From a virus: DNA of 64,000 nt. A program made the translations under genes and the position numbers. The stretch lies in the IMG/VR virus record IMGVR_UViG_3300035188_001352, positions 1 to 64,000 of that record; one strand, written 5' to 3'. Of the stretch, positions 1-64,000 are shown in pieces. Numbering within the stretch: position 1 is the stretch's first letter; each line of letters begins with the position of its first letter. The notes beneath the pieces are model-generated. The model was not told the origin of the DNA, made no database searches, and saw only the letters and a program-made list of their open reading frames with translations.

Positions 1-122
1 TCCGCAATACGAAGCTTACAACGAACTGCTTCATCCAAGAACGTCATTAACTTAGACTTGTCACTTGGGTTAGCCAAGATAGATTCAATTGATACGATTT
101 GTTTTTTCTCTTTAGCTGCCAT
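1..122 (-). CDS. hypothetical protein, N-terminal part
   Basis: An open frame begins with ATG at 120-122 and runs off the left edge of the window. It starts MAAKEKKQIVSIES and contains a helical, charged stretch (LANPSDKSKLMTFLDEAV). An extended -10 promoter lies about 40 bases upstream. The fragment is too short to assign a family. The start is supported by the promoter and by the stop-free frame. Confidence 0.6.
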   Translation of the reverse strand, partial: MAAKEKKQIVSIESILANPSDKSKLMTFLDEAVRCKLRIA

Positions 123-160
123 ATGCCTTATGCCTTTTATGTGATGTTGAACAAAAAATT

Positions 161-169
161 ATTATACCA
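161..169 (-). promoter_or_regulatory. extended -10 sigma70-like promoter
   Basis: On the minus strand this reads TGGTATAAT, a TATAAT box (revcomp of 161-166) preceded by TGn. No good -35 is seen at 16-18 bases. It lies just upstream of the partial gene at the left edge, which it would transcribe. Confidence 0.45.
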
Positions 170-190
170 CACTTTTATGTAGAAGTGATG

Positions 191-613
191 CTAACAAGAT
201 GTAGAAGTGTCTCGTTTGCCAGTAAAGATTGAACCCCGTACAACCGGGTCAAGATTGCTGTTGTTGATTGGGCCTTGTTGATTGACTACAAGGTAAAGTC
301 TTACGAGCTCGCCTTCAAGCCATTCGTTAGCAGGTGTAATATGAGGTAATTCACCAGAGTTAGTTTTAGGATTTGATTCCCACGCAAGTAAATGTTTCAA
401 TGAATGATTCAACTCGTTAAGGTCTGCAGCCAATTCGTTAAAAAACTTATTGCAAGAAGTAACACATTCTTTATAATCATTGAATCCATTACTTTCTATA
501 GTTGCATTAACACCATTGAATAGTTTGATAAACTCATGATGTTCAAATGAAGGTTTCTTCAATTCTAAACTAACTACAAATGAAAAGAATCTATTATCTA
601 TATCTTGTATCAT
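191..613 (-). CDS. hypothetical protein
   Basis: A 140-residue soluble protein with no family that I recognise. I chose the internal start MIQDID at 613 because the upstream gene stops at 615 (TAA, then AATG), so the longer frame to 646 would overlap it by 32 bases with no gain. It is the last gene of a tight minus-strand group (191-3743). There are no signal peptide, membrane segment or cysteine motifs. Confidence 0.6.
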   Translation of the reverse strand: MIQDIDNRFFSFVVSLELKKPSFEHHEFIKLFNGVNATIESNGFNDYKECVTSCNKFFNELAADLNELNHSLKHLLAWESNPKTNSGELPHITPANEWLEGELVRLYLVVNQQGPINNSNLDPVVRGSIFTGKRDTSTSC

Positions 614-614
614 T

Positions 615-1106
615 TTAATGCACCGTTCTATTAGTATCGAAATCAATCAATTCAGCTGCTTCAGGTGTAGTTACTATATTAAGCCGTAATTGTAGTGCAT
701 GCATTTCTTCATCAGCTAATACGTAAGTTAATTGAATATAGTCATTGATAGTTAAATCTCTTTCTGTTCGAGGTAATCCATCTAATGCAATTTGAAATAG
801 GTTATCATCTTCTTCACCTAATTCTTGGAGTTCTAGTTCTTTGATTAGTTCTTCTTCCTCTTCATCGGTATCTTCGCCATATGCAACTGCTGCAGGATAG
901 AAATCAGGATTAAACTCAATAGATAAAAATTCCTGTTCTTCAGTTAGAAGCAATTCATTTATAGCTTCTTCTGCTGCTTCTATAGCAAACATATCATATT
1001 GATACTCATTTGAGATAACGGTAACCTTAAACAAGTCATCGCATGAAATTCCAGGCAATAACCGTTCAAGAAACGGTTGAAACGCTTCTATAGTATAAAA
1101 GAACAT
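615..1106 (-). CDS. acidic hypothetical protein
   Basis: A 163-residue, strongly acidic protein with an Asp/Glu run near residues 80-100 (DTDEEEEELIKELELQE). It stops two bases before the next gene and starts directly at the stop of the 1107-2264 gene, so the three are probably co-translated. The acidity suggests a protein- or DNA-mimic surface, but no function can be assigned. Confidence 0.65.
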   Translation of the reverse strand: MFFYTIEAFQPFLERLLPGISCDDLFKVTVISNEYQYDMFAIEAAEEAINELLLTEEQEFLSIEFNPDFYPAAVAYGEDTDEEEEELIKELELQELGEEDDNLFQIALDGLPRTERDLTINDYIQLTYVLADEEMHALQLRLNIVTTPEAAELIDFDTNRTVH

Positions 1107-2264
1107 TTATATTGGGCCGATGATTTTTGGATTGTTAGGAATTAACGAAGTATCATCCGTGATGACATCTGCTGATGATAACCATTCTAAGTTATCATCA
1201 GCGACATGTATTAAAGGGGCAAAGCTAACGTAAGAAATAGAATTTTTAGAAACTTCTAAAGTAATAGAGCCATTATTTGAATAAAGTCGTAAATGATAAT
1301 CTACATCTGAAAGATTATTAAAATCAACAAAAGCTGAATAAATTCTATCAATAACAGAAAATGGAGGATACGCTAATAAAAATCTAAAGTTATTCAAATC
1401 AGTGTAAATAACATTGCTTGAAAAATGATTTCCATTTGGATACAAATTCAAAATTTGATTAGCAGGTAAAGATAAAGTATCTAAACATGTATAAACATCA
1501 TAAGTATCATTTCCATATTCAATAGTAGAAACATTTGTCCATGAAGTTTGATTTTCTAAATTAGAAACTAATAAAGTATTACGAGTAAAAGTTATTGGAT
1601 TAGATAAAACAATATTTTGATTTTGATAAACTATTACTTTTACTACTGAACTAATTGAATAAGAAGTATTGAAAACTACTTGATAACCATTTTGACCATT
1701 ATAGTTTAATCTATAATCATTGATTAGCGTTCCTTCAATTAATTCAACTCCATTCAAAAAAACTTTTACAATATCTGAAGATGTAAATCGCAAAACCTTT
1801 TTACTTGATGTAGAGTCAGGGCCAGAAACAGAATTGAAAGTAGAAGAAATAAAGTATGTAAATTCATCAAAAGTATTTACTTCAGATTGTTGAGTAGCAA
1901 ACGAAATTGATAAAGAAGACGGATTGTTGTTTATTGACGGATTTTGACGTTTGACTGCTAAAGATAAAGCCAAAGAACTAGAAGATGCTAAAGTAACATA
2001 AAGATTTTGTTCAGAACTATTTATAGTTGAAGATGTTTGATTTCTACTAATTTCAAAACGAGAAATCCAATCAGGAACGCCGTCGACAGGGGCAGAAGCC
2101 AAAACATTACGCAAACTTTTAGTAGCTATAGGTAATAACTTCCCACTACAGTTCAAAGTAATTGAACATAGGTTTATGAAGCTGTGTAAAGACGAAGCCT
2201 CAACATCTTTTGTTCTATTACATGTATTGCATTTATAAGTAACGAATTTTTTATTTGCAGCCAT
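1107..2264 (-). CDS. zinc-ribbon-headed beta-rich protein, possible virion protein
   Basis: A 385-residue protein. Its N-terminus carries a CxxC pair (YKCNTCNRTKD, about residues 11-20) and a second Cys pair near 32-40 (CSITLNCSG), the pattern of a small zinc ribbon. The rest is Ser/Asn/Thr-rich and beta-strand-like, as in phage fibre or baseplate accessory proteins. It is followed immediately by 615-1106. The structural role is inferred from composition and context, and no specific homologue is recognised. Confidence 0.6.
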   Translation of the reverse strand: MAANKKFVTYKCNTCNRTKDVEASSLHSFINLCSITLNCSGKLLPIATKSLRNVLASAPVDGVPDWISRFEISRNQTSSTINSSEQNLYVTLASSSSLALSLAVKRQNPSINNNPSSLSISFATQQSEVNTFDEFTYFISSTFNSVSGPDSTSSKKVLRFTSSDIVKVFLNGVELIEGTLINDYRLNYNGQNGYQVVFNTSYSISSVVKVIVYQNQNIVLSNPITFTRNTLLVSNLENQTSWTNVSTIEYGNDTYDVYTCLDTLSLPANQILNLYPNGNHFSSNVIYTDLNNFRFLLAYPPFSVIDRIYSAFVDFNNLSDVDYHLRLYSNNGSITLEVSKNSISYVSFAPLIHVADDNLEWLSSADVITDDTSLIPNNPKIIGPI

Positions 2265-2266
2265 TA

Positions 2267-2467
2267 TTATTCTGATGGATGTATTACATAAAGGTCTTCA
2301 GGTCTTACCCATTTGAACCATAAACCTGCATCAAGAGCAGGAGTTATTTCAACTATAGTCTGCTCTTTAGCTCGCAGATTTTTGCCAATAGTTTTAACTG
2401 CCGTTCGACCAGTTTGACGGACTTCTAAACCGTCATAGACATAACATAAATCTTTATCAATTACCAT
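2267..2467 (-). CDS. small conserved-looking phage protein
   Basis: A 66-residue protein with a compact domain pattern (YVYDGLEVRQTGRTAVK near the start, WFKWVRPEDLYVI near the end) typical of short beta-barrel phage proteins. It overlaps the exonuclease gene by 11 bases and lies 2 bases before the next gene, so translation is probably coupled. No function can be assigned. Confidence 0.6.
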   Translation of the reverse strand: MVIDKDLCYVYDGLEVRQTGRTAVKTIGKNLRAKEQTIVEITPALDAGLWFKWVRPEDLYVIHPSE

Positions 2468-3062
2468 CAGTTAAAGCCATCTCAACTAAGTCTCGCATAA
2501 ACTTTACAGCAGCAATTGTCATGAACACATCAGCCAATGCATTATGTGTATCACGGTCGCCAACTCCTGTTATTTCGAACAAGTGGTCTGATTTATATGT
2601 CACAAAATTGACAAAGCTAACACCTGCAGTATCAATCTTCACATTATGAACATGAAACATCATGTTATGTGGAACTAACATCTGACGCATAAACAATAAG
2701 TCATAATCGACATTGTGACCCATGACCATGATTTCCGGATTAGGTCCAAAATACTTCAACAAAAATTCGACAATTTGCACAACCGCATCTTCGTTAGACA
2801 GCCCGTGTTCTTCCAGATATGCTTGTGAAAGTCCGTGTATTGCTTCAGCTTCAGCAGACCATTTGTATCGGCTTGCATCAAACTTCATCTCAAGATAGAG
2901 AGAATCCACAACATCTAACGTTCGAGTGTTGAACACTGCCATACCCAAACTTAGTGCTTGATGGTCAATAGAACTATCACCGCCCCACGTTGAACCTGAA
3001 GTCTCAAAGTCAAGGCAAAGACCTAACTTAGGGGCACGAGATGTATAAAGTTGCAAAGTCAT
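2457..3062 (-). CDS. DEDDh-type 3'-5' exonuclease (DexA/RNase T-like)
   Basis: A 201-residue protein with the three exonuclease motifs of the DnaQ/RNase T superfamily. Exo I is LCLDFETSG (Asp and Glu near residues 18-20), Exo II is GHNVDYDLLFM (near 116-126), and Exo III is THNALADVF, with the His/Asp pair near 172-178. The whole protein is a single catalytic domain, as in T4 DexA and phage DnaQ-like exonucleases. It probably degrades single-stranded DNA or RNA 3' ends during phage nucleic-acid metabolism. It cannot be assigned to DNA or RNA from sequence alone. Confidence 0.85.
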   Translation of the reverse strand: MTLQLYTSRAPKLGLCLDFETSGSTWGGDSSIDHQALSLGMAVFNTRTLDVVDSLYLEMKFDASRYKWSAEAEAIHGLSQAYLEEHGLSNEDAVVQIVEFLLKYFGPNPEIMVMGHNVDYDLLFMRQMLVPHNMMFHVHNVKIDTAGVSFVNFVTYKSDHLFEITGVGDRDTHNALADVFMTIAAVKFMRDLVEMALTDGN

Positions 3063-3113
3063 ATAAAGTTAAACCTAATAAAAGTAGTATAGGTTCAATT
3101 ATATCAGGTGTTG

Positions 3114-3743
3114 CTACGAATGTAAATGGTTCAAAAAGTCAGTAACAAGTTCAACACGTTCTGTTCTTCCTTCGCAGAAGACATCCAACTTAGCATAAAA
3201 GTTCTTAGTTGCTGGACGACGTATAGCATCACCATATAAAGTAGAATATGAAATCAGCAAGTTTTCAAATTGAGCTCTACTTTGTTCATCAGCACGATTC
3301 GGGTCAAGTTCAAATGGAATGTTTGGATGAGCATGTACGATGACTAACCCGTTGTAGATACGTTGAGCTTCAATACATCTTGCTTTGAAATCTGCAAACC
3401 AGGTACGTTGTGCTTCAGAAGTTCTATTTAGACGAGATACCCAAATCTCAGTATAAGCTGCAATATCGAAGAATGACCTTTCAGTCAAAACGAGTTTGGA
3501 ATCTTCTGCTTTAGCTAAAGCACTATCATGACTCCATTTGTATTCAAAAACTTTTTCTTGATAATCTTTCATTTTGTAGAAAGATGTCAATACTTCTTGA
3601 AGATTTTCTACACCGAGTTCTTCTTGAACAGCACGAGATACTTTGAATGTATCTACTGTAAATTGAGAATTTGCTGATAATCCCTCAAGAATTGCGGATT
3701 TTCCAGAACCGTGAGTTCCGCTAACTGCGACTAAAATTGACAT
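3114..3743 (-). CDS. P-loop AAA/kinase-like ATPase
   Basis: A 209-residue protein with a Walker A motif at its N-terminus (SGTHGSGKSAIL, residues 8-19) and a DxA/TERSFFDI segment near 85-95 that resembles the DR(S/G) region of nucleoside and nucleotide kinases or AAA_28 phage ATPases. It probably phosphorylates a small substrate or acts as an ATPase in nucleotide metabolism or repair. It lies between the exonuclease and a structural gene. The exact substrate is unknown. Confidence 0.75.
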   Translation of the reverse strand: MSILVAVSGTHGSGKSAILEGLSANSQFTVDTFKVSRAVQEELGVENLQEVLTSFYKMKDYQEKVFEYKWSHDSALAKAEDSKLVLTERSFFDIAAYTEIWVSRLNRTSEAQRTWFADFKARCIEAQRIYNGLVIVHAHPNIPFELDPNRADEQSRAQFENLLISYSTLYGDAIRRPATKNFYAKLDVFCEGRTERVELVTDFLNHLHS

Positions 3744-3776
3744 ATGAAAAGATACTCCAGAAATAAGTGTTGCGAA

Positions 3777-4214
3777 TTACATGAGAAGTGCTAAGTATAA
3801 CAAGCTCTCATCAATTGCGGTAACCCATTTAGAAGTTCCTGCAGTATTTCCTATCTGCACCATCAACATGCTTGTAGTAGTATTATACCACATTTGACCT
3901 TTTGCGATAAAAGTTGGAGCAGTTGGACCAACCTGACATGCGCAAGACTGTGAAAGTATCCAAGCTGTCCCATCCCAGACTTTCAGTTGTTTTAGCGTCT
4001 TACTGTACCATTGTTGTCCGTAAACAGGATGAAGAGGCGCAGTATCAGAAGCAAAGTTTTCAAGTATTTTCAAAAAATTTGTTTGATGTATTTGCCCATG
4101 ATTTGGAACTCCACGACCAACAAAGGTCAATGAAGTTGAAGTATCATCTGTAGTAAGCGGCGCAAGAGGTATATCTGCGACCGAAGTATCAGCATGTTTT
4201 ATTTGATAAGTCAT
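3777..4214 (-). CDS. virion structural protein with GQxWYxxxxxxLxVWDG repeats
   Basis: A 145-residue protein with two copies of a short beta repeat: GQQWYSKTLKQLKVWDGTAW (about 66-85) and GQMWYNTTTSMLMVQIG (about 101-117). This repeat is common in T4-like tail and neck appendage proteins. The same repeat occurs twice in the gp13-like neck protein at 30553-32067, which suggests a shared virion context. An AATAAATA late-type box lies about 47 bases upstream (4261-4268). Exact position in the particle is unknown. Confidence 0.65.
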   Translation of the reverse strand: MTYQIKHADTSVADIPLAPLTTDDTSTSLTFVGRGVPNHGQIHQTNFLKILENFASDTAPLHPVYGQQWYSKTLKQLKVWDGTAWILSQSCACQVGPTAPTFIAKGQMWYNTTTSMLMVQIGNTAGTSKWVTAIDESLLYLALLM

Positions 4215-4260
4215 GTTAATTTAGCTCCATCTATAGAAAGCGAGTATTTGAATATAATAA

Positions 4261-4268
4261 TATTTATT
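4261..4268 (-). promoter_or_regulatory. T4-late-like promoter box
   Basis: The minus strand reads AATAAATA about 47 bases upstream of the 4214 start, close to the T4 late consensus TATAAATA. It overlaps the last bases of the upstream gene. Confidence 0.4.
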
Positions 4269-4683
4269 AATGTTGAGCCTTCGTTACAAGGCTTATCCAT
4301 TTATTCAATGCCATTTCAGGATTATGATAAAGTTCCAAATCTTCATTTGCCTCAACGATTGCAAGTTGACGTAATAGCCATTCTGCTAACTTGACTTGTT
4401 CATCATCTTTCAGACCTTTGATATCATCAAGTAATTCCTTAGGAGTTGGATTCTCATAGACATAACGAGGTTTCATTGCACTATGAGATTGTTGGAACTG
4501 AAGAATATCATTCTGCGGATTGACTGGTGAAAACTTGAACAATTGAACAAGTTGTGCAATCAGAACAGTTTGTGCAGTGTTAGTGATTTTGCCTGCGTTT
4601 CTTACTTCGTCAAGAAGCATAGTCATATGTATAGGAGTGCTTGACTCACTGATAACATGTGGTTTGATGTCGATAAGTTTCAT
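4267..4683 (-). CDS. hypothetical protein
   Basis: A 138-residue, mostly helical protein (TPKELLDDIKGLKDDEQVKLAEWLLRQL near the middle). It is the first gene after the non-coding block that follows terminase, and a GATAAATA late-type box lies at 4935-4942. It begins MKLIDIKPHVISES, which is only loosely like the capsid-targeting heads of the array family, and it lacks their tail. The function is unknown. Confidence 0.6.
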   Translation of the reverse strand: MKLIDIKPHVISESSTPIHMTMLLDEVRNAGKITNTAQTVLIAQLVQLFKFSPVNPQNDILQFQQSHSAMKPRYVYENPTPKELLDDIKGLKDDEQVKLAEWLLRQLAIVEANEDLELYHNPEMALNKWISLVTKAQH

Positions 4684-5041
4684 GATAGATGTTCTCTCTC
4701 TCTTTATATAAATGTTTGATTTACTATTTACACCTAAGCCATAATCTATGCAAGCTAAAAAACTGACAGACTATATAATTGATTTCGCTCGTGTCTAAGC
4801 AGTTGATTTTATTACTCGAAAAACTGACAGACTAAGGGTATATATTATATTCAGTTGTCTCTCTCCTCTCCTCTTCAATTTCGTTATTACTAGAAGTTGA
4901 CGTTTTTCTAAGTAGTTGATTTTATTACTAAAAATATTTATCATTATCTTCGTAACTTATTGATTTTATTACTAGTTTTCAAACACATCATTTTCCATGA
5001 CTAATCACTCGGCAATTTTTTAAGAAAAACGAGGTTTTTCC
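4684..5041. repeat. non-coding repeat block beside the terminase gene
   Basis: This stretch has no credible gene. It holds two copies of AAAAACTGACAGACTA (4758-4773 and 4819-4834) and three copies of a TTGATTTTATTACT element: 4794-4816 and 4907-4929 (TCTAAGNAGTTGATTTTATT...) and a shorter one at 4953-4974. A pyrimidine tract lies at 4856-4877 and a GATAAATA box (minus) at 4935-4942. Such direct repeats next to terL could be a packaging recognition site, an origin or a protein-binding array. This is inference only. Confidence 0.6.
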
Positions 5042-6601
5042 TCAAAGCACCATAAAAGGTATTGCTTCATCACTTTCATCTAATGGAGTGTCAGGTCCAA
5101 AGCTATTTACCGCTGGGTTATAATCTTCGGCATTATATTCATATAACAACTTTCTAGCTTTGTCATCAAACTCACTTACATGCTTTAGCAATCTAATAAT
5201 AAGTAATAATGCAGACACACTGTCATCAGTAGCTCCAATCTTAGCGGCATAAGAACCACCTGAAGCAATAAAGTTCTTAAGTTCAAAGATATTGATTTCA
5301 GACCTTATCTCCAATCCGTTCTTTATCTTTTCAACCATAGACTTTAGTTGAAGACAAGCGAGGATTTTGTTACGATTTGTTGTTTGCATTCCTAACTTGC
5401 CAGGCACATCATTGATAAGTTCGGCATACTCAGGTGGATGTTCATCGGTATTATAAAGAGCACCAATAGCTTCACCAACTCCATTTCGTTCAAATGTCCA
5501 GAATACTTCAGGTCGTTTGTTATTCATAGTATGACTTGACATTTTGTTTAGTAACCACTTTATTCTATCATATAAGTCAGGTATGTTTAGACTATTAGTT
5601 CGAAGCTCAGCAACTTGAATAAGTGATGGAAACTCAAACACTTCAACAACACTGTAATCTCGACCCGAACCCGTTGCAATATCAACACCTACAAGATAAG
5701 CAGCATCAGCACGAATGTTTTCCCAGAAAGAAAAGCCCTTGTCAATAAAGATTGGTTGTTGATGTCTAAGTTCGATAAGACGTTGTGATTGGATAAGAAG
5801 AGCATCAGAAGAAAGGAATTCGCAATCAAGTTCTACTCGTACAACAAGTTCCCCTAGTTTTGCAAGCATTTCTTCTCGATAACCAGATTCAGGACCACGT
5901 TCAGGATGTTGAGTATAATGAGCAAAAGTATGACTAAAGCTGTTTAGACCTGCAAGACATTCTCTCCACAATCTAGCAAACAAGTCAGTATCACCATTAG
6001 GAGTAGTTGTCATAATCAACTTACCACCAGTTGAAAGAGCCGGAGCAATTGAAGCCCAAATCTTTTCTTGGATACGAGTTGAAATAAAGCTAATCTCGTC
6101 AAGCATTAGAATTGATGGTGAATTACCACGACCAGTTTTTTCTGTAGTTGCTTGTGATTTGATGATTGAACCATTGTCAAATTCGATTGATGTACGATTG
6201 TAGAACTTGACTCCAGGCTTCAACCAATTTGGAAGCTCTTCATATGCAAATTTGATTTTGGCCATGATGTCTGTAGCATGGTCCATGTTCTTAGATGCTA
6301 TCACACATGCTTGGTCATCAGTAAAAGCAGAAAGCCAAAAGATGTAGATTGCCGCAGTAGTTGTCTTACCAAGCTGGCGAGACATTAGTGCTAACGTATC
6401 TTTGTTATTGTGAATTGCTAGAATGAATTCTTCTTGATAGTCAAACAGCTCAAATAGAACCGTACCTTTAATAGCATGCTGAATTTTGACATAGTTTTTG
6501 ATGAAGTATATCGGGTCATTCATACACTTCTCAAGTTCTTGGATTTGCCAAGCTTCGTATTCAGTTTCTGTATTCGCTCGCTTTAGATAAGGATTTGCCA
6601 T
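5042..6601 (-). CDS. 17: terminase large subunit (T4 gp17-like)
   Basis: A 519-residue DNA-packaging motor. The N-terminal ATPase has Walker A SRQLGKTTTAA (about 73-83), Walker B ILMLDE (about 163-168) and the coupling motif TTTPNG (about 198-203). The C-terminal RNase H-fold nuclease starts near VGVDIATGSGRDYSVV (about 301-316), with further acidic residues near FERNGVGE and ATDDSVSALL. This order matches T4 gp17, although the protein is shorter than its 610 residues. It cuts and pumps DNA at the portal. A TATAAATA late-type box lies 35 bases upstream (6636-6643), and the gene is separated from the paralog array by 45 bases. Confidence 0.95.
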   Translation of the reverse strand: MANPYLKRANTETEYEAWQIQELEKCMNDPIYFIKNYVKIQHAIKGTVLFELFDYQEEFILAIHNNKDTLALMSRQLGKTTTAAIYIFWLSAFTDDQACVIASKNMDHATDIMAKIKFAYEELPNWLKPGVKFYNRTSIEFDNGSIIKSQATTEKTGRGNSPSILMLDEISFISTRIQEKIWASIAPALSTGGKLIMTTTPNGDTDLFARLWRECLAGLNSFSHTFAHYTQHPERGPESGYREEMLAKLGELVVRVELDCEFLSSDALLIQSQRLIELRHQQPIFIDKGFSFWENIRADAAYLVGVDIATGSGRDYSVVEVFEFPSLIQVAELRTNSLNIPDLYDRIKWLLNKMSSHTMNNKRPEVFWTFERNGVGEAIGALYNTDEHPPEYAELINDVPGKLGMQTTNRNKILACLQLKSMVEKIKNGLEIRSEINIFELKNFIASGGSYAAKIGATDDSVSALLLIIRLLKHVSEFDDKARKLLYEYNAEDYNPAVNSFGPDTPLDESDEAIPFMVL

Positions 6602-6635
6602 ATAATATAGATATTAGAATAGTAATTAATATCTA

Positions 6636-6643
6636 TATTTATA
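6636..6643 (-). promoter_or_regulatory. T4-late-like promoter box for gp17
   Basis: The minus strand reads exactly TATAAATA, the T4 late promoter -10 consensus, 35 bases upstream of the terminase start and just after the last array gene. It would allow independent late expression of terminase. Confidence 0.55.
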
Positions 6644-6646
6644 TTC

Positions 6647-7348
6647 TTATAATTCAGCATATTCATCTAAATCCTTTTCAATTAGTTCTCGTTGACATGC
6701 AATAAAGTCTCTATTACCATTTAAATGTTTATTTAGAATACTAAGAGCTTCTTTACATGATTCACTTTCGTCATTTACATCCCCCGTAAATGCATATACA
6801 TCTGTTAAAGTTGGAATCTTTAAAAATGATAAAATAGGTCCAACATAATTAGGATTTATTCTTATTGTTTCTGCATCCAAAATATGTTTATGAATATTTG
6901 AAAAAGAAGCATTTACAAATGCCTCTAGTTGTATTTCTCCATTAGGACAATATTTTGGAAAATTCTCAAAAGATGTAATTTTACGATACTTAAAAAGATG
7001 ATATGTTATAAAAACATCCCTATAATCTGATTTACATACTAATTTTTCAGGAAAGTTTTTGAATGATTTTAATTTTTCTAAACGCTCCAAAATCATATAT
7101 TTTGCATTTCGGATTTTGAATGGGAATTCACCATTAGCATCTAACATTTCATCATAAATTATAAGAGTTCCTAACTGACAATCAACTATCCCAGATGCAG
7201 ATATTTTGAAACCGTGCAAAGAGTTTTTCTTTGGGTCATTCGGTATAAGTTCTTGACTTGCCCAATCATTTAATAGGTCTCGAATACGTTGAACGTATTC
7301 GCTATTTGAAGCCGTGTCTTCTTGTAAGTATTGTTTAAAGCTCTGCAT
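6647..7348 (-). CDS. array family A1: CTS-headed, LRR-type paralog
   Basis: A 233-residue protein, the last gene of array A. The head is MQSFKQYLQE; the start at 7348 was chosen over the ATG at 7354 by alignment with paralogs. Module type 1 follows (HGFKISASG..., ML..NGEFPFKI), then two degenerate LRR-like units (LKSFKNFPEKL, ITSFENFPKY) and the NIHKHI segment. A GPILSFLKI core and the tail ACQRELIEKDLDEYAEL close it. It overlaps the upstream gene by 14 bases. Confidence 0.85.
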   Translation of the reverse strand: MQSFKQYLQEDTASNSEYVQRIRDLLNDWASQELIPNDPKKNSLHGFKISASGIVDCQLGTLIIYDEMLDANGEFPFKIRNAKYMILERLEKLKSFKNFPEKLVCKSDYRDVFITYHLFKYRKITSFENFPKYCPNGEIQLEAFVNASFSNIHKHILDAETIRINPNYVGPILSFLKIPTLTDVYAFTGDVNDESESCKEALSILNKHLNGNRDFIACQRELIEKDLDEYAEL

Positions 7349-8009
7349 ATTCATCTAAATCCTTTTCAATTAGTTCTCGTTGACAAGCTACAACATTTCT
7401 ATCACCATCTAAATGTGTTCTGACAATTCGAATGGCCTCATTTAATTTATCGTATTTTGCTAATCTAATACTATTAGAAGAAAACCAAACTTGAGTTGGA
7501 TGAGGTATTTGTAATAATCCTAATAACCCTCCATTAAAATACTCCATTTGATAAATGTGAATCGCATCACATTTTACTAGCTTTTTGATATTTGTAAAAA
7601 CTGTATCAACTTGAACATTGATAGACAATAAATGACAAACTACTTGAAATGGAAGTAATCTATTCAATCCTATATTACAATTAGCCGAAAACTTATGATG
7701 ATTAATGACATGCGCAAAGTTCATTTTATACTCAGAGCAAACTGCTTCCATAATCTTACCATGCAAATCAAACTGAGCTTTTTCAGATTTCAACCAATTA
7801 CTATCAGGGTCTATAATAACTACAACAAAACCTTCAGTGCTTACATCTTGAAGTGAAAACTTAAAGCCTTTCAACACTGGTGAGACTATACCACGAACTT
7901 TTGCTGAAGTTATGTCTGTTATAGGATTTCCTGGAAAGTAATAACAACATTCAAGATAAACTGAATTCTGAGTTTCACCTTCTTGCAAGTATTGTTTAAA
8001 ATTCTGCAT
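7335..8009 (-). CDS. array family A2: CTS-headed, type 3 paralog
   Basis: A 224-residue protein with head MQNFKQYLQE and tail ACQRELIEKDLDEYAEL. Its middle is a distinct module (CCYYFPG..., LKGFKFSLQDVS, DPDSNWLKSE, KIMEAVC) that recurs only in A13 (15233-15904). The two are therefore a paralog pair separated by ten other members. No LRR-like units are seen. It shares 14 bases with A3 upstream and 14 with A1 downstream. Confidence 0.85.
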   Translation of the reverse strand: MQNFKQYLQEGETQNSVYLECCYYFPGNPITDITSAKVRGIVSPVLKGFKFSLQDVSTEGFVVVIIDPDSNWLKSEKAQFDLHGKIMEAVCSEYKMNFAHVINHHKFSANCNIGLNRLLPFQVVCHLLSINVQVDTVFTNIKKLVKCDAIHIYQMEYFNGGLLGLLQIPHPTQVWFSSNSIRLAKYDKLNEAIRIVRTHLDGDRNVVACQRELIEKDLDEYAEL

Positions 8010-8664
8010 ATTCGTCTAAATCACGTTCAATTAGTTCTCGTTGACAAGCTACAACATTTTGACGTTCAGGATTCAAATGCTTATTGATAACATACATCCA
8101 ATGCAATTCATGATAATCTGATGTTGATAAGTTGATTGCTTTACCTTTCTTAGCTAACCTAATAATGCCTAATGCCTTTCCGGTAACGTTTTCACAATTA
8201 CGAATATATAAGTTTCTAAAAGAAGATATAATTTTATCAATTCCGGATAATGAAGATTTATTTTCTACATTTACATAAACAGTATCATATGAAATTGGAA
8301 TTGAAAGTTTAGGAACCTCATGTGAAAAGAATAGATTAACATGGTGGTCTTCATGATTTTCTCGATAGTTAGAAGAATCACCTGCAAATTCATTCAATAC
8401 GTCTAAAACATTTTCACGATAATTATCAAAAGCATCAACATTTTTATCTTCAATCAATAATTTAATAGAAAATGAAATAGTACTAACTAATATAATACTA
8501 TCAGTTCCAGTCTTTTCATTGATAAGTTTTTTGAACTGTTGCAAATTTGCTTTCATCTTCTTACATAAGTCAGTCAATCCGCTAAATTCTAATGTAAGCT
8601 CTATCATATGATTTTGTTTTAACTTTGGAATAGCTTCGTGTTCAAATAGTTCTTTTACTTTCAT
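7996..8664 (-). CDS. array family A3: CTS-like head, type 2 paralog
   Basis: A 222-residue protein. The head MKVKELFEHEA is a variant in which the glutamate follows FEH rather than a clean LxE. The type 2 module (a roughly 100-residue alpha/beta domain ending SIPISYDTVYVNVENKSSL) leads into SGIDKII, GIIRLAKKG and the tail ACQRELIERDLDEYAEF. It is closest to A7. The start overlaps the A4 stop as TAATG. Confidence 0.85.
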   Translation of the reverse strand: MKVKELFEHEAIPKLKQNHMIELTLEFSGLTDLCKKMKANLQQFKKLINEKTGTDSIILVSTISFSIKLLIEDKNVDAFDNYRENVLDVLNEFAGDSSNYRENHEDHHVNLFFSHEVPKLSIPISYDTVYVNVENKSSLSGIDKIISSFRNLYIRNCENVTGKALGIIRLAKKGKAINLSTSDYHELHWMYVINKHLNPERQNVVACQRELIERDLDEYAEF

Positions 8665-9602
8665 TAAAACTCCGCGTACTCGTCTAGGTCGTTTTCAATT
8701 AGATCACGTTGGCACGCAATCCTGTTGCGCCCTGCAAATATATGTTTAGTTAGAATTTTACCTAAGATAAGATCAACTTCTTGTGGTGGTTTTGTTTGTC
8801 GAACACCTTGTTCTAATCCTTTAATTTTCAAAATAGAAAGAACACCACTTTTAATAGTTGGGTCAAATTGTAACATGATGCCTATTCTTTTTACTAACTT
8901 ATCTAAATTGTCAAAAGAAGTAATTTTTGCATTACGATAAATTTGTAGATTACCATCAATATCAGAAGCAATATGTTCTAATGATGATAAGTTTTTATTA
9001 TCCCATATAGCTAAATTTGTTAATTTAGATGGACAACCTTCTAAAGATATTAGATTTTCATTGTCACTTATCATCAAATGTTCAATTGTTGGCGGACAAC
9101 CTTTTAGGGAACGAATTGAAGATTTAAGAACATTGAGATAAATTGTATCTTTTGGGAATTCAATTTGAGTTAAGTCAGGGCCCATTTCTCCAGATAATAT
9201 AATTGTTTTATTTTCTTCTTTCTTAGCTAATTTTTTTTCAGCTATGTCTTTCAGCTTTTTTAAACAGTTGATATAACGAACATATAGATTAGGAACGGGA
9301 ATAGGCGAATTCATCTTAGTGGCTCTATCAGCATGTGCTGCCTGAGCTCTTATCTGTCCATTAGAATAAATCGAATAATCCATAGTTCCATTTTTCAACT
9401 TGAATGTTAAAGTTCCGTTTTTTAGTTTTATAGCAGAACTGATATCAAATGTTTTTGAAAGTATTTCTTTATATTCGTTTGATTGTTTGACTTTATTTAG
9501 AGTATCAGCTAAATCAACCGGGTCAATAGGCGGCAAATCTTTAACAGCAGGTATCGAAACACCGGCTTCTTTTAGTAATGGAAATAGTTCATTTAGTTTC
9601 AT
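8664..9602 (-). CDS. array family A4: CTS-like head, long LRR-type paralog
   Basis: A 312-residue protein, the longest member. The head is MKLNELFPLLKEAG. A type 4 module (KLKNGTLTFKLKNGTMDY, YINCLKKLKDIAEKKL) is followed by at least three LRR-like units (LRSLKGCPPTIEHL, LISLEGCPSKLTNL, ITSFDNLDKL). It ends ACQRDLIENDLDEYAEF. It is related to A6 by its type 4 module. The start overlaps the A5 stop as TAATG. Confidence 0.85.
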   Translation of the reverse strand: MKLNELFPLLKEAGVSIPAVKDLPPIDPVDLADTLNKVKQSNEYKEILSKTFDISSAIKLKNGTLTFKLKNGTMDYSIYSNGQIRAQAAHADRATKMNSPIPVPNLYVRYINCLKKLKDIAEKKLAKKEENKTIILSGEMGPDLTQIEFPKDTIYLNVLKSSIRSLKGCPPTIEHLMISDNENLISLEGCPSKLTNLAIWDNKNLSSLEHIASDIDGNLQIYRNAKITSFDNLDKLVKRIGIMLQFDPTIKSGVLSILKIKGLEQGVRQTKPPQEVDLILGKILTKHIFAGRNRIACQRDLIENDLDEYAEF

Positions 9603-10327
9603 TAAAACTCCGCGTAATCGTCTAGATTATTTTCAATTAGTTCTCGTTGGCAGGCAATAGCATTTTTTTCGTCTGTTTGTAAATGGTTATAGACTATTCC
9701 AATTGCTTGGCGAAGTTCATTAGAGTATTTAGCTCTTTCAGTTGCTGGATATGAAATAGTTCTCAATCCTGGTATCTTTAGCAAGCCTAATATAGAATTA
9801 GTCAAAGTATGCGGAACGACAATTTCACCATCACCTTGTCTATTAGGTCTTATTTCTTTGATGACTTTGTGAATGCCACTCAAAGAAGTAATACCAGTTC
9901 CACGAAGTATATATGAAGAAGCTCTTTCAGGAAAATAATCAAGTGATGTGATTTCTGGATTGTTGCTAATGCTAAAACGACCACCCACGATTTTAGGACA
10001 TCCTTTCAAAGAACCTAAACTACAATTTGCTATAAAGAAGTTCCTTTCTATTTGTCCAAACTGACATGGCAAATAACGAAGATGAGTTGAACCATTAATA
10101 CGTGGCAAACATTCTTCATCACCAGATAATAACACAGCCGTAGCATTTACAATACCATAATCATACTTTGCATTTTCAAAGTTGCCAGGGTCTAAATCTT
10201 CAATGTTATACTTCTTTAGAACTCGATGACCATTTCTAGTAATCCAGTCGATAATATCTTCTTCCGGCCAAAAGTCGAAATCGTTGTTAGCCTGTTCTTT
10301 TAATAAGTATTGTCTAAAACTCTGCAT
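9602..10327 (-). CDS. array family A5: CTS-headed, LRR-type paralog
   Basis: A 241-residue protein. I placed the start at MQSFRQYLLKE (10327) because the longer frame only adds seven residues read from the A6 tail region. The type 5 N-module (FWPEEDIIDWITRNG) is shared in outline with B13. LRR-like units LGSLKGCPKIVGG, ITSLDYFPERA and ITSLSGIHKVI follow. The tail is ACQRELIENNLDDYAEF. It shares 14 bases with A6. Confidence 0.85.
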   Translation of the reverse strand: MQSFRQYLLKEQANNDFDFWPEEDIIDWITRNGHRVLKKYNIEDLDPGNFENAKYDYGIVNATAVLLSGDEECLPRINGSTHLRYLPCQFGQIERNFFIANCSLGSLKGCPKIVGGRFSISNNPEITSLDYFPERASSYILRGTGITSLSGIHKVIKEIRPNRQGDGEIVVPHTLTNSILGLLKIPGLRTISYPATERAKYSNELRQAIGIVYNHLQTDEKNAIACQRELIENNLDDYAEF

Positions 10328-11240
10328 AATCATCCAAGTCGTTTTCAATTAGTTCACGTTGACATTTGATAGCACTTCGTTCACTAGAGAATAAATGCTT
10401 AGAAACAATTTGAGCAACTAAACCAAATTCTCCATCTTCTGTTTTTCTACCATTTATAGTAAATGCAATTGAAGTACAATCTTTTACTTTGAAAAATGCT
10501 AAGACCCCAGTTTTGACTGGCGGTAAAGTAAATCCTTGACACCTCGGAATATGCTTATGAACGTCAGAGAATGAAGTGATTGGATTACCATACGCTTGAA
10601 TAAACTGAGCATGCTTTGGAAATCCTTCAAAAGATGTTAGCTTATTATTAGCAGCATTAAACAATCTACATTGTTCAGGACCACCAACTAAAGGCGAAGT
10701 CAGTTCATTGTTGTTACAATAGAAATCCCCACCTACTGAGAAATCCCCCGCCGCATTAAGTTCAGGTGCTCCTTCTAAGGTTGTAAGATTATTGTAAGAA
10801 CAATTGAAGTTTGAAATCTTATTTGGATAAATTCTGCCTTTTAGCGTAGTAAGACTAAGATTACGCACATCATCTTTAGCATTCTTTAGACGTTTTGCAA
10901 ACCAATTCACAAAATGGGTATGTATTGTATCTAAACAGTTCAGATACATTTGTAATGAACCGTCTGGACCCGCACCATAACCCGCTTTACCCCAAATAGA
11001 GGCGTAAGAATTTTTGACTTTGATATCACCTGCATAATTGACAAAGTATTCTCGTGGTTCTTTTAGATAGGTATCTTTAGTCACTATTTGCAAAGAACCA
11101 TTCTTTCTTTGTATTTTCGTGGAGTTCAAGTCAAAGTACTTCGAGAAGTCCTTAAACTCTGGAGTTTGTTCTAATTGGTCAATGACCGCTGAATAGTCTG
11201 CACCTTTAGATGCTTCATTTAACAATTCTGATATTTTCAT
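10314..11240 (-). CDS. array family A6: CTS-headed, long LRR-type paralog
   Basis: A 308-residue protein with head MKISELLNEAS, a clean LNE site. The type 4 module has IQRKNGSLQIVTKD and MYLNCLDTIHTHF. It has the clearest LRR-like series of array A: LTTLEGAPELNAAG, FYCNNNELTSPLVGG, NNKLTSFEGFPKHA and ITSFSDVHKHI. The tail is KCQRELIENDLDDYAEF. The ATGA overlap with A7 suggests coupled translation. Confidence 0.85.
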   Translation of the reverse strand: MKISELLNEASKGADYSAVIDQLEQTPEFKDFSKYFDLNSTKIQRKNGSLQIVTKDTYLKEPREYFVNYAGDIKVKNSYASIWGKAGYGAGPDGSLQMYLNCLDTIHTHFVNWFAKRLKNAKDDVRNLSLTTLKGRIYPNKISNFNCSYNNLTTLEGAPELNAAGDFSVGGDFYCNNNELTSPLVGGPEQCRLFNAANNKLTSFEGFPKHAQFIQAYGNPITSFSDVHKHIPRCQGFTLPPVKTGVLAFFKVKDCTSIAFTINGRKTEDGEFGLVAQIVSKHLFSSERSAIKCQRELIENDLDDYAEF

Positions 11241-11872
11241 AGTTCTGCGTACTCGTCTAAATCCTTTTCAATTAGTTTTCGTTGACATGCAATGACATCA
11301 CCCGAGTTTAAATATTTTAAAACAATGTTAGCCCATTCAGGATTTGGAGTATTGATTTTTATTACTCCATGTTTTGCTAACTTTATCAAACCCAAAACAC
11401 CACCTGTAATATTCTCAGAATTATTGATTTCTAAATAACTAAAATCTTTTATTATTTTATGAATACCAGATAATGAAGTTTTATTAAGGTTCTGAATAAA
11501 GATATTCGGAAACTCAATTGGTATTGGTAATGAAGGAACCTGTTTGTCAAATGTTAAATGAACTATATGCGACCCTGAATCTTCACGAATTTCAGTGATA
11601 TCAAAAAACGCTTTAAGAACAGCATTGACATCATCTATGTAATTCGCAAAATCATTCACCTGATGTTCTGGAACTTCAAGGCTAATATCAAATGTACCTT
11701 TACCAACTTGAATAATTGAACTCAATCCGGTTTTTTTGTCAATAGCATCAGTTATCTTTTTAGGATTTTCATTGAGTTTTGTTAAAGTAGTAGTTAGAGC
11801 ATTATACGACAGCCATAAGTCTATAAAATAATCTTTTCTAACTGAGGTTTCAAATAGTTCTTTTATTTTCAT
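11237..11872 (-). CDS. array family A7: CTS-like head, type 2 paralog
   Basis: A 211-residue protein with head MKIKELFET. The type 2 module resembles A3 almost segment by segment (LWLSYNALTTTLTKLNENPKKI, TFDKQVPSLPIPIEFPNIFI, LNKTSLSGIHKIIKDF), then GLIKLAKHG and the tail ACQRKLIEKDLDEYAEL. It has no LRR units. It is joined to A8 by a TAATG overlap. Confidence 0.85.
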   Translation of the reverse strand: MKIKELFETSVRKDYFIDLWLSYNALTTTLTKLNENPKKITDAIDKKTGLSSIIQVGKGTFDISLEVPEHQVNDFANYIDDVNAVLKAFFDITEIREDSGSHIVHLTFDKQVPSLPIPIEFPNIFIQNLNKTSLSGIHKIIKDFSYLEINNSENITGGVLGLIKLAKHGVIKINTPNPEWANIVLKYLNSGDVIACQRKLIEKDLDEYAEL

Positions 11873-12528
11873 TAAAATTCCGCGTATTCGTCTAAGTCTT
11901 GTTCAATCATTTCACGTTGACATGCAACTATATCTTGATTTTCTGATTTTCTATAACTAGTAATAATTTTAACCCATTCAACAGTTTTAAACTTATTACC
12001 CCAATCTGCATTATTTAGAATGAGTTTGCCTTTGATTTTCAATAACCCTACAACACTATCGCTAATCATATTAGCATATTCAATTCTAAATAATTCATCT
12101 GCTTTAATAAGTTTATCAACACCTGCTAATGAAAGAGCTGTATTACTATTTGAGTTCAAATAGATAACCGGCCATTCAATTGGGCTATTTGGCATATTGT
12201 CAATAAAGACAATAGGAAATGATGAACCTTCGTTATAAGGGCTTTTATCGATTTTGTTAAAGCTTTCGACTACTTCGCGAACTCTTTCTAATTGATGTTC
12301 AATATTAGTTTTGTTGAATGGAAGTTTTCCGTTCAAAGTTATTCGTACTTGGTTACTTGATGATGGTTTATCGACAAGTTTAACTTTTACGCCAGTAAGA
12401 TTAGCTTTAATCAAAGCATCTCGAATAGCAATTACTTTTGGTGCAAAATGTGTTTCAAACGATAACTTTATTTCAAAAGTATCGGTTCTATTACTTGTTG
12501 CTTCATTTAATAATTCTGATATTTTCAT
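11872..12528 (-). CDS. array family A8: CTS-headed, type 2 paralog
   Basis: A 218-residue protein with head MKISELLNEAT. A divergent type 2 module (EIKLSFETHFAPKVI, FPIVFIDNMPNSPIEWPVIYL) is followed by SLAGVDKLI, VVGLLKIKG and a tail with Met at one usual Leu position (ACQREMIEQDLDEYAEF). An ATGA overlap connects it with A9. Confidence 0.85.
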   Translation of the reverse strand: MKISELLNEATSNRTDTFEIKLSFETHFAPKVIAIRDALIKANLTGVKVKLVDKPSSSNQVRITLNGKLPFNKTNIEHQLERVREVVESFNKIDKSPYNEGSSFPIVFIDNMPNSPIEWPVIYLNSNSNTALSLAGVDKLIKADELFRIEYANMISDSVVGLLKIKGKLILNNADWGNKFKTVEWVKIITSYRKSENQDIVACQREMIEQDLDEYAEF

Positions 12529-13166
12529 AATTCTGCGTACTCGTCCAGGTCGTTTTCAATTAGTTTTCGTTGACATGCAATCCAATCATTGGCTGTTTGA
12601 TAACTATTTATGATAGATATAGCTTTTAATAAAGTATTATAACCTTCTTTCCATCTATCAGTTGAAGCAGTAGAAAGTAAAGGAATATTTTTCATCTTCA
12701 ATACACCTAATAAGTTTGATTGAACTGATACAGGAACATAAATCTTACTGCAACTCTGAATATGTTTATGAATATCTTTGAATGAAGTGATAGGATTATC
12801 AATCAAATCTAAAGAACCACTTATATTATAAGGAGCACCTTCAAGTGAAGTAATATTATTTTTATAACAATTTACAGCACCATGAACCGAGTTTGGAAAG
12901 TTTTTGAATGAAACTATTTGTCTATCTTCAATATCAAAATCACCTAATACTACGTCAAGTTTATATTTTAGTTCATATCCATTTTCAACTTTATCAGCGA
13001 AAGCTCCAAATGCCGTATCAGATTGCGATAAGTCTAATTTAGAATTAGCATATAATATGCCCATTTTATTTAGATTGATAGTACCTTGAGTAAGCATTCT
13101 CAATTGCTCTGCTACTTTATATGGTATTTGTTCTTCTTCCTGTTCAAACAATTCTTTTATTTTCAT
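12525..13166 (-). CDS. array family A9: CTS-like head, LRR-type paralog
   Basis: A 213-residue protein with head MKIKELFEQ. LRR-like units are IVSFKNFPNSVHG, ITSLEGAPYNISG and ITSFKDIHKHI. The core LLGVLKMKNIPLL and the tail ACQRKLIENDLDEYAEL follow. The short N-module (YKVAEQLRMLTQGTINLNKMG) is not clearly shared with other members. It is joined to A10 by TAATG. Confidence 0.85.
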   Translation of the reverse strand: MKIKELFEQEEEQIPYKVAEQLRMLTQGTINLNKMGILYANSKLDLSQSDTAFGAFADKVENGYELKYKLDVVLGDFDIEDRQIVSFKNFPNSVHGAVNCYKNNITSLEGAPYNISGSLDLIDNPITSFKDIHKHIQSCSKIYVPVSVQSNLLGVLKMKNIPLLSTASTDRWKEGYNTLLKAISIINSYQTANDWIACQRKLIENDLDEYAEL

Positions 13167-13831
13167 TAAAACTCCGCATACTCGTCTAAGTCATTTTCAA
13201 TTAGTTTTCGTTGGCACGCAATGGTGTTGCCATTAGGTAAGAATTCATTGAGAATATCAATTGCTCTTTCGAAATCGTCAATACTTTCACTTGATATCCA
13301 AACAGTTTTAAGGTTTTTGATTTTCAAAAATCCTAATATCGGACTTGGCTTATTCCCAGAAATATAAATCTTATCAGCTTCTAAGATATGGTTATGAACA
13401 TTAGCGAATGATAAATTTTGAGCTTCCCATAAATTCAATACTCCTTTGGAATACTTTGGAATACTTTCTAAAGAAGTAAGCTTAGGGAAATTTACTCCCT
13501 CTAATTTTAGAGCATCAATCTTTGAGCTTTTAGGAGTTTCAATATACTCTGGAAAGTTTTTGAATGAAGAAAGTGCAGACGTATAAACGTGAATACATTT
13601 AGCTCGGGTAATCTTGAATGGAAGAGTTCCTTCTGGCGTTAGCATTCTTTCCGTAATTTGAAATTTTGGCATATTGCATGAAACTGTTCCATCTTTAGCG
13701 ACTACAAATTTGTCATAGTAATCATGCGGAAAAGTTTGCCAACTTCGCCATTCATCAATAATAGCAAGTACTTCATCCTTAGACATTTGTTGATTACTAG
13801 ATGTTTGTTCAAATAGTTCTTGTATTTTCAT
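13166..13831 (-). CDS. array family A10: CTS-like head, type 1 paralog
   Basis: A 221-residue protein with head MKIQELFEQT. The type 1 module is FVVAKDGTVSCNMPKFQI then MLTPEGTLPFKITRAK. It continues LSSFKNFPEYI, LTSLESIPKYSKG, SFANVHNHI, SPILGFLKI and the tail ACQRKLIENDLDEYAEF. It is the closest paralog of A14. The start overlaps the A11 stop by one base. Confidence 0.85.
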   Translation of the reverse strand: MKIQELFEQTSSNQQMSKDEVLAIIDEWRSWQTFPHDYYDKFVVAKDGTVSCNMPKFQITERMLTPEGTLPFKITRAKCIHVYTSALSSFKNFPEYIETPKSSKIDALKLEGVNFPKLTSLESIPKYSKGVLNLWEAQNLSFANVHNHILEADKIYISGNKPSPILGFLKIKNLKTVWISSESIDDFERAIDILNEFLPNGNTIACQRKLIENDLDEYAEF

Positions 13832-14523
13832 TAAAACTCCGCGTACTCGTCTAAATCTTTTTCAATCAATTCGCGTTGACATGCAATGGCATCTCGTTTA
13901 GAACTTGCTAAATGTTTATTTAGTATCTGTTGCCACTTATCACCATGGTCTGTAACTGAACTCAATCCATTTATCTTTAGAAATCCAAGAATAGGACCTT
14001 TATACGGATATGGAAATTTAACACCTTCAACATAATCGATATGTTTATGAACATTTGCAAAAGATAGTTTCGGAAAATGAGAAAAATCTGCGGAACCATT
14101 AATATGTCGAGGCACACCTTCTAATGAATGAATATTAGGCCCTTTCATTGTGCTATTAACTCCGAATATGTTCAGCATTGTGCCATTACTATTATTAAGA
14201 ACTTTATCTGGAAAGTTTTTAAACGTTGTCATTGCATTAACACCATAAACATCAAGTGAAATACATGATATAAACTTGAATGGAAGCTCTCCGTTCTCAA
14301 ACATCCATTCATAAAGTTTTAGATTTTCGCTCAAATGCTCTACACCATAACCTCCACCTTTATATGGAACTATTTTATATTTTCCGAATGGTGGATACCA
14401 TGAAGAATATGTTGCAGCTTTTTCAGAAGCAATTTTGGTTCGCCATTTATGTATCTTAGCCATGATAGCAAATTCTTCCGGATGCTTCTTTACTGCTTCA
14501 TTTAACAACTCTCCAATTTTCAT
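13831..14523 (-). CDS. array family A11: CTS-headed, type 1 paralog
   Basis: A 230-residue protein with head MKIGELLNEAV, a clean LNE site. The type 1 module (MFENGELPFKFISCISLDV) is followed by MTTFKNFPDKVL, IHSLEGVPRHING, SFANVHKHI, GPILGFLKI and the tail ACQRELIEKDLDEYAEF. An ATGA overlap joins it to A12. Confidence 0.85.
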   Translation of the reverse strand: MKIGELLNEAVKKHPEEFAIMAKIHKWRTKIASEKAATYSSWYPPFGKYKIVPYKGGGYGVEHLSENLKLYEWMFENGELPFKFISCISLDVYGVNAMTTFKNFPDKVLNNSNGTMLNIFGVNSTMKGPNIHSLEGVPRHINGSADFSHFPKLSFANVHKHIDYVEGVKFPYPYKGPILGFLKINGLSSVTDHGDKWQQILNKHLASSKRDAIACQRELIEKDLDEYAEF

Positions 14524-15236
14524 AGTTCTGCGTACTCGTCTAAATCCTTTTCAATTAGTTCTCGTTGGCACTCAATGATGTTTCTTTTACCTTTTAAATG
14601 TTCAGTAACAATAGCACAAGCTTTTTCTTTATTAGTTGTAGCATTTTGTAATGTTGGACCATTAATTTTTTGCAAGTTTGGTATTTTCAGAAAACTTAGT
14701 AATGGGCCAACATAATCACGGTCAATAGCAACAACAGAACAACTTTTGATATACTTATCAACATTAGAAAAATTCACTTTTTCTAGCATGCTCATATCAA
14801 TACCACCCTGAACTTCTGGAGTAATTCCTTCTAACGAAGTGATATGATCATATCGTTCATCATTTGAATAAACCCCTCCAAAGTTAAGTGACCAATCAAA
14901 TCTTCCAAATCCTACTTTATTTCTATAATCTCTAAGTATTTCATTAGGAAAGTTTTTGAATGACTTAATTTTTGGAGTTCCAACTGATAACTTATAACAA
15001 CTATGGATTTTGATTGGTAATTCTCCATTTTCATCTAACATGTAGTTTCGAATTACTAATGCTCGTCCTTTATGAATAAGATGATTATCTGGGGTTAGCT
15101 CGAAGTGACCAAAAGCAGATTCTGAAAATTGCGGATTAGCTTTTATTTCTTCTCGCCATTGTTTAATAATGGCTCTAACTCGTTTTGTTTCTTCTGAAAC
15201 TTTAGGTGCTTCTTGAAGTAGTTCTCGTATTTTCAT
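14520..15236 (-). CDS. array family A12: CTS-headed, type 1 paralog
   Basis: A 238-residue protein with head MKIRELLQEAP. The type 1 module has MLDENGELPIKIHSCYKL, then IKSFKNFPNEIL, ITSLEGITPEVQGG, NFSNVDKYI and GPLLSFLKI. The tail is ECQRELIEKDLDEYAEL, with Glu before the Cys. An ATGA overlap joins it to A13. Confidence 0.85.
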   Translation of the reverse strand: MKIRELLQEAPKVSEETKRVRAIIKQWREEIKANPQFSESAFGHFELTPDNHLIHKGRALVIRNYMLDENGELPIKIHSCYKLSVGTPKIKSFKNFPNEILRDYRNKVGFGRFDWSLNFGGVYSNDERYDHITSLEGITPEVQGGIDMSMLEKVNFSNVDKYIKSCSVVAIDRDYVGPLLSFLKIPNLQKINGPTLQNATTNKEKACAIVTEHLKGKRNIIECQRELIEKDLDEYAEL

Positions 15237-15904
15237 AGTTCTGCGTACTCGTCTAAATCCTTTTCAATTAGTTTTCGTTGACATGCAACGAGATCACGAT
15301 TTTTTGATGATAAATATGTTTGAATAATGTTCCAAGCACTAGCTAATTCCGGGTACATTTTTCCGTTTATACTAAGTCTTACTGTAGTTGACGGGTTAAG
15401 TTTCAATAAACTTAATAAGCCCCCACCTTTGAAATTATGAAAGTCATTTAATTGTAATTGGAAACAATCTAATACTTTATGTATTCCAGTAAATTTGATA
15501 TCTGGAGTTATTGTCAATTTAAAGAACTCACATTCAACCGGAAAAGTTGGGATATAGTTACTATAGATATTACAAAATACTTGAAATAACTGATTATTGA
15601 TAACGTCAATATAATTTTCACCAATAGCATCACAAACAGCTTCCATTACTTTATCATGAAACTTGAATTGATTTGCTTTTGATTTTAGCAAATTACTATC
15701 AGGACTTTTTATTTTGATATTGAATGAGTGTTCGCTAACATTCTCTATTGAGTATTTAAATCCTTTTAAAAGATTATATACAGCTTTTCTAATCAATGTT
15801 TTAGAAAGTTTATCATAACCGTTAACTGTAAATGGAAAATAATAAACGCATTCTAATGTGCATTCTTTGACAGTATCTTCTGATAATAGTTCTTTAATTT
15901 TCAT
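15233..15904 (-). CDS. array family A13: CTS-headed, type 3 paralog
   Basis: A 223-residue protein with head MKIKELLSED. The middle (CVYYFPFTVNG, LLKGFKYSIENVS, SPDSNLLKSK, KVMEAVC) matches A2, so the type 3 module exists in two copies within array A. The tail is ACQRKLIEKDLDEYAEL. The start overlaps the A14 stop as TAATG. Confidence 0.85.
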   Translation of the reverse strand: MKIKELLSEDTVKECTLECVYYFPFTVNGYDKLSKTLIRKAVYNLLKGFKYSIENVSEHSFNIKIKSPDSNLLKSKANQFKFHDKVMEAVCDAIGENYIDVINNQLFQVFCNIYSNYIPTFPVECEFFKLTITPDIKFTGIHKVLDCFQLQLNDFHNFKGGGLLSLLKLNPSTTVRLSINGKMYPELASAWNIIQTYLSSKNRDLVACQRKLIEKDLDEYAEL

Positions 15905-16581
15905 TAAAACTCCGCGTACTCGTCTAAATCATTTTCAATTAGTTTTCGTTGGCATGCAACAGAATCTCCTTTTGGTAGATACTCATTGATAATCTCTGCT
16001 GCTTCAGCTAATTTTCCATTTTCTGAATATAAGTGTCTAATTTCTTTAAGATTGACTATCTTTAGAAATCCTAACATTGGGCCAACATATTCTTCATTTA
16101 TAGAAATCACATCTGCAGCTAAGATATGTTTATGAACGTTAGCATATGATAGATTTTTTGCTCGTGATAATCTCGCGTGACCTCTACAGTATTTTGGACA
16201 TCCTTCTAAAGATGTAAGATGAGGGAAGCTAGGTGCTAACATGTCAAGACACAAAAGATTGCCAGAAATTCGATGTTCAATTTGTTCAGGAAAGTTTTTG
16301 AACGAAGAAAGATTATTTGCTCTAACTGCGACATACTTAGCACGAGATAACTTGAACGGAAAGGTTCCTTCAGGAGTTAGCATTTCATTCACTATTTCTA
16401 GCTTATCAAGTTTACGTTCAGCAGAACCATCAGAAGCTACTTGGAAACCATGTATAGAATCACCATTGTTAAAACCTTCCTTTAGCCAACCCTTATCAAC
16501 CCAGTATTGAATTAACTCACGGACTTCTGGATTAGTCATTTGTTGAGTACTTGATGTTTCAAATAATTCTTTTATTTTCAT
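15904..16581 (-). CDS. array family A14: first paralog of array A, type 1
   Basis: A 225-residue protein, the first family member transcribed after the small terminase, whose stop it overlaps as TAATG. The head MKIKELFETS resembles a capsid-targeting sequence. The type 1 module (HGFQVASDGSAERKL, MLTPEGTFPFKLSRAKYV) leads into LSSFKNFPEQIE, LTSLEGCPKYCRG, SYANVHKHI, GPMLGFLKI and the tail ACQRKLIENDLDEYAEF. In T4, internal proteins with such heads are packed in the prohead, trimmed by gp21 protease and injected. That role is inferred here for the whole family. Confidence 0.85.
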   Translation of the reverse strand: MKIKELFETSSTQQMTNPEVRELIQYWVDKGWLKEGFNNGDSIHGFQVASDGSAERKLDKLEIVNEMLTPEGTFPFKLSRAKYVAVRANNLSSFKNFPEQIEHRISGNLLCLDMLAPSFPHLTSLEGCPKYCRGHARLSRAKNLSYANVHKHILAADVISINEEYVGPMLGFLKIVNLKEIRHLYSENGKLAEAAEIINEYLPKGDSVACQRKLIENDLDEYAEF

Positions 16582-17054
16582 TAGTCTAACGAATCCTTGT
16601 TTTTGTTACGTAACATTTCTAATATCTGATTTCTATCCGCGACAACGATGTTGTTCCCAGAAATATTTGTATTATTTCCAAATGGAATAAATGGAGCAGT
16701 CTTTCTTTTGTCATTTTTAGTTCTTGCTTTAAGAGCCGTTGCATTCAACGCAGTATTGAGGTACTGTGCCGCCACTTCTGCATTCCTTGCAGCATATCGA
16801 GGTTCTACTATTTCAGTAAGTGCTGTTTGGTTTTCATAAGCATCCATAGCAGCTTCAAAAATACTCTCAATCTTATTGTTGATATCAATATCTTCTGCAT
16901 CATCTTGATATGATTGGGCAACCGTTTGTTGAGGAACAGCAATCATATCATCTTCATATGAAGATGATGAACTTGTAGTCATATCATAAGTTGAACCTGG
17001 TTCAATGTTGAAGATATCTTCAAGCGGATGTTTTTTTAGATTTTCTTTTATCAT
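16581..17054 (-). CDS. 16: probable terminase small subunit (gp16-like)
   Basis: A 157-residue protein. Its acidic, Ser-rich N-terminus is followed by a helical segment (INNKIESIFEAAMDAYENQT, about 56-75) and EPRYAARNAEVAAQYLNTAL (about 83-102). The latter resembles the 'PRayEVl..l' region of the T4 gp16 DNA-packaging family. Length is close to the 164 residues of T4 gp16. It lies between gp4 and the array and overlaps both neighbours, in the same operon as packaging genes. The assignment rests on that motif and the context. Confidence 0.6.
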   Translation of the reverse strand: MIKENLKKHPLEDIFNIEPGSTYDMTTSSSSSYEDDMIAVPQQTVAQSYQDDAEDIDINNKIESIFEAAMDAYENQTALTEIVEPRYAARNAEVAAQYLNTALNATALKARTKNDKRKTAPFIPFGNNTNISGNNIVVADRNQILEMLRNKNKDSLD

Positions 17055-17595
17055 TTGTTGGCGCTCTTGTTATAGATGTCTTACTTGCAGTTTTCGGTTT
17101 TCTTGGTGCTACAGGTTTCTTAGTTCCATTGGCAGCTAGCTTTTTGACTTTTGGTGCTTTCTTCTTTGCAGTTCGTGGCATCATTCGATAGATATCAACT
17201 TCAGTGATGACCTTGAATTTCATTCCATTGACCTGGCAAAACCTTTCAGCGGCAATCCACTTCGCTTCATTGACCATAAGTGCAACTCTATCATAAGCTG
17301 ACTTAGCATGTTCAGCACTTGCTTCTTTCAACGGTTTTACTTCAACTATCCATCTTTCAACTTCTTGATTTGTATTTATCATCTCAAACATAAAGTCAGG
17401 ATAATACCGATGGACTCGTCCATCTTTTGGAGAAATGTAAGGTATTGCAACTTCTTCACTATTCCATCTAGTAACACTTATAGAACTATCAAAGAACTTC
17501 ATGACAGTTAGTTCCCATGAAGAACGAAAGAAGATTTGAGCAGCATTTCCAAAATACTTTTGAGGATTGCGCGGAATAAAACGACCTTGAGCCAT
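17020..17595 (-). CDS. 4: head completion nuclease (T4 gp4-like)
   Basis: A 191-residue protein. It matches T4 gp4 along its length: GRFIPRNPQKYFGN (about 4-17), RSSWELTVMKFFD (about 24-36), RWNSEEVAIPY, RVHRYYPDF (the Asp of a TnsA-like nuclease fold) and WIVEVKP with the E-x-K pair (about 86-92). A basic, Ala/Pro/Lys-rich C-terminal tail of some 45 residues is extra. gp4 acts in finishing DNA-filled heads. The gene overlaps gp16 by 35 bases and follows the gp54-like gene after 4 bases. Confidence 0.85.
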   Translation of the reverse strand: MAQGRFIPRNPQKYFGNAAQIFFRSSWELTVMKFFDSSISVTRWNSEEVAIPYISPKDGRVHRYYPDFMFEMINTNQEVERWIVEVKPLKEASAEHAKSAYDRVALMVNEAKWIAAERFCQVNGMKFKVITEVDIYRMMPRTAKKKAPKVKKLAANGTKKPVAPRKPKTASKTSITRAPTNDKRKSKKTSA

Positions 17596-17599
17596 AATC

Positions 17600-18868
17600 T
17601 TATTCTTCTCTTATTTTCCTAAACATTTCATCAGATGTTTGAGTTCCTACTGGCGGTGAAGTTTTCCCCATGTTAGACACCGAGTCACTTATCCATCGTC
17701 CAGCACTTGATGCTGAGTTAGAGATAGCTGAACTTAAACCGCCAGTTACACCAAATAAAGTATTACGAGTAGTATTGGTAATCTGACGTGAAGCTCCAAA
17801 GACAACATTTCGTGCTGCTTGTCCAAGAATTGGAATTTTGATGTTACCTACTATTCCACTTGCTACTTGATTGACTGCTCCTCCTACAACACCTGATAAC
17901 ACATTACCTAACCATCCTCCACCTCCACCAAATCCTCCAGGACCGGCACTATCACCGTACCAATGAGGAGAAGGAAAACCAATGTTTTGAACTGGGATTT
18001 CTGGACTAAACATATCAGACCCTGGAGCAGCATATTCTGAACGACCTGTGACTTGTGTCGGTTGTCCAATTGACAAAGCATCATAATCAAATCTTATAGT
18101 GGCATGGTTACCAACATCTCCACCTTCATTATCAGCAGAGTCATAAGAAATGTCAAGGATACGTGGATTGACAAACCAAAAAGTATTCAATTGTGTAGCA
18201 TGTCCAAAGTACTGAATAAGACGAATAGAACGAAATGGATTGATAGCATCATCAGGTAAAGCACCTCGCGCAGCAGAGTCAATCTGCGTTCCGTCACGTG
18301 ATTTGGAAAAAGCCATACCACTGCTTTCCATCATAGCTAATGACTTTTCTGGTGTCCATGAACGAGCCGCTGGTGAATGAGCACGAAGATAAGCAGCAAA
18401 GAACGCATGAAAAGTATCTGCGATATCGTCAATCAACGTCATTGACAAAGGTTCATGGTTGATTGTCTTCAAAACCTTTGTCTTATAGTTATACATATTG
18501 ACAGCTTCATAATCAAAGTTCAATTTAGGTCTATCAATATTTTTGATAACATATTGAAATACGTCTTTTCTTCCGCCTATCAGTTCAGTAAAGTTAGGAT
18601 TCATTTCGAACAATACACGAAACATAAACCTATGTTTCGGTTGATACGTAATTAAATCCTGCGCATAGTTAGCAGGTCGCCATATTCCTTTTTGGTCTGG
18701 TCTAAAATGCGGGTCTAAACCTCCAAAACTCGAAGTCCTTGCGGTAATCATGTCAGAAAATGGAGCACGAGTAAACTGGTCGACCGCTGCTCCAAATTTG
18801 TTATAAGCTGCTTGTTCGAGCTGTATCCCTGCTCCACTGACTATTTTGCTAAAATCAATTGCTGACAT
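17600..18868 (-). CDS. baseplate/tail-tube initiator protein (gp54/gp48-like)
   Basis: A 422-residue protein. Residues about 75-300 have the tail-tube-like pattern shared by T4 gp19, gp48 and gp54 (KHRFMFRVLFEMN, VIKNIDRPKLNFDYEAVNMYNYK, FWFVNPRILDISYDSADN). A Gly-rich stretch near 300-320 and a small-residue C-terminus follow, as in tube-initiator proteins. It probably caps the baseplate and templates tube assembly. It lies directly upstream of gp4. A GATAAATA box precedes it (18911-18918). Confidence 0.65.
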   Translation of the reverse strand: MSAIDFSKIVSGAGIQLEQAAYNKFGAAVDQFTRAPFSDMITARTSSFGGLDPHFRPDQKGIWRPANYAQDLITYQPKHRFMFRVLFEMNPNFTELIGGRKDVFQYVIKNIDRPKLNFDYEAVNMYNYKTKVLKTINHEPLSMTLIDDIADTFHAFFAAYLRAHSPAARSWTPEKSLAMMESSGMAFSKSRDGTQIDSAARGALPDDAINPFRSIRLIQYFGHATQLNTFWFVNPRILDISYDSADNEGGDVGNHATIRFDYDALSIGQPTQVTGRSEYAAPGSDMFSPEIPVQNIGFPSPHWYGDSAGPGGFGGGGGWLGNVLSGVVGGAVNQVASGIVGNIKIPILGQAARNVVFGASRQITNTTRNTLFGVTGGLSSAISNSASSAGRWISDSVSNMGKTSPPVGTQTSDEMFRKIREE

Positions 18869-18910
18869 TTATATAAGTTCCTTGTTTTCTGGTAATACAT
18901 GTACTAAATG

Positions 18911-18918
18911 TATTTATC
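18911..18918 (-). promoter_or_regulatory. T4-late-like promoter box
   Basis: The minus strand reads GATAAATA about 43 bases upstream of the tube-initiator start. This would start the late transcript for gp54-like, gp4, gp16 and array A. Confidence 0.5.
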
Positions 18919-18954
18919 TTTATTTGGAAAACTAATATTTACTAATAATATAAA

Positions 18955-18990
18955 CAAAAAAGGGGAGAATACTTTATTGGTATTCTCCCC
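18955..18990 (-). terminator. rho-independent terminator after tail tube gene
   Basis: An 11-bp perfect stem (18962-18972 with 18980-18990, GGGGAGAATAC) with a 7-base loop is followed on the minus strand by a U-rich run (18956-18961). It lies 20 bases after the tail tube stop and separates tube expression from the operon downstream. Confidence 0.85.
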
Positions 18991-19009
18991 CCTTCTATGA
19001 GTATGAAAC

Positions 19010-19603
19010 TTACAACAAGAAACCAGCTGTAGCATTTATACCATCAGTTCCAACTACGCCATTATTCAATTCTTGCCATGCATGGTCATATTTGATTGAT
19101 AATTGGATTTGAACTTGGTCAGCTGACGAATAGTCAAGGTCTCCATAAGTTGCTTCTTTTATCCAAGCACCTTCCATTTTCCATTGTTCCGCAATAGCTT
19201 CATTACCATCAAGCATTTGAAGAACTACACCAAATTTGTAACCTGATGCAGTCGCTGCAGTATTCAAAAATTGACCTGAAGCATGGTCAGCACCAATCAA
19301 ACGCTGTTGTCTTTCTAATTGAGCTTGAACAGCAGAAGATGCTAAACCTGTCAAGTCATCTTCCAAAGTTACTTGGAAATCTGACCAAGAATGCTTTCCT
19401 GCAACAAATGAGATTGAATTGTAACGATGTAATGGGACTTCATCAAATGTTAATGTTGGACGATTACATGTAACAACCTGTCTTGTTAGGTTTGTGCCGT
19501 CGTTCAACATACCTACGAATTGAACTTGAAATCTATTACGGTGTTTAGGATGAAGAATACCGTTACCAGATAATGGTATCCCTGTTTGTGATAAAGTTGC
19601 CAT
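19010..19603 (-). CDS. 19: tail tube protein (T4 gp19-like)
   Basis: A 197-residue protein with the myovirus tube pattern: KHRNRFQVQFVG (about 20-31), VTCNRPTLTFDEVPLHRYNS (about 44-63), WSDFQVTLEDD and WKMEGAWIKEATYGDLDYSS (about 144-163). It forms the hexameric inner tail tube. It has its own GATAAATA late box upstream (19664-19671) and a strong terminator downstream, as expected for an abundantly expressed virion protein. T4 gp19 is 163 residues, so there is a modest insertion near 85-120. Confidence 0.85.
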   Translation of the reverse strand: MATLSQTGIPLSGNGILHPKHRNRFQVQFVGMLNDGTNLTRQVVTCNRPTLTFDEVPLHRYNSISFVAGKHSWSDFQVTLEDDLTGLASSAVQAQLERQQRLIGADHASGQFLNTAATASGYKFGVVLQMLDGNEAIAEQWKMEGAWIKEATYGDLDYSSADQVQIQLSIKYDHAWQELNNGVVGTDGINATAGFLL

Positions 19604-19663
19604 AAGTAAGCTCTCCTTTGAAATTGAATTATATATATAAAGAATTATATTTCTATATGAGAG

Positions 19664-19671
19664 TATTTATC
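19664..19671 (-). promoter_or_regulatory. T4-late-like promoter box for tail tube
   Basis: The minus strand reads GATAAATA 61 bases upstream of the tail tube start, in an otherwise very AT-rich leader. Confidence 0.5.
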
Positions 19672-19727
19672 ATTAGAGCCTTCTAATTCTCGAAATATGT
19701 ATGTAACCCTACATATAAATAGAGTAT

Positions 19728-20039
19728 ATGGAAATCAAATCTCAAATAGAACAATCTTTATTAGTATCTAATAAGAAAAAGTTGAACTCAAGAAAGACTG
19801 AATATCTTGAGTCTATTGACCCTGACTTATTCGAAAGTATTCTACGTGAGACACTTTTTCTTCCAAAAGAAGCTACACTTCATGAACGGATTTATTGCAT
19901 ATTGAATAATATTGATGATATGCCATTATGCCAGTTCTGTGGCAATAAACGGTCTTATGTATTATACAGAGGCTATAGAACAACTTGTGGAAAAGCAAGT
20001 TGTGGACTACATTTAAGATATCAAAATAAAGAGGGATAA
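19728..20039 (+). CDS. zinc-binding small protein, possible homing-endonuclease remnant
   Basis: A 103-residue protein with CQFCGN (about 73-78) and a CG...CG pattern (TTCGKASCG, about 90-98), a four-cysteine zinc site. This kind of 'PLCxxCGN...Y..TC..xC' domain usually forms the N-terminal part of larger phage homing nucleases, whose catalytic part is missing here. TATAAATA occurs 7 bases before the ATG (19714-19721). It is one of two plus-strand genes between minus-strand blocks. Confidence 0.55.
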   Translation: MEIKSQIEQSLLVSNKKKLNSRKTEYLESIDPDLFESILRETLFLPKEATLHERIYCILNNIDDMPLCQFCGNKRSYVLYRGYRTTCGKASCGLHLRYQNKEG

Positions 20040-20045
20040 AAACAC

Positions 20046-20255
20046 ATGAATAACTTTTCAGCAGAATATTTAGAAAAACTAAGTCAAGATTATGAATTCG
20101 TCGCAAAATCATTAGGGTTTTTTAAAGAAAACTATAACTTTTACGCCAGAGTAAACGGTCTCGACAATATCAATAATGCAATAGGAAAAATGGAAGCAGA
20201 GAAACTCGAACTTGCTGTTAAGATAGACTTTTTGACTAACTTGTTAAACTCTTAG
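20046..20255 (+). CDS. small coiled-coil protein
   Basis: A 69-residue, mostly helical protein with heptad-like spacing near the C-terminus (KMEAEKLELAVKIDFLTNLL). It follows the zinc-binding gene after 6 bases and converges on array B, overlapping its last gene by 4 bases. The function is unknown. Confidence 0.5.
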   Translation: MNNFSAEYLEKLSQDYEFVAKSLGFFKENYNFYARVNGLDNINNAIGKMEAEKLELAVKIDFLTNLLNS

Positions 20256-21001
20256 AACTCTGCGTATTCATCCAAGTCATTTTCAATTAGTTCGCGTTGG
20301 CACGCAATGGCGTTTCGAGATTTAGCATACTTGCTTAGTATTTTGCATACTAAATCAAATTCTTTAGCTTTAGAACCATCTGGGTCTGACTTCCATTGGT
20401 CAAAACTGGTTCTTTGTTCTATTGAAACCCAATGTCCTTTGATTTTGAATATTGATAAGACAGGTTTTTTATAGGCAGCATCAAATCCAAGATAGATAGT
20501 ATGAATTACTTCAACGTGATATTGAACCTCTTTGAGAGGAACATCACCAATGTCATATAGAACTAAGTCAAGACATTTTGTTTTTGCATCTCCAAATGTT
20601 TTGAGATTAGGACATTGAATGCTGAGCTTCCAATGTACTTGAGTATAAAGATAATCTAAGGTGGTTAAGTTCTTTGAGTCAATAACCATTTCATGTCTTA
20701 TTGTATCAGGACAACCTTGAAGAGTAGTAAGACCATTTTCAACACCGGAAATAGTTTCAAAGTAACTCATAATTGAAAACTTGACAGGTAGTACGTATTG
20801 CTTACCATTATCTAACTTTAGACACGAAATAAAATATCCATGAGGCGCAGAAGTTGAATAAGTACCATTCTTATTCCTCTTTACACTTCCTCTAAAGTAA
20901 TCACTTACATTGACATTAACATATGCTGGATTAGACGGGTCTTGCCATGGAGCAAGGTTTTTGGCAGATGCTTCTGCTAGATATGTTTTAAAACTCTGCA
21001 T
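20252..21001 (-). CDS. array family B1: CTS-headed, type 6 LRR paralog
   Basis: A 249-residue protein, the last gene of array B. The head MQSFKTYLAEAS has a clean LAE site. The type 6 module begins NLAPWQDPSNP with KNGTYST and YVLPVKF, then LRR-like LTTLQGCPDTIRH, LTTLDYL and LKTFGDAK. The tail is ACQRELIENDLDEYAEF. It shares 14 bases with B2. Confidence 0.85.
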   Translation of the reverse strand: MQSFKTYLAEASAKNLAPWQDPSNPAYVNVNVSDYFRGSVKRNKNGTYSTSAPHGYFISCLKLDNGKQYVLPVKFSIMSYFETISGVENGLTTLQGCPDTIRHEMVIDSKNLTTLDYLYTQVHWKLSIQCPNLKTFGDAKTKCLDLVLYDIGDVPLKEVQYHVEVIHTIYLGFDAAYKKPVLSIFKIKGHWVSIEQRTSFDQWKSDPDGSKAKEFDLVCKILSKYAKSRNAIACQRELIENDLDEYAEF

Positions 21002-21647
21002 ATTCGTCTAAATCCTTTTCGATAAGTTCACGTTGAAAACCAATGACATCCTGTGTAGGACGATGCTTTATCAGCATTTCGTCAATCTTATGATGTAAAT
21101 CTCCAGACGATCTTGAATAGAGATACATATCAACGCTCATAGGTATTTTGCATAATGACAAGATATGACCTTTCAGCTTTTGAATATCGTTAATGAATAG
21201 TTCTTGAACTTCTGGTCCTATGAGCTTGTCTAACCCGGTAAGACCAATGGAATTTTCTTGACAATTGATAGTTACTCTTTCAGTAATAACTTTGAATGAT
21301 GGAACACCATCGAAAACTAATTCTGATTGACCATGAGCAATAGGATCTTCATCTTTATTATTAAAATCATTAACTGTTTCTTCAACTGTTTGAATAATGT
21401 CATCATGTATATCCGGTAGTTCATGAATATAAGATGCCACAATCTTTGGTATTTTAGTCAAAATAGCTTCTTTATCAATATGAACTTCAGCTTGAGGATA
21501 GACAAACTTGATGTTTTTGACTATCCTTTGTCTAAGATTTTCTGATGGAAGATTTTCAAGAGAAAGGTCTACAACATATGTTCCACTACTAACTCTGCCT
21601 TGTGTCGTCATCGGTAATTCATTCTCAAATAGTTCTTTTATTTTCAT
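20988..21647 (-). CDS. array family B2: CTS-like head, type 2 paralog
   Basis: A 219-residue protein. I set the start at MKIKELFENE (21647), because the frame upstream only re-reads the B3 tail in a different frame. The type 2 module (YVVDLSLENLPSENL, FDGVPSFKVITERVTI) leads into GLTGLDKLI and HILSLCKI. The tail is GFQRELIEKDLDEYAEF, with Phe where most members have Cys. The start overlaps the B3 stop as TAATG. Confidence 0.85.
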   Translation of the reverse strand: MKIKELFENELPMTTQGRVSSGTYVVDLSLENLPSENLRQRIVKNIKFVYPQAEVHIDKEAILTKIPKIVASYIHELPDIHDDIIQTVEETVNDFNNKDEDPIAHGQSELVFDGVPSFKVITERVTINCQENSIGLTGLDKLIGPEVQELFINDIQKLKGHILSLCKIPMSVDMYLYSRSSGDLHHKIDEMLIKHRPTQDVIGFQRELIEKDLDEYAEF

Positions 21648-22384
21648 TAAAACTCCGCATATTCGTCTAGGTCTTTTTCGATAAGTTCTCGCTGACATTG
21701 TATAATACTAGAACTATTATACTTATTTAGTATTTTTAACACTTCTACTACTTCAGTTAGAGACGTTCCATTAATTGTCATAATTGAACCCCATGTCAAT
21801 TTAGCATTACATTTCAACAATGATAACAGCGGTTTTTGTTTGATTAGGTGTAGAGCGGTGTTATAGAAACGAATTTGTGGAACTGCAAAATGTTTGTGTA
21901 AATCTCTAAGCGGTGCTTTCCCAATACTTCCAATTTTTAGTTCTTGTGCAATCGAAACTTTTCCACAATCAAAACTTTTCAAGTTAGGAGTATAGAGATA
22001 TAACGAATCTTTGATAACTGGAGTACAATGTTCTAATGTTTCTAATGACGGAACACTTATATTCAATTGGTCGCATGCATCAGGAATTCCCCAAAGTGAT
22101 TTGAAATTTGAACCATCTGCAACATTTATTTCAAACTTCTTAGCAGTTCTGTACTTTACCATGAGTGCAGTTTCACCATGACCGTATCCGCCAATGTCGC
22201 CATATACCCCATTAGGCGAATAGTCCGACTTAGTGACAGATACAGTTCCGTCTTTATTCACTTTCCATCCAGACATATTAGCATAATTTTTCATATAGTA
22301 CTGAACTTTCTCAGGGTCAGTAATATGCCAAGGGGCAAAATTGGTTGCTAACTTTTCAGCAAGATAAGATTTAAAATTCTGCAT
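21647..22384 (-). CDS. array family B3: CTS-headed, type 6 LRR paralog
   Basis: A 245-residue protein with head MQNFKSYLAEKL. The type 6 module reads NFAPWHITDPE, VNKDGTVSV and ETALMVKY. Weak LRR-like units (FKSLWGIPDACDQL, LETLEHCTPVI, LKSFDCGK) precede DLHKHF and PLLSLLKC. The tail is QCQRELIEKDLDEYAEF. It shares 14 bases with B4. Confidence 0.85.
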   Translation of the reverse strand: MQNFKSYLAEKLATNFAPWHITDPEKVQYYMKNYANMSGWKVNKDGTVSVTKSDYSPNGVYGDIGGYGHGETALMVKYRTAKKFEINVADGSNFKSLWGIPDACDQLNISVPSLETLEHCTPVIKDSLYLYTPNLKSFDCGKVSIAQELKIGSIGKAPLRDLHKHFAVPQIRFYNTALHLIKQKPLLSLLKCNAKLTWGSIMTINGTSLTEVVEVLKILNKYNSSSIIQCQRELIEKDLDEYAEF

Positions 22385-23015
22385 ATTCGTCTAAGTCACG
22401 TTCAATTAGTTCTCGTTGAAAGCCAATAGTATCTTTACTCCCATTATAGTATTTATGTAAAATGTCATTAACAATTTTAAGGTCGCTAAGTAATTCATCT
22501 GGACCATTTATCATGATGCTATCAAAACCTTTTACTTTTAGAAGCGATAGTATTCCAATTGATTTAGCCGGTGCTTCAAAACGAATGTCCAATTGAAATG
22601 CACTTGAACCTTCTATTAGTTTTTCGATACCTTTAACAGACTCTTGGTTAGTATAGATAGTAGTCAAATGATTTTGAATGACCATCTTGAAAGCAGGTGG
22701 CCAATGACATTCAATATGACTGTAAGCGTCAACAGGTTCAAAGTGGTCAGTAACTATGTCATGTATATCACCTAAGAAATCAACAGTTTCAAAAAGATGT
22801 TGCGGAACATCGTGTATTTTGACAATTATTGAATCAAAAATAGAAGTGAACTCTATTGTATTAGAAAGGTTGTATTCTTCCTTGATAAATTTTGTAATTA
22901 GGAATACTAGAGTTTTACGTTTGCCGACAGAAATAGGACCAGCAAAGTCAATTTGTACATTGACAATTGGTAAGTGTCCAGCACTTTCTAATAAGTATTC
23001 TTTAAAACTCTGCAT
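22371..23015 (-). CDS. array family B4: CTS-headed, type 2 paralog
   Basis: A 214-residue protein with head MQSFKEYLLESA. The type 2 module (IVNVQIDFAGPISVG, CHWPPAFKMVIQNHL) continues into SVKGIEKLI, IGILSLLKVKG and a tail with Phe for Cys (GFQRELIERDLDEYAEF), as in B2. The shared change suggests that B2 and B4 are related. It shares 14 bases with B5. Confidence 0.85.
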   Translation of the reverse strand: MQSFKEYLLESAGHLPIVNVQIDFAGPISVGKRKTLVFLITKFIKEEYNLSNTIEFTSIFDSIIVKIHDVPQHLFETVDFLGDIHDIVTDHFEPVDAYSHIECHWPPAFKMVIQNHLTTIYTNQESVKGIEKLIEGSSAFQLDIRFEAPAKSIGILSLLKVKGFDSIMINGPDELLSDLKIVNDILHKYYNGSKDTIGFQRELIERDLDEYAEF

Positions 23016-23796
23016 ATTCGTCCAAGTCGTTTTCTATTAGTTTACGTTGGCATCCAATAATATCAGGGTTGTTTGACGCTAAGTATGTATTGACTATTCT
23101 AGTTGCTTCAACTAATTCTTCGTTTACTTTAGTTTTATCAGAAAAGTAAAGTTGAATACCAAACATATTTCGTGTAGGCTTTTTAATTTTGAATATACTA
23201 AGTAATCCTTTTCCAACTAAAGTTTTTGCTGCGGCATTAGACAATGTTATGTTATTTACTATTTTGAAATGTTGTCCGATAGTTCTAAACAATTCATAGT
23301 CAAATTCGTAGTCAAGCACTAATCTATGACATGTAATTTGACATCCTTGACCCCATTCTTTCAACTTTAGACAATCGGTCAATATCAATGCCTCTTTAAC
23401 TTCACATGCAAATCCTTTGAATGAAGTAATTTGTGAAAGTTGTATGTTTAAACTCATTCCGACTTTATTAGGTCCATATTCTAATGTAGTCAATTTCCTA
23501 GTATTGAAATCTTTTATACTAACTCTACCTGGGCAATTGATATTGTTATACTTTACAAGTAGTCCAACTTCACCATTATCAACAGGTCCGATTTCACGAA
23601 TAGCGAAGAATTGCTCTCCTCGAACAGAAATACTTCCATTCTTTAGGAATACGAATGTAGTTGGCAAATATTTATTTCCATAATGTTCAAGATAAAACTC
23701 ATGAAGTACTTCCTTAGTTGCTTCTGGAGTTGTTGGGTGCCAAGGTGCCAAGTTCGTTTGCTTAGCTTCAGCAATAAAGTTCTTAAAATTCTGCAT
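23002..23796 (-). CDS. array family B5: CTS-headed, type 6 LRR paralog
   Basis: A 264-residue protein. Start MQNFKNFIAEAK at 23796 was chosen over the longer frame. The IAEA site is identical to that of T4 internal proteins. The type 6 module (NLAPWHPTTPE, KNGSISVRGEQF, EVGLLVKY) is followed by LTTLEYGPNKVG, ITSFKGFACEV and GLLSIFKIKK. The tail is GCQRKLIENDLDEYAEF. Confidence 0.85.
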   Translation of the reverse strand: MQNFKNFIAEAKQTNLAPWHPTTPEATKEVLHEFYLEHYGNKYLPTTFVFLKNGSISVRGEQFFAIREIGPVDNGEVGLLVKYNNINCPGRVSIKDFNTRKLTTLEYGPNKVGMSLNIQLSQITSFKGFACEVKEALILTDCLKLKEWGQGCQITCHRLVLDYEFDYELFRTIGQHFKIVNNITLSNAAAKTLVGKGLLSIFKIKKPTRNMFGIQLYFSDKTKVNEELVEATRIVNTYLASNNPDIIGCQRKLIENDLDEYAEF

Positions 23797-24451
23797 ATTC
23801 GTCCAGGTCGTTTTCAATTAGTTCGCGTTGGGCAGCAATAGTGTCATGGGATTTTGCATATTTATTTAGTATTTCAATCCAGTGTTCATTTTTTCCTAAT
23901 ACTGAATGTAATGATTTTATCTTCAACATACTCAACACGTTAGTGACTTCTCCTACTATATGTTCAAACCTGAACACTTGAGTATCAGGGAAATGTTTGT
24001 CAAAGTTGCTAAGTGAGATACTTTTATTACGTTTCAAATCAAATACTATGACTGGATAATGTATGATAGTATTAGGATTGACCGGACCAAAGAACCATAC
24101 ACTTGGATTGACTTCATCTAGTGTCAATCCACCGCTTAGCTCACGATTAGAAAAATTCGCTGCTTCAGTCGCTATTTCTTCTAACTCATCTTGTACATAA
24201 TGTCGATTGCTTAGTTTAATTTCAACTTGTAGATTGTCATCTCTATTGAAACCCCAATCAATATCTTTCATACCTAAATGACTTTTAAGATCGTTGACAA
24301 ACTTTTCAACTTCATTATCAAAAGCATCGCGATTTCTATGATTTCCCATAGCTTCGCCAAAAGTTTCTTTGTTCTCTAGTTCTAAGACAAGCCATGGGAA
24401 AACAAATGGAGATTCATTTTCTTTTAGTAAGTATTGTTTAAAGCTCTGCAT
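23783..24451 (-). CDS. array family B6: CTS-headed, type 2 paralog
   Basis: A 222-residue protein with head MQSFKQYLLKEN. The type 2 module has FPWLVLELENKETFG and VNPNTIIHYPVIVFDLKRN, then SLSNFDKHF and VLSMLKIKSL. The tail AAQRELIENDLDEYAEF has Ala in place of Cys. This shows the Cys is not essential to the family. It shares 14 bases with B7. Confidence 0.85.
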   Translation of the reverse strand: MQSFKQYLLKENESPFVFPWLVLELENKETFGEAMGNHRNRDAFDNEVEKFVNDLKSHLGMKDIDWGFNRDDNLQVEIKLSNRHYVQDELEEIATEAANFSNRELSGGLTLDEVNPSVWFFGPVNPNTIIHYPVIVFDLKRNKSISLSNFDKHFPDTQVFRFEHIVGEVTNVLSMLKIKSLHSVLGKNEHWIEILNKYAKSHDTIAAQRELIENDLDEYAEF

Positions 24452-25100
24452 ACTCGTCTAAATCCTTTATAATAAGTTCGCGTTGGCATTCAATAATATC
24501 GTTATTATTTTCAAAATGTCTATGAACAATCTTAAACCATTCTGGTTCATTACTCATTGCCCATTCAAGATTTTGAAGATTTGTCATTTTCAACAATCCT
24601 AATACTTGCCCAGTGACTTTAACCGCGGCACTTACGTATAAAGCCAAATCTTTAGGATTTATAGCTTTATGAATATCATGTAAAGATACTTCAGCACCAC
24701 CATTTACTGTAAAGTTAAGAGCCACCTTAGGATGCTCAATTTTAAATGGGGGTATGATATTAAAGATACTTACAAACTGTTCTTTTAACTTCAAGGGTTT
24801 AGTAATAATATCTTTGTAATAGTTATTTAGCAGACCAAGCAGTTTTTTGTCAAAAGCACTAATACCTTCTGTACTACCTTCAGTTGCATTTGTGATTGGT
24901 ACTTTAAAAGCAAATTCTTTATCTCGGTATTCTATAGAAACTATTCTATTCTCAAATTGATTATGTAACAGATTGCCGATTGCATTTTCTATTGTTTCTG
25001 AAGTCGAGGGTAATGAAGAATTTGGTAGGTTACCGGGAACCTTACAATAAACATAATAGGTAATTCTTTGTGCGCCATTTGACATGTTATAACTCCGCAT
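24438..25100 (-). CDS. array family B7: type 2 paralog with degenerate head
   Basis: A 220-residue protein. It begins MRSYNMSNGAQ: the 14-base overlap with B8 is preserved (ATGCGGAGTTATAA) but the rest of the targeting-like head is lost. The type 2 module (YYVYCKVPGNLPNSS, FNIIPPFKIEHPKVALNF), EVSLHDIHKAI, VLGLLKMTNL and the tail ECQRELIIKDLDEYAEL are intact. It may no longer be packaged, if the head is a signal. Confidence 0.8.
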   Translation of the reverse strand: MRSYNMSNGAQRITYYVYCKVPGNLPNSSLPSTSETIENAIGNLLHNQFENRIVSIEYRDKEFAFKVPITNATEGSTEGISAFDKKLLGLLNNYYKDIITKPLKLKEQFVSIFNIIPPFKIEHPKVALNFTVNGGAEVSLHDIHKAINPKDLALYVSAAVKVTGQVLGLLKMTNLQNLEWAMSNEPEWFKIVHRHFENNNDIIECQRELIIKDLDEYAEL

Positions 25101-25791
25101 ACTCGTCTAAATCTTTTTCAATTAGTTCACGTTGACACGCGATGAAGTTTTTATCGGCGTCGAAATGTTTCATTACAATTTCATACCAAGGAGGTATCTT
25201 TTGAGAACGTGGCCAAATTGTAATATGCTTCAATTCTTTTAACTTTAATAATCCTAATACATTAGAATTTATTTTATTAATCGCATTATAGAAAATAATT
25301 TTTTTGCAATGAGGCATTTTCTTATGAATATCTTTTAGAGATATTGAAGGAGAATGATCTAAGTAAAATTCGATATATGGCCAATCAGTATAAACATTTG
25401 GACCAAGTTGTTCTCTAAAAGATATGTATGTATTGTCTTCATCACGGTGAAATATATCGGTTCCTAAAAGCTCATCAACTATTTCAGTGCATTTTTTACG
25501 TATTTCTCTAACATGATTAGCATGTAAGTTAGTCTCATCTAGTTCATATGTAATAAGCATTTCATCAGCTCCGAAAAAAGCTTCAACTTCATTATGTCCA
25601 AAGTAATCTTGAAGATGAGATGTTATCCATTTTTCGAAAGTAATATGTGGATTATCGTCACCATCACCGTCAGTAATCCATTGCTCAACCTCAGACGTAA
25701 AGATACCAGTGCTAATATCAATGTACGCGTTAGTGGGAAGTTCATGATTAATAATTTCTTCTTTCAATAAGAATTCTTTAAAACTCTGCAT
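25087..25791 (-). CDS. array family B8: CTS-headed, type 2 paralog
   Basis: A 234-residue protein with head MQSFKEFLLKEE. An acidic type 2 module (WITDGDGDDNPH, LGPNVYTDWPYIEFYLDH) continues SISLKDIHKKM, NVLGLLKLKEL and the tail ACQRELIEKDLDEYAEL. It shares 14 bases with B9. Confidence 0.85.
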   Translation of the reverse strand: MQSFKEFLLKEEIINHELPTNAYIDISTGIFTSEVEQWITDGDGDDNPHITFEKWITSHLQDYFGHNEVEAFFGADEMLITYELDETNLHANHVREIRKKCTEIVDELLGTDIFHRDEDNTYISFREQLGPNVYTDWPYIEFYLDHSPSISLKDIHKKMPHCKKIIFYNAINKINSNVLGLLKLKELKHITIWPRSQKIPPWYEIVMKHFDADKNFIACQRELIEKDLDEYAEL

Positions 25792-26455
25792 ATTCGTCTA
25801 AATCCTTTTCGATAAGTTCACGTTGACAAGCTACAATATCTTTTGACTCTGACCTTAAGTATTTGCTAATAATTACTTGAACATCTCGGTGTTCGCTTGA
25901 ACATTGGCCAAAAAACAAAGCTTGAAGTTTTGGAATCTTTAATGCCCATAAGACACCACCTTTCCATTGATTAGAAATTGTTAAAGTGCCATCTATGTAT
26001 TCAAAATGTTTGTGAGCATTAGACCAATCAAGATTATGACACAAGCCTAATCCAAGGTTTCCATCAATTCGTTTTGAAATGCCATCTAACTTTGTTAGAA
26101 GTGGATGCGCACAGGTAGTCACGATAGCAGTTCTTCCATACATCTTATCGCCGGTGAATGATACATCTGGTGGAAATCCTTCAAATGATGATAATCTATT
26201 GGCACCCAATTCAATCTGACCACACTTTATCATTTTGAAAGTTAGCTTACCGGCATCAGGTCCATCTTTAGGAATAAGAGTATTCTTTAAGTTCCAACGT
26301 CCATCAATTGATACCATACTATTAACAACGCTAAATTTCCCAAAGCTGACTGGCATCGGATGTGATGCATACTTACCTTTACGAATCGCATTTATTTCGA
26401 GTCGTACAGCTTTATCTTCGGCAGTTTCTTCAGTTAGTAGTTCAGAGATTTTCAT
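25778..26455 (-). CDS. array family B9: CTS-headed, type 1 LRR paralog
   Basis: A 225-residue protein with head MKISELLTEET. The type 1 module (FGKFSVVNSMVSIDGRW, KLTFKMIKCGQIEL) is followed by LSSFEGFPPDVS, LTKLDGISKRIDG, WSNAHKHF and GGVLWALKIPKL. The tail is ACQRELIEKDLDEYAEF. An ATGA overlap joins it to B10, the only such junction in array B. Confidence 0.85.
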   Translation of the reverse strand: MKISELLTEETAEDKAVRLEINAIRKGKYASHPMPVSFGKFSVVNSMVSIDGRWNLKNTLIPKDGPDAGKLTFKMIKCGQIELGANRLSSFEGFPPDVSFTGDKMYGRTAIVTTCAHPLLTKLDGISKRIDGNLGLGLCHNLDWSNAHKHFEYIDGTLTISNQWKGGVLWALKIPKLQALFFGQCSSEHRDVQVIISKYLRSESKDIVACQRELIEKDLDEYAEF

Positions 26456-27120
26456 AGTTCTGCGTATTCGTCCAGGTCGTTTTCAATAAGTTCTCGTTGG
26501 CATTCAATAAAATTTCCAAGTGGTAAATATTTGTTGATAATATTACAAGCATTTCTTAAATTCACTTTAATTTTTACTTCATCTTGAGATTTACCAGAAT
26601 GGTGGTCAATAAATCCTACATGCTTCAAGTCTCTAATTTTTAGTAATGATAATAAGGGCCCTTCATATAAAGCACTAGTTATTAACCATCCATCAAGTCT
26701 TTTGACATACTTATTGAAATTTGTAAAATCAAAGTTTCTAATTCTTGATGTATCAAGTCTATTACTAATATCTGATGGAAATCCATCAAGAGATTGTATT
26801 TGGTTACCTGTAGAAAATTCAATACCACCTTCGCCAACTATTTCAGGAAAGTTCTTGAACGTCTTAGGAACATTCCATATTACTAATCGAAGAGCTTCTG
26901 CAATTGGAAATAGTAATTCATCATTGTCATCAAACATGCAATGCTCAATAATTAAAGGTTTCTTCAAATAGATTTTTCCATTCTTAACTGCATGTCGTGG
27001 AAATTTATTCGGAAACCTACATCTGCCAAGTTCTCCACTCTTATACTTTCCAATCATTTCACGGATTTGTTTATCATCCGGATTAGAAGCTTCAGATAAG
27101 TATTGCTTAAAGCTCTGCAT
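26452..27120 (-). CDS. array family B10: CTS-headed, type 1 LRR paralog
   Basis: A 222-residue protein. Start MQSFKQYLSEAS at 27120 was chosen by paralog alignment. The type 1 module (KNGKIYLKKPLIIEH, DNDELLFPIAEALRLVIW) continues PKTFKNFPEIVGEG, IQSLDGFPSDIS, DFTNFNKYV and GPLLSLLKI. The tail is ECQRELIENDLDEYAEL. It shares 14 bases with B11. Confidence 0.85.
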   Translation of the reverse strand: MQSFKQYLSEASNPDDKQIREMIGKYKSGELGRCRFPNKFPRHAVKNGKIYLKKPLIIEHCMFDDNDELLFPIAEALRLVIWNVPKTFKNFPEIVGEGGIEFSTGNQIQSLDGFPSDISNRLDTSRIRNFDFTNFNKYVKRLDGWLITSALYEGPLLSLLKIRDLKHVGFIDHHSGKSQDEVKIKVNLRNACNIINKYLPLGNFIECQRELIENDLDEYAEL

Positions 27121-27793
27121 AATCGTCCAAGTCAAGTTCAATTAGTTTTCGTTGGCAAGCTATAAAGTCTTTTCCTGTATCGAAATATTCCTTTACAATG
27201 TTAAACCATTGAACTTTAGCTGAAGCATATAATGTTATAGCATTCTTTATCTTTAGTAATCCTAATACATTTTGTGTTATATTAGAAGAGTCACCCATAG
27301 AAATCTGTTTAGCAGATAATATGACTTTATGTATATCTTGTAAGGATTTGACACTTTCTTCAATGATAACGTGATTGACTTCAACTGTAGTCGTTTTATC
27401 AAAGTTATCTTCTAAGATAACTACTGGCATTTCAGAAGATACTGGTTCAAAGTCATTCTTATAAATTTCATACTTATCTGCTAACTTGATAAACTTTGTT
27501 GCTATAGTATCAAGTTGCGGTTTAGTATAATGAGTATGGGGTTCAAGAACTAAATGAAACGTTACTCTATCAACTCCAAAATGATAGACTTCTTTTACTT
27601 TAGGAAGATTTGCTTTTTCACAGAGTTCAGATAATTCACGAATAATTATATTGTTTCGCTGAAAAAGCTGTTCTCTATTATACTTTGGAGAAATGTAATC
27701 ATCTCCACGTACTTTTATTTGAAGAAGCAATGGGCGAATTGGTTCTACCCAATGATCATTGCCTTCTGCTAAGTATTCTTTAAAACTCCGCAT
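27107..27793 (-). CDS. array family B11: CTS-headed, type 2 paralog
   Basis: A 228-residue protein with head MRSFKEYLAEGN. The type 2 module has VYHFGVDRVTFHLVLEP and EMPVVILEDNFDKTT, followed by SLQDIHKVI, VLGLLKIKNA and the tail ACQRKLIELDLDDYAEL. It shares 14 bases with B12. Confidence 0.85.
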   Translation of the reverse strand: MRSFKEYLAEGNDHWVEPIRPLLLQIKVRGDDYISPKYNREQLFQRNNIIIRELSELCEKANLPKVKEVYHFGVDRVTFHLVLEPHTHYTKPQLDTIATKFIKLADKYEIYKNDFEPVSSEMPVVILEDNFDKTTTVEVNHVIIEESVKSLQDIHKVILSAKQISMGDSSNITQNVLGLLKIKNAITLYASAKVQWFNIVKEYFDTGKDFIACQRKLIELDLDDYAEL

Positions 27794-28451
27794 ATTCGTC
27801 TAAGTCTTTTTCAATGAGTTCTCGTTGGCAAGCAATAGCATTTCTATTGCCTTGCAAATAAGGATTGACAATTGAATACCATCGTGGGCTATTACTTCCA
27901 AAAGGACCTGCGCCAATAATATTGACTGGCATTTTTAGTTTGAGCAAACTAAGTATTCCCCCTTTTATCATATTTGCTTTATAAAGTCTGAACTCATCAC
28001 ACTTTAGAATAACTTTATCTAAGTTAGAAATCGATTGACCTTCTTCACACCAATATGAAATGTTACCATCATTTATACTTAGCTTAAAATTTGGAAATCC
28101 AAAACAAGATAACTCAGCTGTAGAAAATTTTACTTGTAATTCAGGTGAAATCTTAGTCGTAAAAAACTCATTCACAGTTGAACTAATAGTATCACGTAAC
28201 TTTTGAATAGTTTCTGCTTGACACTGGATTTGTTTTGTTATCTTAAACTTCAAATCAATTCCATAAGTAGTACTGAGATAACTTGAAATATCATAACCTT
28301 TCTTTTTTGCTACTTTTATTATCAAATTTTTAAGCTCAGATTCTAAAGAATATGGAGAATATTCAATTTTGACTTTAGTTTCAACAAACATCCCAAGTTG
28401 AATATTTGAATCAGTTTCTACTTCTTGTAAGTATTCTTTAAAACTCTGCAT
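27780..28451 (-). CDS. array family B12: CTS-headed, type 2 paralog
   Basis: A 223-residue protein. I placed the start at MQSFKEYLQEVE (28451). The frame is open 66 bases further, but that part overlaps the B13 coding end. The type 2 module (FVETKVKIEYSPYSLES, ELSCFGFPNFKLSINDGN) continues SISNLDKVI, GGILSLLKLKM and the tail ACQRELIEKDLDEYAEF. Confidence 0.85.
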   Translation of the reverse strand: MQSFKEYLQEVETDSNIQLGMFVETKVKIEYSPYSLESELKNLIIKVAKKKGYDISSYLSTTYGIDLKFKITKQIQCQAETIQKLRDTISSTVNEFFTTKISPELQVKFSTAELSCFGFPNFKLSINDGNISYWCEEGQSISNLDKVILKCDEFRLYKANMIKGGILSLLKLKMPVNIIGAGPFGSNSPRWYSIVNPYLQGNRNAIACQRELIEKDLDEYAEF

Positions 28452-29076
28452 ATTCGTCCAAGTCGCTTTCAATAAGTTTACGTTGACAAGCAATAGCATC
28501 ATGTCGATTTGCTTCACAATATTTAGTTACAATTTTGCATGCTTCCTTTAGTTCGTCAGAAGCAGTTGATAATGGCGAAACCTTCATTAGGTTTTGTATC
28601 TTAACAAAGCTTAGTAACCCTTTAGTTTCTTCAGGTATTGAAATTGAATAGACTTTTTTGACCACTTTTTCAATACCTTTGAAATTGATAATACCTGTAT
28701 TATGCAGATAGATATCTTCAGCTTCTTCAGGTAAGTATTCAACTGAAGTAATGTTCTTACCCTTTACATTGAACTGTCCACCCACAAATTTTGGTACCCC
28801 TTTCAAGTCAATCATATCATTTGCTAATACATGAACATCTTTAGTACATTCTCTAAAGTTGATTGGCAATACACACTGCTTCCCTTTGTACCAGACCAAA
28901 TCACTTCCAGAAATTGATAAACTCCAATGACATGTGATACTCATATCTTTATGAATTTCATAATTCCCCTGACCAATGCCATGAGCTTTCATCCAAGCAT
29001 TGATTTGAGACTTCTTAGTATAGAAAGTCGATTCGCGTTCTTCTTTTAGTAAGTATTGTTTGAAAGTATTAGACAC
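28438..29076 (-). CDS. array family B13: first paralog of array B, LRR type
   Basis: A 212-residue protein with head MSNTFKQYLLKEE, two residues longer than usual. The type 5-like N-module (KKSQINAWMKAHGIG, YKGKQCVLPINF) is followed by MIDLKGVPKFVGG, ITSVEYLPEEAE, IINFKGIEKVV and GLLSFVKIQNL. The tail is ACQRKLIESDLDEYAEF. It overlaps the 29069-29281 gene by 8 bases. Confidence 0.85.
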   Translation of the reverse strand: MSNTFKQYLLKEERESTFYTKKSQINAWMKAHGIGQGNYEIHKDMSITCHWSLSISGSDLVWYKGKQCVLPINFRECTKDVHVLANDMIDLKGVPKFVGGQFNVKGKNITSVEYLPEEAEDIYLHNTGIINFKGIEKVVKKVYSISIPEETKGLLSFVKIQNLMKVSPLSTASDELKEACKIVTKYCEANRHDAIACQRKLIESDLDEYAEF

Positions 29077-29281
29077 CTGGCCCTTCCTCCATTACAGGAA
29101 TCAAAAAGCTTTCACCTGCTTTAGGAACTCGTAAGCCATTGACTTCATTGAACTTGTCCATTAGCTGCTTCAAGATTTCGCCATGAATGTACTTATTCTT
29201 ATAACGAATAGCTGCTTCAATGGTCATACCAGGCATGAACAGGAAGGGTTCGTAACCAGAAATTGTTATTTGGCATTCCAT
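29069..29281 (-). CDS. small protein, weakly LysM/tail-X-like
   Basis: A 70-residue protein. Its C-terminal half (LRVPKAGESFLIPVME) resembles the end of LysM or tail protein X modules, which sit in baseplates. The remainder (MTIEAAIRYKNKYIHGEILKQL) is helical. It lies between a 394-residue gene and array B with overlaps on both sides. The structural role is a weak inference. Confidence 0.55.
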   Translation of the reverse strand: MECQITISGYEPFLFMPGMTIEAAIRYKNKYIHGEILKQLMDKFNEVNGLRVPKAGESFLIPVMEEGPGV

Positions 29282-30450
29282 TTATTGAAGCTCTCAATGT
29301 TGATTGAATCGACCACGATTGAAGATTTGTCAAGTTTCATATAAACTTTAATTGCGGAAGGAACCCTAAACTTTTCCATTGCAACTTCTAAAGCTTCTTC
29401 ATCATTAGGGTATTCGTTTCTAATATTTTTGCGATATTCACTTAATGCTTTCCAATAGTTATGATACTCATTACTCTGTGAGTCTAACTGGTATTCAATG
29501 TGACTACGATTATGTTCAGCAACTTGTTTAGCACGAAGGTAATCAAAGTCTAAACGGTTGTACTTCAATATGTACGGAAGACCATTAATTTTGATTTTGT
29601 CCAAGAACCCTTCATTCTTTATTAAGTCAAGAAATTCTTCTGGAGTATCTGCTGCTGGAGCTTTATGTTCTTTGTAAGTATCTAAACGAGCGTTCAACTT
29701 AGCTTTCATCATGCTTATCCAATTTCTCATACCTTTTTCAGTAGATAAATCTTCTTTAGGCGGAGTTATTAAATGAGCATACTTAGCATCAATCTCACGA
29801 GCTTTTTTGCGTCGAGCATTTAGGGCAGTTCGTTCTTCATCGCTTCTGATAACTTTTACTTTGATTGAACCTGTTTTACCATAAATTTCTTTTTGACCTT
29901 TCATTAATGCAATAAGTGCTTTATATAGTTTTCCTTCTGAACCTTCAGATGTTTTGAGGTCTTCAAGTTCCGCTTTCTTGAAGGCAGCCATAATTTCAGA
30001 AGATTGATTCATCAAATCATGGTCATCTTTGAAAAAGTTTTGCCAAGAACATGCCCAAATGTAAAGTTCTTTGTTGTCATGTCCAGGATGAGGTGGAAGT
30101 TTCAAAAGCGATAGCACTTGTCTATCATCAAATAGTATTACTACGCCCTTGACAGTTTCATCATCTTTAATTAGACGATGCAGTTCAGCTGCACTTTTAG
30201 CGTTTGGAACTTCATCTATCTTTGCATATTGTCCTAAGAACGACGGGAACTTATGTTTAGTAGTACGAGAATAATTAACGCTTCCGCCATAATATCGTCC
30301 TCTTTCATATTCAAGTGAAGTTTTTAGAACCTTTAGTAAATCAGGTTCAATGAAAGAAAGATTCTTCAAATCTTCAAATAGAAGTTCAAAGAAATTATCT
30401 TCTTCTATAATAACTTTATTAGTAGAAGAAAAGAGTTCAAATATTTTCAT
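29266..30450 (-). CDS. hypothetical protein with array-like head
   Basis: A 394-residue, charged, largely helical protein. It begins MKIFELFSSTNK, very like the MKIKELFE heads of the array family, with a possible IEE site at about residues 15-17 (VIIEEDN). It lacks the DLDEYAEF tail. It opens the array B transcript and has a late-type box AATAAATA upstream (30491-30498). It could be another prohead-targeted protein. No domain is recognised. Confidence 0.65.
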   Translation of the reverse strand: MKIFELFSSTNKVIIEEDNFFELLFEDLKNLSFIEPDLLKVLKTSLEYERGRYYGGSVNYSRTTKHKFPSFLGQYAKIDEVPNAKSAAELHRLIKDDETVKGVVILFDDRQVLSLLKLPPHPGHDNKELYIWACSWQNFFKDDHDLMNQSSEIMAAFKKAELEDLKTSEGSEGKLYKALIALMKGQKEIYGKTGSIKVKVIRSDEERTALNARRKKAREIDAKYAHLITPPKEDLSTEKGMRNWISMMKAKLNARLDTYKEHKAPAADTPEEFLDLIKNEGFLDKIKINGLPYILKYNRLDFDYLRAKQVAEHNRSHIEYQLDSQSNEYHNYWKALSEYRKNIRNEYPNDEEALEVAMEKFRVPSAIKVYMKLDKSSIVVDSINIESFNKWNAK

Positions 30451-30490
30451 GAGAGTACAAACCGATATAAGTTAGATTATAGTGATAAGT

Positions 30491-30506
30491 TATTTATTGA
30501 TAAATA
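30491..30506. promoter_or_regulatory. divergent late-like promoter boxes
   Basis: AATAAATA on the minus strand (30491-30498) faces the 30450 gene, and GATAAATA on the plus strand (30499-30506) faces the gp13-like gene. The two abut back to back in the 102-base gap between divergent genes. Confidence 0.5.
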
Positions 30507-30552
30507 GTTTATACGTATCATCCAATAACTTTATCGTGGACATATTACTCAT

Positions 30553-32067
30553 ATGACAACAATCAATGACAATAACGAATTTTCAACTGCTGAACTTTGG
30601 GCTGAAGGGCGAGCAGTCACTCTTACCTTAACTCGCCCTACTCCAACGACAGTTCAATTGTCTTGGACAATTCCAACATCAACCATTGCTTATAAAGGTC
30701 AAGTCGTTCTTCTTTCGACCTCTCCATTAGAAGTTGCTCAACAACCTGTCGATGGTGTTCGTTACACGAGTTCAACTGACTTATTAGTTGCAGCTGATAC
30801 AATAGGTGGCGCTCAAGTAGTATCTGCAAATTATTGGATATTTCAAGACCCTCTTACTACTCAATCGGTTACTATTACTAATGCTGACCCTAACGAAGTC
30901 TATTACGCATCTATTCATATATGTACTAATGTCATTCAGTACTATCCATTTGGTTCAAAATCATATGCACTAGATGGGTCACGAGCTGAACATAATGTTG
31001 ATGGATATACTGGTTCAATTCCTCAATCAACAACACCTCCACTCAATCCAACAGTTGGACAGGTCTTCTATAACCCTGTGTCAAATTCTGTATCAATGTG
31101 GAACGGTGCTGCATGGATACCTGCAAGTGCAGGTACAGTCAAAACAGGTCATGCTTTTCCAACCTCTCCAATTGCTGGTGAGTTCTTCTATAACTTAAAC
31201 ACACATATCTTATATGTATGGAATGCGGTTCAATGGATACAAGCTAACGTTGACCAAGTGGGAACCCCTTCATATGATAAGGTTCCAATCGGCACGACAG
31301 GTTCGTTAGACGAACGAGTTCGATTGGTCAATGTATTGAAAGCACAACTTGGTTGGCCTTCAGTATGTGTCGAATTGAAGGAAGAAAATTTTGAGACTGC
31401 TATCGACATTTCACTATCTGAGTTTAGAAGACGTGCTGATAATGCATATGAAAGAAGACATATTTTCTTTACTGTTACAGCTGGACAAAATGCTTATTAC
31501 ATGAATGACCCGACAGTTGGAACTGATAGAATAGTTGACATCTATAAAGCTCATCGTGTTAGCACTATCGGTTTGAATGTATTGGGTGGAGATAATGGTA
31601 TCTATTCGCAAATCTTTTACAATCAGTTTTTCTATGGAAGTCAGATTGATATTCTTTCAATTCACTTAGCTCAACAACTTGCAGAAGAGTATGGTAAAAT
31701 CTTTGCAGCAGATTGGCCATTTGAATGGAATGAAGCTAAGCGAGAATTTAATATACTTCGCAAAATCTATAAAGATGAGAAAGTAGTATTAGAATGCTTT
31801 ATGGAACGTTCTGAGCAAGAGTTATTGACAGATAGATGGGCTAAGAATTGGATACGCGACTGGGCATTAGCGAAATGCTGGGAGATGTTAGGGATGAACC
31901 GTTCTAAGTTTGGTACGTTACCTGGAGCAGGTGGTGGATTGACATTAAATGGTGACATGTTACTCCAGAAGTCAGAAACCATGTATACAGAACTTATGAG
32001 ACAGATGAACGATTTTGAAGTTGGCAACAACGTAGGTGGCGGAAATGTTGCTTTCTTATTAGGCTAA
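30553..32067 (+). CDS. 13: neck protein (T4 gp13-like) with N-terminal extension
   Basis: A 504-residue protein. The C-terminal half matches the gp13 layout: RVRLVNVLKAQLGWPSVCVEL then FETAIDISLSEFRRRADNAY (about 258-300), RIVDIYKAHRV, WAKNWIRDWALAKCWEMLG and the signature LPGAGGGLTLNGD (about 455-468). T4 gp13 is 309 residues. Here about 200 extra N-terminal residues carry a fibronectin-like beta domain and two GQVFYN...VSMWNGAAW-type repeats (about 175-230), like those in the 3777-4214 protein. gp13 closes the portal vertex and joins the head to the tail. Confidence 0.75.
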   Translation: MTTINDNNEFSTAELWAEGRAVTLTLTRPTPTTVQLSWTIPTSTIAYKGQVVLLSTSPLEVAQQPVDGVRYTSSTDLLVAADTIGGAQVVSANYWIFQDPLTTQSVTITNADPNEVYYASIHICTNVIQYYPFGSKSYALDGSRAEHNVDGYTGSIPQSTTPPLNPTVGQVFYNPVSNSVSMWNGAAWIPASAGTVKTGHAFPTSPIAGEFFYNLNTHILYVWNAVQWIQANVDQVGTPSYDKVPIGTTGSLDERVRLVNVLKAQLGWPSVCVELKEENFETAIDISLSEFRRRADNAYERRHIFFTVTAGQNAYYMNDPTVGTDRIVDIYKAHRVSTIGLNVLGGDNGIYSQIFYNQFFYGSQIDILSIHLAQQLAEEYGKIFAADWPFEWNEAKREFNILRKIYKDEKVVLECFMERSEQELLTDRWAKNWIRDWALAKCWEMLGMNRSKFGTLPGAGGGLTLNGDMLLQKSETMYTELMRQMNDFEVGNNVGGGNVAFLLG

Positions 32068-32762
32068 AAAGTAGCATACTCGTCAAAATCGTTTTCAATA
32101 AGTTCACGTTGACACGTAATTACATCTTTTGATTTCATATGACTATTGACAATATCTGACAGAGTTCGTAAAGCATTTACTCGTTCATTAGGAGTGCCAA
32201 CTTCAGATACACCAAATTCATCATTGAAACTAATTCCTATTAGTTTTGGTATTTTTAGTACTCCAAGAATTGCATATCCAAGAGTACTTGGTAAAGGTAA
32301 TCGTTCAGCAATAAAGCCATCTTTACCAAAGTACTTATCAATGCCAGATAAAGAATGTAATGATTGACATCTTGATAAATCTAATCTTCCATTGATTTTC
32401 TTTGGAATGCCTTCAAAAGAAGTTAGATTTCCTTCAACAATCACATCGCCATCCACGGAAGAAAGTAATCGATAAAACTCGTTCTTCTGACTATCTGGAA
32501 TACAGGAATCAATATTACCACGAACTTTTTCAAATGTTATAAGTTGTTTTTGTTGAACTCTTGATGGAACATTATATTGCCAATTATTAAAAGCGGTACC
32601 CACATAATTATCATACATTGTTTTGACAGAAATCCTCATCCCTGAGGAAAATGTCATCTTACTGACATTCGGTTCACTGTCTCCAAAGTATGATTGAGAA
32701 TAGTCAGGCTCAAATTGACCTAAAAACAATTCTCTAAACTTATCCATCGATAACGAACTCAT
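32064..32762 (-). CDS. array family C1: isolated paralog
   Basis: A 232-residue member away from the arrays, convergent with the gp13-like gene (4-base overlap). The head is divergent (MSSLSMDKFRELFLGQFE; a start at MDKF, 32747, is equally possible). The LRR-like units LTSFEGIPKKING and LHSLSGIDKYF precede YAILGVLKIPKL. The tail is TCQRELIENDFDEYATF. It follows the exported protein gene at 32764 after one base. Confidence 0.8.
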   Translation of the reverse strand: MSSLSMDKFRELFLGQFEPDYSQSYFGDSEPNVSKMTFSSGMRISVKTMYDNYVGTAFNNWQYNVPSRVQQKQLITFEKVRGNIDSCIPDSQKNEFYRLLSSVDGDVIVEGNLTSFEGIPKKINGRLDLSRCQSLHSLSGIDKYFGKDGFIAERLPLPSTLGYAILGVLKIPKLIGISFNDEFGVSEVGTPNERVNALRTLSDIVNSHMKSKDVITCQRELIENDFDEYATF

Positions 32763-32763
32763 T

Positions 32764-33060
32764 TTAGTCGATAATTGAAAGCTCTAATTTTGGGAATTCT
32801 AATTCAGGTAATGGAGGATTGATAACATTAGACGGTACATCAGATTCAGGTGTTTCAATTTTTGGAATAGTTGCATCGTCGATAACACCATCAGTTTTTA
32901 GAATCATAGCACTTCCGGCAACACGACGACGGTCAGGATTGTTTGTCATGGTTGATTCATTTACTACAGTTGCGGCTGCAGCCGTTTTAGGGGTAACAAC
33001 TACAGGTTGTGCAAAACAAACGTTAGCACTGATAAGTAAAAGGGTTAGTAAGTATTTCAT
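32764..33060 (-). CDS. small exported protein
   Basis: A 98-residue protein with a typical signal peptide (MKYLLTLLLISANVCFA, cut about residue 17) and a Pro-rich, low-complexity mature part (PESDVPSNVINPPLPELEFP). It is probably periplasmic. It is the last exported-protein gene in a minus-strand run that starts at 36388. The function is unknown. Confidence 0.6.
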   Translation of the reverse strand: MKYLLTLLLISANVCFAQPVVVTPKTAAAATVVNESTMTNNPDRRRVAGSAMILKTDGVIDDATIPKIETPESDVPSNVINPPLPELEFPKLELSIID

Positions 33061-33097
33061 AATTAAGTTCTCCTTTGTGAGAAATGTGGTTATAAGT

Positions 33098-33592
33098 TTA
33101 TTCAGGTAATACGATTAGCAGTGTTCCTTCAGGCAAAGTATTCAATTTTTGATAGAAGAAATCAGAATCAACATTGATACATCCACCGGTAATACGGTTA
33201 TCATCTATTTGCGGACTTTTCAATCTTTCAATTCTTTTTTGGTCAGGATTCCCCTTCCAAAGTGGATGAATAGCTGCAACTGCATTCTGACCTTTGATAA
33301 AAACTAGCATATCTTCACCTAATCGCCATGAAAAAGTTTTAGATGTTTTGAACGAACCTGATGGAGTGACATAGTTCGTTTTAGACGGATAATCATATAC
33401 ATTCATATCTAGCTTATCAGATTTCACTTTACCAAATAAAGCTGGTTGAGTAATTTTTTGACCAGTTTCAGGATAAAATACTGATATCGTTGCTTGTTTT
33501 TTATCCGCGATAATAACAGGATCTTTGTCAGTAGAGGCTGTTACTAACTGCGAAAAGCTAATCGTTATCAAAAAGGCAAATACTGATTTCAT
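33098..33592 (-). CDS. exported L,D-transpeptidase-like (YkuD) protein
   Basis: A 164-residue protein with a signal peptide (about 1-19). The mature part shows YkuD-fold hallmarks: TPSGSFKTSKTFSW (about 76-89), AIHPLWKG with the His near 109, and TGGCINVDSDFF (about 136-147) matching the catalytic (S/T)xGC(I/V) motif. Such enzymes form 3-3 crosslinks in peptidoglycan or attach lipoproteins to it. It has no separate peptidoglycan-binding domain. It follows the lipoprotein gene with a 4-base overlap. The catalytic arrangement looks complete, but activity is inferred. Confidence 0.75.
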   Translation of the reverse strand: MKSVFAFLITISFSQLVTASTDKDPVIIADKKQATISVFYPETGQKITQPALFGKVKSDKLDMNVYDYPSKTNYVTPSGSFKTSKTFSWRLGEDMLVFIKGQNAVAAIHPLWKGNPDQKRIERLKSPQIDDNRITGGCINVDSDFFYQKLNTLPEGTLLIVLPE

Positions 33593-34164
33593 AGTTCTAA
33601 TGTATCTTTTTCTTCTGGAGTTTGGATATCTTCTTCAAGAGTATCACAGGTTAAACGATTAGTAGTTTTTTCATAATCTGCATCACGAACTCTCATTTCA
33701 TTGATATAACCCGATGGGGGTATTGCAATTGCAACATCGTCAAAAGCCCAAATAGTTTGAGTCATTTTACCGATTTTGATAAATGCATTTTTGTCAATTA
33801 AGAACTCATATGGAAGAGAAGTTTCAAATGTAAAATCTTGTAATCTCCAATCTATAGTAACACATTTTGGAGTAGAAGATTTATTATTTCCATTGATAAC
33901 CCATACATCGAGTTTAACACCACGATGTTCAATTGGTGCTGAACGAACAGCTTCAATAACTACATCATCTTCTTCTTTTACCTTTACATAGTCTGCAGTT
34001 TTTTCAGATACAAACGGGTCTTCTTTTTTCTTCTGAGCGTTTTTGACTTTATTGATTTGATCATATTCTAATTTTTCAGCATCGTATTCTTGTATAGTCA
34101 TACAACCTGTACTTAAGAATATGCTAATACCTATTACTAACAACAACGATGAATGTTTAAACAT
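33589..34164 (-). CDS. lipoprotein
   Basis: A 191-residue protein with a hydrophobic segment and lipobox LSTGC, so it is probably an envelope lipoprotein. I preferred the ATG at 34162-34164 (AGAGGT about ten bases upstream). The frame is open further to a TTG at 34194. The mature part has a charged linker (KKKEDPFVSEKTADY) and a beta-rich domain. It is co-translated with the YkuD-like gene. Confidence 0.65.
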   Translation of the reverse strand: MFKHSSLLLVIGISIFLSTGCMTIQEYDAEKLEYDQINKVKNAQKKKEDPFVSEKTADYVKVKEEDDVVIEAVRSAPIEHRGVKLDVWVINGNNKSSTPKCVTIDWRLQDFTFETSLPYEFLIDKNAFIKIGKMTQTIWAFDDVAIAIPPSGYINEMRVRDADYEKTTNRLTCDTLEEDIQTPEEKDTLEL

Positions 34165-34244
34165 TTGATTCATAACCTCTGTAGGTATAAACAAAAACTG
34201 CCGGTTATCAGACCGAAATCCAACACCAGCAGTTTGTATTGTGT

Positions 34245-34282
34245 CTAAGATTTAAAACTTACCGGTAAGTCTTATTCTTAGT
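34245..34282 (-). terminator. possible terminator hairpin
   Basis: The palindrome ACTTACCGGTAAGT (34257-34270), flanked by CTAAGA/TCTTAG arms (34245-34250, 34276-34281), overlaps the end of the 34278 gene. There is no strong U-run, so this is weak. Confidence 0.35.
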
Positions 34283-34907
34283 AAGTGCGTGAAGCTTGAG
34301 CTTGTTCAAGTTGATTCAAGATTTCTTGAGTACGTTTTGCAACTTCATCTTGGTCATCACGAACAACTGCATCAGTAGCAGGAGCAGGCACTTCTTTTAC
34401 AACTTCAGCAACAGGTGCTGGAGCAGGAGCAGGAGCCGCTACAGTATAGATACCACCGTCTTCAGCACAAGGACGGCCAACACGTTTAAATGCTTCACGA
34501 ACTAAATCGCTGTCACACATAATTTCTTTAGCAGCTTGAACATCGCCGAAAGTTTTAATCTCACGAGCATCTAAACGACGTACGCAAGCTGAATCTCTCC
34601 AGGTTGTACCAAAGCTGAAAGAACCACCAGAAAAACCACCACCAACTGAAGTTGAACCCATACAGGTTTCAGTCAAAGTAGTTGTCAAAGCAGGAGCAGC
34701 AGCAAAGCCAACAGCTTTTGACATATCAGAAGCAGCAACATTGTTTACGCTGTTATCATTACCTAAACCTGCACCACGACCTTCACCACCAACTGCAACA
34801 CCGGCACTTTGAGTTTGATTCGATCTTGCTTCAGAACCTGAGTTCACATCCGCAAAGCTAGTTGCAGAAATACACAACAAAGCGATAATTGCGATTATTT
34901 TTTTCAT
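34278..34907 (-). CDS. exported protein with Ala/Pro-rich linker
   Basis: A 209-residue protein. Start MKKIIAIIAL at 34907 gives a clean signal peptide (cut near ATSFA). The mature part has a Gly-rich section (GGEGRGAGLGN), four cysteines (MGSTS context Cys, ACVRRLD, MCDSD, RPCAED) and an APAPAPAP linker before an acidic, helical C-terminus. It is probably periplasmic or surface-exposed. The function is unknown. Confidence 0.65.
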   Translation of the reverse strand: MKKIIAIIALLCISATSFADVNSGSEARSNQTQSAGVAVGGEGRGAGLGNDNSVNNVAASDMSKAVGFAAAPALTTTLTETCMGSTSVGGGFSGGSFSFGTTWRDSACVRRLDAREIKTFGDVQAAKEIMCDSDLVREAFKRVGRPCAEDGGIYTVAAPAPAPAPVAEVVKEVPAPATDAVVRDDQDEVAKRTQEILNQLEQAQASRTY

Positions 34908-34937
34908 GTCATTTCCTTTAAAAAAGATTATTTGAAT

Positions 34938-34976
34938 AAACAGTGGGTGAGTATAAAAAACATACTCACCCACTAT
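34938..34976 (-). terminator. terminator-like hairpin
   Basis: A 13-bp perfect inverted repeat (AGTGGGTGAGTAT at 34942-34954 with 34962-34974) and a 7-base loop lie between the stop at 35020 and the start at 34907. No long U tract follows on the minus strand, so it may be a terminator or an mRNA end-protecting hairpin. Confidence 0.65.
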
Positions 34977-35019
34977 TCAATTTACACCGCTAAGCAGTTA
35001 GTATAATCAAAAGTTCGTA

Positions 35020-35679
35020 TTAACGAACGATTGAGAATACTTCACCTTCTTCTACAGCGAAACCTAATGAACCAGCTTGACCTAAGCTAAACGCTTCGTT
35101 AGAAGTACCACCTAAAGTAGCAGCAGAAGTACTTACAGTGTCACCACGTCCGTCACGAGTACCCCAAGCAATGTTGCCAGCAGAGGTTTCTTGACCAGCT
35201 ATACCAAAACCATTTTCGTTTGTACCAGCACCGCTTACAGAACCTACAGCAGCTTCGCTTTCAGCACTCAAAGAAGGGTGATGATAACGATTAGCAGCAT
35301 TAGCTTCAGCAGAACCACCTTGAACAGCAACAGCACTAGTTCCAGCATCTACATAAGCATGTCCAATTGCATCTGATTGGCTAGCAGCCAATACACCGGT
35401 TGAACCTGAAGTAGCAGCCAAAGTTCCAACAGAACCGTGACCAGCTTCAGCAACTGCAGTTGCAGTGTTTTGAGCGCCTGCACCTACGATTTGGTTTGAA
35501 TAAGCTGCACCGTTACCTACAACAGCGATTTCACTACCGGAAGAAACAGAAACACCTGAGAATGAAGAAGTGTCAGTTGAAGTCACACCGTGACCATAGT
35601 GACCATAACCTTCTGCAAACACAGCGCCAGCAGCCAAAGTAGCGATTACAGCAGTTAACATTTTGATTGAAGTTTTCAT
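35020..35679 (-). CDS. exported Gly/Ala/Ser-rich protein
   Basis: A 219-residue protein with a signal peptide (cut after VFA, about residue 22). The mature part is almost all Gly, Ala, Ser, Val, Thr and Asn, with spaced GxxxAxA-like periodicity (VVGNGAAYSNQIVGAGAQNT). It suggests a beta-solenoid, adhesin or amyloid-like secreted protein. The gene is isolated by a hairpin downstream and a 334-base gap upstream. No family is recognised. Confidence 0.65.
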   Translation of the reverse strand: MKTSIKMLTAVIATLAAGAVFAEGYGHYGHGVTSTDTSSFSGVSVSSGSEIAVVGNGAAYSNQIVGAGAQNTATAVAEAGHGSVGTLAATSGSTGVLAASQSDAIGHAYVDAGTSAVAVQGGSAEANAANRYHHPSLSAESEAAVGSVSGAGTNENGFGIAGQETSAGNIAWGTRDGRGDTVSTSAATLGGTSNEAFSLGQAGSLGFAVEEGEVFSIVR

Positions 35680-36013
35680 ATTGAAGTTTTCCTTTGATAA
35701 TTTTAAGTAGAAAAACTATTCATATTATCCTTCTCTCAATTACTCCACATCCATGAAATTTGATTTCATTTCTCAACCGATTTCAAGAGATAAGACAACA
35801 TAAATAGTGTTATATTATTCTCCTCAGAATTACTAAAATAGTTTAGTATTCTCATCGCATAGAAACTATTTTCTCCTCAGTTCAACTCATCGTGCATTGT
35901 TGGGAATAGGTATTCACATACATATCCAACTGTATCCATATCGTGCATATCAAAAATATGCCTCACTAAAATAATCATTGCGACTATTTTTCCTACATTT
36001 CCTTTTGAATCCC
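35680..36013. other. gap with one weak small ORF
   Basis: This 334-base stretch is mostly non-coding. It contains a 33-codon minus-strand ORF at 35877-35978 (begins MIILVRHIFDMHDMD, contains two MHD motifs) with only a distant AGGA. Two GAGGAGA segments (on minus near 35871-35876 and 35819-35824) are each followed by a very short ORF. I do not call a gene. Confidence 0.35.
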
Positions 36014-36388
36014 TTACTTAGACTTGCGATTCCTTGAAATTGTTACAAACCCAACTAATGCAGAACCAAATAACCATACTGCACCTGGCACCGGAACTGA
36101 CGGAACAATTGGGCCACCATTTCCATTACCTACACCGTTATTACCACCACCATTTCCACCGGTTTGCAAATTGCCACCATTGTTATTGCCATTGTTTGTT
36201 TGGATTTGAGTATTACCTGCAAATGGTTGTTTGAAAATTTGTTCATTATGTTCATCATGACGATTGTTATCATGATGATTTTTATCATGACGATTTTTAT
36301 CATGCTTTGATGCCATTACATCAGTAGTTAATACTAATGCAGATAAAGCAGCAGTTACTAACAACGAATTTCTTACCACTCGTCTCAT
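36014..36388 (-). CDS. PEP-CTERM-type exported protein
   Basis: A 124-residue protein with an N-terminal signal peptide (MRRVVRNSLLVTAALSALVL, cut near VMA), a His/Asp/Lys/Asn-rich repeat (HDKNRHDKNHHDNNRHDEHN, about 29-48), a Gly/Asn linker and a C-terminal VPVPGAVWLFGSALVGF then SRNRKSK. That end is a PEP-CTERM-like sorting signal: the short motif, a hydrophobic helix and a basic tail, processed in exosortase-bearing Gram-negatives. The phage gene probably uses the host exosortase. The His-rich part could bind metal. Three promoter-like sites lie upstream. Confidence 0.75.
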   Translation of the reverse strand: MRRVVRNSLLVTAALSALVLTTDVMASKHDKNRHDKNHHDNNRHDEHNEQIFKQPFAGNTQIQTNNGNNNGGNLQTGGNGGGNNGVGNGNGGPIVPSVPVPGAVWLFGSALVGFVTISRNRKSK

Positions 36389-36913
36389 CTCATCTTTACT
36401 CCTCGAACTTATGTGGTTATAAAAACATTTAGTAGATATATTATAAACTAATTTTTTGCAGACTGTATAAATTTTTTCAATCGCTTTAAAATCAGTTTTT
36501 ACAACATTTGTTAGATTTATTATAATCTAGTTTTTTGTCGATGTAAACATTTATTTTTGTGGAACTTTGTAAGAATGTTTTACAATAAAAAACTTGATTA
36601 TTTCCGTTGAAGCAATTTTGTAAATGTTTCAACAGAATATGTGTCTATTATAACAAGTTTTCGCCTGATGTAAATAGTAGATGATGTAGTAAAGCAACAA
36701 TGTTGTAAAGTCCGTTTAGCATTGTTGCCTTACGAGAAAGTTTGACTTCCGTGAGCACTTTAAACTCGCGCTCTCGTCTCCTCAGTTTGATTACACCTAC
36801 TCTATCCATTTTACACTAAAATCCGTAATGTGTATCGAGTCGATGCTATTTTATTTATAGAAGTTGTGATAAATAGCTCTATCATCTAAAACATTGTAGA
36901 ATAACCACATAAC
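36389..36913. promoter_or_regulatory. non-coding regulatory region with tandem promoters
   Basis: No gene is seen in 525 bases. On the minus strand there are three sigma70-like promoters: TATAAT boxes at 36440-36445, 36519-36524 and 36647-36652 with -35 boxes at 36464-36469, 36542-36547 and 36669-36674. The first two lie in a diverged duplication (36424-36478 and 36504-36558). A hairpin (36689-36702 with 36720-36733) lies beyond them. A plus-strand GATAAATA (36868-36875) precedes the gp14-like gene. Confidence 0.6.
36868..36875 (+). promoter_or_regulatory. T4-late-like promoter box for neck operon
   Basis: GATAAATA lies 38 bases before the gp14-like start. This would drive the gp14-gp15 pair. 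Confidence 0.5.
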
Positions 36914-38698
36914 ATGGCCGAAATTACTCCTTATGTTCCACCTGCAGACTTTTGCTTCGGCGATTGGACGATGCAGAATGATTGTACTAAGCTTGATGAA
37001 AAGTTTACTGAGAACCTGATTGCCGAAAGCCTTGAGATAGCAGGTGCCCCAATCAACATTTTCAAGCTACTTGGAGTTCACGAACAAGGCCGATTGATAG
37101 ACCTAACTGGTCAGGGTTACCCACTTTCAAGTGGTGCTGGGGCAGGGTCTGATGCGTCTAATGCATTTGACATTAGCTCAACTTCGTGGCATTCTGCTCA
37201 AGTTGGGTCACTAGTTGTATCGACTCCAGCGTATCTTGGCTACAACTTTGGAACAGTCAAATCAGCGATTACGGGTCAAGCATCAAGTGCTCCACCTGCT
37301 AAGCTTTCGCATCACATCACAACTCTTAAAATCCAACAAGGACCACTTGCTCAAAACCGAGCATTACAAGTCCGTGTTGATAGAGCGACAGGCGAGCTAA
37401 AAGCGTCTAACACATTCATTGGTTCTGGCAACGGACTTTTGGTCAATATCCAACCTGGCTTCAATCCGTCTGAATGTACCATCTTGGTTACTGCATTAAC
37501 GCCTACTTCATTTTCAGTCTTTAGCTCAATTCGTGGTCCTCAGCCTAATGCAACTGTTGGAGTTCATTATGCTAATCAAGATGTTCGCTTTACCATTCAA
37601 CCAGGCAGCATTCCGTTCAGTGTAGGTGATACCTTTACGATAAAACTTGAACTCAATTGGCTTCGCGTAGACATTGTCAATCTACCAAATAGTGCAAATG
37701 TTGAAACTATTGCAATAAGACCTAGTGTGCCTTCACCTTTTTGGCGAATAGTTCCGTTGATGTTCAATGGAGGAATCACTGACTATTGGGAAGTCATAAA
37801 GCTTGAACTGATAGACTATCAATCAACAAACATCAACAACATTCAAGACACTTTGTTCCTTGAAAATCGTGATAGAGACTATGCACAGAACTCCATCACA
37901 CTCAAATGTCAATACCAACCGTTTGATAGCATTGGCGACCTTGGCAAGTTTGGCTTTTCAATCCTTGACCAATATGTCTTTACGTGTTCATTCGCTCGTA
38001 TGGTCCAACTGTTAGGAAGACCCGTTGTAACAGGCGATGTCATTGAAGTGACACCTGAACTTGCATATGACCATAACTTGATGCCTGTTAAAAAGTATCT
38101 TGAAGTCACTGACACTGGATGGAGTGCTGATGGTTATTCTGCTCAATGGAAACCAATGCTTTATCGCTTCCAAGCAATTCAGCTTATTCCTTCTATTGAA
38201 GTACGAGACATTCTTCCAATGCCAGAAGAAGCTGTTCAACGCGTAAGCGATGGTTCTTTCTTCGAGTCTATCACTCAAATTGAAACGACTTCATTACGTG
38301 CAAGCGAAACGACTAAAGTCGAGTCCCAAGCAGCAGTTCCTGAAGTTGGTGAAGACATTACTGATTTAGACACTCGTATCCCTGAACCATGGAAAGATAA
38401 GATAGCTCCTCAGCAAACGAATATGTATGTTGAGAACGGACTTCCACCAAACGGAGAACCTTATGGTGAAGGTTACAAACTTCCAGACATCACGGTTGCA
38501 ACTGATGGTGAATACTATCGCCTCAACTATGAAAGTTCTACAAACATCCCTGCTCGTCTCTATAAGTTTAGCGCAATCAAAAATCGTTGGTTGTATGTTG
38601 AGACTGATAGACGAGGAGAATATTCAAGTCATAAACCCTCGGTTCGTAATGCTCTTATTAGCCTTGGAAGAAGAACTTTACAGGATACTGACATATAA
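36914..38698 (+). CDS. 14: neck protein (T4 gp14-like), enlarged
   Basis: A 594-residue protein. The middle part fits gp14: FGFSILDQYVFTCSFARMV (about 345-363) followed by GDVIEV (about 374-379) and KYLEVTDTGW (about 394-403), matching the 'FGxQxxDxVTLxx...EGDLIYFP' region of gp14 proteins. The first 330 residues contain a beta-rich insertion absent from the 256-residue T4 protein. It follows a late box and overlaps gp15 by one base (TAATG). The conserved gp14-gp15 order supports the call. Confidence 0.65.
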   Translation: MAEITPYVPPADFCFGDWTMQNDCTKLDEKFTENLIAESLEIAGAPINIFKLLGVHEQGRLIDLTGQGYPLSSGAGAGSDASNAFDISSTSWHSAQVGSLVVSTPAYLGYNFGTVKSAITGQASSAPPAKLSHHITTLKIQQGPLAQNRALQVRVDRATGELKASNTFIGSGNGLLVNIQPGFNPSECTILVTALTPTSFSVFSSIRGPQPNATVGVHYANQDVRFTIQPGSIPFSVGDTFTIKLELNWLRVDIVNLPNSANVETIAIRPSVPSPFWRIVPLMFNGGITDYWEVIKLELIDYQSTNINNIQDTLFLENRDRDYAQNSITLKCQYQPFDSIGDLGKFGFSILDQYVFTCSFARMVQLLGRPVVTGDVIEVTPELAYDHNLMPVKKYLEVTDTGWSADGYSAQWKPMLYRFQAIQLIPSIEVRDILPMPEEAVQRVSDGSFFESITQIETTSLRASETTKVESQAAVPEVGEDITDLDTRIPEPWKDKIAPQQTNMYVENGLPPNGEPYGEGYKLPDITVATDGEYYRLNYESSTNIPARLYKFSAIKNRWLYVETDRRGEYSSHKPSVRNALISLGRRTLQDTDI

Positions 38699-39450
38699 TG
38701 ATTACAGAATACTTTTATGCAAAACAACTAAGAAGCTACATTCGTCAATTTTGCGGTATCTTTACAGGACTTACTATTGTCACTGGCATTGGAGAGACCG
38801 GCGAACCTTCAACATATCGCGTTCCGATAGTAGTTGGAAGTAGAGATAGAGTTGTAGCTGCAATTATGTCAGGTAATACTCAAAACAAACCTTTCAGTAT
38901 TCCTATGATGTCAGCGACATTGTCTGGATTGGACTTATCTCCTGAACGTCGCAAAGGAGTTGGCGTAGTTGATAGAAAAGTTTACCTTCCAACTGGTGGC
39001 GTATTTCCTGATGACTTACGCTTGAACAAACGTATCATGCCTATTCCGTATAATGCAAATATGGAACTTGCTGTTTATGCTAGTAACACTGAACAAATGC
39101 ATCAGATGATTGAACAAATTCTAATGCTATTTGACCCAGTTCTACAACTTCAAACTAGCGATGCTCCTTTTGATTGGACTAAGATTACTAGCGTTGAATT
39201 GACAGGTATCAATAATGAAGAGAATTATCCGATTGGAACAGAAAAAAGAATTATAGTTTGGTCGTTCAACTTTTTAGTTCAAATCTACTTATCGGCGCCA
39301 ATGGATATTAGAGATGAAATTATTCGTGAAATCAATATACGTATTGGGAATATGAATGGCATGGCACTAGATGAAGTTGACGCTGACGGCGAATTACAAC
39401 CGTTCCAAGAAGTCTATGGACCTGTTCTTAACATTCATTATGAAGAATAG
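38698..39450 (+). CDS. 15: proximal tail sheath stabiliser (T4 gp15-like)
   Basis: A 250-residue protein that matches T4 gp15 (272 residues) through its length: ITEYFYAKQLRSYIRQFCGIF (about 2-22), YRVPIVVGSRDRV (about 40-52), MELAVYASNTEQMHQMIEQIL and LFDPVL (about 121-149) and KRIIVWSFNFLVQIYL (about 182-197). gp15 caps the tail tube and sheath and joins the tail to the neck. Translation is coupled to gp14. Confidence 0.85.
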   Translation: MITEYFYAKQLRSYIRQFCGIFTGLTIVTGIGETGEPSTYRVPIVVGSRDRVVAAIMSGNTQNKPFSIPMMSATLSGLDLSPERRKGVGVVDRKVYLPTGGVFPDDLRLNKRIMPIPYNANMELAVYASNTEQMHQMIEQILMLFDPVLQLQTSDAPFDWTKITSVELTGINNEENYPIGTEKRIIVWSFNFLVQIYLSAPMDIRDEIIREINIRIGNMNGMALDEVDADGELQPFQEVYGPVLNIHYEE

Positions 39451-39456
39451 TATAAC

Positions 39457-40299
39457 CTACTCAGCCCATCCGCTTTCATCTAAATCATTTTCAATCAATT
39501 CTCGTTGACAAGCAATCATACTTCTTTCTTCTGACTTCAAATGTTTGTTGATAATAGTATTAGCTAGTTTATATTCAGGTGGTATCTCTGTAGATAAATC
39601 TATCGGATAGATATTAAATCTAGTAATCTTTTTCGATTTGAATACACTTAATGGTTGGATATTGTCTTTACCAATTTCAATATTACCTATGCCAAGGGTT
39701 TTAAGATTTGGACATTTTTTCAAAATTGCGGTAATGTCTGAAAACTTTCCAATTCGTAACCATGTCAAAGTATTAGGAAGCCCATCTAATCCAATGATAT
39801 CGCTAACATCCATAGATTGTACTGGCGGACATCCAACAAAAGACTTGATAGGTTTCTTTGAGTCGATTTGAATATCATAAAACCCTGAAGAATCTGTTCC
39901 TGAAATATGTTTAGGACATCCTTCAAAATCTTCAATTTCTACATTCAATAGAACCATAGGACCTAATACAACATGTGGTAATCCAATCATTGAACCGAGT
40001 TCCAAATGACTGACTTCTAATTTTCCTGGAGCAGTATTGAATTGAACAGGAAGTAACCACTTTCCATTATATTCAACTAAAGATTCTTTTGGTCCATTAC
40101 CAAATAAATTTCCTAATATAAGGTCTTTACGAGTTGGATGAACTTCAAGTTCTTTAGAAATCTGAGCTTCAATTTTAGCATCCTTTAACCACTTTTCTAT
40201 TTCTTCCTTAGTTTGATACATCCAAGGTTTAAGATTTGGTTGAAAAGCTGATTTACTAGAAGCAGCTGGTACTTCAGTCAATAGGTCTTGCAATTTCAT
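39457..40299 (-). CDS. array family C2: isolated, long paralog
   Basis: A 280-residue member, convergent with gp15. The head MKLQDLLTEVP has an LTE site. The type 6-like region (NLKPWMYQTKEEIEKW) is followed by LRR-like units (IEDFEGCPKHISG, IKSFVGCPPVQ, GLDGLPNTLTW, LKTLGIGN). The tail is altered at its end (ACQRELIENDLDESGWAE). Both isolated members lie convergently behind tail or neck genes. A late-like box (GAATAAATAG) precedes it. Confidence 0.8.
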   Translation of the reverse strand: MKLQDLLTEVPAASSKSAFQPNLKPWMYQTKEEIEKWLKDAKIEAQISKELEVHPTRKDLILGNLFGNGPKESLVEYNGKWLLPVQFNTAPGKLEVSHLELGSMIGLPHVVLGPMVLLNVEIEDFEGCPKHISGTDSSGFYDIQIDSKKPIKSFVGCPPVQSMDVSDIIGLDGLPNTLTWLRIGKFSDITAILKKCPNLKTLGIGNIEIGKDNIQPLSVFKSKKITRFNIYPIDLSTEIPPEYKLANTIINKHLKSEERSMIACQRELIENDLDESGWAE

Positions 40300-40338
40300 A
40301 ACGAAAAATAGTAGTAGTTAAAATATACTACTATTTAT

Positions 40339-40671
40339 TCACTTCTTCCACCCACGTTCCCGTTCATAGTTATCTCTAAAATACTCTGGTGGAGTATATG
40401 TAAAATGTGGTAAGTCTTCGCGTGCAGTTTGCGGTAATTGAACCAATGATTTTACATAACCATCAGCTCCAACTCGAATGCCATTGTACTTTGACAATTC
40501 TTCGTATGTCATAGCTGGTTCATCAGAACCATAAATGTATTGAACATTACTATATTCCATTCGACCATAGCCATTACTTCCATAACCTCCAGAAGTAGAC
40601 ATACATCCGGTGAAAGCAATTGAAGAAGTAAGTGCTAAAGCAATAACTTTGTTGACTGATGAAGTGTTCAT
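40339..40671 (-). CDS. small lipoprotein
   Basis: A 110-residue protein with a signal sequence and lipobox FTGC (Cys about residue 23), a Gly/Tyr-rich stretch (SGGYGSNGYGRMEYS) and a Pro/Tyr/Glu-rich C-terminus. It is a probable envelope lipoprotein. It has its own sigma70-like promoter (40706-40733). The function is unknown. Confidence 0.65.
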   Translation of the reverse strand: MNTSSVNKVIALALTSSIAFTGCMSTSGGYGSNGYGRMEYSNVQYIYGSDEPAMTYEELSKYNGIRVGADGYVKSLVQLPQTAREDLPHFTYTPPEYFRDNYERERGWKK

Positions 40672-40705
40672 GTGATAAAGTCCTCCTGTTCTAGAATATG
40701 GTTCT

Positions 40706-40733
40706 ATTGTATAACAGTTAGCAAAAATGTAAA
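40706..40733 (-). promoter_or_regulatory. sigma70-like promoter
   Basis: On the minus strand TTTACA (40728-40733), 16-base spacer, TACAAT (40706-40711). It lies 35 bases upstream of the lipoprotein gene. Confidence 0.6.
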
Positions 40734-40802
40734 TAGCTAAAAGTGATTACCGGTTATCAGATTTATAAAAAAGATATTTTTTGCTAAAAAAGTTGGATAA
40801 GT

Positions 40803-40810
40803 CATAAATA
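40803..40810 (+). promoter_or_regulatory. T4-late-like promoter box for tail sheath
   Basis: CATAAATA lies 48 bases before the sheath ATG, and a good AGGAG ribosome site follows at 40846-40850. Confidence 0.45.
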
Positions 40811-40857
40811 ATATATCAAACAAATTACAATTTCAAATATGAAATAGGAGAATTCTT

Positions 40858-42822
40858 ATGTCAATGGTTAGTCCAGGTGTTTCAGTTACTATTACTGATC
40901 AATCTTTTTATATACCGGCTTCTGCTTCAACAGTTCCGCTAATTTTTATCGCAACTCGTGCAAATAAGCTTCAACCTGATGGTGTTCATATTGCAGCAGG
41001 TACTAATGAACATAGTGTAGTTCGTACGATTACATCTATTGGGCAATCAGTAGAAACTTATGGTATTCCATATTTCTGGAAAGATAATAGTGGAGCTGGA
41101 GAACCTGCACAGTATCATGGCGATTGCCGAAATGAGTATGGATTGTTTGCATTGAACCAATTCTTAGGAATAGGTAATCTTGCATATGTAGTTCGTGCTA
41201 ACATTGACTTGACTGATAGTCCTCGTCAATTTATTTCGGCTGGTATTCCTGTATATGATGCAGGCTCATATAATTATGTAGGTGTTGGTAATGGTACTCT
41301 TTCAGCTATATCTGTGCCTTCTGCATTGAAAGAACCAGAATCATTTACTTTAGTATGTATTGGCTTACAAGGAACCGATACTATTGGTAACGAATCATTT
41401 ACAATCACCGGTTCAAAATCAGGAATGATTGGTGTAGCTAAAGCCAATGGTACTGCATTTGTTCACAGTAATATACAGTTGACAATAACTAATGGCGCTA
41501 CCGTATTCAAGCCGGGTGATTACTTTGAATTCAATACTGTTTACGCAGCTAAAAAAGGTACATCAGCAATGACTGGTCTTGCGTATACTGACTTTACTGT
41601 TGGACCAATGACAGGTAATGGTACGTTGATTGACTTAGTTCCTGAAGCTAATGCTGTTGAAGAAAACTTTATTGTTGAGTTTCTTGATGCAACAAACTTC
41701 AAAGTTATCGGATATCATCCGGTGACTAACGCAATTACAACAACTGGTCAATTCGGCACAGTTGGTGGTTCTACCCCATTCATTGACGTTGCAGGTAAAA
41801 TATCGTTTACTATTTTAGCAGGTTCGACTGCTTTTGCTGCAGGTGACGCATTTGCAATAGAATTTGATCAAGTTCAAAACATGAATCCTCTTGGTTTTGA
41901 TGATGCAACTCGTCGTCTTGCAATTAGAACTGCACTTCAAGCTGAAATCAATAGTAACCAAGATGTAAGATCGGAAATCTTTGAATACAACTTGATTCTT
42001 TGCCCTGGTTATCCTGAAGTTGTTGATGAGCTTGATTCATTGAATGATAGTATTAGTAATGAAGCATTTGTGATTGCTGATGTTCCTGTAACTAAAACTC
42101 CAGAACAAGCTGCTAACTGGGCTAATACTTCTGAGCGTATCAAAAAATCTACGATTGCGTATTACTATCCATGGTGCTTATCTTCTAATCTTGACGGTTA
42201 CAATGTTCTTGTGGCTCCATCAGGAACTGCATTAAGAACCTTTGCATTTTCTGATAATGCTTCAGAACTTTGGTTTGCTCCAGCCGGTCTTCGTCGTGGT
42301 ACAGTATCTGGAGTTGAAAGTGTAGGTTATGTTACCGGAACATTAGGACTTCCAACAACTTACGTTCAAGTCAATTTGAACCAAGGTCAACGTGATGCAT
42401 TATATGACTTCTTCAAGAACATCAATCCAATCGTGTTTTTCCCAACTCGCGGCTTGGTTATCTGGGGTCAAAAAACTTCATACAACGCTACTTCTGCTCG
42501 TGACCGTATCAATGTTGAAAGATTACTATGCTACATTCGTCGCTCATTACGTAAAGCGAGTATGCCATTCTTGTTTGAACCAAATGATCAACCAACTCGT
42601 GATGATATCAAAGCAATGATTGATGGGTTCCTTGGTGATATTATGATGAGACGTGGATTGTATGACTTCGTAACATTATGCGATAGTAGCAATAATACTC
42701 CAGCTAGAATTGATAGAAATGAACTTTGGGTTGACATTGGAATAAAACCAATGAAAGCTGTAGAATTTATTATCATTCCAATTCGAGTATTGTCTACTGG
42801 TGCTAAGATGGGAACTGCCTAA
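40858..42822 (+). CDS. 18: tail sheath protein (T4 gp18-like)
   Basis: A 654-residue contractile sheath subunit, almost the same length as T4 gp18 (659). The N-terminus MSMVSPGVSVTITDQSFY is the usual sheath start, and the C-terminal domain is characteristic (INPIVFFPTRGLVIWGQKT, about 520-538; NVERLLCYIRRSLRKAS; RNELWVDIGIKPMKAVEFI, about 620-638). The middle part is a variable beta-rich surface domain. It has a strong ribosome site and a terminator right after the stop. Confidence 0.93.
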   Translation: MSMVSPGVSVTITDQSFYIPASASTVPLIFIATRANKLQPDGVHIAAGTNEHSVVRTITSIGQSVETYGIPYFWKDNSGAGEPAQYHGDCRNEYGLFALNQFLGIGNLAYVVRANIDLTDSPRQFISAGIPVYDAGSYNYVGVGNGTLSAISVPSALKEPESFTLVCIGLQGTDTIGNESFTITGSKSGMIGVAKANGTAFVHSNIQLTITNGATVFKPGDYFEFNTVYAAKKGTSAMTGLAYTDFTVGPMTGNGTLIDLVPEANAVEENFIVEFLDATNFKVIGYHPVTNAITTTGQFGTVGGSTPFIDVAGKISFTILAGSTAFAAGDAFAIEFDQVQNMNPLGFDDATRRLAIRTALQAEINSNQDVRSEIFEYNLILCPGYPEVVDELDSLNDSISNEAFVIADVPVTKTPEQAANWANTSERIKKSTIAYYYPWCLSSNLDGYNVLVAPSGTALRTFAFSDNASELWFAPAGLRRGTVSGVESVGYVTGTLGLPTTYVQVNLNQGQRDALYDFFKNINPIVFFPTRGLVIWGQKTSYNATSARDRINVERLLCYIRRSLRKASMPFLFEPNDQPTRDDIKAMIDGFLGDIMMRRGLYDFVTLCDSSNNTPARIDRNELWVDIGIKPMKAVEFIIIPIRVLSTGAKMGTA

Positions 42823-42827
42823 ATTAG

Positions 42828-42858
42828 AAAAAAAGGGGGATTTAAATCCCCCTTTTTT
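42828..42858. terminator. bidirectional rho-independent terminator
   Basis: A perfect inverted repeat (AAAAAGGGGGATTT with AAATCCCCCTTTTT) with A- and T-runs at its ends lies between the convergent sheath gene (+) and the 42861 gene (-). It can terminate both. Confidence 0.9.
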
Positions 42859-42860
42859 AT

Positions 42861-43349
42861 TCATAAAGATTTGTTTTTGCAGGTAAAGTACTTTTGTAAA
42901 AGCTGAACTAGTTTTACATCATTTACTGGAAATGAAGCAGTTTCAGCAGTTCTTCCACCAACCATTCTTTCTATTGAAGAAGTAGTTTCACCATGTTTTA
43001 GGATAAAGCTATGGTCGTTATCTTGAAATAATTTCGGTGCAATATCATATACGATTGAAGGTAGTAGAATACCAATGGCAACATATTCTTCAGTATTCTC
43101 ATCATTACTACTTTCAACAATATAAGAGCCGTTTGATAAATTAGTAAGTTCTTTGAAAATGTTTGCCATTGCAAACTTATTATTTCCTGCAGAAGCTAAT
43201 GAAACAAATCGATGAAAGTTCATCCAACCTGAAATAGCTTGACTCGGTGTATGAGTATTTTGATAGACTAATTTGCTGATTATCTTTTCAGCATGTGCTG
43301 CAACTATTGACATTGAAATAGTTGAATTGAATAGGATGAATAGTTTCAT
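42861..43349 (-). CDS. exported hypothetical protein
   Basis: A 162-residue protein with a probable signal peptide (MKLFILFNSTISMSIVAAHA). The mature part is helical with no recognised motif. It ends at a shared terminator. It is probably periplasmic and the function is unknown. Confidence 0.6.
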   Translation of the reverse strand: MKLFILFNSTISMSIVAAHAEKIISKLVYQNTHTPSQAISGWMNFHRFVSLASAGNNKFAMANIFKELTNLSNGSYIVESSNDENTEEYVAIGILLPSIVYDIAPKLFQDNDHSFILKHGETTSSIERMVGGRTAETASFPVNDVKLVQLLQKYFTCKNKSL

Positions 43350-43395
43350 ATGGTTTTATGTTATGATAGTGAAGAACAGATCTATTTACATAAAC

Positions 43396-43430
43396 AAAAA
43401 GGAGGAGAGATTTTACTCTCTCCTTCTTTC
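43396..43430 (-). terminator. rho-independent terminator after protease gene
   Basis: On the minus strand a GGAGAGAG-type stem (43401-43410 with 43415-43425) is followed by a U-run (43396-43400). It lies a few bases after the metzincin stop. Confidence 0.75.
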
Positions 43431-43444
43431 GTTAGGTTATTGAT

Positions 43445-44890
43445 TTATTGAACTTTTTTAGGCATGAAGTTTGCAATTTTTGGAGCAGTAATTTTCAGAG
43501 TTCTTGTTGCATCTGCTACGTCTCTTACGCCTAAGTAAAGTTTTGTACCATTATTCAACGTTACACCAATTACATCAGGATTTGAATACTTAGCCTTACG
43601 ATTGAAGCAATAGCTCATAATATCTGCAATTCCACAGTTTGAACCACCATAGCCATACTTATAGTTATGAGCATAACCATAAGAATCTTCATAGACACCT
43701 TTCACAGAACCTAAACCAAATTCTTCCATGGTTTCTTTATTGTGAACAACCCCCATGATATGACCTACTTCATGAATCATCGTATCTCCATAGCAACCAT
43801 AACCACCATCAGAACCCCAATCAACAACAGCATTTGCAACATTTGCATTAAAAGCGGTTTGATTTGCACCATTCAACAATGCTTGGCCACAGATTACATG
43901 TGATTGTTTGAATGGACGGATAAAGACGACCAAGTCAGCACCAACTCTGGCTCTCATGTCTCGTACAGGTTTCCAAATACCTAAACCTTGTTGCATTTTA
44001 GATGGAACACCAGTTGTTGGTTCAGTATCCGCATACGGTACTTCAATTTTACCTACAGTTCTAAAGGCTACATTTGGCATGCCACTATCACTAAATGCTT
44101 TGGTCATTGCAGGTGTCATTGACGCAACATAAGTATCAATTCGTGGTTTGAATGAAGTGCTATATGCATACAGCAAATCAATTACTATTGGCGCATTTGC
44201 AACAGGTGTAGGAGGAGGGGCAACATAGGTAAGTGCGCCTGTAACAGTATCTCTATATACTTTTGTGCCATCAGGTTTTACGCCTATGTAAACCACCGCA
44301 TCCAATGATGTGTGGTTATGCGCAACTTCAGTATCACCTTTTACTGTTGGCATTTTAACCCCGGACTTTTGTTGGCTAATCAACCAAGCTTCAGGATTTG
44401 ATTCATCACCTTGAGTTTCGATGGCATAGGTGTCTTCATCAGTATAAATCGAACCGAATACATCACCAGTTGGACCCATTGAAATAATTGCACCATCGCC
44501 ATCAACAGTGTTACCCATCCAGGTAACAACACCATTTGCATCAGTCACTACGCTTTCAGTCGTATATTCGACATCTTCGCCAATCAGACCTAATGTAGTT
44601 TTGTCACCGACTTTTTGGGATAAAAAGTGACTTTTATCCAATTCAACTTTTGCCAAACCTTTAGCATCAAACGGGTTATAGACTTCCGGAATTGTTCCAC
44701 CGACGTGACGAACCGGACTATACACTGATGGCATCTCACCGATACCATATGTATGAATTGTTTTGACTACTTTACCTTCAACAATGTGTTGAACTGTGCC
44801 AGTAGGAGTAGAAGTTTCATTAGCACTAACTGCACTAATACCTAATGTTGCAATTGCGACTGCAACAGCCATTGTAGTTTTTCTCAACAT
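43445..44890 (-). CDS. exported metzincin-type zinc metalloprotease
   Basis: A 481-residue protein. Start MLRKTTMAVAV at 44890 has GGAG six bases upstream and gives a signal peptide cut near VSA. After a propeptide-like region of about 200 residues comes a protease domain with the zinc motif HEVGHIMGVVH (HExxHxxGxxH, about residue 370) and a downstream Met-turn (ADIMSYC). These are metzincin hallmarks, as in bacterial reprolysin-like enzymes. It probably acts outside the cytoplasm. It has its own strong promoter (44958-44985) and terminator. Confidence 0.85.
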   Translation of the reverse strand: MLRKTTMAVAVAIATLGISAVSANETSTPTGTVQHIVEGKVVKTIHTYGIGEMPSVYSPVRHVGGTIPEVYNPFDAKGLAKVELDKSHFLSQKVGDKTTLGLIGEDVEYTTESVVTDANGVVTWMGNTVDGDGAIISMGPTGDVFGSIYTDEDTYAIETQGDESNPEAWLISQQKSGVKMPTVKGDTEVAHNHTSLDAVVYIGVKPDGTKVYRDTVTGALTYVAPPPTPVANAPIVIDLLYAYSTSFKPRIDTYVASMTPAMTKAFSDSGMPNVAFRTVGKIEVPYADTEPTTGVPSKMQQGLGIWKPVRDMRARVGADLVVFIRPFKQSHVICGQALLNGANQTAFNANVANAVVDWGSDGGYGCYGDTMIHEVGHIMGVVHNKETMEEFGLGSVKGVYEDSYGYAHNYKYGYGGSNCGIADIMSYCFNRKAKYSNPDVIGVTLNNGTKLYLGVRDVADATRTLKITAPKIANFMPKKVQ

Positions 44891-44957
44891 GATATTCTCC
44901 ACAGAATAAACTAAGATTGGTTCATCCTTAACTTCTTTATTTCCGTATCTTGAGTCT

Positions 44958-44985
44958 ATTATAACCTTTTTTGATTAGATGTAAA
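44958..44985 (-). promoter_or_regulatory. sigma70-like promoter for protease gene
   Basis: On the minus strand TTTACA (44980-44985), 16-base spacer, TATAAT (44958-44963), about 70 bases upstream of the metzincin start. Confidence 0.75.
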
Positions 44986-44997
44986 TAGTCCGGGACT

Positions 44998-45309
44998 TTA
45001 TAAACTGTTATCTACTTCACAAATATAAGGCAAATAGATTTCCAACTTTTCTAACTTCTTTTGCTTCATTTTTTCAATAAGCTCATCATCAATTGTCAGA
45101 ACGGTTTGATTTTTGAGTACTTCAAGTACTGCATAAACATCGCCTATTTCTTGATGCAAAAGCTCGATATTTGACAAAGAATTTGGGTCTTCTGGATTTC
45201 TGCTATAAGCTCCAAAGCGACTGATTTTTGATGCTGCTTGGATAACTTCAGCACATTCTTCCTGAAGGCACTGAAGAACTAATCCTGTACTTCTACGTTT
45301 TGAATTCAT
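44998..45309 (-). CDS. MazG-like nucleotide pyrophosphohydrolase
   Basis: A 103-residue all-helical protein with the MazG metal-binding pattern: EECAEVIQAASK (about 18-29) and HQEIGDVYAVLEVL (about 52-65), giving the ExxE...ExxD acids. Such enzymes hydrolyse (d)NTPs to NMPs and can modulate ppGpp or dNTP pools, and are common in large phages. The gene overlaps the next by 4 bases. Confidence 0.8.
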   Translation of the reverse strand: MNSKRRSTGLVLQCLQEECAEVIQAASKISRFGAYSRNPEDPNSLSNIELLHQEIGDVYAVLEVLKNQTVLTIDDELIEKMKQKKLEKLEIYLPYICEVDNSL

Positions 45310-45569
45310 AACAATGGATGGTCAAAAGTTTTATACACTCGACGCTCATCATTATTACGTATCATATGGTCATCATATGCTTTTGCTAAAGTTTCAAGGT
45401 CCCGCTTTTGAAATGATGGAGCAAGCGGTTCGTTATACCACACAGGCTTGTAATTGTTAGACTTATCTACCAACTCCAAGAAGGTTTTGAAGTAAGTGTA
45501 TTTCCCAGCAAACTCATCTAATTGACGAAGTTTGCCAGGAGTCATATATGTTAGGTCGGAGAAGCTCAT
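45306..45569 (-). CDS. hypothetical protein
   Basis: An 87-residue soluble protein (Tyr/Phe-rich, KYTYFKTFLELVDKS). It is fused by 4-base overlaps to the MazG gene downstream and the lipoprotein gene upstream. No motif is recognised. Confidence 0.6.
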   Translation of the reverse strand: MSFSDLTYMTPGKLRQLDEFAGKYTYFKTFLELVDKSNNYKPVWYNEPLAPSFQKRDLETLAKAYDDHMIRNNDERRVYKTFDHPLL

Positions 45570-46411
45570 TTTCGACGGCTTGATGATGAAGAAGAACTTG
45601 ATGAAGATTTAGGAGGACTTACTCGTATTGGAGCAAATGTGCTTGAAGGTTTTGAAGCCGGTTTTGAAGCTACTGATGGTGGAGTAGTAGACTTAGTTGA
45701 AGTACTTCCACCAAACAAAGACCAGCTTGAAGAAGGCTTTTTAGCTACTGGAGCTGGAGCCGGTGGAGGCGTAACTTGAACTGGTTTGAACTGAGTTGCC
45801 GTAGTTGCTGCTTGCGTACTAGTAGTTGGCGGTACTACTTGTATCGGTTTGAATGATTGAGTAGCAGTAGCTGTTGCAGGTGGAGTAGTCACAGGTTTAG
45901 GTGTCGCTTGATTAGGAGCAATGTTAGTCGGATTAGCAAACAATGGCTGAATTTTTTGACCAGGTATCAATTGATTTGTGTTCTTTTCTGGAACCAATTG
46001 AGGTACTGATGGATTAGTCGTTTGTGGAATACCACGCACCTGAGGTGTCACCCAAGTTCTACGTTGTGGTGTATTGTAGTAACGGTCATAGTAATCAGGC
46101 TGGTTCATATACTCAGGATGATATTGATAGCTTTGATACGATGGTCTGTTCCACCAATGATTAGCAGCAGCCCCAGCAGCAAAAGCTGCTACAGTTCCTA
46201 ACCAATTAGTATCAGATGATTGTGGTCGTCCAGCTTGTTGATAAGCAGCCATACATTGAGCCGGTTGAAAGCCCATTGACATACATGGTTGAAGAGCTGC
46301 CATCGTATTAGCATCATATTGGTGTTGGTCACTACATGCACCAATGATGATAGACAATGCTGCAACGACTGCCATAAGTTTGATATTTAGAGTATTCATA
46401 TTTGATTTCAT
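45566..46411 (-). CDS. Pro/Thr/Ser-rich lipoprotein
   Basis: A 281-residue protein with a signal sequence and lipobox IGAC (Cys about residue 26); the real start may be the second Met (MNTLNIK). The mature part has a Trp/Tyr/Asn-rich segment (NHWWNRPSYQSYQYHPEY), then a long P/T/S-rich region with repeated 'FKPIQVxPP' units, and ends in a Ser tract and SRRK. It is probably an extended envelope-spanning or surface lipoprotein. A (GA)n tract lies just upstream. Confidence 0.65.
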   Translation of the reverse strand: MKSNMNTLNIKLMAVVAALSIIIGACSDQHQYDANTMAALQPCMSMGFQPAQCMAAYQQAGRPQSSDTNWLGTVAAFAAGAAANHWWNRPSYQSYQYHPEYMNQPDYYDRYYNTPQRRTWVTPQVRGIPQTTNPSVPQLVPEKNTNQLIPGQKIQPLFANPTNIAPNQATPKPVTTPPATATATQSFKPIQVVPPTTSTQAATTATQFKPVQVTPPPAPAPVAKKPSSSWSLFGGSTSTKSTTPPSVASKPASKPSSTFAPIRVSPPKSSSSSSSSSSRRK

Positions 46412-46421
46412 ACCGTATTGA

Positions 46422-46440
46422 GAGAGAGAGAGAGAGAGAA
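46422..46440. repeat. (GA)n microsatellite
   Basis: A GAGAGAGAGAGAGAGAGA tract lies between the lipoprotein start and a small membrane gene. Its complement (CT-rich) would lie in the lipoprotein mRNA leader in place of a normal ribosome site. Confidence 0.7.
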
Positions 46441-46444
46441 GTTT

Positions 46445-46570
46445 TTAGATGATTGGAAAGGTTCCGCGTTTTGCTAACATATATCCACCCATTGCAAGTA
46501 GTATCCAAATGTTAGAACTGAAAATAGTTGCGGCTAAAAAGCCAAAAGTAAGAGCACCAAAGAACATCAT
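46445..46570 (-). CDS. small membrane protein (41 aa)
   Basis: A 41-residue ORF starting MMFFGALTFGFLAA with AAGGTG about nine bases upstream. Two hydrophobic segments (FFGALTFGFLAATIF and IWILLAMGGYML) and a short basic tail make it a plausible inner-membrane peptide. It lies in an otherwise empty 183-base gap, in line with its neighbours. Confidence 0.55.
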   Translation of the reverse strand: MMFFGALTFGFLAATIFSSNIWILLAMGGYMLAKRGTFPII

Positions 46571-46594
46571 AATTTTCACACCTTTTTCTACTGT

Positions 46595-47080
46595 TTATAA
46601 ATCGGTTTCAATATTGAGTGTTTCCACTTCAACATTTTTGTTAGTATATTGTATCACACTTCCGGGCACACAGTCATCAATCAACACCATCTTTTTAGAA
46701 GTCTGTGACATTGCATGCTTCAAAAATGAGAAGTACTTACCATTGATTTGCATGAATTCTAATGGACATGTGTAGTTGAACAAGAATTCATATGGCTTGC
46801 AAAGCACCATCATTTCATCAACTGATGGGTATTCAATGATGGGTAATCCAAAACACTGTTCAATTCTTTCCTTCATACCCGAATAGTCGAACTCTTCCTT
46901 TTCTTTTTGGGTCCAAATAGCAAAAGACCAAATGTTCAAGAAAGTTGGCTTGACATCTTGTAAGTAGTCTTTGATTTTAGACACATGCTGAATGAACAAA
47001 CCATCATCCCAATTATTGATGACAGTTCCTTCAAGGTCTAACCAAACTTCTAATGCTTGACTATCGCTACAATAGTTCAT
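46595..47080 (-). CDS. HAD-like hydrolase
   Basis: A 161-residue protein. Start MNYCSDSQ at 47080 has GGAG six bases upstream. The HAD motif I is WLDLEGTVI (about 14-22), with Glu in place of the usual second Asp, and motif IV is VLIDDC (about residues 140-145). The middle has INIWSFAIW. The first Asp nucleophile is kept, so activity may persist. The substrate is unknown. Confidence 0.6.
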   Translation of the reverse strand: MNYCSDSQALEVWLDLEGTVINNWDDGLFIQHVSKIKDYLQDVKPTFLNIWSFAIWTQKEKEEFDYSGMKERIEQCFGLPIIEYPSVDEMMVLCKPYEFLFNYTCPLEFMQINGKYFSFLKHAMSQTSKKMVLIDDCVPGSVIQYTNKNVEVETLNIETDL

Positions 47081-47300
47081 TAGTATCTCCGCCATCATTC
47101 GGTATCGGTTTATTAGTTGGGCAGTCTTTCATCCAGACAATATGAGTATTGCTCGTTGGATGAAGTTGCACGACACATTGTTGAAGACCTGCTTTAGCCA
47201 TGCTTATCCTTTCATAAGTTTCTAGAAAGGAACCTCCAAAGTAAAACGCTGCAAATCCAAAAACTATCAATACTATCATTGCTTTATCGGTCATTTCCAA
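47067..47300 (-). CDS. small membrane protein, GLQ(Q/E)C...KDCPT family
   Basis: A 77-residue protein with one N-terminal membrane helix (MIVLIVFGFAAFYFGGSFL) and then AGLQQC...WMKDCPT. The same layout appears in the 57221-57448 protein, so the two are paralogs. It is probably anchored in the inner membrane with the Cys-containing part outside. It overlaps the HAD gene by 14 bases. Confidence 0.6.
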   Translation of the reverse strand: MEMTDKAMIVLIVFGFAAFYFGGSFLETYERISMAKAGLQQCVVQLHPTSNTHIVWMKDCPTNKPIPNDGGDTNELL

Positions 47301-47511
47301 GTCCTTTATAAGGTTCTAATCCAACTTGTTCTCGCATTTGAGCAAGCAGTTTGTTTAGGGGTTCAAGCTTCATACAACGACAACAACTAATATAAATCGG
47401 ATGAAATATCGTACCACTATCTGATTCTTCTACTACATCTAAGAAATCAGTAAAGAATGTACGAACTAATCGTGTTAGTTCGTCTGTTGATTGTTCTACG
47501 TTATCGCTCAT
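47284..47511 (-). CDS. hypothetical protein
   Basis: A 75-residue soluble protein with a Cys pair and helical ends (YISCCRCMKLEPLNKLLAQM). It overlaps both neighbours by a few bases. No function can be assigned. Confidence 0.55.
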   Translation of the reverse strand: MSDNVEQSTDELTRLVRTFFTDFLDVVEESDSGTIFHPIYISCCRCMKLEPLNKLLAQMREQVGLEPYKGLGNDR

Positions 47512-47843
47512 AATCCTACAAACCTCATATTACACTGTGTTGAACAGAAAGCATAACGACTATCAAACCTTGCTTCTGCTTCTGGAATTCGTTTGCCGCA
47601 TTCAGCGCATTCACACATTCCATCAAACTCTTCATACTCAGCACCGATGCCATTAGTAGGAAACTGTTTGACAGTAGGGTCAACGATGGTTCCATCTGGT
47701 TTCTCACACCACCAATGATCTTGCTTACCCCACATTGGGCAATGATAAAAGCCACGAACTAATCGAAGTGATGGGTCTTCAGCACAAAGCTCTTCTGCAT
47801 ATTCTTTGCACTTGCCACGATATTGTAAGTAATCAAAACTCAT
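47508..47843 (-). CDS. zinc-finger-containing phage protein
   Basis: A 111-residue protein. The first part (FYHCPMWGKQDHWWCEKPDG, then VDPTVKQFP) is a recurring pattern of small phage proteins. The C-terminus has four Cys in a treble-clef-like arrangement (CECAECGKRI ... YAFCSTQC). It probably binds zinc, and possibly nucleic acid. It overlaps neighbours by 4 bases. Confidence 0.65.
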   Translation of the reverse strand: MSFDYLQYRGKCKEYAEELCAEDPSLRLVRGFYHCPMWGKQDHWWCEKPDGTIVDPTVKQFPTNGIGAEYEEFDGMCECAECGKRIPEAEARFDSRYAFCSTQCNMRFVGL

Positions 47844-48166
47844 ATAGGGTCATCCTTACGAGGACATTTGAAATGTGCTCTAAATTGAGCATTTGTATCA
47901 AAGATTTCATCGATATCGCGTTCTTCAATATCAAAATACTTTAGAACTTCTTCACGAATTTTAGCATTAGCTACATCACTTTCTGTTGGAGAACCACCTA
48001 GAACATAATCATGACTCAATTGCATTCTGCAAATACCAATCGTCGTTTGAATTGCTTCTTTGATGACAGTATAAGCAAAATCTTTGACATCTTGAGCTTC
48101 CCATAGTTCATCAGGTAAAGCCCATTTAGCAAATTCTTTTTCAATTAGATGATGGAGGTTGTTCAT
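47840..48166 (-). CDS. hypothetical protein
   Basis: A 108-residue, helical, soluble protein (WEAQDVKDFAYTVIKEAIQT). It is in the overlapping operon of small genes between 48371 and 46595. No motif is recognised. Confidence 0.6.
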   Translation of the reverse strand: MNNLHHLIEKEFAKWALPDELWEAQDVKDFAYTVIKEAIQTTIGICRMQLSHDYVLGGSPTESDVANAKIREEVLKYFDIEERDIDEIFDTNAQFRAHFKCPRKDDPI

Positions 48167-48371
48167 ATTCTAAGTTGTTTGATACCGTAAAATTGCGAAG
48201 ACTAACGTAATACTTTTGCTTGAAGTTTTCAGCGTCAGCACGAGTTGTAAAAGCCATAACCTGAAGCCCAGTTGTAGTGTCATTGATTGTAGAAACTACA
48301 ATGTTAGTAGCTCCGGCAAATTCATCAATTCCTAAAAGAACTTCGTTTTCGAATCTAAGATAATAAGTCAT
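48141..48371 (-). CDS. hypothetical protein
   Basis: A 76-residue alpha/beta protein ending in a YEQPPSSN tail that overlaps the next gene by 26 bases. No family is recognised. Confidence 0.55.
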   Translation of the reverse strand: MTYYLRFENEVLLGIDEFAGATNIVVSTINDTTTGLQVMAFTTRADAENFKQKYYVSLRNFTVSNNLEYEQPPSSN

Positions 48372-48386
48372 ATTATAACACCTTTC

Positions 48387-48644
48387 CTAATGACATGTTT
48401 GACAATTTTCGCAGTTTGTATTTATTACTGCTATAAGTCCGTCAAGTTCATCTTTACGTAATGTGACACTAAAACCTCTCAGCTTTACTTCTATCGGGTC
48501 ACCCATTGGAGCAACACGAATAATCATAAAGTCTATACCTGGAGTAAAACCAAATGAAAGTAGCTTCTTCCGATATGTCTTACTAATTGTTGGTTTGAAA
48601 CCAATCAGCTTGAATGATTGACCAACATCAGAAGCTATCATCAT
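48387..48644 (-). CDS. feoA: FeoA-like SH3-domain protein
   Basis: An 85-residue protein. Residues about 22-70 follow the FeoA pattern: YRKKLLSFGFTPG, then VAPMGDPIEVKLRGFSVTLRKDE, corresponding to the 'LxxLGLTPGxxVxVxxxAPxGDPIxixvxGxxxxLRxxEA' core. FeoA is a cytosolic regulator of the FeoB iron(II) transporter. A Cys-rich tail (NCENCQTCH) is extra. No FeoB is present in the window, so it may act on the host transporter. Confidence 0.75.
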   Translation of the reverse strand: MMIASDVGQSFKLIGFKPTISKTYRKKLLSFGFTPGIDFMIIRVAPMGDPIEVKLRGFSVTLRKDELDGLIAVINTNCENCQTCH

Positions 48645-48926
48645 TTAGGCAAAGTAAGTGATTTCAACCGGGTGAAGCTCAATTTTTTCTTTTATACGAA
48701 GTTCTTCAATAACTTCAAGAGCTCGTTCATAAGTGGGAAGACCTACACGAGAACAGTCTTCATTTTCAGATGATATGATATCTGTCCAATGATAAATGTT
48801 GTCATTTCCAAGTTCTTTGGTTTGAGCATAATACACATAATCATATTCATCAACAAAGCTATTATAGCCAATAGCTTTCTGAACTATACGATATTTAGCA
48901 TCTTCAGACTTCACTGGTTCTGGCAT
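48645..48926 (-). CDS. hypothetical protein
   Basis: A 93-residue protein. Start MPEPVKSEDAK at 48926 was chosen because GGAG lies seven bases upstream. It abuts the FeoA-like gene and overlaps the next upstream gene by 23 bases. The C-terminal part is helical (TYERALEVIEELRIKEKIEL). The function is unknown. Confidence 0.55.
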   Translation of the reverse strand: MPEPVKSEDAKYRIVQKAIGYNSFVDEYDYVYYAQTKELGNDNIYHWTDIISSENEDCSRVGLPTYERALEVIEELRIKEKIELHPVEITYFA

Positions 48927-49668
48927 TGATTTGCTCCGATAAAAATTGTTGGACTTCACCTAAGAACTCATGAATACCACGCAAGTTCTTTTGCCAACGT
49001 AGCACCATAAACTTTTCATAATCGCCATCAAATGGAACACCATAACCGTGTTCAATTTGTTCATATGTTTCGTACTTCTTCAACCAGTTCTTTATGTCAT
49101 GTAAAGCTCTATCAGTTTCTAACTGAGTTGCTTTTGGAAATGCATAATGATACAAGCCGACATTTTCAGATTGAGCAAACCACCACCCACATTGATTGTA
49201 AAACCATTCAGCAGCTTCTAACCATTCAGTTCTACATTTAGTAGCAAAGTTTGTTTGAAAGATTGTTGAATAGTTTTTTTGAAAGTTTGGATATGGAACC
49301 CATGGATATATTGTGCTTTTGACCCATTTCTTGATTTCTGGATGATTGATTCGATCGCTATCAAGAACATAGATTGGTTTAGCACCTTCCGCCGGCATTG
49401 AGTATTCTTTTGTTATCCATCTTACTTCAGTATAGCCATAATACATATCTTCATTTGAAATGAAAGATAATGCATACTCTTTATCGAACTCTTTATATGT
49501 CAAATGTTCTTTCAAGATTCCGTTTGTAGAAACTCCATTACCATTTACATTGAATAACTGGTCAAATACTCGAAGCTTTACTCCATGCAATGTAGTATCA
49601 CGAAACAAAGACGGAAACTTTTGGAGCATGTAAAGAACATATTCATCAGGTGTAAAGAATTGTGTCAT
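48904..49668 (-). CDS. hypothetical protein
   Basis: A 254-residue soluble protein, Tyr/Trp-rich with a WFYNQCGWWFAQSEN patch (about 157-171). No catalytic motif is recognised. It lies in the small-gene operon. Confidence 0.6.
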   Translation of the reverse strand: MTQFFTPDEYVLYMLQKFPSLFRDTTLHGVKLRVFDQLFNVNGNGVSTNGILKEHLTYKEFDKEYALSFISNEDMYYGYTEVRWITKEYSMPAEGAKPIYVLDSDRINHPEIKKWVKSTIYPWVPYPNFQKNYSTIFQTNFATKCRTEWLEAAEWFYNQCGWWFAQSENVGLYHYAFPKATQLETDRALHDIKNWLKKYETYEQIEHGYGVPFDGDYEKFMVLRWQKNLRGIHEFLGEVQQFLSEQINARTSEV

Positions 49669-49868
49669 TTGGATACCTCATTTAGCTTACGTTCCGTATT
49701 GGCTCCAATAGCAAACCATTCATCACGAGTATTTTCAACCCATGAAGTAAAATGAGCTAATGTAATCTGTCCATTGACAATCATTTGGAATAATGCATCT
49801 TCTCGAAGGTCAATCACGCGAACAGTTCTGAACTTCATATTTTCGTCTGGAATTCGGATAGTGCTCAT
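49665..49868 (-). CDS. hypothetical protein
   Basis: A 67-residue protein in the overlapping small-gene operon (4 bases with 48904-49668). No motif is recognised. Confidence 0.55.
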   Translation of the reverse strand: MSTIRIPDENMKFRTVRVIDLREDALFQMIVNGQITLAHFTSWVENTRDEWFAIGANTERKLNEVSK

Positions 49869-49870
49869 CG

Positions 49871-50056
49871 TTAGCTTTCCTTTTTCTTTGAGCTGTAAAT
49901 TGCAATTTCTTCGTTAGTTGCAGAACGGGATTCGATAATTTCTTGGTCAGGAGCCATGTTTCTAAAATGCATTTCGGCTCTTTCAGTTGAACTATCAAAG
50001 AATACCATAGTCTTTTGTTCAGACCTTACCAAGAACGGTTGAAAATCATGCAACAT
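49871..50056 (-). CDS. hypothetical protein
   Basis: A 61-residue protein, mixed charge, starting MLHDFQPFLVRSEQK. It overlaps its upstream neighbour by 11 bases. No motif is recognised. Confidence 0.5.
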   Translation of the reverse strand: MLHDFQPFLVRSEQKTMVFFDSSTERAEMHFRNMAPDQEIIESRSATNEEIAIYSSKKKES

Positions 50057-50228
50057 TTTGAAATGTCCTTCCTTTTGAATTGAATCTCATTGGAACCTTG
50101 AACATCACAGGTTCAATACCGTTTGATGAAATATAACCGTGACAATGAAACTTGTCATCTGAAAGAAAGAATGTTTGATTGTATTTAGCATCAGCACCTT
50201 TGAAGGTTGTTTCTTTGACAGTAATCAT
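50046..50228 (-). CDS. hypothetical protein
   Basis: A 60-residue beta-rich small protein (FFLSDDKFHCHGYISSNGIE). It overlaps both neighbours, consistent with the operon. The function is unknown. Confidence 0.5.
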   Translation of the reverse strand: MITVKETTFKGADAKYNQTFFLSDDKFHCHGYISSNGIEPVMFKVPMRFNSKGRTFQNVA

Positions 50229-50440
50229 TTTGGAACTCCATCACCAATACCATAAGATTCTACCCAAGGGTCTTTAGTATCCAACATATGTTGATACAAT
50301 TTGCAAACTAAATGTTTGTTGATTTCAATGATAGTTCCATCTTCATCAGTAACGTGCAGAAATCTCCAATTGACTTGTGCCCGGTCTTTCAGGATTTCAA
50401 CTTCACCATTTAGTTCTAATCTGTTAATTTTTGCTTTCAT
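50225..50440 (-). CDS. hypothetical protein
   Basis: A 71-residue protein. Start MKAKINRLELNG at 50440 is preceded by GGAG, seven bases from the ATG, and avoids overlap with the upstream gene. No motif is recognised. Confidence 0.55.
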   Translation of the reverse strand: MKAKINRLELNGEVEILKDRAQVNWRFLHVTDEDGTIIEINKHLVCKLYQHMLDTKDPWVESYGIGDGVPK

Positions 50441-50461
50441 CGTAATTCTCCTTAGCAACAA

Positions 50462-50872
50462 TTATACTACTTCAACAAAAGTTCTTTTACCAACAGTGAA
50501 CACTAAAGGTTGGAGTAATATAGTAAATTTTTTTGAACCTCTTGGTTTCAAACCAAAACAAAACTGTTTGTCAAGAGTCAAAATAAATTCATCATTAGTT
50601 TTTGTATCACGAAAAACTTTTGTATCTTCACCTTTTGTAACTGAAGTTCTTCTTGGATTTAGAACTTCATTAGCTAAGTCCAAAATGTATTGGAGTTTTG
50701 ATGGTTTATTGGGCCAGCTTTTAGCAGCAAAAGATTCCAACATTTCATCATCTAAAACATCAGCATATTTCAGTTCTTCAATTAGTTCTTTGACTAAAGG
50801 TGAAGCTGCAGTTTTAACGTTTGAAGTTGAAATGGTTGAAACTAATGTTTGGATTGAAGTGGTGGTAGTCAT
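50462..50872 (-). CDS. hypothetical protein at a strong promoter
   Basis: A 136-residue protein with a Thr/Ser-rich N-terminus and helical middle (SPLVKELIEELKYADVLDDE). It is the first gene after a strong sigma70-like promoter (50910-50937) and so is probably expressed early. No family is recognised. Confidence 0.6.
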   Translation of the reverse strand: MTTTTSIQTLVSTISTSNVKTAASPLVKELIEELKYADVLDDEMLESFAAKSWPNKPSKLQYILDLANEVLNPRRTSVTKGEDTKVFRDTKTNDEFILTLDKQFCFGLKPRGSKKFTILLQPLVFTVGKRTFVEVV

Positions 50873-50909
50873 CGTAATTCTCTCTCTACGTTTGTTTGAA
50901 TATGGGTCT

Positions 50910-50937
50910 ATTATACAACATCCAAAGTAGATGTAAA
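50910..50937 (-). promoter_or_regulatory. sigma70-like promoter, conserved leader class
   Basis: On the minus strand TTTACA (50932-50937), 16-base spacer, TATAAT (50910-50915), then a transcribed leader AGACCCATATTCAAACAAAC. The same promoter and leader recur at 51870 and 59515, and partly at 57177. Confidence 0.8.
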
Positions 50938-50968
50938 TAGACCCAACATCAAAAATGATAACTAGTTA

Positions 50969-51532
50969 TCAAATTTTACCTTTATTTGCAATCCATTTTT
51001 CTGCAGCGGCAATAAACTTAGGATTAGCATTTACAAATGCTTCATGCCAATCAGTATCATGAACTGGTTGTACCCCAATAAATTCGGTTAGCATTTCAAA
51101 TCTGTACGGCCGCCCAACTTTCAATAGGTTGGGATTTGAAATGAATAGCTTTGTAGATTCAGCAATTGTTTCCCAAATGTTAGGCTCATATGAAGATACC
51201 TTTGATTCCTTTTTGCGAACTTTTGGTACATACTTATCATAATCACGTTGTATGTTGAAATGTATGATATGCCCAAGCTCATGACACAAAACTCCAATAG
51301 GAGTAAGGTCAGCTTTATAGCCGGGATATGACCATTTGAAGCCTGGTGTTTTTGTAGCAACAGCACATTTTTTGATATTGATTTTGATAGTTCTTTTTGT
51401 TGCTTGTCCGTGTGCAGGCAGCGTATCAACAACTTTTATAGTAGGTGTTGGTATTTGCGGATTCAAAATCAGAAAATCTTTTAGTAAGATTTGAGCTTCT
51501 GCAAAAAGCTCAAGTTTTGTTTTTCCGATCAT
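50969..51532 (-). CDS. zincin-like (HExxH) metalloprotein
   Basis: A 187-residue cytosolic protein. Start MIGKTKLELF at 51532 has GGAG six bases upstream. The zinc motif CHELGHIIH (HExxH, about residues 99-107) and a downstream WETIAEST (possible third ligand Glu) place it among small phage zincins with SprT-like topology. It has no signal peptide, unlike the metzincin at 43445. The substrate is unknown. Confidence 0.65.
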   Translation of the reverse strand: MIGKTKLELFAEAQILLKDFLILNPQIPTPTIKVVDTLPAHGQATKRTIKINIKKCAVATKTPGFKWSYPGYKADLTPIGVLCHELGHIIHFNIQRDYDKYVPKVRKKESKVSSYEPNIWETIAESTKLFISNPNLLKVGRPYRFEMLTEFIGVQPVHDTDWHEAFVNANPKFIAAAEKWIANKGKI

Positions 51533-51533
51533 G

Positions 51534-51836
51534 TTATGCTCCAACATAAATTGGAGTGCCAACATGAACTGGGTGTTCAGAAATATCTTGCTCGATAATC
51601 AATGCGCATTTGCCAAAGTTTTGCCATACTTTGAATGCAACATAGTTTTTGACAGGTTCTTCAATTTCAGCAAGCTGACCTTTTACATATTCGAGAATGT
51701 TATTTGGGTCGTCAGTTTTTACACTGCCGCCGATCCAAGAAGTTGTGGTTTCAACTGCGTCAGATGGAACTTCTTCAGTTTTTACCAAAAATTGAATGTA
51801 TTCAATTTCGTATTCATATGATTTAGAGGCAGCCAT
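51534..51836 (-). CDS. hypothetical protein
   Basis: A 100-residue protein. The frame is open to 51881 but the promoter -10 (51870-51875) falls inside that longer version, so the start is MAASKSYEYE at 51836. It is transcribed with the zincin gene one base downstream. No family is recognised. Confidence 0.65.
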   Translation of the reverse strand: MAASKSYEYEIEYIQFLVKTEEVPSDAVETTTSWIGGSVKTDDPNNILEYVKGQLAEIEEPVKNYVAFKVWQNFGKCALIIEQDISEHPVHVGTPIYVGA

Positions 51837-51869
51837 TGTAGTTCTCCACGTTTGTTTGAATATGGGTCT

Positions 51870-51897
51870 ATTATACAACATCCAAAGTAGATGTAAA
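51870..51897 (-). promoter_or_regulatory. sigma70-like promoter, conserved leader class
   Basis: On the minus strand TTTACA (51892-51897), 16 bases, TATAAT (51870-51875). It is identical over more than 35 bases to the promoter at 50910, including the spacer. Confidence 0.8.
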
Positions 51898-51923
51898 CGG
51901 TTGAAAGTGTTAACCAGATAACA

Positions 51924-51955
51924 AAAAAGGGAAGAACTTTTACATTCTTCCCCCT
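51924..51955 (-). terminator. rho-independent terminator after peroxidase gene
   Basis: An 8-bp stem GGGAAGAA (51929-51936 with 51945-51952) is followed on the minus strand by a U-run (51923-51928). It lies 26 bases after the peroxidase stop. Confidence 0.8.
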
Positions 51956-51980
51956 TTTCATTTTCACAAGGACTTACTTG

Positions 51981-54164
51981 TTATGGAGCTAACTTGGTTT
52001 CAAAGGTAGCCGGAGCAGCACGTCCATTACGTCCAGTTGCAGGAAGAACTAAGAAGTTATCCACTGCATCATTGGTATTTGGTTTAGCTGTTATAGTATG
52101 ACCATTAGGAATAGTCAACGAAGGATGGTCAAACGGAGCAGCTTCACGAGCAACACGATTATCAGTTAGCATCAACATAAAGTTCGTGATGTCAGTAAAG
52201 TCAGTTGCATCAAATCCAAGCACCTTGATTTCAGGATGTAAGTTTGGATTGTTGAACAAACCACCATTGTTATATAACATCATCACTTCGTTCAAATTCT
52301 TAGCAGAACCATTATGGAAGTATGGAGCAGTCAAACTAACATTACGTAATGATGGAGTTTTGAATGAACCATCAGTTCTAGCAGGTGATAAAGCTGGAGT
52401 CATAACAAGTGGAACACCATTGACATCAACAAAGTTAGTAGCAACATTGAATACATCAACTGTATTTGGAGGAGCACAAGCACCACCATTCGCAGGAGTC
52501 ACTAAGTCAGTTGGGCATGAAGCTAAACCAAAAGCATTTTGCCATTGTTGTGAAAATGCAAGAGGATTTCCCCAAGGATCATTACCACCAAGACCACGGT
52601 CAAATGCAATTGGAGTCACACCAATATCATAGAACCCTAAGTCATAAGAACCAAATTGTAAAGCTGGGTCAAACACTGGAACAACCGCTTCTGCAACAAC
52701 TGCACCTGGTAAGAACGGCATTGGTTCAACCATAAAGCCATTTGGAACTGCATTCGGGTCAGTTATATTGACACCAATTGGAGCAGGAGCTAATGCAGTA
52801 AATGTAGCTGATGAGAACTCAGGACCATTATGACAGAAGATACAAGCACCATTCTTTTGTGGAATAGGAGCAAGAGTTACAGGGTCAACACCAACTTGCG
52901 GATTCAATGGACTAACTGCTCCCATGAACAAATCGAAACCACGTGATTGACTTCTGTTCATACCAATGAATGTTCCATTAGGACGACGAATTAGCTGAGG
53001 AGCAGTTCCCACTGGAACGGGATTACCAGCAACAGTAATAGGTTGTCTTACACGTAGTAAGTTATCATATGGAGAATTACCAGAACGTAAGGTATCTTCA
53101 TAAGCTTGAACTGCTAAACCGAAGAACAATGGAAAGTTGGCTTCATCAAGTGGAATGTTTGATGGATTGACACCTGTCCAGAATACTGGTTGGAAAGCTC
53201 TTTGAATAAGAGTTCTGTATAATGGTTTGTTAGTTCTGAAAGTTGATAAAACACTATCAGTAGCACTAATTGTTTGGGTATTCAAAATCTTTCTACCAAC
53301 AAGCTTAGTACCAACAGTCGTAAAGGTTCTACCTGCACAGCTCATTTCCAAGTCAGATAATACAGGACCAACTGCTTGAGAAGCAAGTGATGCATTATCA
53401 ATAACGAGTTTGACTTGTGTTGGAACACCACCAACTGGAGTCATCCATACTTTAGAGTTTTGGTCACGTAGTCCAAATGGATTTGCTCCATTGAAGACTT
53501 TGTTTGCACGACCATCCCAGAAGTTTCTGACATAGAATGTAGCATTGATTGAAGATGGAGTATTACGAGGTTCTACACGACGAACGTTGATACCATTCAC
53601 AGATGCTTCATCAAGAATTCTTGATGTACAAGTATCGCCATCTAAAAGTGGATCATTTCCAACAAAAGTTCCGTTCAAAGTACCAGCAGAACTGATAACA
53701 TCATCAACTACAGTAGCAGATAACTTAGTTGGATTGGCAGGATCATTTGGAGCACCAAATACCCAAAGAGGAAAATCGCTAACTTTCAGTTGAGCATTAG
53801 GACCAACAGTTCCACCAGGAAGAGCATCATAAGTATGGTTGTTATGATTGAAACCTGGATTGATTTGATTGATTGTACGACTATCAGCACCTGCTGCAAA
53901 GTGACAAGAAGCACAAGCCATACCGTCAGAACCAACCGCAGTATCCCAGAATAATGCTTTACCTAATTGAACCAGTGCAGCATTGTTACGGGTAATTGAA
54001 GTGATACCGTTGAGCTGTGAAACACCATCAATTGTGACGGTCATTGGAGGTTTGACCGCAGTATTTAGAGGAGTTGGTTGAATGAACAACACTGCCTCAG
54101 ACACAATCGGCAAACTAAAGAGTCCTACTGCTGACGCGAGCAGGAATATAGCTTTTGATTTCAT
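51981..54164 (-). CDS. exported di-haem cytochrome c peroxidase / MauG-family protein
   Basis: A 727-residue protein with a signal peptide (cut near SEA, about residue 24). It has two CxxCH haem-c sites: CASCH (84-88) and CIFCH (about 436-440). The C-terminal [17 protein letters not shown] motif (about 610-630) is typical of the CcpA/MauG superfamily. It is about twice the usual 330-380 residues, with large loops between the sites. It would be a periplasmic peroxidase or oxidase needing host cytochrome c maturation. It has its own terminator and an exported-protein neighbour (Lpp-like). Confidence 0.85.
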
Positions 54165-54326
54165 ATGAATATACCTTATAAGGAGTTATACTAAAGGGAG
54201 TATATGAAATAAACGCATAACGTAAGTATGTTCTATCACACTCCACTAAGAGTATCTTTATCATCAGGTATAATAGTTCCACTTATTGTTACAAGTACTA
54301 TTTCATACAGGTTTTACAAATAACGC

Positions 54327-54357
54327 TCCATGAAAATCATCCTAATGTTCATGGAGA
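54327..54357 (-). terminator. hairpin after tRNA-Gln
   Basis: CTCCATGAA (54327-54335) pairs with TTCATGGAG (54349-54357). It lies 25 bases after the tRNA-Gln 3' end on the minus strand. No U-run, so it may be a processing or protective hairpin. Confidence 0.45.
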
Positions 54358-54381
54358 ATCATTCATTCTTTTTACAGAATT

Positions 54382-54456
54382 TGGCAAGCACGGCTGGAAT
54401 CGAACCAACATTGTCAGAGTCAAAGTCTGATGTACTAACCGTTGTACGACGTGCCT
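54382..54456 (-). tRNA. tRNA-Gln (TTG)
   Basis: A 75-base cloverleaf with acceptor AGGCACG/CGTGCTT, D stem GTAC/GTAC, anticodon stem TCAGA/TCTGA with loop CTTTGAC (anticodon TTG) and T loop TTCGATT. CCA is encoded. Confidence 0.9.
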
Positions 54457-54564
54457 AAATGTTCTTGTTTGAAGAACCTAGAGACACATTATACACATTA
54501 GGTATTATACGTCAGTAAGTTCTTCGATAATCTGTTGTTGCTGTCGATTCATAGTATGTGTGCT

Positions 54565-54831
54565 TTATTTGTATTGAGTTTTGTTGAACAATCTGTCCAA
54601 TTTTTCGTTTGTATCTTTTGCATACTGAGCAGCAAGGTTAGCAGCTTGTTCAGCAGCACCGGCACGAGCAGAAGCTTGAGCAGCCAAAGCTTTAGCTTCA
54701 GAAGCTGAATTAGAAGCAGCAGCTACTTTTGGAGCTAATGCATCGATTTGACCTTGTAAGTTTTCAATGTCACCATTAGTTGCGCAACCAGTTAGAGCGA
54801 AGATGGTAAAAAGTAATGCAATTTTTTTCAT
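54565..54831 (-). CDS. Lpp/OprI-like murein lipoprotein
   Basis: An 88-residue lipoprotein with lipobox LTGC (Cys about residue 16) and then an Ala-rich coiled coil in heptads (NLQGQIDALAPKVAAASNSA, SEAKALAAQASARAGAAEQA). It ends KTQYK. Length and layout match Braun lipoprotein (E. coli Lpp) and OprI, whose C-terminal Lys is joined to peptidoglycan by L,D-transpeptidases. Here too the last residue is Lys. A role in tethering the outer membrane is inferred. Confidence 0.8.
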   Translation of the reverse strand: MKKIALLFTIFALTGCATNGDIENLQGQIDALAPKVAAASNSASEAKALAAQASARAGAAEQAANLAAQYAKDTNEKLDRLFNKTQYK

Positions 54832-54867
54832 TGTGTATCTTTCCTATTGTGTTGATATAATTTAGTA

Positions 54868-54920
54868 TTTATTGACTATTCTTATGCAAGTATTAAAAAT
54901 GCATAAGAATAGTCAATAAA
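54868..54920. repeat. 21-bp perfect inverted repeat
   Basis: 54868-54888 and 54900-54920 (TTTATTGACTATTCTTATGC...) are perfectly complementary with an 11-base loop. The repeat spans the end of the 49-residue gene and lies upstream of the Lpp-like gene. It may be a terminator, attenuator or binding site. Confidence 0.8.
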
Positions 54921-55031
54921 TTTTTTACAGTGTTTTTCTTTACGTTTGTATTGCTTGGATTTATCTTCTTCAACTTTAGCACGATTGAAGCGACAACAAT
55001 ACTTCGCTACTATGTTATTTATTTTCTTCAT
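54882..55031 (-). CDS. small basic protein (49 aa)
   Basis: An ORF with GGAG seven bases before the ATG. It starts MKKINNIVAKYCCRFNRAK, is rich in Lys, and has three Cys (CC and HC). The last codons form the left part of a large inverted repeat. It sits just after tRNA-Cys. The function is unknown. Confidence 0.55.
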   Translation of the reverse strand: MKKINNIVAKYCCRFNRAKVEEDKSKQYKRKEKHCKKFIDYSYAFLILA

Positions 55032-55049
55032 TTACTCTCTCCTTTCAAG

Positions 55050-55126
55050 TGGAGTCGAAGACGAGACTTGAACTCGTAGTATTCAGTTTTGCAGACTGAT
55101 GCACTTACCAATTTTGCTACTTCGAC
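55050..55126 (-). tRNA. tRNA-Cys (GCA)
   Basis: Acceptor GTCGAAG/CTTCGAC, anticodon stem TCAGT/ACTGA with loop CTGCAAA (anticodon GCA), T loop TTCAAGT, CCA encoded. It lies just after the 55133-55624 gene. Confidence 0.9.
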
Positions 55127-55132
55127 AAATTC

Positions 55133-55624
55133 TTACCATTTTACCATAGTTCTTAACATTGCTTCATCTGCATCTATTGCTTCTGCCTTCAAGTATAACT
55201 TTTCTGGAGCTTTACTGAAGTACAAAAATAGAGCAGGACATAACCAACCACTAATACCTGGAGTCCAATGTCCAGGAACATGCCAACGATACCAGTTGCC
55301 ATGGATATTTCCGCTATAGTCTAATCCCTCTTTAACCCAATCACCAATCAATTGGTGACCTTTGAAAGGCTTATCACTAAATGACATCTTGAACCCATTC
55401 TTAGCAGAGGGAATGTCTCTGACTAAGAAATCAATTGCTTCATCAGTACCGGAAATAAAGGCTTCCCATTTGAGCCCAGTTTCTTTGTCATCAAATACCC
55501 AAATGTCATAACCTTCAATTTCCTTGCCGTCTTTGTCATTCATTACCCATGCAGAACCTGATAGCTTATATGGATAAAGAACGCGAACTTGTTCTTCCTT
55601 CTTCTTACAAAATGGCCAAAACAT
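55133..55624 (-). CDS. hypothetical protein
   Basis: A 163-residue soluble protein with a basic, Cys-containing start (MFWPFCKKKEEQ) and a Trp/His/Pro-rich patch (GNWYRWHVPGHWTPGISGW, about 109-127). It lies between two tRNA genes. No family is recognised. Confidence 0.6.
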   Translation of the reverse strand: MFWPFCKKKEEQVRVLYPYKLSGSAWVMNDKDGKEIEGYDIWVFDDKETGLKWEAFISGTDEAIDFLVRDIPSAKNGFKMSFSDKPFKGHQLIGDWVKEGLDYSGNIHGNWYRWHVPGHWTPGISGWLCPALFLYFSKAPEKLYLKAEAIDADEAMLRTMVKW

Positions 55625-55640
55625 TTAGTACCTTATAGTA

Positions 55641-55716
55641 TGGAGCCTCGTATCTGATTCGAACAGATGACCTATTCATTACTAGTGAATTGCTCTACCA
55701 ACTGAGCTAACGAGGC
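55641..55716 (-). tRNA. tRNA-Thr (AGT)
   Basis: A 76-base cloverleaf: acceptor GCCTCGT-type, D arm GCTC...GAGC, anticodon stem ATTCA/TGAAT with loop CTAGTAA, hence anticodon AGT, T loop TTCGAAT, CCA encoded. An A at position 34 is unusual in bacteria except in tRNA-Arg(ACG). Confidence 0.85.
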
Positions 55717-55722
55717 AATAAT

Positions 55723-55797
55723 TGGAGCTCCCACCCGGAACTGACCCGAGAACCGCGGGTTACAAAGCCGCCGTTTTTCCCGTTAAACTATAGGAGC
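55723..55797 (-). tRNA. tRNA-Thr (TGT)
   Basis: Acceptor GCTCCTA/TGGGAGC, D stem GTTT/AAAC, anticodon loop TTTGTAA (anticodon TGT), CCA encoded. The anticodon stem GCGGC/CCCGC has one C-C mismatch next to the loop. It gives a second Thr isoacceptor beside the AGT gene. Confidence 0.85.
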
Positions 55798-55826
55798 ATA
55801 TTTTTTATTTATAGTCTTATTCTAAT

Positions 55827-55902
55827 TGGTCGTGAAGCTTGGATTCGAACCAAGGACACAAGCATTATGAATGCTTTGCTCTACCGACTGAGCTACATCA
55901 CG
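55827..55902 (-). tRNA. tRNA-Met or tRNA-Ile2 (CAT)
   Basis: Acceptor CGTGATG/CTTCACG (one T-T mismatch), D stem GCTC/GAGC, anticodon stem AAGCA/TGCTT with loop TTCATAA (anticodon CAT), CCA encoded. Lacking the three G-C pairs of initiators, it is an elongator Met or a lysidine-type Ile tRNA. Confidence 0.85.
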
Positions 55903-56083
55903 ATTGTTCTTTTACCCAATCCAAAAACTCTTCAGCTCCATCACGTTGCATTATAGCTGCATCATCATATTGCAAAAGTGGTTCATTACCTTTTCTTTCA
56001 TGAGTATCTTCAAATGTTTGTAACATTGACTGAAGTTCTTCAATTGTATATCTTACTTCTTTCTTACGTCTTACTCCACCCAT
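55898..56083 (-). CDS. hypothetical protein
   Basis: A 61-residue charged protein (MGGVRRKKEVRYTIEELQSM). Its stop lies within the first five bases of the tRNA-Met/Ile gene, so the mRNA would be cut there by tRNA processing. The function is unknown. Confidence 0.55.
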   Translation of the reverse strand: MGGVRRKKEVRYTIEELQSMLQTFEDTHERKGNEPLLQYDDAAIMQRDGAEEFLDWVKEQS

Positions 56084-56084
56084 G

Positions 56085-56417
56085 TTATATCAATCCTTCT
56101 TCCAAAAGAACTAATGCTATATCATAACGATACATATAACGAAGTTCTCGCATTGTGCAATTACAGTATGGATGACTACCTTGAGGACCCATACAACAAC
56201 AAGCATCAGAATAAGGCTGCAACATTAGTTCTTGAAACATATCTAGTTTCATCTGTTTTGATGCATAAATCTGTGTCATAAATTCAAAATTTTCTTTGAA
56301 ATATTGAACCAAAGATGCCAATAATTCGGGAGTCACCGGAAACTTATTCTCGATTTGCTCCACTTCCCGTAGTGTATCAGCCATCGTTTTCAATTGGAAG
56401 ACTTCTTGATAGTTCAT
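56085..56417 (-). CDS. hypothetical protein with Cys cluster
   Basis: A 110-residue helical protein with a CCCMGPQGSHPYCNC patch (about 74-88), a possible metal site. It is adjacent to its neighbours by one base each. No family is recognised. Confidence 0.6.
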   Translation of the reverse strand: MNYQEVFQLKTMADTLREVEQIENKFPVTPELLASLVQYFKENFEFMTQIYASKQMKLDMFQELMLQPYSDACCCMGPQGSHPYCNCTMRELRYMYRYDIALVLLEEGLI

Positions 56418-56418
56418 C

Positions 56419-56739
56419 TTATTTCTCTACTTTGTAAAAGTTTCGACCATCTTTCGTTTCATACCCATAATGTTCCAACACTCGAGCCATATTAGTTCGA
56501 CCAACAGGATTTGACGTCACTAATTGAACATGGTCTGGAACAAAACCTCTATACATCAAATGACACAATACATCATAGCCATTCATTGCTTCACCTAAAT
56601 CATGGTCAAGACAAAGACATTCAATTCGGTCAAAATTTTCCATTACCATTTTGATGCCATCACGAGCATTCTTTGCAATCAATTCACAATTGAGTTCTCG
56701 GATATCATCAATGATTGCCCAAACTTTATTATCGCTCAT
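56419..56739 (-). CDS. cyclic-phosphate-processing receiver-like (cREC) protein
   Basis: A 106-residue receiver-fold protein. Start MSDNKVWAIIDDIRE at 56739, just after the upstream stop. Acid patch IIDDIR (about 9-14), CLDHDLG (about 43-49) with GYDVLCHLMYRG, and LVTSNPVGRTNM (about 73-84) match the phage and bacterial cREC domain associated with RNA ligase or cyclic phosphate processing. It could act in RNA-end repair, which fits a tRNA-rich phage, but no ligase or kinase partner is seen in the window. Confidence 0.65.
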   Translation of the reverse strand: MSDNKVWAIIDDIRELNCELIAKNARDGIKMVMENFDRIECLCLDHDLGEAMNGYDVLCHLMYRGFVPDHVQLVTSNPVGRTNMARVLEHYGYETKDGRNFYKVEK

Positions 56740-56740
56740 C

Positions 56741-57016
56741 TTAGTTATTTCCACGTTGAATAGTAAAAGACGGATATGTTTCTCGAACTAGTTCTGATAA
56801 GACTTCTTTCAAGTCAGTAATATCTGTTGAAAGTTTGATACGTTCTAAAAGTTCATTTCGCTTTTGTTCTTTCTTCAAGTATTGATGAGCAGTTGGCAAA
56901 CTAACACCATACTTCTTACTCACTTCTTTTACTCGTTCAGCACAAATCTTACTCATCTTTCTATGTTCCACTTTTTTGCTATAAAGAGTATTTGCAAGGA
57001 GATACTGGGTTTTCAC
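56741..57016 (-). CDS. small helix-turn-helix-like protein
   Basis: A 91-residue protein from a GTG at 57014-57016, or 71 residues from MSKICAERV. The segment VKEVSKKYGVSLPTAHQYLK looks like a helix-turn-helix. A possible regulator or DNA-binding protein. The GTG overlaps the TGA of an upstream open frame, suggesting coupling. Confidence 0.5.
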   Translation of the reverse strand: MKTQYLLANTLYSKKVEHRKMSKICAERVKEVSKKYGVSLPTAHQYLKKEQKRNELLERIKLSTDITDLKEVLSELVRETYPSFTIQRGNN

Positions 57017-57168
57017 CAGTATGGTGGCTTGGTTATGCTTCTATAGAAAGCGGCCACATTACATCCCGAATAACTTAGCTGATAAGAACCACCAAATCTA
57101 CCAATGTTATCGATAAGTTGGAATCGTTCACCAACTGTATCTCCCGCAAATACTCCTTCTTTTTGAAT
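57013..57168 (-). other. open frame without a standard start
   Basis: A protein-like frame (GDTVGERFQLIDNIGRFGGS, ending ITKPPYW, stop 57013-57015) runs from near a strong promoter into the GTG of the next gene, but has no ATG, GTG or TTG after the upstream in-frame stop. An ATT at 57166-57168 would make it almost leaderless. It is a small gene with an unusual start, or a remnant. Confidence 0.35.
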
Positions 57169-57176
57169 ATGTGTCT

Positions 57177-57204
57177 ATTATAAACAATTTTTAGCAGATG
57201 TAAA
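57177..57204 (-). promoter_or_regulatory. sigma70-like promoter, conserved leader class
   Basis: On the minus strand TTTACA (57199-57204), 16 bases, TATAAT (57177-57182), then AGACACATATTCAAAAAG, a leader close to that of the 50910 and 51870 promoters. It drives the 57013-55898 group. Confidence 0.75.
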
Positions 57205-57220
57205 CGGTTATTTTTGATAA

Positions 57221-57448
57221 CTACTTCACATTTTCACTATCTACTACAATCGGACCAATTTGACTCGTAGGACATTCTTTCAACCATGCAGTTACAATTC
57301 CAGCCGAACCAACTACTGCGTATTTGCATTCTTGCAAACCAGCATTGACTTTGATTGCTTCGCCAGCTTGAACTAATAGTGCTATACATAATCCGATAGT
57401 AGCCCCAATTCCAGCCAGCCATATCCACATTTTATGTTCACTTTCCAT
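57221..57448 (-). CDS. small membrane protein, GLQ(Q/E)C...KECPT family
   Basis: A 75-residue protein. Start MESEHKMWIWLAG at 57448 has GGAG eight bases upstream. One membrane helix (IWLAGIGATIGLCIALLVQA) precedes AGLQEC...WLKECPT, the same pattern as 47067-47300. It is probably inner-membrane anchored. The function is unknown. Confidence 0.6.
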   Translation of the reverse strand: MESEHKMWIWLAGIGATIGLCIALLVQAGEAIKVNAGLQECKYAVVGSAGIVTAWLKECPTSQIGPIVVDSENVK

Positions 57449-57467
57449 TCTATTGTCTCCGAGTTCT

Positions 57468-57896
57468 CTATTCATGTTTTAGTTTTGCATCTTCAAATTT
57501 GACCAACAATCTTGATGTATCCCCATCAGTTGGTCGCTTTACCAAATAACGTGCTGGGCTATGTTCGCAAATTCCAGTAATGACACCATGAATCAATTCA
57601 GTTCCTACTTCAAATGGAGGTTCAATCTTGTTGTCTTCTACCCACTTCTGTCTTGCGTTAGTCAATGCACATTCTGCAATCCAATGCAGTTCTTCAAGTT
57701 CATTGACGTCGTCAATAGTAAGGTCCCAACCATAACTGTCCAATTCTTTAGCAATCTTGAATCCATCCGGTCCGTAAGACATGTAAGCCTTGACCAAAGT
57801 ATTCAAATCACATTGAAACACTTCTTTAGCAAATTGAGCAAATGCTTCTGTCAGCATTTCTTTAGTTTCTTTTGGAGCAGGTGGATATTGGTTCAT
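57468..57896 (-). CDS. hypothetical protein
   Basis: A 142-residue soluble, acidic protein (LDSYGWDLTIDDVNELEELH). It is the first gene after tRNA-Val. No motif is recognised. Confidence 0.6.
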   Translation of the reverse strand: MNQYPPAPKETKEMLTEAFAQFAKEVFQCDLNTLVKAYMSYGPDGFKIAKELDSYGWDLTIDDVNELEELHWIAECALTNARQKWVEDNKIEPPFEVGTELIHGVITGICEHSPARYLVKRPTDGDTSRLLVKFEDAKLKHE

Positions 57897-57917
57897 TCAC
57901 AATCCTCTATCAATGTT

Positions 57918-57994
57918 TGGTACCTGAAACTGGGTTCGAACCAAGTGACCTCCGACTTGTAAGGACGGCGCTCTCCCAACTGAGCTATTCAGGC
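57918..57994 (-). tRNA. tRNA-Val (TAC)
   Basis: Acceptor GCCTGAA/TTTCAGG-type, D stem GCTC/GAGC, anticodon stem CCGTC/GTCGG (one T-T mismatch) with loop CTTACAA (anticodon TAC), CCA encoded. Confidence 0.9.
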
Positions 57995-58002
57995 TTTATG
58001 TT

Positions 58003-58098
58003 TGGAGTCGAGATGCAGATTTAAACTGCGTCGGACATTTATGGAATCCCCAATCATGCTCTTATTGATTCGTACCAGCACCACTGGACTCTCTCGAC
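58003..58098 (-). tRNA. class II tRNA, probably tRNA-Leu; anticodon unclear
   Basis: A 96-base gene with acceptor GTCGAGA/TCTCGAC, encoded CCA, T stem GCAG/CTGC and a long variable arm (GGAT/GTCC), as in Leu, Ser and Tyr tRNAs. The best anticodon stem AATCA/TGATT leaves a 9-base loop ATAAGAGCA, where U33 would be followed by AAG (Leu). It could be degenerate or oddly folded. It lacks the usual TTCGA loop (TTTAAAT). Confidence 0.5.
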
Positions 58099-58109
58099 TT
58101 GATTTAGTT

Positions 58110-58138
58110 ATTATATCACTAAAAGTACTACAAGTAAA
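58110..58138 (-). promoter_or_regulatory. sigma70-like promoter for tRNAs
   Basis: On the minus strand TTTACT (58133-58138), 17 bases, TATAAT (58110-58115), inside the end of the 37-residue gene. It would transcribe the class II tRNA and tRNA-Val. Confidence 0.6.
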
Positions 58139-58224
58139 ACAATTATTCCAACGAAGACAAATGCTAAGTCTCTAAACAAGTTTCCAAATAAAGCTCTTAC
58201 CCATTCATTTCGCGATGCTTTCAT
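58111..58224 (-). CDS. small membrane protein (37 aa)
   Basis: An ORF with TAGGAG six bases before the ATG. It starts MKASRNEWVRALFGN and then has one strong membrane helix (FVFVGIIVLLVVLLVI) up to its stop. It lies between tRNA-Arg and the class II tRNA. It is probably a small inner-membrane peptide. Confidence 0.6.
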   Translation of the reverse strand: MKASRNEWVRALFGNLFRDLAFVFVGIIVLLVVLLVI

Positions 58225-58236
58225 ATTACTCCTACT

Positions 58237-58593
58237 TTATAAGGTGGCCTCGCTGGTAGGATTTGAACCCACGACCGTAGGGATAGAAGCCCTCTGCTCT
58301 ATTCCAACTGAGCTACAGCGAGTTTGTTCTTCGACTTTCAATAGTTCATATCGTTCAACATCATACATTGACTCAAACCAAATCGTAAACACTACAGGCA
58401 ATTGGTATTGTGCTAATTGCTTTGTAACCCATTCAATGTTGTCATTTCGGATAACACGACCTGTCTTTAAGCACAATGCAATTGCAGTATTACAGAAGTA
58501 ATAGTAAGTTCTAAACCGTATCAGAACTATGCCAGCTTCTCGAGCTGTATTTTCTGCTTCATGTGAAACTGTGCCTCGTTGAAATCCACTCAT
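58237..58593 (-). CDS. hypothetical protein whose end runs through tRNA-Arg
   Basis: A 118-residue frame. Residues 1-90 look like a real soluble protein (IEWVTKQLAQYQLPVVFTIW). The last 28 or so (from CSSVGIEQR) are simply tRNA-Arg read on the same strand, with the stop 6 bases after the tRNA. Processing of the tRNA would leave an mRNA without a stop. It has no recognised family. Confidence 0.5.
   Translation of the reverse strand: MSGFQRGTVSHEAENTAREAGIVLIRFRTYYYFCNTAIALCLKTGRVIRNDNIEWVTKQLAQYQLPVVFTIWFESMYDVERYELLKVEEQTRCSSVGIEQRASIPTVVGSNPTSEATL
58245..58322 (-). tRNA. tRNA-Arg (TCT)
   Basis: Acceptor CTCGCTG/CAGCGAG, D stem GCTC/GAGC, anticodon loop CTTCTAT with GGG/CCC next to it (anticodon TCT), T loop TTCAAAT, CCA encoded. 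The whole gene lies inside the frame of the 58237-58593 ORF. Confidence 0.85.
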
Positions 58594-58621
58594 CGTCTAT
58601 TCTCTCTATCTCTAAAACTTT

Positions 58622-58691
58622 CAGTCTGTAAGTGAGTCGAACACTTCCTACATCGTTCATAGCGACGGGTCTAGAATCCGCTAGACAGGCT
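58622..58691 (-). tRNA. degenerate tRNA-like gene, possibly His (ATG)
   Basis: Acceptor AGCCTGT/ACAGACT with one mismatch, T arm AAGTG/CACTT with loop TTCGACT, anticodon stem CGTCG/CGATG with loop CTATGAA (ATG). The D arm is poor and no CCA is encoded. It is a decayed or atypical tRNA. Confidence 0.4.
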
Positions 58692-58863
58692 ATAATGGTT
58701 TTGATTGAACCGTTACTTCATACTTTTGATATAAATCTTCAGTCCAAATCGTTACTTCAAAATTGTATTCCGAACCGACTGCATGTGTAAATTCCACACG
58801 AACATCTTTAGGATTTACGTTATGTTGGATTGCCATCATTTCTTGAACTGCTTTATTCTTCAT
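58690..58863 (-). CDS. small hypothetical protein (57 aa)
   Basis: An ORF starting MKNKAVQEMMAIQHNV and ending in beta-like TVQSKPL. Codon pattern and position directly after 58873-59232 support it. Its stop overlaps the 5' end of the tRNA-like gene by two bases. Confidence 0.55.
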   Translation of the reverse strand: MKNKAVQEMMAIQHNVNPKDVRVEFTHAVGSEYNFEVTIWTEDLYQKYEVTVQSKPL

Positions 58864-58872
58864 CTTAGTTTC

Positions 58873-59232
58873 TCACCATTGTAATTCAAACCAGTATTCA
58901 GTAACTGGTGTTTCAATAAAGTTATCATTTTCATCTACAATAACACCGAGACCGCCCCGCCGCTGACCATAATGATTTTTGCATTGATCGTGAAATCCAA
59001 ATCCAATAGCTTTCACTTCACTTCTAATCTTTTCTTGAAATGGCGTTAATATCACCATACCACGAGCATCAATATTAGGTTCAAATTTAGAAGGAAACTC
59101 TTTGGTCAAGTTCAAAACTCGCCCACCGTTAGTAGCATGTTCCCTAACTTTCGTATCTAATTTGTCAAGAAATTCTTTGACAACAGTATTGCTAACTTTG
59201 GTAAGTTCAACGGCTTCTCTTGCAGTAATCAT
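58873..59232 (-). CDS. hypothetical protein
   Basis: A 119-residue protein. Start MITAREAVELTK at 59232, with a GAGGGGGAA purine run upstream, was preferred to the frame opening at 59274 that overlaps the previous gene. It is charged with no recognised motif. Confidence 0.6.
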   Translation of the reverse strand: MITAREAVELTKVSNTVVKEFLDKLDTKVREHATNGGRVLNLTKEFPSKFEPNIDARGMVILTPFQEKIRSEVKAIGFGFHDQCKNHYGQRRGGLGVIVDENDNFIETPVTEYWFELQW

Positions 59233-59251
59233 CTTAGGTTCCCCCTCTCTT

Positions 59252-59479
59252 TTATAGTGAGCAATGATAAACAACTAACTTTTGGTACTTCAGTGGGAAT
59301 TCAGGAAACTTGTTCTTTACCCAATCCAATGAAGTAAATCCTGTAGGATAACCATGAATTGTCAAAGTAAACTCACGAGACAATTCATACTTCTTATTAG
59401 TTGTTGCAAGCTCTTGAATAAACTTTCTAATCTCATTAAGATTGGGTTGGCCATTATCAAACTGAAATGTTGTACTCAT
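59252..59479 (-). CDS. hypothetical protein
   Basis: A 75-residue protein, first gene behind a strong promoter (59515-59542) with the conserved leader. A pattern of Phe/Tyr/Trp suggests a small globular fold. No family is recognised. Confidence 0.6.
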   Translation of the reverse strand: MSTTFQFDNGQPNLNEIRKFIQELATTNKKYELSREFTLTIHGYPTGFTSLDWVKNKFPEFPLKYQKLVVYHCSL

Positions 59480-59514
59480 CGTAGTTCTCCATACGTTTGT
59501 TTGAATATGGGTCT

Positions 59515-59542
59515 ATTATAAACAGTTTTCTAGATTTGTAAA
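59515..59542 (-). promoter_or_regulatory. sigma70-like promoter, conserved leader class
   Basis: On the minus strand TTTACA (59537-59542), 16 bases, TATAAT (59515-59520), then AGACCCATATTCAAACAAAC, the same leader as at 50910 and 51870, with a different spacer. Confidence 0.8.
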
Positions 59543-59563
59543 CAACTAAAAGTGATAACTACT

Positions 59564-59716
59564 TCACAAAAATGCAGCTAAGATTTCACCAACGAGCTCT
59601 ATCAAACCGCCCAAGATTTCTAATGAACCTTCTGTCTTATGACCTCGGCTCAATCTGATAATACCCCAAACTACTAACAATCCTGCTACAATAGCTAATC
59701 CACTAATTACTGGCAT
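59564..59716 (-). CDS. small membrane protein (50 aa)
   Basis: Start MPVISGLAIVAG at 59716 has AGGA eight bases upstream. Two hydrophobic segments flank a basic loop (RLSRGHK). It is a probable inner-membrane peptide and ends the operon from 60389. Confidence 0.55.
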   Translation of the reverse strand: MPVISGLAIVAGLLVVWGIIRLSRGHKTEGSLEILGGLIELVGEILAAFL

Positions 59717-59861
59717 TGACAATATCCTGTAATGCTTGCATTCCTGTACGTATTGCAAAGTTAACAACATCCAAATCTATCCAAGTATCTTCAGTATCAA
59801 TTCCATCTTGGATGTCTTTTTCCAATTGCTTTCGCGTATTCCATAACTGAGATAAGCTCAT
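59703..59861 (-). CDS. small hypothetical protein (52 aa)
   Basis: Start MSLSQLWNTRKQLEK at 59861 has AGAGG nine bases upstream; an alternative ATG lies at 59900. It is helical and acidic. It overlaps the membrane protein gene by 14 bases. Confidence 0.5.
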   Translation of the reverse strand: MSLSQLWNTRKQLEKDIQDGIDTEDTWIDLDVVNFAIRTGMQALQDIVNASN

Positions 59862-59880
59862 CTGACCAACACCTCTATCT

Positions 59881-60144
59881 TCAACGCTGTACTTTAGCAT
59901 ATGTCACCATTCGTTTCAATTGAATAAGTTCAGCTTCAAAGTCATAACCATCTTGCAAAAAGCGACCTCTATCATTGCTGAAATAAAGCAAACCATTTTC
60001 TATGTCTAGTCTAAGCAGCATTGGCCGTGGGTGTTCTCGTGTCATATGCAATGCTAATACACTAGATGCATGATGTTCCACATCTTCAACAAGTATTGCT
60101 ATTTGCTTTACTGGTTGTATCTGAACTAAAGTACCTTTCTTCAT
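59881..60144 (-). CDS. hypothetical protein
   Basis: An 87-residue protein (VQIQPVKQIAILVEDVEHHA) in a small operon with the 60389 gene (4-base overlap). No motif is recognised. Confidence 0.55.
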   Translation of the reverse strand: MKKGTLVQIQPVKQIAILVEDVEHHASSVLALHMTREHPRPMLLRLDIENGLLYFSNDRGRFLQDGYDFEAELIQLKRMVTYAKVQR

Positions 60145-60389
60145 TCTTCAGTTTGGCTTTTATACACTGTCAATAAAACAAATTGCTCAAAACTATAATG
60201 CTCAAAGTACTCATAGTACTTTGTTAAGTATTCTTCAAGAGCTTTTTCAGCCTGCTCAATTGAATTGAATAAACCATCATTCAATTTGAACTCATCATAT
60301 TGAGGTCCATAAATGTGAGTATCTACTTGAGTCAAATCACCGTTTTCATCCAATACTTTCCACAAATATTTTTTACAAAACATTTTCAT
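60141..60389 (-). CDS. hypothetical protein
   Basis: An 82-residue acidic, Tyr-rich protein (YLTKYYEYFEHYSFEQFVLL). It is first in its operon, behind the 60418 promoter. The function is unknown. Confidence 0.6.
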   Translation of the reverse strand: MKMFCKKYLWKVLDENGDLTQVDTHIYGPQYDEFKLNDGLFNSIEQAEKALEEYLTKYYEYFEHYSFEQFVLLTVYKSQTEE

Positions 60390-60417
60390 TTACTCCTACA
60401 TTTTCGAATATGTAATT

Positions 60418-60446
60418 ATTATAACTACAAGCGACAAAAATGTAAA
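60418..60446 (-). promoter_or_regulatory. sigma70-like promoter
   Basis: On the minus strand TTTACA (60441-60446), 17 bases, TATAAT (60418-60423), 29 bases upstream of the 60389 start. Confidence 0.7.
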
Positions 60447-60487
60447 TCATCAAATGTAAAACTGGTTAACAGTTTTCACATATTATC

Positions 60488-60563
60488 TGGCAGGCGGCTT
60501 CAGATTCGAACTGAAATCCCACGGCTTTGGAGGCCGGAATACTAGCCGTTGTACTAACCACCT
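60488..60563 (-). tRNA. tRNA-Trp (CCA)
   Basis: Acceptor AGGTGGT/GCCGCCT, anticodon stem CCGGC/GCCGT with loop CTCCAAA (anticodon CCA), T loop TTCGAAT, 3' CCA encoded. Confidence 0.9.
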
Positions 60564-60570
60564 ATATCTT

Positions 60571-60646
60571 TGGTGGACCCGGATGGAATCGAACCATCGA
60601 CACCATGCTCTTCAGGCACGTGCTCTTCCTACTGAGCTACAGGTCC
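60571..60646 (-). tRNA. tRNA-Phe (GAA)
   Basis: Acceptor GGACCTG/CGGGTCC, D stem GCTC/GAGC, anticodon stem CGTGC/GCATG with loop CTGAAGA (anticodon GAA), CCA encoded. The upstream nuclease gene ends within its first ten bases. Confidence 0.9.
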
Positions 60647-61179
60647 AAATTCTTTTTAAAAATAATTTTTTCAAACATTTCTATTGCATTATCTCTTTTA
60701 ATCCATTCTCCAGTTTCTTTAAATATTTCTGGATGATGTAAAATCTTTTTCTCTGCAGTAATCCTATCTAATACAAACTCATATTTTAATACTTTAAATC
60801 TTCTTAGCGGATCATAAGTTTGATAAGAATTTAACCTCGAGGGAAGGTCAATAGTCATACCAATCTTATAATGATCGGGATATACTATATTCTCAATGAG
60901 ATAAATCATTCCAGATTTCATATCATGAAATTTTGCATCTCGTTGAAAATTAAGTTTTAATAAATTTAATCCTGCTAATCGTCGTGCATATCTAGTATTA
61001 GAATTTTTATGTGTTCCTTTATTTGTTTTTCCAGCAATATTACCATAGTGAGTAATGTAACTTTGTAAATGATATTCATTTATTTGAAATATTCCACTAT
61101 ATGGAATTATTCCAGAATACATCATCTGTCCAATTACAATTTGTTCTAAAGCGGTTGCTGGTTTCATTTTACTACTCAA
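60637..61179 (-). CDS. GIY-YIG/T5orf172-like mobile nuclease
   Basis: A 180-residue protein. The C-terminal half (SGMIYLIENIVYPDHYKIGM, about 89-108, then DLPSRLNSYQTYDPLRRF and EFVLDRITAEKKIL) follows the GIY-YIG-like T5orf172/MUG113 layout: the YLI and KIGM strands, then Arg and a Glu. The basic N-terminal half probably binds DNA. Such genes are often homing endonucleases. It sits between tRNA-Lys and tRNA-Phe, overlapping the latter by ten bases. Confidence 0.7.
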   Translation of the reverse strand: MSSKMKPATALEQIVIGQMMYSGIIPYSGIFQINEYHLQSYITHYGNIAGKTNKGTHKNSNTRYARRLAGLNLLKLNFQRDAKFHDMKSGMIYLIENIVYPDHYKIGMTIDLPSRLNSYQTYDPLRRFKVLKYEFVLDRITAEKKILHHPEIFKETGEWIKRDNAIEMFEKIIFKKNLDL

Positions 61180-61237
61180 AGTTTGTTAGACTAAAGATAT
61201 TCTAACACAAAAACTTTTAAAAGTAAAATTATTTTGA

Positions 61238-61313
61238 TGGTGAGACGCTCGGGGCTTGAACCCGAAACCCTCGGATTAAAAATCCGATGCTCTACCTATT
61301 GAGCTAGCGTCTC
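61238..61313 (-). tRNA. tRNA-Lys (TTT)
   Basis: Acceptor GAGACGC/GCGTCTC, D stem GCTC/GAGC, anticodon stem TCGGA/TCCGA with loop TTTTTAA (anticodon TTT), T loop TTCAAGC, CCA encoded. Confidence 0.9.
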
Positions 61314-61503
61314 ATTCGTTTTTCATTCTAAGTTGATTTACCGTGCCAACTTAGTCCGAATGAATGAGAGCTAAATTGACACTAAAGTTTAACGCACCAT
61401 CGTTGATGATGGTGGCATCTAAATCGCTTGCTCATAAATGTCTTCATGTGATTTATTACCTTTAGTGTGTTGAAATGATTTATACTACGTGTTATTTATT
61501 TAT
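61314..61503. other. non-coding gap with two hairpins
   Basis: No gene is seen. Hairpin 1: TCATTC-TAAGTTG (61323-61335) with CAACTTA-(4)-GAATGA (61347-61363). Hairpin 2: GCACCATC (61394-61401) with GATGGTGGC (61408-61416). They lie between the toxin gene and tRNA-Lys and could be a terminator or a small RNA. Confidence 0.4.
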
Positions 61504-61950
61504 TTATAGACTTTTTATTTTTTCTTGTAATAAAGAAAAACTTTTTACTAAAGTCTCAAACCTTTCTTTTAGTTCAGCCTCATCTGGCATTGAAAAAGGT
61601 TTATGATTATCAAGTTTTATTAGCTTGACAGTATCCGCATCTACAATTTGATAATGTATTATGAATTCAGAAACATAATCTCCAAACTCATATTTCTTAT
61701 ATCGATTCTGTTTGATATAAGAAGGAATACCAATATGATAATGCCACAAATGAAACTTATTAGCATATTCAGCTTTAGCTAAGAAATCTCGTTTATTTGT
61801 ATTTGCTTCATTAGAATTTTTATTTCTACCTTGCAAACCCTCAAAACCTTTAGTTTCTAGATGTTGAACAAAATCATAAATTTTATCAAAATCAGCATCA
61901 TTCTGTCTAGCTAACCAAGCATTGAACTTTTTACTATATTGCACATCCAT
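61504..61950 (-). CDS. YafO-like toxin of a type II toxin-antitoxin pair
   Basis: A 148-residue protein. The core (KFHLWHYHIGIPSYIKQ, VSEFIIHYQIVDADTVKLIK, LDNHKPFSMP, about 87-135) resembles the YafO/RelE-like ribosome-dependent RNase fold, where a conserved His/Tyr/Lys set cuts mRNA. Its start overlaps the antitoxin-like gene stop (TAATG), the usual order for such pairs. The family match is by pattern only. Confidence 0.6.
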   Translation of the reverse strand: MDVQYSKKFNAWLARQNDADFDKIYDFVQHLETKGFEGLQGRNKNSNEANTNKRDFLAKAEYANKFHLWHYHIGIPSYIKQNRYKKYEFGDYVSEFIIHYQIVDADTVKLIKLDNHKPFSMPDEAELKERFETLVKSFSLLQEKIKSL

Positions 61951-62183
61951 TATGCATCAGCCTCAATTTCGCCTTCTGCACATTTTCTAACCCAGTCTCT
62001 CATTTGTTCTCGGGTCAATCCTTTTGGAACAGTGAAAGAAGGTTCTTTTATTATCTGTTCAATCTCAGCTTGCCAATTTGCAGTCTCTACTAAGAATTCT
62101 TCAGCTGAAGCACCTGGCTTATGGGCCATCATGCCAAGAGCTTCATATGTTTTTATTTGTTCTTCAGTCATCAGTTCAGTCAT
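61950..62183 (-). CDS. antitoxin-like partner
   Basis: A 77-residue acidic, helical protein (MTELMTEEQIKTYEALGMMA, then EFLVETANWQAEIEQIIKEP). Small size, charge, promoter position (62209) and the overlap with the YafO-like gene suggest an antitoxin. No DNA-binding motif is obvious. Confidence 0.55.
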   Translation of the reverse strand: MTELMTEEQIKTYEALGMMAHKPGASAEEFLVETANWQAEIEQIIKEPSFTVPKGLTREQMRDWVRKCAEGEIEADA

Positions 62184-62208
62184 GTCTGCTTCTCCTTAAT
62201 TTTGAGAT

Positions 62209-62237
62209 ATTATACCTTTTATATATGTTATTGTATA
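62209..62237 (-). promoter_or_regulatory. sigma70-like promoter of the toxin-antitoxin pair
   Basis: On the minus strand TATACA (62232-62237), 17 bases, TATAAT (62209-62214), 26 bases upstream of the antitoxin start. The -35 lies in a TTGTATACAA palindrome (62231-62240), a possible operator. Confidence 0.6.
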
Positions 62238-62277
62238 CAATATCTTCACGTAACTGATAACTGGTTATCACTTTATT

Positions 62278-62395
62278 TGGAAGCGAGTGTAGGAATCGAA
62301 CCTACCTAGACGAGCTACACAGGCATTAAACTTTTATAAATAGGTTAGCTGGTATTTACGAGATATCAGCAACCTGAGCTAGAGTTTCAGGCTGT
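62278..62395 (-). pseudogene. tRNA remnant plus structured RNA segment
   Basis: A tRNA 3' half is clear on the minus strand: T arm GTAGG-TTCGATT-CCTAC, acceptor ACTCGCT and CCA (62278-62310). No matching 5' acceptor is found. Next to it, 62343-62374 folds as GGTTAGCTGGTAT/ATATCAGCAACC and 62373-62391 as CCTGA/TCAGG. It looks like a tRNA damaged by a rearrangement beside the nuclease gene. Confidence 0.5.
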
Positions 62396-62427
62396 CCCTA
62401 TACATTTATTTATGCTAGAGAAAAAAC

Positions 62428-63219
62428 ATGAAAAACTTTAAATATTCAACCAAATGTTCTTGTATTATATGTAATCAAGAAACTACTACGCAAAGTTTAA
62501 ATAAACATTACGAAAGTCATTTAAAACCAATTATTACTAAGACTTGTCCTAAATGTAAATCTATTCATTCTAATCATGGAATCTTTTGTTCTAGAATTTG
62601 CGCAAATTCTAGAACACCTTCAGAATTAACTAAACAAAAAACTGCAAATACTTTAAAAGAAATCTTTTCGGTTAATCCACCAATTAAAAAATATCCAGAG
62701 TACACACCAATATCTTTTTGCACTAACTGTTCAAAACTTTTTATTGGATTGAAATCCACATGCTCCCAAGAATGTTTAACGGCAAGACTACAGTCAGCCG
62801 GCAAAAAATCAGCTTCAGTTCAAATCAAACGCTCAAGAGATGAAATTACTCTATATGAGCTATGTAAATCTTATTTTTCTAATGTTGAACATAATCAACC
62901 AATTTTTGAGGGTTGGGATGCTGACATTATTATTCATGATATCAAAACTGCTATTCTCTGGAATGGCCCATGGCATTATAAAGATTTAGGTTTTAACAAT
63001 CATTCACTCAAACAAGTTCAAAATAGGGATAAACTAAAAATAAATATCATCAACAAAATGGGATGGAAATCTTTAGTCTTTGAAGATCGTTATTATACTC
63101 CAAAACAAGCTTTTAGTTTTTTAATTTCTCAAATATCTCAAATATCTAAAGAAGCGGGTGCTGGATTCGAACACAGCGTCCACGAGGGTTATGAGCCCTG
63201 TAATCTACCACTGATATAA
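62428..63219 (+). CDS. Vsr-like (EDxHD-type) homing nuclease
   Basis: A 263-residue protein. The first 120 residues carry three Cys-pair zinc sites (CSCIICN, CPKC...CSRIC, CTNC...CSQEC). The C-terminal half has a Vsr-like nuclease core: GWDADIIIHDIKTAILWNGP then WHYKDLG (about 170-197), then QVQNRDKLKINIINKMGWK (about 205-223). The acidic Asp and the WHY motif parallel Vsr and the phage homing enzyme I-Bth0305I. The last 17 or so codons run antisense through tRNA-Met, where its stop lies. It is the only plus-strand gene in this tRNA region. Confidence 0.75.
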   Translation: MKNFKYSTKCSCIICNQETTTQSLNKHYESHLKPIITKTCPKCKSIHSNHGIFCSRICANSRTPSELTKQKTANTLKEIFSVNPPIKKYPEYTPISFCTNCSKLFIGLKSTCSQECLTARLQSAGKKSASVQIKRSRDEITLYELCKSYFSNVEHNQPIFEGWDADIIIHDIKTAILWNGPWHYKDLGFNNHSLKQVQNRDKLKINIINKMGWKSLVFEDRYYTPKQAFSFLISQISQISKEAGAGFEHSVHEGYEPCNLPLI

Positions 63220-63224
63220 CCCGC
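63153..63224 (-). tRNA. tRNA-Met (CAT), initiator-like anticodon stem
   Basis: Acceptor GCGGGTT/CACCCGC (one mismatch), anticodon region GGG-CTCATAA-CCC, the three G-C pairs typical of initiator tRNA, and T loop TTCGAAT. Position 1-72 is G-C, unlike bacterial initiators, and no CCA is encoded. The Vsr-like ORF overlaps it on the other strand. Confidence 0.75.
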
Positions 63225-63246
63225 ATTTTTATTTAAAAGGTTTTAT

Positions 63247-63318
63247 CTCCGGGGCAGGGAATCGAACCCCGCTCACACGGTTTAACAGACCGGCCGCACA
63301 CCTTGTGCGTTCCCCGGA
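63247..63318 (-). tRNA. tRNA-Asn (GTT) within a 17-bp palindrome
   Basis: Acceptor TCCGGGG/CCCCGGA, D stem GCAC/GTGC, anticodon loop CTGTTAA (GTT), T loop TTCGATT, no CCA encoded. The acceptor stem is extended by ten more perfect base pairs (63238-63254 with 63312-63328). It is the first tRNA behind the 63354 promoter. Confidence 0.85.
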
Positions 63319-63353
63319 GATAAAACCTCTTCTTTATCAATTTTGTTAGAACT

Positions 63354-63382
63354 ATTATACACCAAAAATTTGTCAGTGTAAA
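63354..63382 (-). promoter_or_regulatory. sigma70-like promoter for tRNA-Asn/Met
   Basis: On the minus strand TTTACA (63377-63382), 17 bases, TATAAT (63354-63359), 26 bases before the tRNA-Asn palindrome. Confidence 0.7.
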
Positions 63383-63385
63383 TAT

Positions 63386-63610
63386 TTATTTATACTTTTT
63401 ACTAAATTTATTTCTGTAGTACTTCAATGTTGCTTTTGGATGTAAAAGTATTCCACCGATTGTAGCAATAGCCAACATTGGAAATGCTAATACCCACTTG
63501 TACCAAGGTGTTGGCTTACCGTTAGAATGTTTACGACCTATGTTCTTAGCGAAATCTACCACACTTGCTAATGTCCATACAAGTATAACAATTATTACCA
63601 AAGAAATCAT
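63386..63610 (-). CDS. small membrane protein
   Basis: A 74-residue protein with two membrane helices (MISLVIIVILVWTLASVV and WVLAFPMLAIATIGGILL) and a basic tail (YYRNKFSKKYK). It overlaps the panD stop by one base (TAATG), so it is translationally coupled to it. The function is unknown. Confidence 0.65.
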   Translation of the reverse strand: MISLVIIVILVWTLASVVDFAKNIGRKHSNGKPTPWYKWVLAFPMLAIATIGGILLHPKATLKYYRNKFSKKYK

Positions 63611-63954
63611 TATGATTCTACCTTCAGGTTTTTATCATCAACAAAAACTACTTTTGGTCGAAACTCGTCAGTTCGTTTGACTTGTCCATACGCACAAATG
63701 ATAATCAAATCATTCACCATTCCAAGTCGTGCAGCAGAACCATTCAATGCTATCATACCAGGAACTTCACTTGGAATAGCATATGTAATGAATCGCTCAC
63801 CATTGTTGATGTTGTATATATGGATTTGTTCATGCTCTTCAATACCACTTGAATACATCAAGTCTTTATCAATTGAGCATGAACCATGGTAATCCAAGTT
63901 AGCTTCGATTACTGTAGCTCGATGGATTTTAGACTTCAATACAGTAATTAGCAT
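63610..63954 (-). CDS. panD: aspartate 1-decarboxylase
   Basis: A 114-residue protein that aligns with PanD throughout: KSKIHRATVIEANLDYHGSC (about 7-26), with the Gly24-Ser25 self-cleavage site that makes the pyruvoyl group, INNGERFITYAIP (about 49-61, with the catalytic Tyr and Arg), and the MIALNGSAARL loop (about 67-77). It converts L-aspartate to beta-alanine for pantothenate and coenzyme A synthesis. Length is near the usual 120-126. No other pan gene is in the window. Confidence 0.92.
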   Translation of the reverse strand: MLITVLKSKIHRATVIEANLDYHGSCSIDKDLMYSSGIEEHEQIHIYNINNGERFITYAIPSEVPGMIALNGSAARLGMVNDLIIICAYGQVKRTDEFRPKVVFVDDKNLKVES

Positions 63955-64000
63955 ATGTTATGTTTAGAGAGTTTCATTATTGAGTGTATTTTTCATATGC

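Follow-up and report, generated by a model that had tools for sequence, protein, structure and literature searches.

Tandem arrays of probable capsid-targeted internal proteins in an uncultured jumbo phage distantly related to T4

An uncultured jumbo phage, which is a distant relative of T4, carried two long arrays of paralogous genes. With a probability of roughly 0.7, we read these arrays as a hugely expanded set of T4-style internal proteins that are targeted to the capsid, trimmed by the prohead protease and injected. Packaging is well inferred, while injection and an anti-host function are drawn from the T4 parallel, so that the head-targeted half of the reading is more secure than the injected half. 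Each protein would start out as a precursor whose N-terminus is a short, disordered capsid-targeting sequence (CTS), and this head would draw the precursor into the prohead core as in T4. A gp21-type protease would cut after LxE and release a folded mature protein of about 215 residues, which would stay in the head and exit with the DNA into the host in the manner of T4 internal proteins (IPs). Lastly, and this is the weakest step, the diversified LRR-like or alpha/beta surfaces may bind different host or defence targets, as the divergence and folds of the bodies suggest. The injection and counter-defence steps are carried over from T4, where IPI blocks a type IV restriction enzyme and host-made IPIII lacking its CTS rescues infection of a strain carrying an unknown defence (PMC9391042).

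The window, that is, the whole 64,000-nucleotide stretch analysed, belongs to a contig of 118,937 bases, and the remainder of the contig was also read. A reading of the window from its letters alone (the sequence-only reading) had listed 29 paralogs, and ORF listing with translation confirmed all 29 at their sites on the minus strand: 14 in array A (6647–16581), 13 in array B (20252–29076) and two singles outside the arrays. Starts were set at the head methionine; several mechanical ORF starts lay too far 5′. The range first given for the arrays, 6647–30450, held for members as far as 29076, and its end (29069–30450) was occupied by two ORFs, of 70 and 394 aa, that do not belong to the family; the longer one starts like a head but lacks the tail. 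As a total, 29 was too low, since three more members were found at contig positions 106075–107896, giving 32 on the contig. The members and the genes flanking array A are listed below, with orthologs from another uncultured phage, contig L072 (3300013127_000251).

5042–6601, minus strand, large terminase, directly downstream of array A
6647–7348, minus strand, A14, head MQSFKQYLQE, LRR-like class, last gene of array A, tail kept
7335–8009, minus strand, A13, head MQNFKQYLQE
7996–8664, minus strand, A12, head MKVKELFE, alpha/beta class, ortholog L072:6064–6723
8664–9602, minus strand, A11, LRR repeats
9602–10327, minus strand, A10, head MQSFRQYLLKE, ortholog L072:4680–5396
10314–11240, minus strand, A9, LRR repeats, PHROG 21719 match (E 8e-6)
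11237–11872, minus strand, A8, alpha/beta class, AlphaFold pLDDT 89, residues 1–10 disordered
11872–12528, minus strand, A7, alpha/beta class
12525–13166, minus strand, A6, ortholog L072:5393–6064
13166–13831, minus strand, A5, family member
13831–14523, minus strand, A4, ortholog L072:4004–4693
14520–15236, minus strand, A3, ortholog L072:3300–4007, middle identity 66%
15233–15904, minus strand, A2, middle homologous to the 7335 member, head type differs
15904–16581, minus strand, A1, first of array A, AlphaFold pLDDT 92, ortholog L072:2623–3303
16581–17054, minus strand, small terminase-like (phrog_445, E 5e-5), directly upstream of array A
17020–17595, minus strand, gp4-like head closure (phrog_218, E 4e-45)
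17600–18868, minus strand, gp54-like tail-tube family protein (phrog_4542, family fits gp54)
20252–21001, minus strand, B13, last of array B, head MQSFKTYLAE
20988–21647, minus strand, B12, head MKIKELFE
21647–22384, minus strand, B11, family member
22371–23015, minus strand, B10, family member
23002–23796, minus strand, B9, head MQNFKNFIAEA
23783–24451, minus strand, B8, alpha/beta class
24438–25100, minus strand, B7, head lost (MRSYNMSNG), tail kept
25087–25791, minus strand, B6, family member
25778–26455, minus strand, B5, LRR-like class
26452–27120, minus strand, B4, family member
27107–27793, minus strand, B3, head MRSFKEYLAE
27780–28451, minus strand, B2, head MQSFKEYLQE
28438–29076, minus strand, B1, first of array B, GTG start
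32064–32762, minus strand, single, weak head, tail end DFDEYATF
39457–40299, minus strand, single, head MKLQDLLTE, tail end DLDESGWAE, weak LRR_4

The gp54-like, gp4 and gp16 neighbours named for array A were thus recovered, and the gene order upstream of array A was similar in the L072 phage, judged by sequence resemblance. Other contigs of the same phage were about 100% identical to ours. One sister contig, L022 (IMG/VR 3300042346_000702), matched at 100% over 16.7 kb, ran past our contig and carried members at 7680–8333 and 8603–9217 (true start uncertain). Contig L018 (3300046011_008865) held two further members (6950–7693 and 7680–8390); its tails are exact matches, so it probably comes from the same phage. 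Sister contigs therefore add at least two members, and probably four.

The first evidence for head targeting was the N-terminus. Typical family heads, MQSFKEYLAE or MKISELLNE, followed the pattern hydrophobic-x-E-hydrophobic-[LI]-x-E. Of the 32 members, 28 had an [LI]xE site with its E at residue 7–13, compared with 11 among the contig's 165 other ORFs (Fisher p = 6e-21); members 24438, 32064, 106677 and 107270 failed this count. The T4 sequences read were MKTYQEFIAEA for the N-terminus of IPII and IPIII and MKTFKEF for IPI. MKTYQEFIAEA and MQSFKEYLAE have equal spacing, the latter carrying F4, Y7, L8 and E10, and this position-by-position match upholds the claim of T4-type heads on nearly all paralogs. 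In T4 IPIII mutants, targeting was assigned to residues 4 and 7 and processing to residues 8 and 10; ten residues suffice, fused foreign proteins get packaged and delivered, and other CTS-bearing proteins occur in related T-even phages (PMC9026906). The site was also enriched in a second, independent phage of 360 kb (3300009709_000002), where it was present in 21 of 31 members versus 5% expected (p = 3e-20) beside the phage's own S77 protease. On the head-profile score, T4 IPII/III ranked in the top 2.4% and IPI only in the top 15%. Several observations counted against a T4-like reading. The MKIKELFE heads fall short of the T4 CTS by one or two residues, and a good head was missing from four of 32 members here and about 10 of 31 in the 360-kb phage. 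Furthermore, the members are larger than T4 IPs with a median pI of 6.2, and T4 late promoters (TATAAATA) occurred before the arrays no more than by chance.

The head-cleavage reading depends on a gp21-type protease, and one was present at contig positions 108401–109021 (S77 family, PF03420, E 5.9e-25). It matched the T4 gp21 structure 5jbl (E 4e-9) with the ELTHP and SRG motifs aligned at the catalytic His and Ser positions, and the enzyme appears intact from its sequence. The gp20 portal gene adjoins the protease gene, and the gp23-like capsid protein matched T4 gp23* (E 8e-31). The three extra members lie directly downstream of the protease and, together with core-like ORFs, separate it from the gp22-like and gp23 genes, which places them between the portal and major capsid genes. 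At the edge of the capsid propeptide (boundary marked by a slash), this phage reads QQLME/TAAAG, XacN1 IMLAE/TASAG, PA5oct FLVE/NASAG and the 360-kb phage YLVE/TAGAD. On sequence comparison, the LME, LAE or LVE in these four capsid proteins suggests that an LxE site has been kept near the point of T4 gp23 trimming.

Two fold classes were modelled with AlphaFold, LRR-like and one with an alpha/beta N-terminal domain, which share a common C-terminal domain. The models of members 15904 (LRR-like, pLDDT 92) and 11237 (alpha/beta, pLDDT 89) scored 54 and 46, respectively, over the disordered residues 1–10 and about 90 elsewhere, and in both the tail was a helix ending the fold, with high confidence in 15904. 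PDB fold matches of 15904 were nearly all LRR proteins, but with E values of 0.2 and above (not significant), and the LRR_4 Pfam match was below cut-off; the BFVD viral models A0A8D4GM21, GLZ7, GM51 and GP65 matched it at E 5e-8 to 1e-5. The alpha/beta class gave weak PDB matches to ferredoxin-like folds and none else. Body annotation with Pfam, PHROGs and PADLOC returned nothing significant except the LRR-type PHROG 21719, and no target, enzyme or defence-related match. The members resemble phage LRR-like proteins (PHROG 21719; VB_VaC_TDDLMA, Lak phages, BFVD A0A8D4G) in their similar 'SLEGCP' repeats; unlike the members, the one protein read from Vibrio phage VB_VaC_TDDLMA has neither a T4-type head nor the tail.

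Across the 32 paralogs, mean pairwise identity was lowest in the middle (13%) and highest over the last 16 residues (85%); it reached 43% across the ten N-terminal residues and 23% in the C-terminal domain, which spans about 60 residues. The proposal that the middles had been shuffled was only partly supported: two unrelated N-terminal fold classes are joined to one C-terminal domain and tail, and members 7335 and 15233 have homologous middles with different heads.

Compared with IPI, IPII, IPIII and Alt of T4, the members share the residue pattern of the N-terminal propeptide and its [LI]xE site, fast-changing bodies, and a genome encoding a gp21-type protease and gp23 capsid. Unlike the three or four T4 proteins, described as small and basic, there are 32–36 paralogs here in tandem overlapping operons, and their bodies are larger, LRR-like or alpha/beta, and not basic. 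They also end in a strongly conserved C-terminal tail without a counterpart in the T4 IPs read. No sequence similarity between T4 IP bodies and the members was found, and tblastn of members 13831 and 10314 gave no T4 match; such homology is weakly defining, because IP bodies are not conserved among T-even phages (PMC9026906). We do not claim strict membership in the T4 internal proteins, as the bodies are non-homologous and this uncultured phage is known here from sequence. Relative to those proteins, the scale, the second conserved tag and the dual-coded junction are new, and the mode of action is probably close.

The main rival is that the members are structural or core head components (scaffold-like filler, decoration or size-determining proteins), packaged and trimmed without being delivered as effectors. 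Such families exist: head paralog family B of jumbo phage SPN3US comprises 20 proteins, every one of them in the head and with no known role, and together with the phiKZ inner-body proteins it resembles our family in size and in partly neighbouring genes (PMC5694885). By literature description, family B differs from ours in lineage and protease specificity (S/A-x-E), with no T4-type CTS or shared tail reported. The location of members in the gp20-gp21-gp23 operon and the common tail, which suggests a shared structural partner, also fit a structural role. However, the extreme divergence of the middles, with two fold classes, is a better fit for target binding, and gene content turns over among close phages. 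We consider a purely structural role unlikely.

All 27 internal junctions of the family overlap, by 14 nt (13 junctions), 4 nt (five) or 1 nt (nine). The 14-nt class has the DNA GAATATGCAGAGTTTTAA, which reads EYAEF* in one frame and ATGCAGAGTTTTAA(A/G), that is MQSFK, in the other. Read in two frames, one DNA segment therefore supplies both the final codons of the tail and the opening codons of the head, as in this example:

7996–8009, minus strand, dual-coded 14-nt junction, YAEF* of 7996–8664 and, in the +1 frame, MQNFK of 7335–8009

The overlaps would couple translation of the genes and would let cassettes duplicate, be gained or be lost with frame and tags intact.

The overlap bears on a second alternative, namely that the members act in the cytoplasm as host-takeover or anti-defence proteins produced after infection, with an N-terminus that is a translation-initiation or helix feature instead of a targeting signal. 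The overlap with the tail before it does fix part of an MQSFK-type head, but the E-L/Y-L-x-E part lies outside the overlap and is retained by MKI heads at 1-nt and 4-nt junctions. Unrelated XacN1 proteins carry the head, and members lie in the head operon. We judge this cytoplasmic alternative improbable.

The common C-terminal tail claimed for all paralogs was found in 29 of 29 window members, with drift of the end residues restricted to the two singles, where the final four to six residues (YATF, SGWAE) differ. Over 28 alignable tails, mean dN was 0.09 and median dS about 0.8 (0.8–1.0), with one third of pairs saturated. This pattern indicates that the tail is kept by protein-level selection. 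Genes at block ends and both singles retain CQRELIENDLDE although no head follows that would have to be encoded; together with the drift at the ends of the singles, this tells a protein-level constraint on the tail proper apart from a coding constraint acting on its last few codons. That the tail is a mere by-product of overlapping junctions (translational coupling or next-gene start) or of DNA-level gene conversion, as the overlap at every junction and a tail third-position identity of 0.63 against 0.33 at random might suggest, is very improbable, and as a pure junction artefact it is ruled out by the block-end and single tails and the dN/dS pattern: the tail persists in the final gene of either array, in the two singles and in the final head-operon member although no family member comes next, synonymous sites are near saturation while the amino acids are fixed, and the tail is conserved in phages with other junctions.

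Six members had best reciprocal matches by middle in the L072 phage (partners of 15904, 14520, 13831, 9602, 12525 and 7996; 43–66% identity), and these orthologous middles carried phage-specific tails. All L072 tails read CQEELIDxxLKD(Y/F)AEL and their orthologs here CQR(E/K)LIExxLD(E/D)YAE(F/L). Four tail positions differ as a set between orthologs, so the tail changes together within a phage, and this concerted change suggests that it contacts one shared, phage-specific partner. The tail helix would most likely be a second docking surface for that partner, e.g., a core protein, packing factor or ejection factor. A C-terminal cut at the tail LIE was discarded as a general property, since relatives have LIDAG, LINAG or LLDAG at this site, and tail removal is unlikely because the LxE-like LIE is not kept, although C-terminal trimming exists in T4 Alt (PMC9026906). 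Tentatively, the members may form a two-address cargo, a modular set of at least 30 binding proteins injected together, with a removable T4-type head for prohead entry, a permanent phage-specific docking tail and dual-coded junctions that allow cassettes to be added in frame.

In T4 such packaged proteins are few, and each role came to light separately. If the capsid-targeted, injected reading is true, at least 32 genes on one delivery route would rank among the largest pre-loaded protein arsenals of any virus, and could yield both new counter-defence proteins and a natural two-tag means of loading cargo into capsids.

The family was not found in cellular genomes, nor in the cultured relatives XacN1, RAS14, Atu_ph07 and Kc263; a weak PA5oct match (E 0.02) read through stops and was rejected. 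In XacN1, which by capsid protein (55%) is the nearest cultured relative, several proteins outside the family, one of them encoded next to the protease, have head-like N-termini; the tail family is absent there, so the head can occur apart from the family. The tail-family architecture was found in uncultured phages only. Contig G003 (3300002026_000008) carries a tandem five-member block and others; its heads include MRFKEYLQE and its tails AQRELIDAGYEEFAQL. The unrelated 360-kb phage has its 31 members in one stretch, where 19 junctions are of the 4-nt type. Independent arrays of about 30 members in another jumbo phage indicate a general strategy, one that annotation misses because the members match almost nothing in Pfam or PHROGs.

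Head-like N-termini, resembling the T4-type capsid-targeting tag, were also carried by proteins without the conserved C-terminal tail of the paralog family. These tail-less proteins are candidates for injected enzymes:

contig 98987-99751 (L003:14987-15751), putative metallopeptidase with HELTH, start MKVRELFLTE
L018:10286-11080 (3300046011_008865, probably the same phage), HD-domain protein, start MRFKEFLILTE
window 29266-30450, 394-aa protein of unknown kind, start MKIFELF

The gp22-like scaffold (contig 103363-104295) ended in FLKRIAGITS, and LFEIAGIKDID-type motifs started four ORFs neighbouring its gene (contig 105352-106033 and 107270-108379). The gp22-like protein of the unrelated 360-kb phage ended in RMRKLAGLK. 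The motif of these C-termini and neighbouring ORF starts is possibly a core interaction motif. Within this head operon, a GIY-YIG-like ORF, judged by eye (contig 104572-105303; L004:572-1303), was inserted between the gp22-like gene and the core ORFs and looks like a homing endonuclease.

The studied phage contains a second, short S77 protease-like ORF of ~140 aa (L022:869-1291, on 3300042346_000702; G001:74880-75221; E 2e-8). This ORF recalls SPN3US, for which a truncated paralog of the protease has been reported. The short ORF is adjoined by genes assigned by eye to the tellurite/stress family: one encodes a TerC-like membrane protein, and two others encode TerD-like products (L022:7-876 and 1278-2578).

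A non-coding repeat, at most about 290 bp long, containing repeated GTTGATTTTATTACT units and yielding no Rfam match, was dispersed over four places in the studied phage at 86-96% identity:

window 4684-5042, repeat copy
contig 92630-92922, repeat copy
L018:11220-11481, repeat copy
L053:14-105 (further stretch assigned to this phage), repeat copy

Eleven tRNA genes were clustered at window 54382-63319, interspersed with small ORFs.
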